From a virus, in IMG/VR virus record IMGVR_UViG_3300046513_000187, positions 1 through 28,854 of that record: a stretch of 28,854 bases of DNA; one strand, written 5' to 3'. Under the pieces are notes generated by a model. It was not told the DNA's origin, searched no databases, and saw only the letters and a list, made by a program, of their open reading frames with translations. Positions 1-28,854 of this stretch are shown in pieces; within the stretch, counting starts at the first letter, position 1, and each line of letters starts with the position of its first letter. The position numbers were made by a program, and so were the translations under genes.

Positions 1-137
1 ATGTCCTCGGTGCTGGCGCCGTCGACGTGCGGATATTCGTGGGTGACGACCGCACGCTCGATGTCGTCATTGGTCGCCGTGACTTCGAACTGGATGCCCC
101 GGAAGCTCGCCGGCAGCAAAGTGTTTTCCCATGCCAT
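1..137 (-). CDS. DNA circulation protein, Mu gpN-like (N-terminal part)
   Basis: Only the first 45 residues lie in the window; the gene continues past base 1. The protein begins MAWENTLLPASFRG, the characteristic start of the DNA-circulation N-terminal family to which Mu gpN belongs, a tail/baseplate assembly protein. It starts 12 bases after the tape measure stop, the order seen in Mu (gp42 then N). The start is the ATG at 137-135. Function beyond tail assembly is inferred from the family. Confidence 0.85.
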   Translation of the reverse strand, partial: MAWENTLLPASFRGIQFEVTATNDDIERAVVTHEYPHVDGASTED

Positions 138-148
138 GATGCTTGCTC

Positions 149-1975
149 CTATTGGCGCCGCGCATCGCGGGCGTTCACCTGGTTGACGGATTCGGCGACC
201 TGACGCCCATCGATTTCGACTCGATTCACGATCGGGCGGCTGTTGAGCGCATCCAGCTTGTCGCCGAGCTTGCGTACCTCGGTCGCCACCTGGTCAGCAC
301 CGCCCGACTTGGCGCCCGGTTTGTCTGGCACATAGCTGTCGAAGAGCCAGCCCTCCTCGCGGTGCATGCCCTGTTTGGCCATCTTCGCGTCCATGTCGGC
401 CAGCCACTTGTCGCGGTCGACCTTCGGCCCGCTGCCGCTGTCGCCCGACAGCAGCAGCGCTGCGCCGGCCACGCCGGCGGCTCGCATGGCAAGAGTCGCG
501 AGCCCGGTACGCGCGGCAGCGGCGCCGCCGGCCGCACTGGCGCCTTCGGCGGCGCCGGCACCGCCCTGCATCCGGGCCATGCGCTGGGATGCCCGCTCCG
601 GGCCGGTCAGGCTACCGGGCCAGTTGGTGACGAAGACCGGCACCACCCCAGCCGCAGCGCCGGCGGCCCCGCCCATGGCCGCGCCGGCGCCGCGGCCGTT
701 CAGCAGCTTGTTCATCAGGTACTTGCCAGCCACGACCGCGCCGACCGCGGCGCCGGCCGTGGCCATCGGATGGTCCGAGAAGATGTTGGCCAGCGTGCCC
801 GCGCCCGTAGTGAGGTCCTGCGCGCCTTGCGACAGCTTCATCTTTGAGATCTCAATCTCGGCCGCCCGGATCTTGCCGAAGGTTGCCTCGCGCATCGTCG
901 CCAGGTTGACCGCCAGCTGGCCGCTGTTCATCGCTTCCCGGCCGCGCTCCATCATCTTGAGCAGGTTCGGATCCTTGTCGGTGTCGGCCGCCTTCAAAGA
1001 GCGCATCATCTCGAGCCAGAAGGTCTTCGTGTACGCCTCGCGGAAGCCGGCCTGGCCCATCTTGAACGGGTTTTCAAGTCCTTTGGCGATCATCGCCCGG
1101 GTCAGCCCCAGGATGCCGTCGACGCCGCCCTCGCCCTTGAAGTGGCCTTTGCTGTCGAAGTAGCTGGGCACATCAATGCCGGCCTTCTTCAGATTTTTCA
1201 CATAGTGCGGATCGACGATGTGCGACAGGCCGTGCTCGATCAGGGTGGTCACCTCCTGCGGATTCTGGACGGTCGCGTTGCGCATCATGCGCTGGGTCAG
1301 CGCACCCATCAGGTTCAGGCCCGCTTCATTGTTCAGGCCGACCAGGGCGCCGGCGTTCAGCAGCTTGGGCGCCTCGCGCGCCATGGCCATCGTCTCGAAG
1401 CGGCCGCTGGTGCCGTGGTAGTAGAGCATGTCCAGCATCTGCGGGATGCGCTCATTGCGGATGCTGCTCTTGGTGATCTTGTCGAACACCAGGTCGGCGA
1501 TCTCGCCTGCAGGCGCATCGAACACCTGGGCGGCGTTGGCCACGGTCGGCGCTAGCTTGCGGATGTCCTCGATTTTCAGGCCGGCACCCGCCAGGCGGTA
1601 CTGCATCTGGGCGATCTCGAGCGGCGTGTTCAGCGAGGATTTGGATAGGCCGAGGGCCATGTCACGCATTTCGGCGAGCTCCTTTGTCGTCATCCCCGCG
1701 GTGAACTTAATCCGCAGGAGCGTGCGCTCGAATTCCAGGTTGTCGTCGATGACCGACTTCAGGGTGCCGGCGCCGATCCCGGCGGCGACAAGCTTGGTGG
1801 CGGCCGACATGCCGTTGATGGCATTCCAGGTCCGCTGGATGCGCGACTGCATGCGGGTGAAGTGGGTCGCGGCGCCATCGGTGAACCGGCGGACATTCGC
1901 GTCGCTCTGGCCCAGCGTCTGGTTCAGGCCGCGATTGTTGCCGGTGATGATCATCTGAAGTCGCATGTCGCTCAT
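149..1975 (-). CDS. Tail tape measure protein (Mu gp42-like)
   Basis: This 608-residue protein should set tail length and act during DNA ejection. The first 250 residues resemble the conserved core of TP901-type tape measures, with the stretch LEFERTLLRIKFTAGMTTKEL and a repeated helical pattern. A glycine/alanine-rich hydrophobic region near residues 405-455 could span a membrane during ejection. It follows the tail chaperone, and its ATG overlaps the TGA of the frameshifted chaperone by four bases, which suggests coupled translation. It is short for a Myovirus tape measure, suggesting a tail of roughly Mu length or shorter. Confidence 0.9.
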   Translation of the reverse strand: MSDMRLQMIITGNNRGLNQTLGQSDANVRRFTDGAATHFTRMQSRIQRTWNAINGMSAATKLVAAGIGAGTLKSVIDDNLEFERTLLRIKFTAGMTTKELAEMRDMALGLSKSSLNTPLEIAQMQYRLAGAGLKIEDIRKLAPTVANAAQVFDAPAGEIADLVFDKITKSSIRNERIPQMLDMLYYHGTSGRFETMAMAREAPKLLNAGALVGLNNEAGLNLMGALTQRMMRNATVQNPQEVTTLIEHGLSHIVDPHYVKNLKKAGIDVPSYFDSKGHFKGEGGVDGILGLTRAMIAKGLENPFKMGQAGFREAYTKTFWLEMMRSLKAADTDKDPNLLKMMERGREAMNSGQLAVNLATMREATFGKIRAAEIEISKMKLSQGAQDLTTGAGTLANIFSDHPMATAGAAVGAVVAGKYLMNKLLNGRGAGAAMGGAAGAAAGVVPVFVTNWPGSLTGPERASQRMARMQGGAGAAEGASAAGGAAAARTGLATLAMRAAGVAGAALLLSGDSGSGPKVDRDKWLADMDAKMAKQGMHREEGWLFDSYVPDKPGAKSGGADQVATEVRKLGDKLDALNSRPIVNRVEIDGRQVAESVNQVNARDARRQ

Positions 1976-2621
1976 CGGCGTTCCTTCTTGCGGTTAGGTT
2001 TGCGGTTACGGCGGGATCCGGTCTCGGGGACCGGGTCGCCGAGGCGGCGGGTTGCGACCCGGGCTTGTTCGGGCTGATCGCCCTCAGCCTCGGCGTTGGC
2101 GATTCCCAGGACGTAGATCCACTGACCGTCGGTCAGCTGGTCGGCGGGGAGACCAAAGAAAGCACTAGCCTTTTCAGCAAAGCGCCACTTAAATCTTTCA
2201 AAACGTGCGGATCGGGCTTTTTTTTAACGTCCTCGAGCAGCCTGGCGAAGTCGGCCTCGGACATGGTCCGTTCTGACGGCGAGTGCTCGCGCTCGAAGTC
2301 GTAGTAAGCGTCCACGATCGCGTTGCGCTCCTCACGGGACAGGGTATCGCGCACCTCGTCGGCCGTCGGAAACACGGATTTGCCGGTGGCCGGGTCGACC
2401 ACGAAGCGCAGGATCAGCTGGGTCGCCTTCTCCGATTCGAACAGGTCGGCATTGGCGGGCGACAGCTCGGCCTCATGCTCGGCCAGCATGTCGTTTGCCG
2501 CCCAGCCCGCCTGCTGGTAGTCACTCTCGACCAGCAGGCGCAGGCCCAGCCGCACTTCGCCCAGGGGGAAGGTCTTGGTGGCCGCACGCCCGGCCTTCAG
2601 TTTCGACAGGAGATCGGACAT
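1972..2621 (-). CDS. Tail assembly chaperone, -1 frameshift long form (gp41'-like)
   Basis: If ribosomes slip back one base at the AAAAAAG heptamer (2223-2217), translation continues in an uninterrupted frame for 81 more codons and ends at a TGA whose bases overlap the tape measure ATG (ATGA). The fusion would be 216 residues: 135 from the short form plus a new tail containing FERFKWRFAEKASAFFGLP and a very basic C-terminus (SRRNRKPNRKKERR). Frameshifted chaperones are well known in lambda (G/GT) and contractile phages including Mu. The frameshift itself is predicted, but the frame, site and gene position all agree. Confidence 0.8.
2133..2621 (-). CDS. Tail assembly chaperone, short form (Mu gp41-like)
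   Basis: This is the zero-frame product of 162 residues, lying between the tail tube and tape measure genes exactly where contractile phages encode a tail assembly chaperone. Such chaperones coat the tape measure while the tube polymerises and are not in the virion. The start ATG at 2621 sits three bases after the tube gene stop. Codons 132-135 read GTT AAA AAA AAG, which forms a slippery site. The zero frame continues 27 more codons to a TGA. Confidence 0.82.
   Translation of the reverse strand: MSDLLSKLKAGRAATKTFPLGEVRLGLRLLVESDYQQAGWAANDMLAEHEAELSPANADLFESEKATQLILRFVVDPATGKSVFPTADEVRDTLSREERNAIVDAYYDFEREHSPSERTMSEADFARLLEDVKKKPDPHVLKDLSGALLKRLVLSLVSPPTS
2217..2223 (-). promoter_or_regulatory. 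Programmed -1 frameshift slippery site A AAA AAG
   Basis: On the minus strand an eight-A run followed by G gives the heptamer A AAA AAG in the correct phase (codons GTT AAA AAA AAG at 2228-2217). This is one of the most efficient bacterial -1 slippery sequences. The -1 frame beyond it is open to base 1972. Confidence 0.8.
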
Positions 2622-2624
2622 GGC

Positions 2625-3011
2625 TTAGACCACCTGCTTGTCCAGGGCGTGCATCGTGATCGAGCGGGTGGCCTCGCTCCCGACGCCGTACTTGCTGCCG
2701 ACTTCCTCGGTGGTGCAGCCGGTGTAGATCTCGCGCTTGCCGCCGGTGCCGCAGGCAGGGTAAATCGTGATGGTCGCGTCCTTCATGTTATCCCAGTCGG
2801 GCTCCGAGTTGTCCAGGGGGATCGCGGCCTCGATCTGCAGCGATATCTCCTTGACGCCGCAGGAGCTGCCCAGGGCGCGCCGCTTGCTGTTCATGGTCTG
2901 GACGGTCTTGTTGCCGGTCTTGACGCTCGGGGTGACCGAAGTCACGTCGTATTCGACGCCGTTCACCTCGAGCACGATGGTGCCGCAGTATTCCTTGTTC
3001 TTGATGCCCAT
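2625..3011 (-). CDS. Tail tube protein (Mu gpM-like)
   Basis: This 128-residue protein sits between sheath and tail chaperone, the Mu L-M-41 order, and has the size of phage tail tube subunits. The sequence is rich in beta-strand patterns (GTIVLEVNGVEYDVTSV, then KEISLQIEAAIP and DATITIYPA), consistent with the tube beta-sandwich that stacks as rings inside the sheath. GGAG precedes the ATG at 3011 by a few bases. The family call is from position and pattern, and is strong. Confidence 0.86.
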   Translation of the reverse strand: MGIKNKEYCGTIVLEVNGVEYDVTSVTPSVKTGNKTVQTMNSKRRALGSSCGVKEISLQIEAAIPLDNSEPDWDNMKDATITIYPACGTGGKREIYTGCTTEEVGSKYGVGSEATRSITMHALDKQVV

Positions 3012-3057
3012 CTCGGGACTCCTATCGGTTCAGTGGGTAGAAAATATGCGGCCGCGC

Positions 3058-4479
3058 TTACAGCAGCAGGTCGAAGCGCTCGGCCAGGATGTGCAGGCCA
3101 TTGACGACGTCGACCGGGATCCGCTCGTTGACGCGGTTCACGTCCTGCAGGTCGCGCTCGACAATGTAGTCGGCCAGGTTGTCGTCGACGGCCTCGACGA
3201 TCTCGAGGTCCTCGAGCTGCTTGAGCAGCACGATGCCGGAGTCGCGGATGCTGGCGATCAGGCGATCGCTGATCTTGGTGCGGCTGTAGCGGCGCGCGCG
3301 GTCCTCGACGAACACCTTGGCCACGTACTTGAGGGTGCGCGGCGTGGTGATGTCCAGCAGCGAGACGTCGGGTACGCCGGCCGAGTTCAGCGTGTACGTG
3401 GTGACAGCCCGCACGACCTGGACGACTTCGCCCGGGCCGACGTTCAGCGGGGTGACGCCGTTGTAGAGTGCGCTTTCCTCTTCGGTGCGCGAGGTGCGAT
3501 CGGCCACCAGCGGGACTGCGATGCCTTTGACTTCCTGGTAGTCGAACGGCATGGCCGGGTCTTCCTGCGAGGCGACGGTCGCGGCATAGGCGGCCGCCAC
3601 TTCCATCGCGGCCGTGGTCGTATTGCGCATCCAGACATGGTTCAGCCAGCCGTGGTTGATGCTGGCCGAGAGCGACGTCGCGCTGGCCAGCGTGCCGGTC
3701 GAGGCGATGAAGCCGAGCGCCCAGCGCTTTTCGGCGAAGCTGCCGACCGCGTCCAGATGGTTGCGCAGTGCGGTCAGGTTCGCGGTATCGCGGTACGGGA
3801 TCACGATCTGGTCATGCCCACCCAGGAATACGGCGGTCAGCGCCGCCGTGATGTCCGGGTCGCCGGCGCCGGCCCCGGGCGCACCGGCGGTGAAGGTCAT
3901 GCCGGTGGTGGCGCCGGACGCGGTCACCTTGAAGCCGTTCGCCACGGTACCCTTGTTCCTGGCGGTGAGCGTGATGACGCCGGCAGCGTTGGCGGCCGTC
4001 ACCGGCAGCTCCGGCCGGGCCGCGACCGCCGCCACGAAGGCGGCGGCGACCAAGGTCGGGGTGTCGGTCGTTGCGACGTTCACCTGGATGACCGTGTCGT
4101 TGATGGCCAGGGCGAAGGCGCCGGCGGCGGTGGGCGCGCCGGCGACGGTCACCGGGAAACTGGCCGCCGTGGCGCCGCCGGCGTCGTCCAGGGCGATCAC
4201 CGATAGATTCGCGTACGGGTTGGCGGCCAGCGCGGCGCGCACCATGCGGTGCAGCTGCGAGCCGTAGCCGCACATCTGGGCAGCTTCGACATCCGAGAAC
4301 ACATTGGCCACGGTGGCGATCGCCAACGTGCCGGCGGCGGTCTTCTGGCCGATGATCAGGGTGCGCTGCAGGTTGCCGGGCAGGTTGCGCACGGCCATCT
4401 TGGTGTTGAACTCGGTATAGACGCCTGGCTTGCGGAGACTCGACGGGATCTTGTCGAAAGAGATATTGGCGGACGACAT
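3058..4479 (-). CDS. Contractile tail sheath protein (Mu gpL-like)
   Basis: The 473-residue product matches tail sheath proteins in its start (IPSSLRKPGVYTEF, a sheath N-terminal signature), length and position before the tube gene. It would polymerise around the tube and contract on adsorption. The middle (about residues 110-210) is a low-complexity alanine/threonine-rich insertion domain, probably surface-exposed as in other sheaths. The C-terminal part (DRLIASIRDSGIVLLKQLEDLEIVEAV) is the conserved polymerisation core. AAGG precedes the ATG at 4479. Confidence 0.92.
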   Translation of the reverse strand: MSSANISFDKIPSSLRKPGVYTEFNTKMAVRNLPGNLQRTLIIGQKTAAGTLAIATVANVFSDVEAAQMCGYGSQLHRMVRAALAANPYANLSVIALDDAGGATAASFPVTVAGAPTAAGAFALAINDTVIQVNVATTDTPTLVAAAFVAAVAARPELPVTAANAAGVITLTARNKGTVANGFKVTASGATTGMTFTAGAPGAGAGDPDITAALTAVFLGGHDQIVIPYRDTANLTALRNHLDAVGSFAEKRWALGFIASTGTLASATSLSASINHGWLNHVWMRNTTTAAMEVAAAYAATVASQEDPAMPFDYQEVKGIAVPLVADRTSRTEEESALYNGVTPLNVGPGEVVQVVRAVTTYTLNSAGVPDVSLLDITTPRTLKYVAKVFVEDRARRYSRTKISDRLIASIRDSGIVLLKQLEDLEIVEAVDDNLADYIVERDLQDVNRVNERIPVDVVNGLHILAERFDLLL

Positions 4480-4524
4480 GGAGGCCTTTCGCTCTACGGT
4501 AGGGGGTTGTAAGAAGTGACCAGG

Positions 4525-4728
4525 TCAGGCCGCGTCTTTGGCGCTGGCCCTGGCGGCGGGCGCCGTCGACGCTGCAGGGACTTCGACCAGGTCGCCGTCG
4601 GCGATCGCCTTGCGGTAGTAGTGCGAGTCCTGGACCTGGACCGCCTCGGCGTCGGTGATATAGGTGCGGGGCGCACCTTCTTTCGGCAGCTGCAGGCCGG
4701 GGGCGGCCTTTACGTTCAGAGTGGTCAT
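4525..4728 (-). CDS. Small DUF2635-type protein (Mu gp38-like)
   Basis: This 67-residue protein starts MTTLNVKAAPGLQLPKEG, a pattern typical of the DUF2635 family that precedes the sheath gene in Mu-like phages; its role is unknown. The start is the ATG at 4728, with AGGA seven to ten bases upstream. Longer readings in this frame run back into the intergenic promoter-like region and are not supported. The C-terminus is alanine-rich. It is the first gene after a 142-base gap holding a perfect palindrome, so it may head its own transcript with sheath, tube and tape measure. Confidence 0.8.
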   Translation of the reverse strand: MTTLNVKAAPGLQLPKEGAPRTYITDAEAVQVQDSHYYRKAIADGDLVEVPAASTAPAARASAKDAA

Positions 4729-4794
4729 GGGGTTCCTGTGGGATCGGAATCGGTACGAGAACCCCAATTTTGGTCGCGCGCGCGCGAGGTCGAC

Positions 4795-4810
4795 ACTAAA
4801 GCGCTTTAGT
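4795..4810. promoter_or_regulatory. 16-bp perfect palindrome, candidate late-activator site
   Basis: The sequence ACTAAAGCGCTTTAGT is a perfect palindrome centred 74 bases upstream of the gp38-like ATG, in the only sizeable gap of the tail operon (4729-4870). On the minus strand it is preceded by AAAAAT. The same arrangement (five A, then a TAAA..TTTAGT palindrome) occurs upstream of the protease gene. Mor/C-type activators of Mu bind AT-rich dyads upstream of promoters lacking a good -35, so this is a candidate site. A run of alternating CG lies beside it (about 4776-4785). Confidence 0.45.
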
Positions 4811-4870
4811 ATTTTTCGAGGAGACGGGAGCGCGCGCGGCCAGCTGGCCGGCGCGGCGATCGCGGGCGCA

Positions 4871-5464
4871 TCAGGGCGCCGCGTGGGTGGTGAGGGTTTC
4901 GGTGTCGGCGACGTCGTCGCCAGGTGTGATGTAGAACGACTGGCCGGTCTTGATCCAGTCGCCCTCTGTGACGTTGACGCAGTCGGGAAGCGCTGCTTCC
5001 CAGGCGAACTCGCACTGCATCGGGATCGCCAGGATGCTTTCCGCCTGCGCGCCATCGGAGCGGCGGGCCACGAACAGGGTCTCGATTTCCTCGGCAGTGA
5101 GCGGTTTGGTCATCGGCATCCCCAGGCGCTGGTTCTCGAGCAGCGCGATCATGTCCTCGGCGATCTGGTAGCTGCCCGGCTCGTGCATGTCGCCATGACG
5201 GGTGGCGCGCTCGTTGCGCGGGTTGCGGGCGGCAACGTACAACACCAGGTGCACCCGGGCGTGGCGCGCACGCTCGCCCAGGTCGCCCAGCTTCTTCAAC
5301 CTGGTGAAGGACACGAACACGGCCGGGAAGCGGAATGTCGACTGTGTGTCCTCACTGATCTGGCCGCCATAGGTTTCTATCGTAAGCAGCTTGTACGGCC
5401 ACAGCCCGGCGGCCTGCGCAGCCTGGATGCGGGCGACGATTGCGTCCTCGAGCTCGGCGATCAT
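4871..5464 (-). CDS. Gp37/DUF1834-like tail completion protein
   Basis: The product of 197 residues begins MIAELEDAIVARIQAA and contains FPAVFVSFTRLKKLG, a pattern seen in the Mu gp37 (DUF1834) family. In Mu these proteins sit between the gp36 neck protein and the sheath and are thought to join head and tail. Its ATG overlaps the gp36-like stop (ATGA at 5464-5461), which fixes the start; the open frame extends further upstream but that portion overlaps the gp36-like gene out of frame. Followed by a 142-base gap. Confidence 0.82.
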   Translation of the reverse strand: MIAELEDAIVARIQAAQAAGLWPYKLLTIETYGGQISEDTQSTFRFPAVFVSFTRLKKLGDLGERARHARVHLVLYVAARNPRNERATRHGDMHEPGSYQIAEDMIALLENQRLGMPMTKPLTAEEIETLFVARRSDGAQAESILAIPMQCEFAWEAALPDCVNVTEGDWIKTGQSFYITPGDDVADTETLTTHAAP

Positions 5465-5955
5465 GAGAACGTGCCCCGCATGAAGTCGTTCAGCGCGCCT
5501 GGGCCGAAAACCCGCTGGCCGCCAGTGTTGACCTCGGCCTCGCCGGCGGTCAGGTTGGTCGGCTGCAGGCCGCCGCCGGCCGCGCCACCGGCGCCGATCC
5601 CGACCTGGGCGCACAGAATGATCTTGCCGGTGATGATCTGCTGTAGCTTGGCGTCGGCCTCCTTGTAGCGATCGCGCACCTCGTCGGTGGCCGTGATGCC
5701 CGACGATCCGGTCAGCCGGTAGCGGGCAATGTCCATGCACAGCTGCTTGAGGAAGGTTTGCACCTGGACCGCGCTGGTATCAAGCGGCAAGGCGCAACGC
5801 TGGCCGGCGGCGAAGTCGATCTGGTCGGATGCCTTGTCGAGGGCGTTCTGGACGCGCTCGACCACCATCTCGCCGGTGCCGTCCGGGTCTCCGATGGTCC
5901 GCATCTCGCGCTGGCCGAACTCGTCGACCATGTCCTGGGGGGTAGCGTAGTTCAT
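5461..5955 (-). CDS. DUF1320 head-tail connector protein (Mu gp36-like)
   Basis: The 164-residue protein starts MNYATPQDMVDEFG and continues with a helical region (RVQNALDKASDQIDFA...CMDIARYRL), the hallmark of DUF1320/gp36 proteins that form the head-completion ring. A glycine-rich stretch follows at about residues 120-130. GAAAGAG lies just upstream of the ATG at 5955. It overlaps the gp37-like gene by four bases, so the two are probably translationally coupled. Confidence 0.87.
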   Translation of the reverse strand: MNYATPQDMVDEFGQREMRTIGDPDGTGEMVVERVQNALDKASDQIDFAAGQRCALPLDTSAVQVQTFLKQLCMDIARYRLTGSSGITATDEVRDRYKEADAKLQQIITGKIILCAQVGIGAGGAAGGGLQPTNLTAGEAEVNTGGQRVFGPGALNDFMRGTFS

Positions 5956-6031
5956 GCTCTTTCGTCCGATTGGGTGGCTGGAAGAGAAAACCCGGCTGCA
6001 GGGCCGGGTTTCGGGGTTGGGTGACGCTGGA

Positions 6032-6211
6032 TCAACTGTCGGTGGCGGCCGACGCCTGGATCACGTCCGGCTTGCGGATTGCCTTGCAGTCCAGCAGCGG
6101 CTGCGCCTCGTCTTCGTCCAGTTCGACGGGGTTGTCGGGCGGGACGGTCTCGAAGACGCCCTTCTTGCTGGTCGGGCGCTTCAGTGGGGTGCTGGTGATA
6201 TAGGTTGCCAT
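6032..6211 (-). CDS. Small gp35-like protein
   Basis: This 59-residue protein (MATYITSTPLKRPTSKKGVF...) lies between the capsid and gp36-like genes, where Mu encodes gp35. The N-terminal ITSTP..R motif followed by an acidic middle (VELDEDEAQ) is reminiscent of gp35/HI1506-type proteins of Mu-like prophages, whose function is unknown. AGGAGAATCC precedes the ATG at 6211, so this start is preferred over a further-upstream one at 6247. Confidence 0.68.
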   Translation of the reverse strand: MATYITSTPLKRPTSKKGVFETVPPDNPVELDEDEAQPLLDCKAIRKPDVIQASAATDS

Positions 6212-6302
6212 GGATTCTCCTGGTTGGATTGTTCTGGCCTCGACCACATACCGGCCAGGTTCCGCCGGCGCGTGGGGGGCAGATCTCTCTCGGTGGGTGT
6301 AT

Positions 6303-7229
6303 TTAGAACACGTTCTGGATCAGGAAGCCGCCGCCGGCGCCGGCGATGACCGGGGCGCGCTCATGCTTCACGCCGTAGATCCAGGATTCGCGGTTCTCGT
6401 CGCGGTACGGGCTCTTGACGCTCGGCTGGCCCTTGAGGCGGTAGGTGTAGCCGTAGGACGGTGCGCGCTGCGAGCGGAAGTTCTTCGGCACGAAGGCCAG
6501 CACGACGTCGTTACCCCACACGTCCAGCAGTTGGCCGTTCATCTGGTTGGCGTAGATCGCATTGCCTTCGACGACGACTTCCATGTCGAAATACTTGGCG
6601 AGCATCTCGGCGGTGACCGAATCCTTGCTGGTGTACTTCAGGCGCTCGCGCACGTCCGGGTGCTTGTCGAGCTTCCAGATCGCCCCCGGCGGCAGGATCA
6701 TCACGTTCGGGTACTTGCCGGTGGCGGCGCGAATCGCCGCCCGGGCCGCCTGGACGTCGTCGCGCGGGGTCGACGTGGTGGCACTCCATAGTGCAGTACC
6801 GCTCAGTGCGGCCTTGTTGCTGGCGGCATACTGGGCCGGGTCACGTGCGATCTTGGCGCGCTGGTATTCCAGCTTCAGCTGCATCGAGTCGAACACCAGG
6901 CCGACGGCTTCCTTGCCCAGGTCGATGCCGGGAACGACCTTGGCGTCGCGACCGACCTCATCCGGCACGACCGCCTCGAGTGCGTGGTTCTCGCAGGCGA
7001 ACGGCTTGCCCAGGTAGCCGAACTCGATGCGCTTGGTGGCGCCGCCCGGGGCACGCTGGGTGTCGATCAGCAGGAAGGATTCCTTGCCGAACTCGATCAC
7101 CTGGCCACCGGCGGCGTCGACGTCAACCTCGGGAAACAGCAGACTCCCGACGTATTCGTTATTGCTGTAACCACGGACGAACGTGGTCAGAATCGGATCG
7201 ATGACCCGGGCCTGCTGGGGGTTGAACAT
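6303..7229 (-). CDS. Major capsid protein
   Basis: The 308-residue protein follows protease/scaffold and decoration genes, the normal place for the major head subunit. It does not look like Mu gpT. Instead it begins MFNPQQARVIDPILTTFVRG and contains IWKLDKHPDVRERLKYTSKD, resembling the capsid-E/HK97-fold coat proteins of some other transposable and tailed phages. GGAGAACAATA precedes the ATG at 7229, so that start is chosen over an upstream one in the preceding intergenic DNA. The C-terminus (KHERAPVIAGAGGGFLIQ) is coat-like. Confidence 0.82.
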   Translation of the reverse strand: MFNPQQARVIDPILTTFVRGYSNNEYVGSLLFPEVDVDAAGGQVIEFGKESFLLIDTQRAPGGATKRIEFGYLGKPFACENHALEAVVPDEVGRDAKVVPGIDLGKEAVGLVFDSMQLKLEYQRAKIARDPAQYAASNKAALSGTALWSATTSTPRDDVQAARAAIRAATGKYPNVMILPPGAIWKLDKHPDVRERLKYTSKDSVTAEMLAKYFDMEVVVEGNAIYANQMNGQLLDVWGNDVVLAFVPKNFRSQRAPSYGYTYRLKGQPSVKSPYRDENRESWIYGVKHERAPVIAGAGGGFLIQNVF

Positions 7230-7276
7230 TATTGTTCTCCTAGTTTTGGTAAAGAGCTTTTGCTGCCGGGTCTGGC

Positions 7277-7627
7277 TTAGACCGTGGGGGTCAGCAGGAC
7301 CTCGACGATGTCGCCGGCCGCACCGGCCACCTGGCCCGGGCACAGCCTGCCCAGGCAGGCAGCGGCGGTGCCGCCCACGATCGCCCGGCCCTGGGCGTCT
7401 GCGATCACGTACTTGGTGCCGGCGGGGATCGCGGCTCCGGCTTCGATCGGCGCGGTACCCTGGACGCGAACGGGGGCGTACGCGCCGGCTGCGGCGGCAT
7501 CGGCCGCGGCGATGCCGTAAATATCAGTGGCGGCGTGCGCGCCGGCCGCGGTTACGGCGCGGTTCTTGGTGATCGCGCCGGCGGCGGTGACGCCGAGGAC
7601 GAGAACTTCAATGCATTGGTTGCTCAT
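7277..7627 (-). CDS. Capsid decoration/cement protein (DUF2190-like)
   Basis: This 116-residue, very alanine/glycine-rich protein lies between protease and capsid genes. The pattern of short beta-strands (CIEVLVLGVTAAGAI, YAPVRVQGTAPIEAG, PAGTKYVIADAQGRA) fits the DUF2190/decoration fold that binds the outside of mature heads. GGAG sits eight bases upstream of the ATG at 7627. Family assignment rests on composition, length and position; an unrelated small head protein is the alternative. Confidence 0.7.
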   Translation of the reverse strand: MSNQCIEVLVLGVTAAGAITKNRAVTAAGAHAATDIYGIAAADAAAAGAYAPVRVQGTAPIEAGAAIPAGTKYVIADAQGRAIVGGTAAACLGRLCPGQVAGAAGDIVEVLLTPTV

Positions 7628-7664
7628 GCTGTGCTCCGGTTGAGATAGAAAAATGCGGACCTGG

Positions 7665-8168
7665 TCAGCCTTGAACAGCCTTGACCGCTTCGACGAAGTC
7701 GATGCCCGGGTGTTCCTTCATATAGGCGTTCGCCTTCTGCACCACCGCCAGACCCTCGGGGTCGACGTCGTAGCCCGGGGGAGCCGCGAAATCGGCCGTG
7801 CCGCTGCTGGCGCCGCCATCAGCCGCGGGCGGGGCCACGCGGCCATAGACGACCTGCTTGGGCTGGCTCGACAGGAAGGCCTTGAACAGGTCCGCGGTGG
7901 TTTTTCCGTGATGCTCGTGCCCTTCGGCGAAGTCGGCGACCTGGTTGGCTGCGTCCAGCTGGCAGAGGAGAACGACCACCGTGTCCTTTTGACCCGGCAG
8001 CAGGTGGCCGCTGGCCACCAGCGCTTCTGCGAAGTCGGCGTGGTCCGCCTTCTTCAGCGCTGCCTCGCGCGCGGCCAGCTGCGCCGCGAGGTTGGTCAGG
8101 TCAGATTCTTTTTGCGCCAGCGATGCCGCTTGCGCGTCCAGTGCTGCTTTGTTCACGTTGGTCTCCAT
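7665..8168 (-). CDS. Possible internally started scaffold protein (Mu gpZ-like)
   Basis: An in-frame ATG at codon 217 of the protease gene (8168-8166) begins METNVNKAALDAQAASLAQKE, just where the protease part ends and the coiled-coil scaffold begins. Mu makes its scaffold gpZ from such an internal start in I. A product from here would be 167 residues. There is no strong Shine-Dalgarno before it, so this is a suggestion from family precedent. Confidence 0.4.
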   Translation of the reverse strand: METNVNKAALDAQAASLAQKESDLTNLAAQLAAREAALKKADHADFAEALVASGHLLPGQKDTVVVLLCQLDAANQVADFAEGHEHHGKTTADLFKAFLSSQPKQVVYGRVAPPAADGGASSGTADFAAPPGYDVDPEGLAVVQKANAYMKEHPGIDFVEAVKAVQG

Positions 8169-8816
8169 CTGTGGATCGGGGTTGGAAAAGCCCGGCAGCG
8201 CATCGCTGCCGGAGATCTCGTCGCGCACGGCATCCTCGGCGAGGTTGTCGAGCTGGTAGTCGGGAATGATTTTCTGGGCGGCGTCGAGGCCATCCTTGTC
8301 GACGAGCCAGTCACGCAGGCGGCGGAAAATGGAAACAATCGTCCGCGCCTCGTAGCTGAAGTCGAGGATGCCGGCCTCGTCCGCGGCGAACTCGACGGAC
8401 TTCAGGCCCTTGACCGCCGGCGCGGCGCCGCCCAGGAACCCGATGTGGCGTAGGTAGTGCTTGCCGGGCGTCGGGTTGCCCGGGGCATCGGGCAGGTAGA
8501 TCGACGCCGACACCTTCGGGTAGAGCCTGGCGTTGACCGCCTCGGCGAACTCGGGGACGACCTCGTCGGCCTCCGCGCACAGCACGCCGGCATCGTTGAT
8601 GAACAGGCGGCCGGCGCGCCCGAAGCGGGGTGAGGTCAGCTTCGGGTGACCGACGACGAGCGGTGCGTCGGCGAAGCTGGGGTTGTAGGTATCAGCCAGC
8701 TCCTGGACGTGCTGCGCCGTGAACGTGTAGCGCTGCCCGTTCATAGCGACGAAGGAGCCTGCCTTGAAGATCTCGATCGGCTTGATGCCGTTGCTGTCCG
8801 GGTGTTTGGTATCCAT
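7665..8816 (-). CDS. Head maturation protease with scaffold domain (Mu gpI-like)
   Basis: The protein has 383 residues. Residues 1-160 form the protease part, with APLVVGHPKL (about residues 51-60) and YPKVSASIYL (about 99-108), which match the conserved His and Ser regions of Mu I-type proteases. Residues 217-270 are a heptad-rich coiled coil, typical of the attached scaffold (gpZ in Mu). It would cleave the scaffold and itself during head maturation. It is the first gene of the leftward late block, 42 bases after a palindrome, and has an AGGA about ten bases before the ATG. Confidence 0.85.
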   Translation of the reverse strand: MDTKHPDSNGIKPIEIFKAGSFVAMNGQRYTFTAQHVQELADTYNPSFADAPLVVGHPKLTSPRFGRAGRLFINDAGVLCAEADEVVPEFAEAVNARLYPKVSASIYLPDAPGNPTPGKHYLRHIGFLGGAAPAVKGLKSVEFAADEAGILDFSYEARTIVSIFRRLRDWLVDKDGLDAAQKIIPDYQLDNLAEDAVRDEISGSDALPGFSNPDPQMETNVNKAALDAQAASLAQKESDLTNLAAQLAAREAALKKADHADFAEALVASGHLLPGQKDTVVVLLCQLDAANQVADFAEGHEHHGKTTADLFKAFLSSQPKQVVYGRVAPPAADGGASSGTADFAAPPGYDVDPEGLAVVQKANAYMKEHPGIDFVEAVKAVQG

Positions 8817-8852
8817 CAGGCCAGTATCCTTATCGTCGGTACTGGCCGTAAC

Positions 8853-8864
8853 TAAAACGTTTTA
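8853..8864. promoter_or_regulatory. 12-bp palindrome upstream of protease gene, candidate late-activator site
   Basis: TAAAACGTTTTA is a perfect palindrome 37 bases upstream of the protease ATG, in the 204-base gap between mor and the protease gene (8817-9020). On the minus strand it is preceded by AAAAAG and followed by GTTACGGCC, closely matching the 4795-4810 site (AAAAAT, palindrome, GTGTCGACC). Between it and the ATG lies a further inverted repeat, CCAGTA/TACTGG (8821-8845). Probable Mor-dependent late promoter region. Confidence 0.45.
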
Positions 8865-9008
8865 CTTTTTGGACGGCGCGCTGGCTTGAGCGCGGGATTT
8901 GACGGGAAAGTCGGGGAGCAAGTCGGCGCTGATGTGGCCGGGTTCGATTTATAAACGCTGCTGGCGCCGATTTCGCACGCATGGACGTGGAAGCGGTGCA
9001 GCATGGCG

Positions 9009-9034
9009 AAAAAAAACGCCCTAGCGGGCGTTTT
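9009..9034 (-). terminator. Intrinsic terminator at end of mor
   Basis: On the minus strand the sequence AAAACGCCC-GCTA-GGGCGTTTT forms a nine-pair hairpin and is followed by further T residues. It overlaps the mor stop codon (9023-9021), so it should end the early transcript there and separate it from the late block that starts at 8816. Confidence 0.82.
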
Positions 9035-9416
9035 CCTCCGAGGCTGGCTCGCCGAACAGATTGTGCTGACGTGCGGCCCGGTCGGCCTTCATGGCTTGGC
9101 CGATGATCTGTCGAACCCGCATCTCGGTCTTGTCGTACTTGCGCGCCAGCTCGGCGTAGTTGTCGCCCTTGAACTCGCCCCACATCTGGCGATCGCGAAG
9201 GCTCAGCTCGTAGCTCATGCCACGCGGGATGTAGGTGGCCACCCCGCCGATGTTCTTGCGTACGTGCTCTGCTACATTCAGCGCGACCTCGGCCGCCACC
9301 TGGTGCGGAAGCTTAACTCGCGGATCCACCATCAGTTCCTGGTGAATGGTGCGGGCGATATCGGCCAGCACCTCCGGGTAAGACTCATCAAGAAAAAGGC
9401 TAGGAAGCTCGGTCAT
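9021..9416 (-). CDS. mor: Mor-family transcription activator
   Basis: This 131-residue protein carries the Mor/C family features: GGVATYIPRG at about residues 57-66, then a C-terminal helix-turn-helix (FKGDNYAELARKYDKTEMRVRQIIGQA, about 82-108). In Mu, Mor switches on the middle promoter and the related C the late promoters. Only one such gene is visible here, so it may do both jobs. It is the last gene of the early operon, overlaps gemA by 17 bases and ends in a terminator. Its likely targets are the palindromes at 8853, 4795 and 19512 (inference). Confidence 0.9.
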   Translation of the reverse strand: MTELPSLFLDESYPEVLADIARTIHQELMVDPRVKLPHQVAAEVALNVAEHVRKNIGGVATYIPRGMSYELSLRDRQMWGEFKGDNYAELARKYDKTEMRVRQIIGQAMKADRAARQHNLFGEPASEENAR

Positions 9417-9888
9417 GGGCGTCCTCCGATCGCGATTCTACGGTCCGGTTCGCGCCCTCGACCCGGTTCCGCCATTTCTTTAGTGATTCAATAATAACCG
9501 TTACCTGGGCGTTGTTGCAAAACGCAAAGTCCGTTACTCCGGTAATCCGCTTGATGTAGACGCGGATCGCCGCCTCGGTGTTGACCTGCACGGCGTCCAG
9601 GCGGGCCAGCTCGGACCACAGCGCCTGGATCTTGCGGTACTGCGGATCCGCCGCATTGCGGCTGGCCGCCGCAGTCTTGGCGTTGCTCTTGACCTGGAAG
9701 CCTTTCGACTTCATGTGATCCAGCACGTTGCGGCGGCCGCTGGCGTCCAGCTTGGCCGAGGAGTCGACCCCGGCGACGGACTGCAGCATCGCGCGGTAGG
9801 TTTCCTCGTCCAGCTGCAGCTCGCGGCGGCCAACGTGGATCAGCCTGATTTCGCGGTCGCGAGTCTGTTTTTCTTTTGAGTTGGCCAT
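9400..9888 (-). CDS. gemA: GemA/gp16-like regulatory protein (DUF1018)
   Basis: The 162-residue protein has the family pattern IRLIHVGRRELQLDEETYRAMLQSVAGVDSSAKLDASGRRNVLDHMKSKGF split over residues 14-64, typical of Mu GemA/gp16 proteins. In Mu, GemA alters host gene expression and DNA supercoiling-related functions and sits just upstream of mor, as here. The gene overlaps mor by 17 bases. The ATG at 9888 is followed by a lysine-rich start (MANSKEKQTRDREI). Confidence 0.88.
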   Translation of the reverse strand: MANSKEKQTRDREIRLIHVGRRELQLDEETYRAMLQSVAGVDSSAKLDASGRRNVLDHMKSKGFQVKSNAKTAAASRNAADPQYRKIQALWSELARLDAVQVNTEAAIRVYIKRITGVTDFAFCNNAQVTVIIESLKKWRNRVEGANRTVESRSEDAHDRAS

Positions 9889-9893
9889 GATCG

Positions 9894-10583
9894 TTATCCC
9901 AACAGTGCCGGGCCAGCAGCAACGGTACCGACACCGCGGCTAAGCTGTGCCTCACTCCCGGCCGCAGCGCCGGCCAGGACGGCATCCACGTCCTTCTCAC
10001 GCAGCTTGCGGTTCGCGTTTCTGTTGACGAGTTCAAGTTCGCCCATCGACGGATAGCGGTCTTCCAGATAGGTGGCGATCACCTTCGCCTCGTCCTCCCG
10101 GGGTACGAGCGCATGGAGCTTGCCGGTTGCAGCCTTCACCCAGGCCATGCAGAACAAGTCGGCGCGGCGTGTCTTGCTGGCCGGGACCAGGCGCTTGCAC
10201 TCGCTCTTGATGAATGCCGCGCGACTCTTCCGCAGCTGCCGCAGCAGCACGGAAAGCGCATAGGACGCGACCTCGGCGTTCGGACCCAGACCGACGAATA
10301 CCCACTTGCCGCTCGCGTGCAGGCCGCGGAAGAAATAGGCGCACCCGAATGCCGCGCCAATCACTGCGGCGAGCCCGGCCTCCCAGGACGCCGGCTTTCG
10401 CAGAGCGCCGGCGGTTGCCGACGCTTCGGTCACGCCGGCGATGAACAGGTCGGCGTCGGTCACCCGATGCAGCTCCATGAGCTTTTGCGCCTGGCGCAGC
10501 GCGGCCGCGGCCTCGTGCTCGTTCGCGCTCTTGGAGAGCGCCAGGCACTTCTGGATTTTCTTGATGACGTCCTGCTTATCCAT
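9894..10583 (-). CDS. DUF2786-type phage protein
   Basis: The 229-residue product begins MDKQDVIKKIQKCLALSKSANEHEAAAALRQAQKLMELH, split here into its two helices, which is the DUF2786 pattern found in many phages and prophages. The function of the family is unknown. The C-terminal two thirds has a conserved-looking core (ADLFCMAWVKAATGKLHAL). The start at 10583 overlaps the preceding gene's TAA by eight bases and has GAGG nearby upstream. It lies between an unknown gene and gemA in the early operon. Confidence 0.75.
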   Translation of the reverse strand: MDKQDVIKKIQKCLALSKSANEHEAAAALRQAQKLMELHRVTDADLFIAGVTEASATAGALRKPASWEAGLAAVIGAAFGCAYFFRGLHASGKWVFVGLGPNAEVASYALSVLLRQLRKSRAAFIKSECKRLVPASKTRRADLFCMAWVKAATGKLHALVPREDEAKVIATYLEDRYPSMGELELVNRNANRKLREKDVDAVLAGAAAGSEAQLSRGVGTVAAGPALLG

Positions 10584-11178
10584 GGGACACCTCATCAAGG
10601 CCCAGTTCAGCAACTTGGGCGAGCACCTTGTCGGCCATCGCCATGTCGACCCGGTCCAATGCCGTGGCGAAGTCGGCATCGGCCATGCCCCCGATGCTGA
10701 TGGCTGCCTGGTAACCGTCGAAGTTGGCCACGCAATGCAGGACGTTCCCGGAGTCGAAGTCCACTTGCTTGAAAAACAGGACCTGCTGTCCGCCGGTTGT
10801 ACGCACGACCCTCGCAAAGTCATTCGTGCGCGGCGTCGCCGCCTCTTGCTGGCGCGCCAGCAATTCGTGCAGCCGATCGAAGGGCTCGCCCTCGCAGGGC
10901 TGGCCGGCGTACTTCTCGACCGCTTGGCGAAGACCCTCCCAGACCGACCGCAGCTTGGCCACATGGCGTTTCAGCGCTTCCTTGTGCCATTCGAGATCGT
11001 CAGTCATTTTTTCGGCGGCGCCGCGGTGGTGCGCCAGTTGGAGGCGCAAGTCGTCGATTTCGCCGACCATGGCGCGCTCGACGTCGGTCGGCACGTGCAA
11101 CGGGAAACTCGCATCGGCCCCGATCCGCTCGCGCCAGGTCTTGATCATCAGAGGCATATTCTGTTCGCTCCGGTTCAT
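10576..11178 (-). CDS. Hypothetical early protein with coiled coil
   Basis: I do not recognise this 200-residue protein. Residues about 36-90 are helical and heptad-like (VGEIDDLRLQLAHHRGAAEK, then WHKEALKRHVAKL), and the C-terminal part ends in an acidic helix (MADKVLAQVAELGLDEV). GAGGAAACC precedes the ATG at 11178. It lies between DUF3164 and DUF2786 genes, in the stretch of the early operon where Mu-like phages carry variable accessory genes. No catalytic motif is visible. Confidence 0.72.
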   Translation of the reverse strand: MNRSEQNMPLMIKTWRERIGADASFPLHVPTDVERAMVGEIDDLRLQLAHHRGAAEKMTDDLEWHKEALKRHVAKLRSVWEGLRQAVEKYAGQPCEGEPFDRLHELLARQQEAATPRTNDFARVVRTTGGQQVLFFKQVDFDSGNVLHCVANFDGYQAAISIGGMADADFATALDRVDMAMADKVLAQVAELGLDEVSHG

Positions 11179-11185
11179 GGTTTCC

Positions 11186-11833
11186 TCACGCGCTCATGTC
11201 CAGGGAGATCGGCACGTACTGGTCGCTGTCGCCGACCCGCTCGTAGATGCGGACGTAGCTCTTGCTGCCCGTGACCGAGAGGGCGTCGTTGATCGCACGC
11301 ATCGCGGTCTTCCATTCTTCGTCATCGATCTCCAGGCGGCGCAGGGCCAGCACGCGGCCGGTGTTGATGTTGCCGGCCTGGTCGACCTGGAAGGCGTCGT
11401 TGATCAGCACCTTGAGCTCCGGCCGGGCGTCCGCGCTCCAGCGATTCAGGCAGGAGTCGATCAGCGCCTTGGCCACCTGCAGGCGCTCGTCGAAGCGCAG
11501 CGTCTCCTGGATGGCCCTGACGACCTTGTAGCGGCCGTCGTAGCTGACCAGGGTGACGTTGCCCTTGGTCCCGCCCAGCTTGATCCCGTAGCCCTCAGCG
11601 CTGGTCGCGACGAAGGCGGCGATATCGCTGAAGAAGCTGGCGCGGGTCTCGGTGATCTTCTGGCTCAGGGCGCGGGCGTCCTTAACGATGCCGAGCACCA
11701 GCTGGTCGCGCAGGAGGTCGATCGGCTTGATCATCGCCTCGGGTACCAGGCGGCCCTGCGCGTCCATTCGGTACCCCGGCGGGATGGCCAAGGCGTCACT
11801 CGGCGCGGGATTTCGGTTTTGCGTGTTGGTCAT
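11186..11833 (-). CDS. DUF3164 family protein
   Basis: This 215-residue protein matches the DUF3164 family common in Mu-like early regions: an N-terminal PPGYRMDAQGRLVPEAMIKP, then DLLRDQLVLGIVKDARALS, and a C-terminal LRRLEIDDEEWKTAMRAINDAL. Its function is not known; it usually sits near the host-nuclease inhibitor Gam, but no Gam is visible here. It is separated by seven bases from the next gene downstream. Confidence 0.85.
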   Translation of the reverse strand: MTNTQNRNPAPSDALAIPPGYRMDAQGRLVPEAMIKPIDLLRDQLVLGIVKDARALSQKITETRASFFSDIAAFVATSAEGYGIKLGGTKGNVTLVSYDGRYKVVRAIQETLRFDERLQVAKALIDSCLNRWSADARPELKVLINDAFQVDQAGNINTGRVLALRRLEIDDEEWKTAMRAINDALSVTGSKSYVRIYERVGDSDQYVPISLDMSA

Positions 11834-11870
11834 CTTGGGTCCTTCGTTTGTAGTTGTAGAAATGCGTTGT

Positions 11871-12071
11871 CTATGCGTGCGGCTTCCAGAGGAAGTCGGG
11901 CGCCGCGCAGGTAAACAGCGGGGTGTCGCCCTCGGCCACGCGCAGCACCGTCTTGGGCTGGCGCAGCGCGCACAGAAGGTCGGCGGCGGCCTTCAGCACC
12001 GCCTGCTCCTGGTCGCGTGTGAACGAGGCCAAGTTGCGCCAGGCGCCGGCATCCTTGATCTGCAGCTTCAT
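11871..12071 (-). CDS. Hypothetical small early protein
   Basis: A 66-residue protein, MKLQIKDAGAWRNLASFT..., lies three bases after the preceding gene and in line with the operon. The middle is helical (DQEQAVLKAAADLLCAL). The pattern suggests a small soluble protein; no family is recognised. It is supported mainly by tight spacing and codon use like its neighbours. Confidence 0.6.
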   Translation of the reverse strand: MKLQIKDAGAWRNLASFTRDQEQAVLKAAADLLCALRQPKTVLRVAEGDTPLFTCAAPDFLWKPHA

Positions 12072-12074
12072 CGG

Positions 12075-12623
12075 TCAGACCTCGAAGCGGGCGCAGTACT
12101 GCTGCAGCTGCCGCTGGTGGTCAGGGTTCAAGAAGACCTGATCGTCGCCGACCTGGATCATCAGCTCACCAGTCGAAAACAAGGCAGCGAGGAAGGGACC
12201 GCGCGCCGACGCGATCGGACGAGCTGAAGTGTCTTGCCCAGCTGCGGCCGCCGCTGGCTCCTCGGCCTTGGGCGGCTGGCCTCCCGTGCCTTCGCCAACT
12301 CCCGCGGCGCCGCCGGAGCACCTGGCTGCCAAACCGAACGGATCTTTGGGATCGACTGACAGGCGCTGTGCGCCCTTGCTCGAAAAGCCGGGCGGCAATT
12401 CGATGGACGCCAGCGCATAGTGCAGGATGCCCGCGGCACTAAACGCGCGGACGACCAAGCCGTTTTCCTTCGCCTTGTGCATCAAGGCGCTGACACTGCT
12501 CTCTTCGCACTCCATTGCCAGTGCGAGTTGCGCGTCGGTTGCCGGGCCATGCTCCAACTGCTTGAGAGCGAGCGACACCTTGCTGCCCGCCCGCGGTGTA
12601 TAAAGTCCTTCTGTTGCTTGCAT
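12075..12623 (-). CDS. Hypothetical protein with N-terminal winged-helix-like region
   Basis: The 182-residue product has an N-terminal region (residues about 12-65: SKVSLALKQLEHGPATDAQLALAM, then SVSALMHKAKENGLVVRAF) that looks like a small DNA-binding winged helix. It is followed by an alanine/proline/glycine-rich linker (about 95-130) and a short C-terminal domain (GELMIQVGDDQVFLNPDHQRQL, about 150-172). GGGAGGAACCGCAAC precedes the ATG at 12623, which fixes the start; the longer upstream frame is not supported. Possibly a regulator; function unknown. Confidence 0.68.
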   Translation of the reverse strand: MQATEGLYTPRAGSKVSLALKQLEHGPATDAQLALAMECEESSVSALMHKAKENGLVVRAFSAAGILHYALASIELPPGFSSKGAQRLSVDPKDPFGLAARCSGGAAGVGEGTGGQPPKAEEPAAAAAGQDTSARPIASARGPFLAALFSTGELMIQVGDDQVFLNPDHQRQLQQYCARFEV

Positions 12624-12678
12624 GTTGCGGTTCCTCCCCTTGGGTTGCATGCCCCCTCGGACACGCTGCTGTTGAAAA

Positions 12679-13152
12679 TTACGACGATTCTTTCTCCAGG
12701 CTCCGGCTGGTGAGCAGGCTCGGGATGCCGCGGTAGTCGTAGGCGCCGTCGCGGATCGGGCGCTGCACGCCTTGCCTGGCCAGCGGCTTGAATGGCACAG
12801 GCTCACGCGGGGGCGCCGCGCCGGGCGTCACCATGCTCGGCGCCGAGGCATCCTTCGCCTGGTTGGGCACCAGCGCTCCGCTGTCCTTGCCCATCATGGC
12901 GGCTTCGACCTCGTCCATGACCGCGCGCCCGAGTTTGGTCAGCTGCCATGCGTTATTCCTGACCTTGACGATCAAGGCGCTCGAAGCAAGGGTCTTGTAC
13001 GGCCCCTGGCGCCATACGGTTGGCGACAGCCCATCCAGGCCGTGCGCATCCATCAGGACTTGCTCCTCTACCGGGCCGCCATGGCGTGCCAGCTCGACGA
13101 AGACACGGTGAGCACGGCTACCGGTTTCAGGCATCAGATCTTTACGCTTCAT
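12679..13152 (-). CDS. Hypothetical early protein, helix-turn-helix-like N-terminus
   Basis: This 157-residue protein starts MKRKDLMPETGSRAHRVF and has a first half that looks like a winged-helix repeat (GPVEEQVLMDAHGLDGLS..., ending in WQLTKLGRAVMDEV), followed by a proline-rich, probably disordered C-terminal half. The general plan (wing-like domain plus low-complexity tail) resembles the next gene at 12075-12623, so the pair may be related in function. It starts nine bases after the preceding stop. No family recognised. Confidence 0.65.
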   Translation of the reverse strand: MKRKDLMPETGSRAHRVFVELARHGGPVEEQVLMDAHGLDGLSPTVWRQGPYKTLASSALIVKVRNNAWQLTKLGRAVMDEVEAAMMGKDSGALVPNQAKDASAPSMVTPGAAPPREPVPFKPLARQGVQRPIRDGAYDYRGIPSLLTSRSLEKESS

Positions 13153-13160
13153 GATTTTTC

Positions 13161-13484
13161 TCACTCTTGAGGGGTTTCGTACTCGGTGCTGCAGAGCAGG
13201 TGCGTCGACGCGGTCGGCTCGACCATGACGGCGAACATCGTGCCGGCGGCGAACGCCACCACCAGGGCAACCACGCGGAACCACAGCACGGTGGAGGCCT
13301 CTTTCTGGCGCCCCTGCAGGGGCGCCTCGCCGGCCGGGTAGCCTTGCACCAGGTGCGCGCTCGGCACGTGGGGACGGCTCATTAACTGACGCTTCATCTT
13401 GAGCTGGCGGCGCTGGAGGGCCTCGATCTCACGGTGGATCAGTTCACCTCGGATGCGGAACATCAGCTGCTGCAGGCGGCTCAT
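13161..13484 (-). CDS. Small single-pass membrane protein
   Basis: A 107-residue protein with a basic helical N-terminus (ELIHREIEALQRRQLKMKRQ, about 14-33) and one clear membrane segment near residues 65-88 (VLWFRVVALVVAFAAGTMFAVMV). The start at 13484 overlaps the stop of the preceding gene (ATGA), which excludes the longer reading upstream. Its role is unknown. A perfect 20-base palindrome lies inside the coding sequence, in codons around residues 53-59. Confidence 0.66.
   Translation of the reverse strand: MSRLQQLMFRIRGELIHREIEALQRRQLKMKRQLMSRPHVPSAHLVQGYPAGEAPLQGRQKEASTVLWFRVVALVVAFAAGTMFAVMVEPTASTHLLCSTEYETPQE
13307..13326. repeat. 20-bp perfect palindrome inside a coding sequence
   Basis: GGCGCCCCTGCAGGGGCGCC reads the same on both strands. 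It encodes part of the linker before the membrane segment of the small membrane protein. Such a long perfect palindrome could form a hairpin in the early mRNA or be a protein binding site. No T-run follows on either strand, so it is not a simple terminator. Confidence 0.6.
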
Positions 13485-13915
13485 GCTGCGCACCCGATCG
13501 GGATAATCTTCGCCACGGTTGGACGGTAGGCGTGGTCGCCACACGTCCCGGTCGACTGGACCGGCCAGCCGAATCGGCTGCAGCTGCGCGCACCGGAGCC
13601 CTCGCAGCGGGTCTCGTGCTGACAGTTGCCGCACACTGGCGTGATGCTGTGGTAGCCGACCGCGTGCACGACGTCGACCACCGGGCCGGCGTTGGTGGCC
13701 AACCGAAGCACCTGGTGCGCCTTGTGGTGGGCCAGCAGCTTGGCCTGCAGGCGCCCGGCGCCGCTGCCGAGCGGCACCGCGACCATGCCCTTCAGGGCAT
13801 CGAGCAGCTTCTCGTTGATCGACACCAGGCCGACCGCCTCGATGTGGGTGAACGGGCCGAGCACCGGCTTACGCTCGCCGCTCACGAACTGTTCCAGGAT
13901 CTCCATGGCGCTCAT
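13481..13915 (-). CDS. Hypothetical protein with C-terminal cysteine-rich (zinc-ribbon-like) part
   Basis: The 144-residue product has no recognised family. The N-terminal 90 residues are helical; the C-terminal part holds six cysteines (C95, C98, C104, C112, C125, C142), beginning with a CxxC pair in VCGNCQHETRC, which suggests metal binding. The ATG at 13915 overlaps the MuB-like stop (ATGA), so it is probably coupled to it. Position right after the transposition genes suggests an accessory replication or host-takeover role, but this is a guess. Confidence 0.65.
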   Translation of the reverse strand: MSAMEILEQFVSGERKPVLGPFTHIEAVGLVSINEKLLDALKGMVAVPLGSGAGRLQAKLLAHHKAHQVLRLATNAGPVVDVVHAVGYHSITPVCGNCQHETRCEGSGARSCSRFGWPVQSTGTCGDHAYRPTVAKIIPIGCAA

Positions 13916-15138
13916 GCAACCTCCATGACGATTTCGGCGCTCACCTTCTTGGCGGCTATGCTGGCGGCGACGTTCATCGCCCGGGTGACCAGGTTGTTGA
14001 CCACCAGGGGGTAGCAGACCGACACGGCGTCGGTGAGCTTGCCGCCGCGCTGGACCCGGGTCAGTTTGGTCCGGATCGCATCGTAGGCGTCCGCCTCGAA
14101 GATATCGTCCGGATTGCCGCCTACCCGGGCGATCTTGTGCTTCAGGTAGTCCTCCAGGTTGCGGTCCAGCGGCTCGAGCTCGACCACCTCGCAGCGCTGG
14201 GCCACCTCGCGTACCTCGGGGTTGTGGGCCGACAGGCTGGCCTTCAGTTCCGGCTGCCCGATCAGGATCACACCCAGCAGGCGGGCGAAGCCTTCCTTCA
14301 GTTCGCGGAAGCGCTTCAGGTGCTTGAGGGTGGCGATCGGCAGGCTGTGCGCCTCCTCGATAATCAGGACGTGGCTGTTGCCGGCCTTGAAGGAGGCGCG
14401 GAGGGCGTCGTGCAGCTGCTTGAAGCGGGCGTGTGGTGCGCTCTTCAGGGGGGCGTTCGGATCGAGCGTCGAGATGATGGTCTCGGCGATCTGGCCCGAC
14501 TTCAGGGTCTTGCCGAGCTTGTCGTTGTGCTCCATCGCCAGGACGTACGGCTCCATCACGATCACCGATTGCCCATCGCGCTGGATCCGGTCGTTCAGTT
14601 CCTCGCGGATGGTGGATTTGCCGCTGCCGGACTCGCCGACCAGGGCGCAGAAGCCGCCGTTCTTGGCCACGTCCCACAGCAGCTCGCGGCACAGGCGGAT
14701 GTCGGGCGAGAGGAAAACGTCCTCGCGGCTGTTGATGTCGTCGGAGAACGGGCTGCGGAACAGGCCGAAGTGCTTGCGCGCGGCCGGGGTGAGGTTTTCG
14801 TTTTGTAGTAGCATGTCAACGTCCGTTTCAGTCTCTTGGGTTGGAGTGGGCTGTTGCGAGGTCTGCAGCAGAGCCGGTTCCGGGGTGGCCCCCCCGGTGC
14901 CGGCTTTTTTGTTTTCCAGGACGTGGGCGATCGTTTCCGGCGCCACGCACTGGTTGGTGAAAAACGTCACAAGCTTCGCGCGCAGGTCGGCCTCGGCCGC
15001 GCTGGTCTTCGGCCACTGGCCCTGCTTGGCCAGGAGCGAGATGGTCGCCGCGCTGACGCAGCACTCGCGTGCCAGCGCCGCCTGGGATACTCCGATCTGC
15101 TGCAGCAGCTGCTGCAGCGGGGTTTGTTCTGTCGTCAT
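13912..15138 (-). CDS. MuB-like AAA+ ATPase, target DNA activator
   Basis: This 408-residue protein carries an N-terminal Cro-like helix-turn-helix (GVSQAALARECCVSAATISLL, split around residues 16-36), a Walker A motif GESGSGKS at 168-175 and a Walker B region HVLIIEEAH at 256-264. MuB-type ATPases bind target DNA, form filaments and stimulate the transposase, also giving target immunity. The start lies one base after the transposase stop. The N-terminal HTH plus ExeA-like ATPase plan is that of Mu B. Confidence 0.92.
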   Translation of the reverse strand: MTTEQTPLQQLLQQIGVSQAALARECCVSAATISLLAKQGQWPKTSAAEADLRAKLVTFFTNQCVAPETIAHVLENKKAGTGGATPEPALLQTSQQPTPTQETETDVDMLLQNENLTPAARKHFGLFRSPFSDDINSREDVFLSPDIRLCRELLWDVAKNGGFCALVGESGSGKSTIREELNDRIQRDGQSVIVMEPYVLAMEHNDKLGKTLKSGQIAETIISTLDPNAPLKSAPHARFKQLHDALRASFKAGNSHVLIIEEAHSLPIATLKHLKRFRELKEGFARLLGVILIGQPELKASLSAHNPEVREVAQRCEVVELEPLDRNLEDYLKHKIARVGGNPDDIFEADAYDAIRTKLTRVQRGGKLTDAVSVCYPLVVNNLVTRAMNVAASIAAKKVSAEIVMEVA

Positions 15139-15139
15139 G

Positions 15140-16894
15140 TCAGTTCACCGCGCGAAGGGTTGGTCGGGTCTGCAGGCGGGCCTGCAGGGCATCAAGTTCG
15201 GATTCGGGCACGCCGTCGGGATACCACTGCGCGATCGCGCGGTTGTGCTCCGGGGTCATCGTCAGGCCTCGCTTGGCCATCTCTATCGCGGCCCGGGTGT
15301 GCGTCCACGGCTTTTCCTCGATCCTTGGGCTGGTGACGGTCGAGGCGGTGCCGTGGCGCGGCAGGTAGGACGGCGCGACCATGTCGTCATGCGGCTTGTA
15401 CGGGTCGAGCTTGCCCTCGAATGGCAGCGCCTTGGCCTTGCGCGCCGCCTTGGCGCCCTCGAGCGTGTCGGCGCCGGTCAGCAGTTGCTCGACGTTCTTG
15501 GCGTTGGTCTGGGCCGGCGTGTCGGCGTGTCGGCGGTAGGACTCGCCGATCACCGGTGCACCCTGGGCAAAGCCGAACTCACCGCGTTCGACGCGCTCGG
15601 CCACGAAGAACACCTCGCGCCCGTCCGCATCCGAGGTGGCGATCTGCGTTGTGTCCTCGCGCCACGGGTTGCGGCATACCTGGACCTTCTCGCCAACCAG
15701 CACACCAGGCAGGCCGCCGACGTCGTATTCCTGCCCCTTGAAGCTGATGGTCAGGGCTGGCGACACGACCCGGGTTTCTGGCGCCGTTACTGCCAGCTCG
15801 CGGCACAGGGCGACTGGCGGGGCAAACCGCAGTTGCTCTGCAGTGATCTTCATCCAGGCGGCGTAACGGGTCATGCCGTGGCGCGAATGCAGCTGGGTCC
15901 CGTTGAACCACTTCATCCACTTGGCGGCTTTCTCGTTCAGCTCGGCCAGCGAGGACACGTTGATGAACTTCAGGCCGGACTCGAAGGAGCGCTCGACCAG
16001 GTTCTGGGCCTGCTCGACCTGGCCCTTGGCGCGCGGCCGGCCTGGCGTGTTGATCTGCACCTGGACCGAAAGCGCTTTGCACAGGTTCTTGAACAATGCG
16101 CCGGTATTGGCACTGCCAGGGTCGAGCATGGCCATTCTTGGCACGCCGTGTGCCGGGTCGCTGTCGCGCTTCTGGATCGCGTTGATGAACACGTTGCAGA
16201 GGTTCTGCCCGGTCTCGCCCCCGGTCACGTACTCGGCATAGACCCAGCCGCTGGCGTGATCCGTGACCACGTAGCGCCACACGGTGTCGTTTTCGATCCG
16301 CTTCACGTTGGCCGGCTTGTTCTTGTAGAACACTGCGTGATCCATCACCTGCAGGCCGCTGTCCTTGGCGCCGCTCTCCTTGGGCAGGTAGTACAGGACA
16401 CACTGCGAGGCGTCGATCTGCCAGACGTGGTTCGGGTGCTCACTGGCCATGCGTGTAACCGGCTCGGGCGCCAGCAGCTGGTCGGGGTGCAGGCGGTGCG
16501 CGTGCAGGGCCCGGCTGATGGCGGTGGTCGACAGCGTAACCACTTCGCCGCTTCCGGGTACCACCCGCTCCGCGCGGATCGCGCCATTGCTGCGAAGGAT
16601 CTCGACAGCCTGCTCGACCGACATCAGGCGCTTGCCGTTCTTCCGGGTTGACTCCATCAGCACGGCCGAGATCTTCATCGCCTCTTCGCGCGGGAGCGTT
16701 ACCTGGCCAGCGTCGGCACGGCGTTTGCGGGGACGATTCAAGGCGACCTCCTTCAGCTTGCGCAACAAGGTGGAACGGTTCATGCCCAGCTCGGCGGCGG
16801 CGGCGGTGTACACCGCCTCACGCGCCCCGTGCGGCGCAGCGGCCGCTTGCTGGGCGACGGCGACGAGACGGGTGATCAGGGCAGGATTGGACAT
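15140..16894 (-). CDS. DDE transposase, MuA-like
   Basis: The 584-residue transposase catalyses phage integration and replicative transposition. An N-terminal helix-turn-helix lies around residues 32-50 (ELGMNRSTLLRKLKEV). The catalytic domain has D161 in HVWQIDASQ, D258 in MAMLDPGSANTG and E294 in KGQVEQAQNLVER, with a D-35-E spacing. A beta-barrel-type C-terminal domain follows (about 380-440). I use the ATG at 16894; a GTG at 16909 would add five residues. It lies directly upstream of the MuB-like gene, as in all transposable phages. Confidence 0.94.
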   Translation of the reverse strand: MSNPALITRLVAVAQQAAAAPHGAREAVYTAAAAELGMNRSTLLRKLKEVALNRPRKRRADAGQVTLPREEAMKISAVLMESTRKNGKRLMSVEQAVEILRSNGAIRAERVVPGSGEVVTLSTTAISRALHAHRLHPDQLLAPEPVTRMASEHPNHVWQIDASQCVLYYLPKESGAKDSGLQVMDHAVFYKNKPANVKRIENDTVWRYVVTDHASGWVYAEYVTGGETGQNLCNVFINAIQKRDSDPAHGVPRMAMLDPGSANTGALFKNLCKALSVQVQINTPGRPRAKGQVEQAQNLVERSFESGLKFINVSSLAELNEKAAKWMKWFNGTQLHSRHGMTRYAAWMKITAEQLRFAPPVALCRELAVTAPETRVVSPALTISFKGQEYDVGGLPGVLVGEKVQVCRNPWREDTTQIATSDADGREVFFVAERVERGEFGFAQGAPVIGESYRRHADTPAQTNAKNVEQLLTGADTLEGAKAARKAKALPFEGKLDPYKPHDDMVAPSYLPRHGTASTVTSPRIEEKPWTHTRAAIEMAKRGLTMTPEHNRAIAQWYPDGVPESELDALQARLQTRPTLRAVN

Positions 16895-16896
16895 GA

Positions 16897-17769
16897 TCAG
16901 CGGTCCCACTCCGGTTGGGTCTCGCCGTCCGGCGCCGACTTCACGCCGAACTCGCTGCGGATCTCGGCGATCGCGCGCTCGAGCTGGGCGAGCAGGCCGG
17001 CGCAGAACTCGCCCTGGCTGGTGCCGGCCTCGATGTCCTGCTGGCTCAGCTGGGCGATGCCTTCCCGGAGCGGACCGCGGATGATCGCCTCGGCCTGGAA
17101 GGCGTAGTCGCTGGTCTCGCGGCGGACCTCCGCGACCTCCTCGTCGGGGGTCGGCGGCTGCAGCCTGACCTTCTTGGTCTGGAGTCGATCGATCGTGGCG
17201 GACTTGTTTGCCAGGACCTCGTCCTTGGCCTTGGCGTCGGCCTTGGCGTCGCGAAGCGCGACCTTCAGCTCGCGCACCGACATGCGGTCGACCTCGTCCA
17301 GGGTGAGCCCGGCAACACTGCCGCCCTCGGACAACTCGAACAGGTCGTCGTTATCGAGCGTCATCAACTCGAACATCTTCGCCTTGCCCAAAACGGCGAA
17401 CGTCTGCCGTTTTCCCGCCAAGGTGGGATCCGACAGATATTTGACTGCGGCCTGCATCAACTGCCGGGCGGTGCGGGCCGGGAGTCCAAGCTGCTCCTCG
17501 ACAATCTGCGTAAACTCGCCGTGCCCTTCGTGCTCTTTCAGGAGCACCAGACGCTTCCCGGCCTCGAGCATGGCTTCGGCGGCCTGGCCCATGTAGAACC
17601 TGGTCTCCTGGACAACGCGATCGCGGTTGTAGGCGAGCTCATAGCCCATCATCTCAACAACCTGAGCGTTGTTCCCGGCGACTTGAGCCAGGGAGCTTGC
17701 GCCGCTGTCGAGGGCAGCGGTGTCGGCGTCATGGTGCTGGGTTGGTTCGGCGGATTGCTTGCGTGCCAT
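16897..17769 (-). CDS. DUF3102 family protein
   Basis: The 290-residue protein contains FYMGQAAEAMLEAGKRLVLLKEHEGHGEF and LGLPARTARQLMQAA (about residues 58-105), the DUF3102 signature found in BcepMu-like early operons and in some plasmid genes. A charged coiled coil follows (about 170-210). Family function is unknown; the fold suggests DNA binding. GGAG lies seven bases before the ATG at 17769, making it preferable to the ATG at 17781, which has no ribosome binding site. It ends three bases before the transposase start. Confidence 0.82.
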   Translation of the reverse strand: MARKQSAEPTQHHDADTAALDSGASSLAQVAGNNAQVVEMMGYELAYNRDRVVQETRFYMGQAAEAMLEAGKRLVLLKEHEGHGEFTQIVEEQLGLPARTARQLMQAAVKYLSDPTLAGKRQTFAVLGKAKMFELMTLDNDDLFELSEGGSVAGLTLDEVDRMSVRELKVALRDAKADAKAKDEVLANKSATIDRLQTKKVRLQPPTPDEEVAEVRRETSDYAFQAEAIIRGPLREGIAQLSQQDIEAGTSQGEFCAGLLAQLERAIAEIRSEFGVKSAPDGETQPEWDR

Positions 17770-17785
17770 GTGTTTCTCCATCTAC

Positions 17786-18088
17786 TTAGTTGCGGGTAAA
17801 GCGGCTGCGGGCCTCTTCGACCTTGCGGGTTGCGCGATCGAGGGACGACAGGACCTTCACGCCGAGGGCGCCCGGCTTGGCACCGAGCAGCCAGCGGCCG
17901 GTTTCTTCCTGCTGGATCGCCCAGCCGGCAGTCTTGAGGTTCTCCAGGTCGCGGGTGATGTACGAGGCCGGCACGTTCAGGGCCTTGGCGATCTGGGTCG
18001 GGGCGAGGCCGACAACGACGTCCTCACCCAGGATCATCACCACCTTGAGCAGGCGCTGCTGGGCCTCGTTGGTGTACTTGTCGCTCAT
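17786..18088 (-). CDS. Winged-helix DNA-binding protein (IclR-like N-terminal fold)
   Basis: This 100-residue protein has a clear winged-helix pattern: VVVGLAPTQIAKALNVPASYITRDLENLKTAGWAI covers residues about 24-58, with a wing at QEETGRWLLG. It is a probable transcription regulator or early accessory protein. The ATG at 18088 overlaps the preceding stop by four bases. Confidence 0.76.
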   Translation of the reverse strand: MSDKYTNEAQQRLLKVVMILGEDVVVGLAPTQIAKALNVPASYITRDLENLKTAGWAIQQEETGRWLLGAKPGALGVKVLSSLDRATRKVEEARSRFTRN

Positions 18089-18465
18089 GCCGACACCACT
18101 GCATCAAGCGCCGATTTCGCGGCTTTCAGCTGCACCTGGTACATAGGCAGTGCCGGGCTGGGGCGGTGCTTGGCAACGTCGATGCGCGACTTGAGGTAAG
18201 CGACGCGATCGAGCAGTGCGCCTTCAATCTCAGCTAACTCGCTATCGGTCAGTGCGACCTGGTGTGTCGTATGGGCGTCACTTTCGACCACCGGGCCGAT
18301 CACCGTGAGCCCGGAATTCGGGATAAACTTGTTCCCTTCGAGCGAGAAACCAGCAGCCTTGTGGCGCAGTTGGGCTTTCTCAATCGCTTCGCCTTCGCCG
18401 GCTCCGATCAATCCACGGTAGCGCCCTGGGTTGGGGCCGATCACTTGTACTTGGTACAGCTTCAT
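18085..18465 (-). CDS. Hypothetical early protein
   Basis: A 126-residue protein starting MKLYQVQVIGPNPGRYRGLIGAGEGEAIEKAQ. The N-terminal half is beta/alpha mixed and the C-terminal half is helical (SELAEIEGALLDRVAYLKSRI, about 74-94). No family is recognised. It is the second gene of the leftward operon and overlaps the next by four bases. GGAGATTGC precedes the ATG at 18465, supporting this start. Confidence 0.65.
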   Translation of the reverse strand: MKLYQVQVIGPNPGRYRGLIGAGEGEAIEKAQLRHKAAGFSLEGNKFIPNSGLTVIGPVVESDAHTTHQVALTDSELAEIEGALLDRVAYLKSRIDVAKHRPSPALPMYQVQLKAAKSALDAVVSA

Positions 18466-18492
18466 GCAATCTCCTGGTATGCGGTAAGGTTG

Positions 18493-18726
18493 TTATTCGT
18501 CGGTGCCGTCTTCTTGCTCGGTCGCCGCTTTCATCCCCAGCTTGACCGCGATTTCATGGGCCTTTCCCCAGAGGGCTTTATCAAAGCCGCCGAGAACCCG
18601 GTACACCCGATTGGGGTCATAACCATTCTCGATCGCCCATTGCTTGACGGTCTTGCCTTCCTTATGGAACTTCGCCTTCACCTGCTCGGGCGTAAGCAGC
18701 TTCTTGCGAGGGGGTTTCGGTGCCAT
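18493..18726 (-). CDS. BcepMu gp16-family DNA-binding protein
   Basis: This 77-residue protein reads LTPEQVKAKFHKEGKTVKQWA and NGYDPNRVYRVLGGFDKALWGKAHEIAVKLG, which is the pattern of the phage-associated BcepMu gp16 family. The fold is a small helix-turn-helix. As the first gene of the early leftward operon, facing the repressor, it holds the place of Ner in Mu and may turn down early or repressor transcription. Start at 18726; AAAGGCTATGGG precedes it, a moderate ribosome site. Confidence 0.86.
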   Translation of the reverse strand: MAPKPPRKKLLTPEQVKAKFHKEGKTVKQWAIENGYDPNRVYRVLGGFDKALWGKAHEIAVKLGMKAATEQEDGTDE

Positions 18727-18740
18727 CCCATAGCCTTTCT

Positions 18741-18756
18741 GTTAAAGTTGTTTAAC
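18741..18756. promoter_or_regulatory. Inverted repeat near early leftward start
   Basis: GTTAAAGTTGTTTAAC has six-base arms with a four-base spacer. It lies 15 bases upstream of the leftward gene's ATG, inside the divergent control region 18727-18829. It could be the binding site of the gp16-family protein or part of the promoter. A weak -10-like TACACT (minus strand, 18772-18777) lies further upstream. Confidence 0.4.
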
Positions 18757-18777
18757 TGTTTCAGTGAAAACAGTGTA

Positions 18778-18824
18778 GCACCCAAACGGGTGCATTGGTA
18801 GGTTTTTTGCATCCGAACGGGGAC
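18778..18824. promoter_or_regulatory. Pair of repressor operator-like repeats
   Basis: Two similar half-palindromic sites are 31 bases apart: GCACCCAAACGGGTGC (18778-18793), a perfect inverted repeat with a four-base spacer, and GCATCCGAACGGGGAC (18809-18824). They sit between the repressor gene and the divergent early operon; the second abuts the repressor's ATG region, so the repressor could control itself and the early promoter together. Confidence 0.55.
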
Positions 18825-18829
18825 TTTTT

Positions 18830-19198
18830 ATGACGGAGAACAACACCTCAGAGAGGAATCGGTTTGATACTGGCTCTGAGATTCGACGAATACGAGGCAA
18901 CAGGAGTCAGCAAGAATTTGCTGACTTGCTGGGGGTAGGAAGAAACACGATTCAGCGTTACGAGAGCAATGACCGCGCCCCTGATACTGAATTTCTTCTG
19001 AAGCTCAACCTGATTTTTGGAGTCGATCCCAGCCGTGTTGTACTTGGGCGCGAGTCGGGACAGCTGGACAGCGTGAGGGAGCGAGGCTTGGTGCGGGACT
19101 TCCGCGCGGCCTCACCAGAGGATCAGCAGATGATCGAGCGTGTGGCGAAGCTGGCCGCCCAGGTGGCGAGCGGCAGCAAGTCAAAACTTGGTGGTTAA
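18830..19198 (+). CDS. Cro/CI-type phage repressor
   Basis: This 122-residue protein has an HTH_3 domain at residues 14-70: IRRIRGNRSQQEFADLLGVG is followed by RNTIQRYESNDRAPDTEFLLKL. The C-terminal part is a short helical region without a protease domain, so induction would not be by RecA-stimulated self-cleavage. It is the only plus-strand gene facing the early operon, and operator-like repeats lie immediately upstream. Ribosome site is weak (GGGGAC). Confidence 0.85.
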   Translation: MTENNTSERNRFDTGSEIRRIRGNRSQQEFADLLGVGRNTIQRYESNDRAPDTEFLLKLNLIFGVDPSRVVLGRESGQLDSVRERGLVRDFRAASPEDQQMIERVAKLAAQVASGSKSKLGG

Positions 19199-19216
19199 AT
19201 CTAGAGGGGAGATCAG

Positions 19217-19450
19217 ATGGGAATCCTGGTGAATGCAGTTCTGGCGACAGTGTGCTGGCTCGGCTTCTTCGAGCCGCATCTGATCCTGCCGCTGGCGAAC
19301 CGGCCGCTTGTCGACGTGCTGCTCACCCTGACCGCGACCGACGTCGCCTGGTGGCTGCTCTCATTCGCAATCACCTTTGTTGGGATGGCGGTGTTCGACT
19401 ATTACATGACCAGGCGGCCGCGCACCGCAAACCAGCGCCTGTGGCCATAG
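19217..19450 (+). CDS. Small two-span membrane protein
   Basis: The 77-residue product has two hydrophobic segments (VNAVLATVCWLGFFEPHLILPL and AWWLLSFAITFVGMAVFDYYM) and a basic C-terminus. GGGGAGATCAG precedes its ATG. It follows the repressor after 18 bases and might be co-transcribed with it. It could be a lysogeny-expressed membrane protein or a holin-like protein; there is no way to choose from sequence alone. Confidence 0.6.
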   Translation: MGILVNAVLATVCWLGFFEPHLILPLANRPLVDVLLTLTATDVAWWLLSFAITFVGMAVFDYYMTRRPRTANQRLWP

Positions 19451-19460
19451 CGGCGAGCAG

Positions 19461-19502
19461 GGCCAACCGCTCAATCGTGCGCCGCCCATTCTGCGGTTGG
19501 CC
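19461..19502. repeat. 10-bp inverted repeat in the gap before the lysis module
   Basis: GGCCAACCGC (19461-19470) and GCGGTTGGCC (19493-19502) are perfect complements separated by 22 bases. It is the first of several structured elements in the 233-base gap 19451-19683. No T-run follows directly, so a plain terminator is doubtful. Confidence 0.5.
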
Positions 19503-19511
19503 TAAAGTGTT

Positions 19512-19524
19512 GTAAAAATTTTAC
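19512..19524. promoter_or_regulatory. AT-rich palindrome upstream of lysis module, candidate late-activator site
   Basis: GTAAAAATTTTAC is a perfect odd palindrome followed by CGGCTC. It resembles the TAAAACGTTTTA site upstream of the protease gene (there followed by GTTACGGCC on its transcribed strand). It lies about 160 bases before the lysozyme ATG and is a candidate activator site for the rightward late transcript. Confidence 0.35.
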
Positions 19525-19648
19525 CGGCTCAGCCGTTTGTACGGTCGCCTCTATGGCATGGCTGCGAGAGCGCGCGTCCGTTCCTTTTGGCAATAAATAA
19601 AACGCTTTGATTACCGCCCCTCGCGCGCGTGCGTAACCTCGCATCACG

Positions 19649-19666
19649 CTGCACCACTCGGTGCAG
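19649..19666 (+). other. Hairpin in the lysozyme leader
   Basis: CTGCACCACTCGGTGCAG has seven-base perfect arms and a four-base loop, ending 17 bases before the lysozyme ATG. It would sit at the ribosome binding region of the mRNA and could tune lysozyme translation. Purely structural observation. Confidence 0.4.
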
Positions 19667-19683
19667 TTCTGATCGAGGACCGC

Positions 19684-20211
19684 ATGAACGACAACCTGCA
19701 CATTTCCCCCGCCGGCCTGGCGCTGCAGAAGCGCTATGAGCGCGGCCCGGCAGCAACCTCTCCCAAAGGCTTCGCGCCGCGCATGTACGTTTGCCCCGCC
19801 GGCAAGCCGACGATCGGCTGGGGGCACGTCATCACCCAGTTCGACGCCTATCTCCGCAATGAGGTCATCGACGAGGCTACGGCCGACCGCATCCTGATCC
19901 AGGATAACCTGCAAAACGAGGACAAGATCAAGTGCTTGATCAAAGTCCCGCTGACCCAGAACGAGTTCGACGCGATCGCTTGCCTGGTGCTGAACACTGG
20001 TGTCGGCAAGGCCGACGGTGTCGCCGGCGACTTCGCCGATTCGACCCTACTGCGCAAGCTCAACGCGAACGACAAGCGCGGCGCCGCTGACGAATTCCCG
20101 AAGTGGGACAAGTACCGCGATCCCTCGTGCGGATGCCTCAAGGTTTCCAATGGCCTCCACCGCCGGCGCCTGGAAGAGCGGGCATTGTTCCTGGGGGCCG
20201 CCAATGTTTAA
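19684..20211 (+). CDS. Phage lysozyme (GH24 muramidase)
   Basis: The 175-residue enzyme would cut peptidoglycan glycan strands at lysis. It has the GH24 pattern: E19 in QKRYERGP, then MYVCPAGKPTIGWGHV with C37 at the usual Asp/Cys position and T43 six residues on, and LVLNTGVG at about 103-110. There is an extra stretch between E19 and the CPAG motif compared with the T4/P21 type. No signal-anchor sequence is visible at the N-terminus, so it needs a holin. It is the first gene of the rightward late block. Confidence 0.9.
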   Translation: MNDNLHISPAGLALQKRYERGPAATSPKGFAPRMYVCPAGKPTIGWGHVITQFDAYLRNEVIDEATADRILIQDNLQNEDKIKCLIKVPLTQNEFDAIACLVLNTGVGKADGVAGDFADSTLLRKLNANDKRGAADEFPKWDKYRDPSCGCLKVSNGLHRRRLEERALFLGAANV

Positions 20212-20476
20212 TCGCACTCGCGCCTTCTTCTCCTTCTTCGCGGCTGCCGCCGCACTCGTCCTGGGCCCGGCAGCGCCGGCGCCGCTGCCGGAACGGCACG
20301 CCCCGGTCCTCAATGCCTCGAAGCGGCGCAATCGCGGCCTGTTCAACGATCGACCGTACCCGTCTTTCTTGTCGCTCGTCGGCAAGTCCTCGCTGCGCCT
20401 CAGCGTGGCACAGGGCAAGCGCAACGCGACTAAATCGCGCAACCAGGTGCGCCACAAGCGCCACGTCAGGGGATAA
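20204..20476 (+). CDS. Hypothetical small basic exported protein
   Basis: A 90-residue protein with an N-terminal hydrophobic signal-like segment (FFSFFAAAAALVLGPAAPAP, residues 8-27) followed by a strongly basic remainder (ASKRRNRG, ending in NQVRHKRHVRG). It overlaps the lysozyme stop by eight bases. It is probably exported or membrane-bound and part of the lysis cassette, but I recognise no family. Confidence 0.55.
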   Translation: MFNRTRAFFSFFAAAAALVLGPAAPAPLPERHAPVLNASKRRNRGLFNDRPYPSFLSLVGKSSLRLSVAQGKRNATKSRNQVRHKRHVRG

Positions 20477-20479
20477 CCA

Positions 20480-21049
20480 ATGTCCGCCGTCTACACCATT
20501 CTCCTCTTCATAGCTGGCGCGGCTTTGATCGCGATCGTCCTCGGTCTTCTTTGTATGAAAGGTAAGCCAGCGACCGACCGACGTGTCGATGCCGAAGACT
20601 GGGATAACCCTTTTTTCCTGGTCACCCTGGTCGGACTTGCCGTGCTGGCAGTTTCTTCCGCTATCGCCGTCATCATGTACCTCTGGGAAATTGATCCGGC
20701 GCATATCGCTGCGCCAACGCTGGCCGGCCTGCTGCTGGTCATCGTCGCCAAGAAAGTGCGCCAGGTGTTTGGCCTCACGTTGGCCAGCTGGTGGAGCAAG
20801 CTGGTGCCGGCGCCGGCGGCCGTACCGGTGAAAAAGCCTTGGCTGTCGAAAACGATCGCGCTCAACGGACTGGTGGCCCTGGGCCTGCTGGCGGAGAACA
20901 AGCTGAGTTTCCTGCAGGGCGTGCTGCCGCCGACGAAGTACCAGGTCGTGGCCTTCATCCTGCCGATCGCGAACATGATCCTGCGGGCGTACACGACGCA
21001 GGGCTTGTCCTTGAAAACGCTCATGTCATCCGACGAGGCGAACCAATGA
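20480..21049 (+). CDS. Multi-span membrane protein, candidate holin
   Basis: This 189-residue protein has three or more membrane segments: residues 4-25 (VYTILLFIAGAALIAIVLGL), about 45-69 (FFLVTLVGLAVLAVSSAIAV) and about 78-91, plus hydrophobic helices near 125-138 and 155-170. Its place between lysozyme and Rz suits a holin or a related lysis membrane protein. No specific holin family is recognised, and the size is at the large end. Its stop overlaps the Rz start (ATGA). Confidence 0.6.
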   Translation: MSAVYTILLFIAGAALIAIVLGLLCMKGKPATDRRVDAEDWDNPFFLVTLVGLAVLAVSSAIAVIMYLWEIDPAHIAAPTLAGLLLVIVAKKVRQVFGLTLASWWSKLVPAPAAVPVKKPWLSKTIALNGLVALGLLAENKLSFLQGVLPPTKYQVVAFILPIANMILRAYTTQGLSLKTLMSSDEANQ

Positions 21050-21564
21050 CCGGCCGCATCCTTGCCGCGCTCCTGGCTGCGCTGGCCCTGTTGGGCGGTG
21101 GCTACTGGTGGGGCGACAGCGCAGCAACCGATCGCGCCGGCGCTCAGGCGCTCGACGCTGAGCGGACCAGGTCGATCGGGCGCGCGATCGCCGACGCTGA
21201 TACCGCCCAGGTCGAGCACAAGTCGGCCTACGACATGTACCTCATTTCCTCTGCTTATCAGAAAGGGCTCACCGATGGTGCCGCTACTCAAGCGAGCGTG
21301 GTCGCTCGTATTCGTTCTGGCGATCTCCGCCTGTCAATCCCCATCCGTCCGGCCGCTGCCGGATCCGGGGCCCCGACCGCTGCAACTGCCGCCGGCGCCA
21401 GCGGATGTAATGGTCAAGCGCGAGCCGAACTTTCTGATCAGGCTTCTGAATTTCTTACAGGACTCCTCAGCGAAGCCGACGCCGCCGTCCTCCAGCTCGG
21501 CAAGTGCCAAGCCATCGTCGAAAAGCAGCGTGAAGCCTGCAACCGGGAGCCCGCGAGCAAATGA
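21046..21564 (+). CDS. Rz: Rz-like inner-membrane spanin
   Basis: The 172-residue protein starts MTGRILAALLAALALLGGGYWWG, an N-terminal membrane anchor, followed by a helical periplasmic part (DAERTRSIGRAIADADTAQ). This is the plan of an Rz i-spanin, which links inner to outer membrane at the last step of lysis. The start overlaps the preceding stop and the reading frame upstream is not used. An Rz1-like lipoprotein is nested in another frame (21275-21577). Confidence 0.78.
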   Translation: MTGRILAALLAALALLGGGYWWGDSAATDRAGAQALDAERTRSIGRAIADADTAQVEHKSAYDMYLISSAYQKGLTDGAATQASVVARIRSGDLRLSIPIRPAAAGSGAPTAATAAGASGCNGQARAELSDQASEFLTGLLSEADAAVLQLGKCQAIVEKQREACNREPASK

Positions 21565-21577
21565 ATCTGCAGATTGA
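21275..21577 (+). CDS. Rz1: Rz1-like outer-membrane spanin, nested in Rz
   Basis: In the +1 frame within Rz, an ATG at 21275 starts MVPLLKRAWSLVFVLAISAC, a lipoprotein signal with lipobox ISAC and lipidated C20. A proline-rich mature part follows (SVRPLPDPGPRPLQLPPAP), the hallmark of Rz1. The predicted 100 residues are longer than lambda Rz1. AAGG lies about nine bases upstream. The nested arrangement is common for Rz/Rz1 pairs. Confidence 0.78.
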   Translation: MVPLLKRAWSLVFVLAISACQSPSVRPLPDPGPRPLQLPPAPADVMVKREPNFLIRLLNFLQDSSAKPTPPSSSSASAKPSSKSSVKPATGSPRANESAD

Positions 21578-21932
21578 GTGGTGGCACGTTGCCGGCCTGG
21601 TAGTCACGCTGATCGGCGCCTTCTGGGCACTGATCACCTTGATGGTCAGCCAGTTCAACAAGGGTCTCGACAAGCGCTTCGAAGCGATCGACGGGCGCTT
21701 CGAGTCGAGCGAGAAGGCCCGCACCGAGGCGAACCAGACCAACAAGGAGCGCTTCGACCGCGTGGAGGATCAGCAGCGGATCCTGGAGCGCGAGTTGCTA
21801 TCGCTGAAGGCCGAGCTGCCCGACAAGTACGTGCGCCGCGAGGACGCAATCCGAAGCGAGATGACCCTGCACGCCAAGTTCGATGGCTTGGCGGTCAGGA
21901 TCGACCAGTTCATGAGAGAGAAAAATGGATAA
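21561..21932 (+). CDS. DUF2730-like protein (Mu gp25-like)
   Basis: This 123-residue protein has an N-terminal membrane segment (WWHVAGLVVTLIGAFWALITLMV, split near residues 7-29) followed by a long charged coiled coil (about 38-95), typical of the gp25/DUF2730 proteins between lysis and packaging genes of Mu-like phages. Function unknown. The ATG overlaps the Rz stop (ATGA). Confidence 0.72.
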   Translation: MNLQIEWWHVAGLVVTLIGAFWALITLMVSQFNKGLDKRFEAIDGRFESSEKARTEANQTNKERFDRVEDQQRILERELLSLKAELPDKYVRREDAIRSEMTLHAKFDGLAVRIDQFMREKNG

Positions 21933-22239
21933 GCCTGTTGTTGACATGGAAAAGGCACGGCGGGAAACCAACCGCTGGCTGATCCTCCAATGCCTGGACT
22001 GCGCGCGCCCGATGGGCGCCAGCGAGTCGCTGCTGTTGACGGCGCTGGCCGACACGGCACAGATCACCCAGCGCGAGCTGCGCCGCGAACTGGACTACCT
22101 TGAGGAGCGCGAGCTGCTCGAGATCTGCGGCCGGGACAGCCCGCAGTGGCATGCCAAGCTGATACGTGTCGGCGTCGACGTGGTCGAGTACACCGTGCCG
22201 TGCGAGCCCGGCATCGCCCGGCCGAAGAAATACTGGTGA
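21925..22239 (+). CDS. Winged-helix protein, Mu gp26-like
   Basis: The 104-residue protein has a helix-turn-helix/wing pattern: RWLILQCLDCARPMGASESL, then ITQRELRRELDYLEERELLEICG at about 46-68. In Mu-like phages a protein of this type lies between the gp25-like and gp27-like genes; the family is sometimes called VpaChn25_0724. Role unknown, perhaps DNA binding in packaging. Overlaps the preceding gene by eight bases. Confidence 0.72.
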   Translation: MDKPVVDMEKARRETNRWLILQCLDCARPMGASESLLLTALADTAQITQRELRRELDYLEERELLEICGRDSPQWHAKLIRVGVDVVEYTVPCEPGIARPKKYW

Positions 22240-22241
22240 GC

Positions 22242-22454
22242 ATGCTAATGGACCGTCTTCGCCTGTTCTTCAAGATGGCACCGTCCCGGATGCGCGATGC
22301 GGCCTTCGCAATCGTCTGCCGCCTGCTTCTACCGCTTTCCACTTCCTGCAGGGTGTGCAACATGCTGCGCGGGATGGGGATCGGCTACATGCTTGGCCTG
22401 ATCTCGGCAGCTGCACAGGCCGTCCTGTCAGCCTATTACGGATGGAGGTTCTAA
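22242..22454 (+). CDS. Small hydrophobic protein
   Basis: A 70-residue protein (68 if the second ATG at 22248 is used) with two or three hydrophobic stretches (AAFAIVCRLLLPL, IGYMLGLISAAAQAVLSAYY). The upstream GGTGAG fits either start. It fills the 215-base space between the gp26-like and gp27-like genes exactly, overlapping the DUF3486 ATG by one base, which supports it being real. Not recognised. Confidence 0.55.
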   Translation: MLMDRLRLFFKMAPSRMRDAAFAIVCRLLLPLSTSCRVCNMLRGMGIGYMLGLISAAAQAVLSAYYGWRF

Positions 22455-22972
22455 TGGCGCCGCGCTCGAAAGTGGTGGGCCTGCCGAAAGAGGTCAAGGA
22501 ATGGCTCGACAATGCCCTGATCGAAGGGAATTTTTCTGACTACGAGCTGCTCGCGGACGAGCTGCAGGCCAAGGGCTACGGCATCAGCAAGTCAAGCCTG
22601 CACCGCTACGGCTCCGCCTTCGAACAGAAGATGGCGGCGCTCAAGCTGGCCACCGAGCAGGCCGAGGCGATCGCGAAGTCGGTACCGGACGATGAGAACG
22701 CCCTCGGTGACGCGCTGCTGCGCGTGATCCAGGAAAAGACGTTCTCGATGCTGATGAACATGCAGGATCCGGACAACATCAGCTTCGCCAGCCTGGCTAA
22801 GATCGCAACCGAGGTCGGGTTCGCGTCGACCAACGTCAAGGAATTCCGTAGCAAGGTCAAGTCGAAGGCCAAGGAAGCGGCCGACGCGGTCGAGAAGATC
22901 GCCAAGAAAGGCGGCCTGTCGAAAGACTCGATCGACACGATCAAGCGCAGCATCCTGGGTATCGCAGAATGA
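22454..22972 (+). CDS. DUF3486 protein, probable small terminase (Mu gp27-like)
   Basis: The 172-residue protein starts MAPRSKVVGLPKEVKEWLD, a typical DUF3486 N-terminus, and has a helical plan (YELLADELQAKGYGISKSSLHRY at about 31-53). DUF3486 proteins precede the Mu gp28 terminase and are thought to be the small, DNA-recognising subunit. GGAGG lies just upstream. The stop overlaps the terminase start by four bases. Confidence 0.85.
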   Translation: MAPRSKVVGLPKEVKEWLDNALIEGNFSDYELLADELQAKGYGISKSSLHRYGSAFEQKMAALKLATEQAEAIAKSVPDDENALGDALLRVIQEKTFSMLMNMQDPDNISFASLAKIATEVGFASTNVKEFRSKVKSKAKEAADAVEKIAKKGGLSKDSIDTIKRSILGIAE

Positions 22973-24447
22973 GCGCCCGCACCCCGAACTCGGTACTCCT
23001 GCCGTATCAGCAGGCTTGGGTCGCCGATGATTCGCAGGTTTGCGTTGCCGAGAAGTCGCGACGCGTCGGCCTCTCTTGGGCCGAAGCGTGCAAGTCAGTG
23101 CTGAAGGCGGCGCCGGCCGACGGCGACGACACCTGGTATATCGGCTACAACAAGGACATGTCCGAGGAGTTCATCCGCGACTGCGCCTTCTGGGCCAAGC
23201 ACTTCAACGTGGTCGGGTCCGAGCTGGAAGAGTTCATGTTCAACGACGAGGAGCGCGACATCCTGGCCTTCAGGATCCGTTTCGCGTCGGGGAACCGCAT
23301 CACAGCACTGTCGTCGCGGCCGTCGAACCTCCGGGGCAAACAGGGCCGCGTCGTGATCGATGAAGCGGCCTTCCACGACAAGCTTGGCGAGCTGCTGAAG
23401 GCGGCGTTCGCACTGCTGATCTGGGGCGGCACCGTGTCCGTTATCTCGACCCACGACGGCGTCGAGAATCCTTTCAATGAGCTGATCAACGATATCCGCG
23501 CTGGCAAAAAGCCGTACTCGCTGCACAGGATTACCTTCGACGAAGCGATCGCAGAAGGTCTGTGCAAGCGCGTGTTCCTGGCCACGGGCCGTACCTGGTC
23601 GCCGCAAGCCGAGGCCGAGTGGGCGGAAACGATCCGCGCCATCTACCGTCCGAACGACACCGAGGAGCTGGACGTGATCCCGTCGCAGTCGGGCGGCGCC
23701 TACATGTCGCGCTCTCTGATCGAGGCACGCATGGATGCATCGATTCCGGTGCTGCGACTGACGTGCCCTGATGGCTTCGAGCAGCGGCGGCCGGAAGAGC
23801 GCGAGGCGTTCGTCGCCGACTGGATAGAGGAGCACCTGCAGCCGCTGGTTGACGCGTTGCCCCGCGGCCTCCGGTCGACCTACGGCCTCGACTTTGCCCG
23901 TAGTGGTGACTTGTCGATCCTGTATCCGCTTCTGGAGGAACAGAGCCTGCACCGTCGAATGCCCTTCCTGATCGAGATGCGCAATGTCCCGTTCAAACAG
24001 CAAGAGCAGCTGCTGTTCTGGACGATCGATCATCTGCCTCGCTTCAGTGGCGGATCGCATGATGCCCGGGGCAACGGACAATACCTGGCCGAGGTGGCGA
24101 TGCAGCGCTACGGCGCGTCGATGATTCACCAGGTGATGCTGAGCCAGCAGTGGTATCGCGACAATATGCCCCGCTACAAGGCGGCGTTCGAGGATGGCGA
24201 GATCACGATCGCCAAGGATGCCGATGTGCTGACCGACCACCGCGCGATCGTCGTCGACAAGGGCGTGCCGAAGGTACCCGACAACGCTCACACGACCGGT
24301 GCCGACGGTGGACAGCGTCACGGCGACTCCGCGATCGCCGGCGCGCTGGCCTGGCATGCCAGCTTGAACCAGGGAGCCCCGATTGAATTTGAGCCGGTCG
24401 GCCATGGCCGCATCGGCGGTTATTACGATGACTACATGAGGATGTAA
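22969..24447 (+). CDS. Terminase large subunit (Mu gp28-like)
   Basis: The 492-residue packaging motor has a P-loop variant EKSRRVGLSW at 28-37, a Walker B RVVIDEAAF at 127-135 with D131/E132, and a nuclease-domain aspartate in GLDFARSGDLS (D308). It would pump and cut phage DNA at headful from the integrated or transposed copies, as in Mu. It is coupled to its neighbours (ATGA upstream; the stop TAA shares a base with the next ATG). Confidence 0.92.
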   Translation: MSARTPNSVLLPYQQAWVADDSQVCVAEKSRRVGLSWAEACKSVLKAAPADGDDTWYIGYNKDMSEEFIRDCAFWAKHFNVVGSELEEFMFNDEERDILAFRIRFASGNRITALSSRPSNLRGKQGRVVIDEAAFHDKLGELLKAAFALLIWGGTVSVISTHDGVENPFNELINDIRAGKKPYSLHRITFDEAIAEGLCKRVFLATGRTWSPQAEAEWAETIRAIYRPNDTEELDVIPSQSGGAYMSRSLIEARMDASIPVLRLTCPDGFEQRRPEEREAFVADWIEEHLQPLVDALPRGLRSTYGLDFARSGDLSILYPLLEEQSLHRRMPFLIEMRNVPFKQQEQLLFWTIDHLPRFSGGSHDARGNGQYLAEVAMQRYGASMIHQVMLSQQWYRDNMPRYKAAFEDGEITIAKDADVLTDHRAIVVDKGVPKVPDNAHTTGADGGQRHGDSAIAGALAWHASLNQGAPIEFEPVGHGRIGGYYDDYMRM

Positions 24448-25982
24448 TGAGCGAACAGGGATTGATCGAGAAGAGTGTGATGTCGGAAGGAGACGGGCAG
24501 CAGTCGCCGGTCTACGACGAGGTATCGATTGTCGCCAGGCAGCTGATCCTGGGCTCCTTCGACCGCCTGATGCCGAAGGACGACACGCTTCTGACGCGCG
24601 GCGGCGGCAGTCCCCAGGCGCTGAAGCTGTACGACGAGCTGGAACGGGATCCGAAGGCATGGGAGGTGCTCGAGAAGCGCAAGATGGCCCTCACGTCGAG
24701 GCCGTGGAAGGTCGCGCCGCCGGAGGGCGACACCTCGCGTGCAGCCAAGAAAGCGGCCGACCTGGTGCGTGCGCACCTGGCCGCGGTCGGCTTCGACCAG
24801 GTCACCAAGACGCTCCTCGACGCCAACCTGAAAGGCATCTCTACCAACGAGGTGATCTGGCGCCGTGACGGCAGCGGGGTCGTCGCCGACGAGGTGATCG
24901 AAGTCGAGCCGTGGATTTTTCAATTCGCCCTGCGGCCTGACCCGGACGAGTACTTGCACGCCCGCTGTGGCGTGCGCCTGCTCACGCCGAGCAATTACAA
25001 CCTGGGTGAGAAGGTCCCGCACCGCAAGTTTGTGCTGCACCGCTTCGGCGCCAAATACAACAACCCGTGGGGCCTGGGCCTCGGCACCCGGCTGTTCTGG
25101 CCGATCTTCTTCAAGCGCCAGGGGCTGCAGTTCTGGCTATCTTTCGCTGAGCGCTTCGGCACGCCGGTACCGGTCGGGAAATATCCGAACAACGCCCAGC
25201 CGGGCGAGAAGGCCACGCTGCGCGCCGCCCTTCGCGCATTCCAGCAAGAGGCATCGATCATGGTCCCGCAGGGTATGGAAATCTCACTGCTCGAGGCGGC
25301 GCGATCGGGGATCGATACCTACGAAAAGCTGTGCCGCTACATGGACGACCAGATTACTGGCATCGTGTTGGCCAAGCCCAGCGGCGGCACGCACCTGGCC
25401 ACCGATATCAACACCACGAACGAGATCCGCCTCGAGCTGGTTCGGGCCGACGGCGACCTGCTTTCCGACACGTTGAACAAGCAGTTGGTGCGCTGGATCG
25501 TCGACTACAACATGCCCGGCGCGCCGTATCCTCGCGTCACCCGCGTGGTCGAAGAGCCGGCAGACACGGCCAAACTTGCGGCTACCAAGAAAACCCTTTT
25601 CGACATGGGCTTCCGTCCAACGCTCGAGACGATCAAGCAGGACTTTGGCGGCGACTATACAGAGGTCGCCCCGGCCGGCGCAGCTGCTGCTCCTGCTCCC
25701 GGTACCGCTGCAGCTGCCGATTTCGCTGAGCCTGAGACGCCCGCCGACCAGGCTGCGGTCGACGCGCTGCTGGAATCGCTCAAGGGTGAAAGGCTGCAGG
25801 CCCTGATGCAGAAGATCCTGTCACCTGTCATCAAGGCAGTGCGCGAGGCGTCGGACCACCAGGGCGCTCTGCACCAGCTGGTCGACCTGTTCCCGGAAGT
25901 GCCGCTGGACGACTTGCAGGAGTCCCTGGCGCGCGCGATCTTCGTCCTTGACGCCTGGGGTCGCCTAAATGCCGAACAATGA
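24447..25982 (+). CDS. Portal protein, DUF935 (Mu gp29-like)
   Basis: This 511-residue protein matches the DUF935/gp29 portal family: ASRPWKVAPP-type region (residues about 78-90), FVLHRFGAKYNNPWGLGLGTRLFWP at about 191-215, and AKPSGGTHLATDINTTNEI at about 310-328. It would form the dodecameric portal vertex. The C-terminal portion carries an alanine-rich linker (about 410-428). It overlaps the F-like gene by 14 bases. Confidence 0.9.
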   Translation: MSEQGLIEKSVMSEGDGQQSPVYDEVSIVARQLILGSFDRLMPKDDTLLTRGGGSPQALKLYDELERDPKAWEVLEKRKMALTSRPWKVAPPEGDTSRAAKKAADLVRAHLAAVGFDQVTKTLLDANLKGISTNEVIWRRDGSGVVADEVIEVEPWIFQFALRPDPDEYLHARCGVRLLTPSNYNLGEKVPHRKFVLHRFGAKYNNPWGLGLGTRLFWPIFFKRQGLQFWLSFAERFGTPVPVGKYPNNAQPGEKATLRAALRAFQQEASIMVPQGMEISLLEAARSGIDTYEKLCRYMDDQITGIVLAKPSGGTHLATDINTTNEIRLELVRADGDLLSDTLNKQLVRWIVDYNMPGAPYPRVTRVVEEPADTAKLAATKKTLFDMGFRPTLETIKQDFGGDYTEVAPAGAAAAPAPGTAAAADFAEPETPADQAAVDALLESLKGERLQALMQKILSPVIKAVREASDHQGALHQLVDLFPEVPLDDLQESLARAIFVLDAWGRLNAEQ

Positions 25983-26832
25983 CCTGGCGCTGACCGCGGG
26001 CGACCTGCTCGACGTGTTCGATCTTCCTCCCGAGGCGGCGATCGCTTTTTTCGAGCGTAAAGGCTTTAAGATTTCCTGGGACTGGCAGGAAGTATGGCGC
26101 CACGCACACTCCCAGGCATTTACCGTGGCGAAATGTACCCGCATCGATGTCCTGACGGATATCCATCGTGCCCTGAGCGAGGACCTGAAGAACGGCGGCA
26201 GCTTCGCCTCGTTCCAGGAGAAGCTGCAGCCGCTCCTGGAGGCGAAAGGCTGGTGGGGCAAGGTTGAACAGGTCAACCGCTACACCGGCGAGATCCGTAC
26301 GGTGACCTATGGCACGCCCTGGCGCCTCGAGACGATCTACGAGACCAACATGCAGAGCGCCTACATGGCCGGACGCCAGGCGCAGATGCTGCAGGCCACC
26401 CGCTATGCGCCCTGGTGGGAGTACTCGGCGGTGATGGATAGCCGCACGCGGCCGCTGCATGCATCATTGAATGGCCGCGTCTTCCGTTACGACGACCCGT
26501 TCTGGGACACCTGGTATCCGCCGAACGGCTTCCGTTGCCGCTGCCGCGTCACCCCGCGTACCGATATCGAACGCCAGCGGGGCGACTTCCTTACATCGAG
26601 CGGCGCCGGCCGCATGGAGTCCATGACCAGGGAAGTGAAGAAACGGGACGGGAGCCTTGCCAAGGTGCAGGTCACCGGCTACAAGGACCCGGTGAGCGGC
26701 AAGCTGCTGACGCCCGACATGGGCTTCGACTACAACCCGGGCAAGGCGAGCGATCGCCTGCAGCGGCTCTACAACGACAAAGTACAGTCTGCGCCTGCAG
26801 ATTTGCGCGCAGCGGCGAAAAAGCATGATTGA
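25969..26832 (+). CDS. Head morphogenesis protein, Mu gpF-like
   Basis: The 287-residue protein ends its central domain with WYPPNGFRCRCRVTPR (about residues 181-197), the signature of the Mu F/SPP1 gp7 minor head proteins. These attach to the portal and assist ejection. It follows the portal gene with a 14-base overlap and overlaps the next gene by eight bases. N-terminal region contains helices (PPEAAIAFFERKGFKI). Confidence 0.88.
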   Translation: MPNNDLALTAGDLLDVFDLPPEAAIAFFERKGFKISWDWQEVWRHAHSQAFTVAKCTRIDVLTDIHRALSEDLKNGGSFASFQEKLQPLLEAKGWWGKVEQVNRYTGEIRTVTYGTPWRLETIYETNMQSAYMAGRQAQMLQATRYAPWWEYSAVMDSRTRPLHASLNGRVFRYDDPFWDTWYPPNGFRCRCRVTPRTDIERQRGDFLTSSGAGRMESMTREVKKRDGSLAKVQVTGYKDPVSGKLLTPDMGFDYNPGKASDRLQRLYNDKVQSAPADLRAAAKKHD

Positions 26833-27322
26833 GCTGAGAATCAACGACCGCGAGGTCGAAGTCACCCTGCGGCGGATGTTGGCGCGATCGCAGGATCCGG
26901 AGCCGGCAATGGCCGGGATCTCGATGCGCATGCTCGGCGCCGTCGAGGACAACTTCCGGGCCGAAGGCCGGCCGACCAGGTGGAAGCCGTTGCGGTCGTC
27001 GACGGTGGCGGCTCGGGCAGCGGCTGGCCGGGCTGGGAAAATCCTGCAGCGGACCGGACACATGGCACGGTCGGTCACGCCGTTTCACTCCCGCGCTATC
27101 GCTGGTGTCGGCACGAACGTACCGTACGCGGCCGCGATGAACAACGGCTCGAAGCCTCACCTAATTAAGCCGAAGACGAAGAAGGCGCTGAAGTTCAACG
27201 GCCGCTTCGCGAAGAAGGTCAACCACCCGGGCACGCCGCCGCGAGAGTTCATGGTGATGACCGAACGGGACCGTGGCGATATGTTGGAGATCATGGCTGC
27301 CCACATCGCGTCCGGCGCCTGA
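26825..27322 (+). CDS. Virion morphogenesis protein, Mu gpG-like
   Basis: The 165-residue protein begins MIELRINDREVEVTLRRML and ends with HPGTPPREFMVMTERDRGDM, the pattern of the phage virion morphogenesis family (Mu gpG), which takes part in head-tail joining and tail assembly. An internal SIVGVGTNVPYAA-like stretch (AIAGVGTNVPYAAAMNNG, about 95-112) is also typical. In Mu the next gene would be I; here the head gene order breaks off and com follows. Confidence 0.87.
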   Translation: MIELRINDREVEVTLRRMLARSQDPEPAMAGISMRMLGAVEDNFRAEGRPTRWKPLRSSTVAARAAAGRAGKILQRTGHMARSVTPFHSRAIAGVGTNVPYAAAMNNGSKPHLIKPKTKKALKFNGRFAKKVNHPGTPPREFMVMTERDRGDMLEIMAAHIASGA

Positions 27323-27358
27323 TCCTGGTTTGGCAGGATAGATCGATTTGAAGGGATC
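27321..27358 (+). promoter_or_regulatory. Three GATC sites just upstream of com
   Basis: GATC occurs at 27321, 27341 and 27355, all within 38 bases immediately before the com ATG (27360). In Mu, Dam methylation of a cluster of three GATC sites upstream of com-mom prevents OxyR repression. GATC is common in this GC-rich DNA, so chance is possible. AAGGGATC also serves as the com ribosome binding site. Confidence 0.35.
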
Positions 27359-27359
27359 A

Positions 27360-27512
27360 ATGCAAGAGATACGTTGTGGAAAGTGCCTTAAGAAACTGGC
27401 AGCAGGTCAGTACGTGTACTTGGAAATAAAATGCCCGCGGTGCGGGACGTTGAATTCATTGAGGACCGAGAGTCCCCAACCCGAGCGCCCTGAGTGCCAG
27501 CAAAGGAGCTAA
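27360..27512 (+). CDS. com: Com-family zinc-finger translational regulator
   Basis: This 50-residue protein reads MQEIRCGKCLKKLA with C6/C9 and LEIKCPRCGTLNSL with C25/C28, a four-cysteine zinc-binding pattern identical in layout to Mu Com. In Mu, Com binds the mom mRNA and opens its start site. Here the stop is directly followed by the methyltransferase ATG, whose Shine-Dalgarno (AAAGGAG) lies in the end of com, so Com may regulate that gene. The coding sequence is visibly more AT-rich than its neighbours. Confidence 0.85.
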   Translation: MQEIRCGKCLKKLAAGQYVYLEIKCPRCGTLNSLRTESPQPERPECQQRS

Positions 27513-28310
27513 ATGGAAGCAAGTCCGATCATTCCTTGGATGGGTGGCAAACGGAGGCTGGCTGACCGCCTGATCCCGTTGTTTCCGACACACGAGTGTT
27601 ATGTTGAGGTGTTCTGCGGCGGCGCCGCGCTGTACTTCATGCGGCCGGTCCCGGCCCGAACCGAGGTCATCAACGACATCAACGGGGAGCTGGTCAACCT
27701 GTACAGGGTCGTGCAGCACCACCTGGAAGAGTTTGTCCGCCAGTTCAAGTGGGCCCTGACCAGCCGGCAAGTGTTCAAGTGGCTGCAGGACGCCAGCCCG
27801 GAAGGCATGACCGACATCCAGCGCGCGGCGCGATTTTACTACCTGCAGCAGCACGCGTTCGGCGGCAAGGTCGATGGCCAGAATTTCGGTACCGCAACCA
27901 CCGGCCCAGCGATCAACCTGTGCCGGATCGAGGAGAACCTGAGCGCCGCACATATCCGCCTGGCTGGCACCTACGTTGAAAATCTCTCCTGGCAGGATTG
28001 CGTCAAGCGCTACGACCGGGCCCATACGTTTTTCTACATGGATCCGCCGTACTGGCAGACCGAGGGGTACGGTGTCCCGTTCGAGTTCGCTCAATACGAG
28101 CAGATGGCCAGCACAATGCGCAGCTGCAAGGGGAAGGTGATGGTGAGCATTAACGACCACCCGGATATTCGCCGCGTGTTCGAGGGCTTCCACATCCTCG
28201 AAACGGGGATCAAGTACTCGACCGGAAATGTACATGGCGAGGCGTCGATGAGCACCGAACTGGTCATCATGAACTACGAGCAGGCGGCCGTCGCCGGCAG
28301 CTTGTTCTAG
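27513..28310 (+). CDS. D12-class DNA N6-adenine methyltransferase
   Basis: The 265-residue enzyme has all D12-class features: PWMGGKRRLA (8-17), the AdoMet motif VFCGGAALYF (33-42), NDINGELVNLY (54-64) and the catalytic DPPY (177-180) in FFYMDPPYW. It would methylate adenine, probably in GATC, to protect phage DNA from host restriction. It takes the place of Mu mom behind com. The sequence is complete; target specificity cannot be read from the sequence. Confidence 0.9.
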   Translation: MEASPIIPWMGGKRRLADRLIPLFPTHECYVEVFCGGAALYFMRPVPARTEVINDINGELVNLYRVVQHHLEEFVRQFKWALTSRQVFKWLQDASPEGMTDIQRAARFYYLQQHAFGGKVDGQNFGTATTGPAINLCRIEENLSAAHIRLAGTYVENLSWQDCVKRYDRAHTFFYMDPPYWQTEGYGVPFEFAQYEQMASTMRSCKGKVMVSINDHPDIRRVFEGFHILETGIKYSTGNVHGEASMSTELVIMNYEQAAVAGSLF

Positions 28311-28524
28311 TTCCAGCCCAAAACGCCCCGCGGGTCTCGTTTGAGCGCGGGGCCCAACGGGTTACTTGCAGCGCAACTCAGTTACAATCCTGTCCCATCA
28401 CATCCCGTTTGGTTTGTGCTCATCCCGGATTTATCGCGCCGCCGTCACTCTGAATATCTCACTTCCCTTCATCCTGCCCCGGACACGGCGCGGCACCTCC
28501 CACCCCCATCCCCGGTTGGAACAG
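28311..28524. other. Phage right end and host junction region
   Basis: This 214-base gap separates the last phage gene from the host gene and must contain the phage right end. It holds a hairpin (28325-28353), the 9-mer CCCGTTTGG (28404-28412), also found in the operator-like site at 18778-18793 on the other strand, and two CATCCCG copies exactly 20 bases apart (28401, 28421). I cannot place the exact terminus because the left end is not in the window. Confidence 0.5.
28325..28353. other. GC-rich hairpin after the methyltransferase
   Basis: GCCCCGCG and CGCGGGGC pair perfectly across a 13-base loop. No T-run follows on the plus strand; the minus strand has only GTTTTGG. It may act as a weak terminator for either direction or mark the phage end. 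Confidence 0.45.
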
Positions 28525-28854
28525 ATGCAAGCAATCACTGACGCCGAATTAGAAAGCTGGCACGACTACGAAGTCGAGTCGCGCAGGGAGATCGTGGCGC
28601 TGCTGCGCCAGATCGCCGAAAAGAACCAATTGATCCGCGTGCTGATCAAGGGCGAGGCCGACGTCTGCGTCACCTCGCTGCTGGCGGTCGACCCGGACAG
28701 CGACACGGTCATCATCGACCGCTCGATCAGCCACGAGCAGAATGCACGCATCGTCGCCGCGAGCAAGGTGATGTGCGAAACCTCGCTGGACAAGATCCGC
28801 ATCCTGTTCAGCCTGGAAGGGCTGCGCGAGACGCGCTTCGAGGGCAGCGTCGCG
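28525..28854 (+). CDS. ycgR: Host flagellar brake protein, YcgR-like (N-terminal part)
   Basis: The first 110 residues, starting MQAITDAELESWHDYEVESRREIVALL, look like the N-terminal YcgR domain, which binds the flagellar motor; the c-di-GMP-binding PilZ domain would follow beyond the window. It slows flagellar rotation when c-di-GMP is high. The prophage lies within about 215 bases upstream, so the native promoter may be altered or displaced. Start ATG at 28525 with a weak GGAA ahead of it. Confidence 0.72.
   Translation, partial: MQAITDAELESWHDYEVESRREIVALLRQIAEKNQLIRVLIKGEADVCVTSLLAVDPDSDTVIIDRSISHEQNARIVAASKVMCETSLDKIRILFSLEGLRETRFEGSVA

Follow-up and report, generated by a model that had tools for sequence, protein, structure and literature searches.

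Candidate Mor-dependent late promoters with a conserved -10/start codon register in a Mu-like phage that carries a single Mor-family activator

Here we describe three related sites upstream of late genes in a Mu-like phage which are very probably Mor-dependent sigma-70 late promoters devoid of a -35 element; such promoters would form a one-step late switch, with leaderless starts at the protease and gp46-like genes. The window, i.e. the whole stretch of DNA analysed, spans the 28,854 bases of an IMG/VR virus record and represents a Mu-like phage truncated at the left edge, right after the tape-measure gene. Its - strand encodes a MuA-like transposase, GemA, Mor, the head protease, capsid, gp37, a gp38-like protein, sheath and tape measure, while its + strand encodes an HTH repressor (18830-19198), lysozyme, terminase, portal and a D12-class adenine methylase. 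We take the terminase, portal and tape measure to be such from their position and their resemblance to known counterparts. The gp38-like gene opens the sheath/tail block and has a leader with AGGA ahead of the ATG, and the endolysin gene is the first of the right-arm late block, with a GAGGA Shine-Dalgarno sequence ahead of its ATG. The relevant features are listed in Table 1.

Table 1. Positions of the sites and genes discussed, in window coordinates
Feature	Position	Strand	Evidence and remarks
gp38-like gene (DUF2635)	4525..4728	-	PHROG 208, 8.7e-17; DUF2635 below cut-off
P38 -10 hexamer CAAAAT	4767..4772	-	CAGAAT in most relatives
P38 dyad, 16 bp, ACTAAAGCGCTTTAGT	4795..4810	-	Matrix score 33.1, rank 1; preceded by AAAAAT
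Head maturation protease	7665..8816	-	PHROG 976, 1.1e-106; ATG 6 nt past -10, predicted leaderless
P-protease -10 hexamer GATACT	8823..8828	-	22 bp past dyad; conserved in alignment, at the spacing peak
P-protease dyad, 16 bp, Mor-type, AGTAAAACGTTTTAGT	8851..8866	-	Matrix score 30.8, rank 2; conserved in relatives; preceded by CCAAAA (UP-like)
Terminator-like hairpin CGCCC-GCTA-GGGCG + T8	9009..9030	-	Seen directly; overlaps mor stop codon
mor, 131 aa	9021..9416	-	Pfam Mor, 4.7e-26; no second Mor-family activator gene found in the record
P-lys dyad, 16 bp, AATAAAACGCTTTGAT	19596..19611	+	Matrix score 22.4, rank 3; true third site
P-lys -10 hexamer TAACCT	19634..19639	+	Layout in relatives, matrix analysis
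Endolysin (phage lysozyme)	19684..20211	+	Pfam Phage_lysozyme, 3.9e-28

The initial annotation had named three related palindromes, two of which were borne out. ACTAAAGCGCTTTAGT (4795-4810) and TAAAACGTTTTA (8853-8864), both read on the - strand, are exact palindromes upstream of the - strand gp38-like (DUF2635) and head-protease genes, and they do share a flank, the common stretch on the coding strand being TAAARCGYTTTAGTKWCGRCC. The palindrome named on the lysozyme side, GTAAAAATTTTAC (19512-19524), is not a relative of the other two and was rejected: it consists merely of two 6-bp arms and one central base without the shared flank, it was present only in the window among all loci scanned, and relative G002 lacks it upstream of the lysozyme promoter, which is conserved in other respects. 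The true third site was found 86 bp beyond this palindrome, also upstream of the lysozyme gene, where the 12-bp core TAAAACGCTTTG (19598-19609, +) is followed by ATTACCGCC. The pattern TAAARCGYTTTA, built from the two palindromes first noticed, matched both of them in the window with 0 mismatches and position 19598 with 1 mismatch, all other places having at least 2. A 21-bp pattern admitting all three sites gave exactly 3 matches at up to 3 mismatches as against 0.01 expected from 100 shuffles, an expectation which is not an independent test, the pattern having been composed after all three sites had been seen. With a weight matrix made from 32 unique sites of 16 records, the window's own sites included, the three sites ranked first to third in the window, and ranks 4 and 5 were the same palindromes read on the opposite strand. 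The score of the third site was reached by 0 of 100 shuffled windows. None of the window's eight best matrix matches lay before the Dam methylase gene at 27513.

All three sites have a common layout on the coding strand, namely an A-rich flank, the 16-bp dyad, exactly 22 bp, and an xAxxxT hexamer (CAAAAT, GATACT and TAACCT). The dyads are made up of 5-bp inverted repeats around a 6-bp centre, in which, as judged by eye, 4/5 arm positions pair in AGTAA-AACGTT-TTAGT, 5/5 in ACTAA-AGCGCT-TTAGT and 3/5 in AATAA-AACGCT-TTGAT, the weakest; 4/5 pair at the Pm promoter of Mu, where the distance to the -10 is the same. A scan for sigma-70 promoter-like sites, carried out for the P-protease region only, found none in 8700-9500. 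In 16 Mor-bearing records, an xAxxxT hexamer followed the 12-bp core at 24 bp in 36 of 80 oriented TAAA-N4-TTTA dyads (sites partly non-independent, reducing to 32 unique 22-column sites), whereas no other spacing tested between 8 and 44 gave more than 8 of 80. In two copies, in relatives G004 and G010, the distance was 25 instead of 24 bp. The spacers (4773-4794 and 19612-19633 in the window) are often alternating CGCGCG, a sequence type able to adopt unusual helix forms; three CG or GC repeats in a run were present in 20 of 26 main-clade spacers, compared with 2.9% of random 22-mers drawn from these records.

The motif search in related phages that had been proposed found the sites kept at homologous late genes. 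Relatives were retrieved by their Mor protein and, separately, by the DNA pattern alone. Comparison of G001-G011 (full or partial records) revealed four recurrent promoter classes, preceding the protease (hexamer GATACT), the gp38-like gene (CAGAAT in most), the lysozyme gene (TAACCT, TAATCT or TACTCT) and a gp46-like baseplate gene (GAGAAT in most; Pfam GP46, 3.9e-15). P-lys is conserved in G002, G003, G005, G006, G192 and G267. The fourth, gp46-like copy lies in G002 about 9 kb past the gp38 site, and the corresponding promoter would fall outside the window, past its left edge. When IMG/VR was scanned for the core followed by N24-GATACT-N6-ATG, nine of the 10 matches were head-protease starts (M[DEK]T...KPIEIF), the exception being L015; six of these nine contigs were already known through Mor and three were new. 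No match was obtained when N24 was replaced by N23 or N25, nor when the centre was inverted (0 in each of the three scans). A CARAAT scan was rejected as independent evidence, being near chance with a gp38-like context in 4 of 41 matches (L006, L016, L028 and L054); the remaining matches look like chance, mostly in AT-rich sequence. In a panel of 44 entries with flanks retrieved, several of them fragments (G007 was omitted because its sites are those of G005), at least one N24 match was present in 11 of the 29 entries outside the main clade, and 18 of the 29 had no such site. The two matches of Mu in this panel (L079:14429 and 16292) were put down to chance, given their location within genes or well away from known promoters.

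Two other features were seen around the end of mor. The stop codon of mor lies in the loop of the hairpin at 9009-9030, which would part early transcripts from late ones; its stability (-10 kcal/mol) is unremarkable, with a z of only -1.1 against shuffles, and it was not listed by a consensus terminator scan. Several relatives likewise have inverted repeats of this sort after mor. In 12 of 16 records, a ten-base block, CGTTTATAAA (often palindromic, CGTTTATAAACG), occurs a single time between mor and the protease gene (8948-8957, -, in the window). In Mu, the gyrase cut site occupies the gap before protease I, and the block has no demonstrated sequence match to it.

The layout extends to more distant phages. 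Pseudomonas phage Bise (Mor 46% identical) has four sites with an ATG 6 nt past the hexamer, all of which are annotated gene starts, and a fifth, weaker match (L080:21636) with no ATG at that place; G216 (Mor 39%) has two sites. Pasteurella phage AFS-2018a carries the TAAA-N4-TTTA dyad with the 24-bp distance at four places, ahead of the amidase gene, the peptidase gene, a tail-assembly gene and a baseplate gene. Its best match lies before the tail-assembly gene (L145 22250, +), and another high-scoring match (L145 16747, -) is on the opposite strand and adjoins the protease promoter. Recognition helix and dyad did not sort cleanly in the 44-entry panel: the helix of AFS-2018a is SMQWIYQI, yet TAAA-N4-TTTA sites are present, and no TAAA-type dyad was found in the 14.9-kb contig of G861 (helix SPMRVRQI). 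No convincing sites were seen in phiSHP3 and two Shewanella phages. In Burkholderia phage KS10, whose strongly diverged Mor falls under the Pfam cut-off, the main matrix found no site of this sequence, the best score being only 0.2. Another dyad, GTGAAA-N2-TTTCAC, precedes its protease, holin and baseplate genes, 24 bp from CAGACT, TAACCT and GATCAT. This dyad was found by eye and counted afterwards: 28 candidates had up to 3 mismatches, 5 of them had an xAxxxT hexamer at 24 bp, and the protease, holin and baseplate sites were the only ones of the five with up to 2 mismatches. According to the part of the genome report available (PMC2628397), the annotated KS10 protease starts with a TTG located immediately before the dyad. 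With the TTG at 18120, the dyad at 18126 and an in-frame ATG at 18177 (L190), the ATG, 7 nt past CAGACT, fits the layout better than the TTG does.

The register between promoter and gene suggests leaderless messages. An ATG was present 6 or 7 nt past the hexamer in 24 of the 36 sites (21 at 6, 3 at 7). Of these 24 ATGs, 21 begin ORFs of 114 aa or more, four of the 21 being in Bise and two in G216 (one G216 ORF was cut by the region's end in this count and measures 137-146 aa on fuller sequence), and the other three open short chance frames at lysozyme promoters. The -10 and start codon of the protease and gp46-like genes are locked 6, rarely 7, nt apart. Since sigma-70 transcription usually begins about 7 nt past the -10, the message would begin at or beside the ATG, giving leaderless mRNA, and the protease message probably begins at its first codon, as judged from spacing alone. 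No earlier in-frame start codon was found upstream of the window's protease ATG before the stop at -48. The N-terminal stretch of the protease varies in length between relatives and is always in frame with KPIEIF, so it behaves as coding sequence should. It is possible, though we hold it unlikely, that the dyads are Mor sites and the protease and gp46-like messages nonetheless carry leaders, arising from an upstream start or from early read-through and translated from a weak ribosome site. The AAGGA located 10 nt ahead of the protease ATG in the window would suit such a message, as would the unremarkable strength of the terminator after mor; however, this AAGGA is not kept in relatives, the distance from -10 to ATG is 6-7 nt at all 21 long-ORF sites, and P38 and P-lys of these phages are followed by leaders that contain ribosome sites.

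The protein binding the dyads is most likely Mor. The window protein matched Pfam PF08765 with 91.3 bits (cut-off 24.9), and its relatives in the PDB are 1rr7 (Mor, 9.5e-08) and, below 1e-6, 9l0x and 9vw8 (C). One Mor-family protein was found in each of 9 records, where the same search in Mu found two (Mor and C); Bise, AFS-2018a and KS10 have one Mor-family gene each. A C gene beside mor, as expected for a C-dependent late promoter of the Mu kind, was found in none of the 9 records. The Mor site of Mu Pm has been footprinted as a 16-bp element centred at -43.5 and containing two 5-bp inverted repeats, as given in the accessible text of PMC4390567. Bases -57 to -52 of Pm are GTAAAC in Table 3 of that source, which corresponds to Mu 9167-9172; therefore the Mor site is Mu 9173-9188, AGTAAAGCCGGTTAAT, 22 bp from TATCCT. 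The weight matrix, none of whose sites came from Mu, placed this footprinted site first of 73,346 Mu positions. It remained first without the -10 columns, and its score was reached by 0 of 100 dinucleotide-shuffled Mu genomes. Identity of AGTAAAGCCGGTTAAT to the window sites, counted by eye, is 11/16 (protease), 11/16 (gp38) and 10/16 (lysozyme), and the A5 or A-run flanking the window sites lies where Pm has its alpha-CTD (proximal UP) subsite. The second-best matrix match in Mu (L189 379-422; 16.4) exceeds the maximum of all 100 shuffles and lies inside the repressor gene c, antisense to it; it is possibly another Mor site. The suggestion that the sites serve the single Mor-family activator and define a late regulon on both arms is thus well supported by comparison as to its core, with one Mor protein in 9/9 records and the layout of the footprinted Mu site, the right arm being carried by 19596-19611 instead of the lysozyme-side palindrome.

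Binding by a host regulator of the LacI/GalR kind, without involvement of Mor, appears very unlikely. Operators of this kind also have a CG centre, and the core TAAARCGYTTTA resembles them; but the sites track phage late genes across phages of different hosts, at the position of a promoter activator, the best match in Mu is Mu's own Mor site, and KS10 changes the dyad while keeping its layout and places. Least probable of all is use of the sites by another phage DNA-binding protein (Ner-like or CI-like) repressing late genes in the prophage, since, although the phage does encode an HTH repressor, none of the eight best matrix matches falls in the early/repressor control region (18727-18829) and the protease promoter region (8700-9500) has no consensus -35 promoter to repress.

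With Mor as the binder, the following course is proposed. Mor would be produced at the end of the early operon, and a Mor dimer would occupy the 16-bp dyad (consensus ACTAAARCGYTTTAGT), centred about 43 bp ahead of the transcription start. There it would replace the -35 element and, in the manner of Mor at Mu Pm, recruit the RNA polymerase of the host by way of sigma region 4 and of an alpha-CTD on the A-rich flank. In one step, Mor would activate the head block (protease), the tail block (gp38/sheath) and the lysis/packaging block of the other arm, and in relatives the baseplate block (gp46) as well; the intermediate C tier of Mu would be absent. This suggests a regulatory cascade shorter than that of Mu. 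We put forward more tentatively, as a generalization of rather low probability, that Mu-like phages with a single activator form a widespread group in which Mor alone drives the late programme, the activator site, the -10 and the start codon being fixed in register and the head-protease and baseplate messages being leaderless.

The layout provides a sequence rule by which late promoters and start codons can be predicted in Mu-like phages, uncultivated and cultured alike, and which ties these predicted promoters to the single well-studied Mor promoter. If real, the conserved leaderless starts would make these structural genes of a double-stranded DNA phage a set that is both leaderless and controlled by an activator. 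Translation of the proteins that start assembly would then hinge on 70S/start-codon recognition, and their messages would be set apart from the leadered lysis message of the same activator, e.g. so as to place assembly before lysis. A literature search of partial coverage (titles and abstract openings) found no paper on single-Mor late promoters or on leaderless Mu-like late genes.

In the lambda cI mRNA from PRM, and in other leaderless mRNAs, the start codon lies at the 5' end of the message. Compared with these, the leaderless start predicted here would be a conserved trait of activated late structural genes. KS10 shares with the window phage the two-arm gene order with mor directly before the protease, as far as the available part of its description goes (PMC2628397), as well as the arrangement of dyad, 24 bp and -10, with the protease ATG 7 nt past the -10; it differs in the sequence of the dyad. 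The late promoters of Mu (Plys, PI, PP and Pmom), which depend on C, resemble the window sites in that one activator of the Mor/C family serves several late operons, and in that one promoter precedes the lysozyme gene and one the head protease I, as described in the accessible portions of PMC4287176. In contrast, the window phage has no C gene, its sites resemble the Mor site, and promoters of its type stand before gp38 and gp46, not before P and mom; none of the 12 best matrix matches in Mu fell in Mu's late promoter regions. In Mu, Mor activates C and C activates the late genes, whereas in the window phage Mor would activate the late genes directly. With Pm the window sites share the 16-bp dyad of 5-bp arms and 6-bp centre, the 22 bp to the -10, the lack of a -35 and an A-rich alpha-CTD subsite immediately upstream of the dyad, in so far as Pm is described in the portions available (PMC4390567, PMC4287176). 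According to the same portions, however, Pm drives the middle operon that produces C, while the like sites of the window precede late genes. The window promoters are a variant of the known Mor promoter rather than a system of a new kind; what is unexpected is the absent C tier and the conserved register of -10 and ATG.
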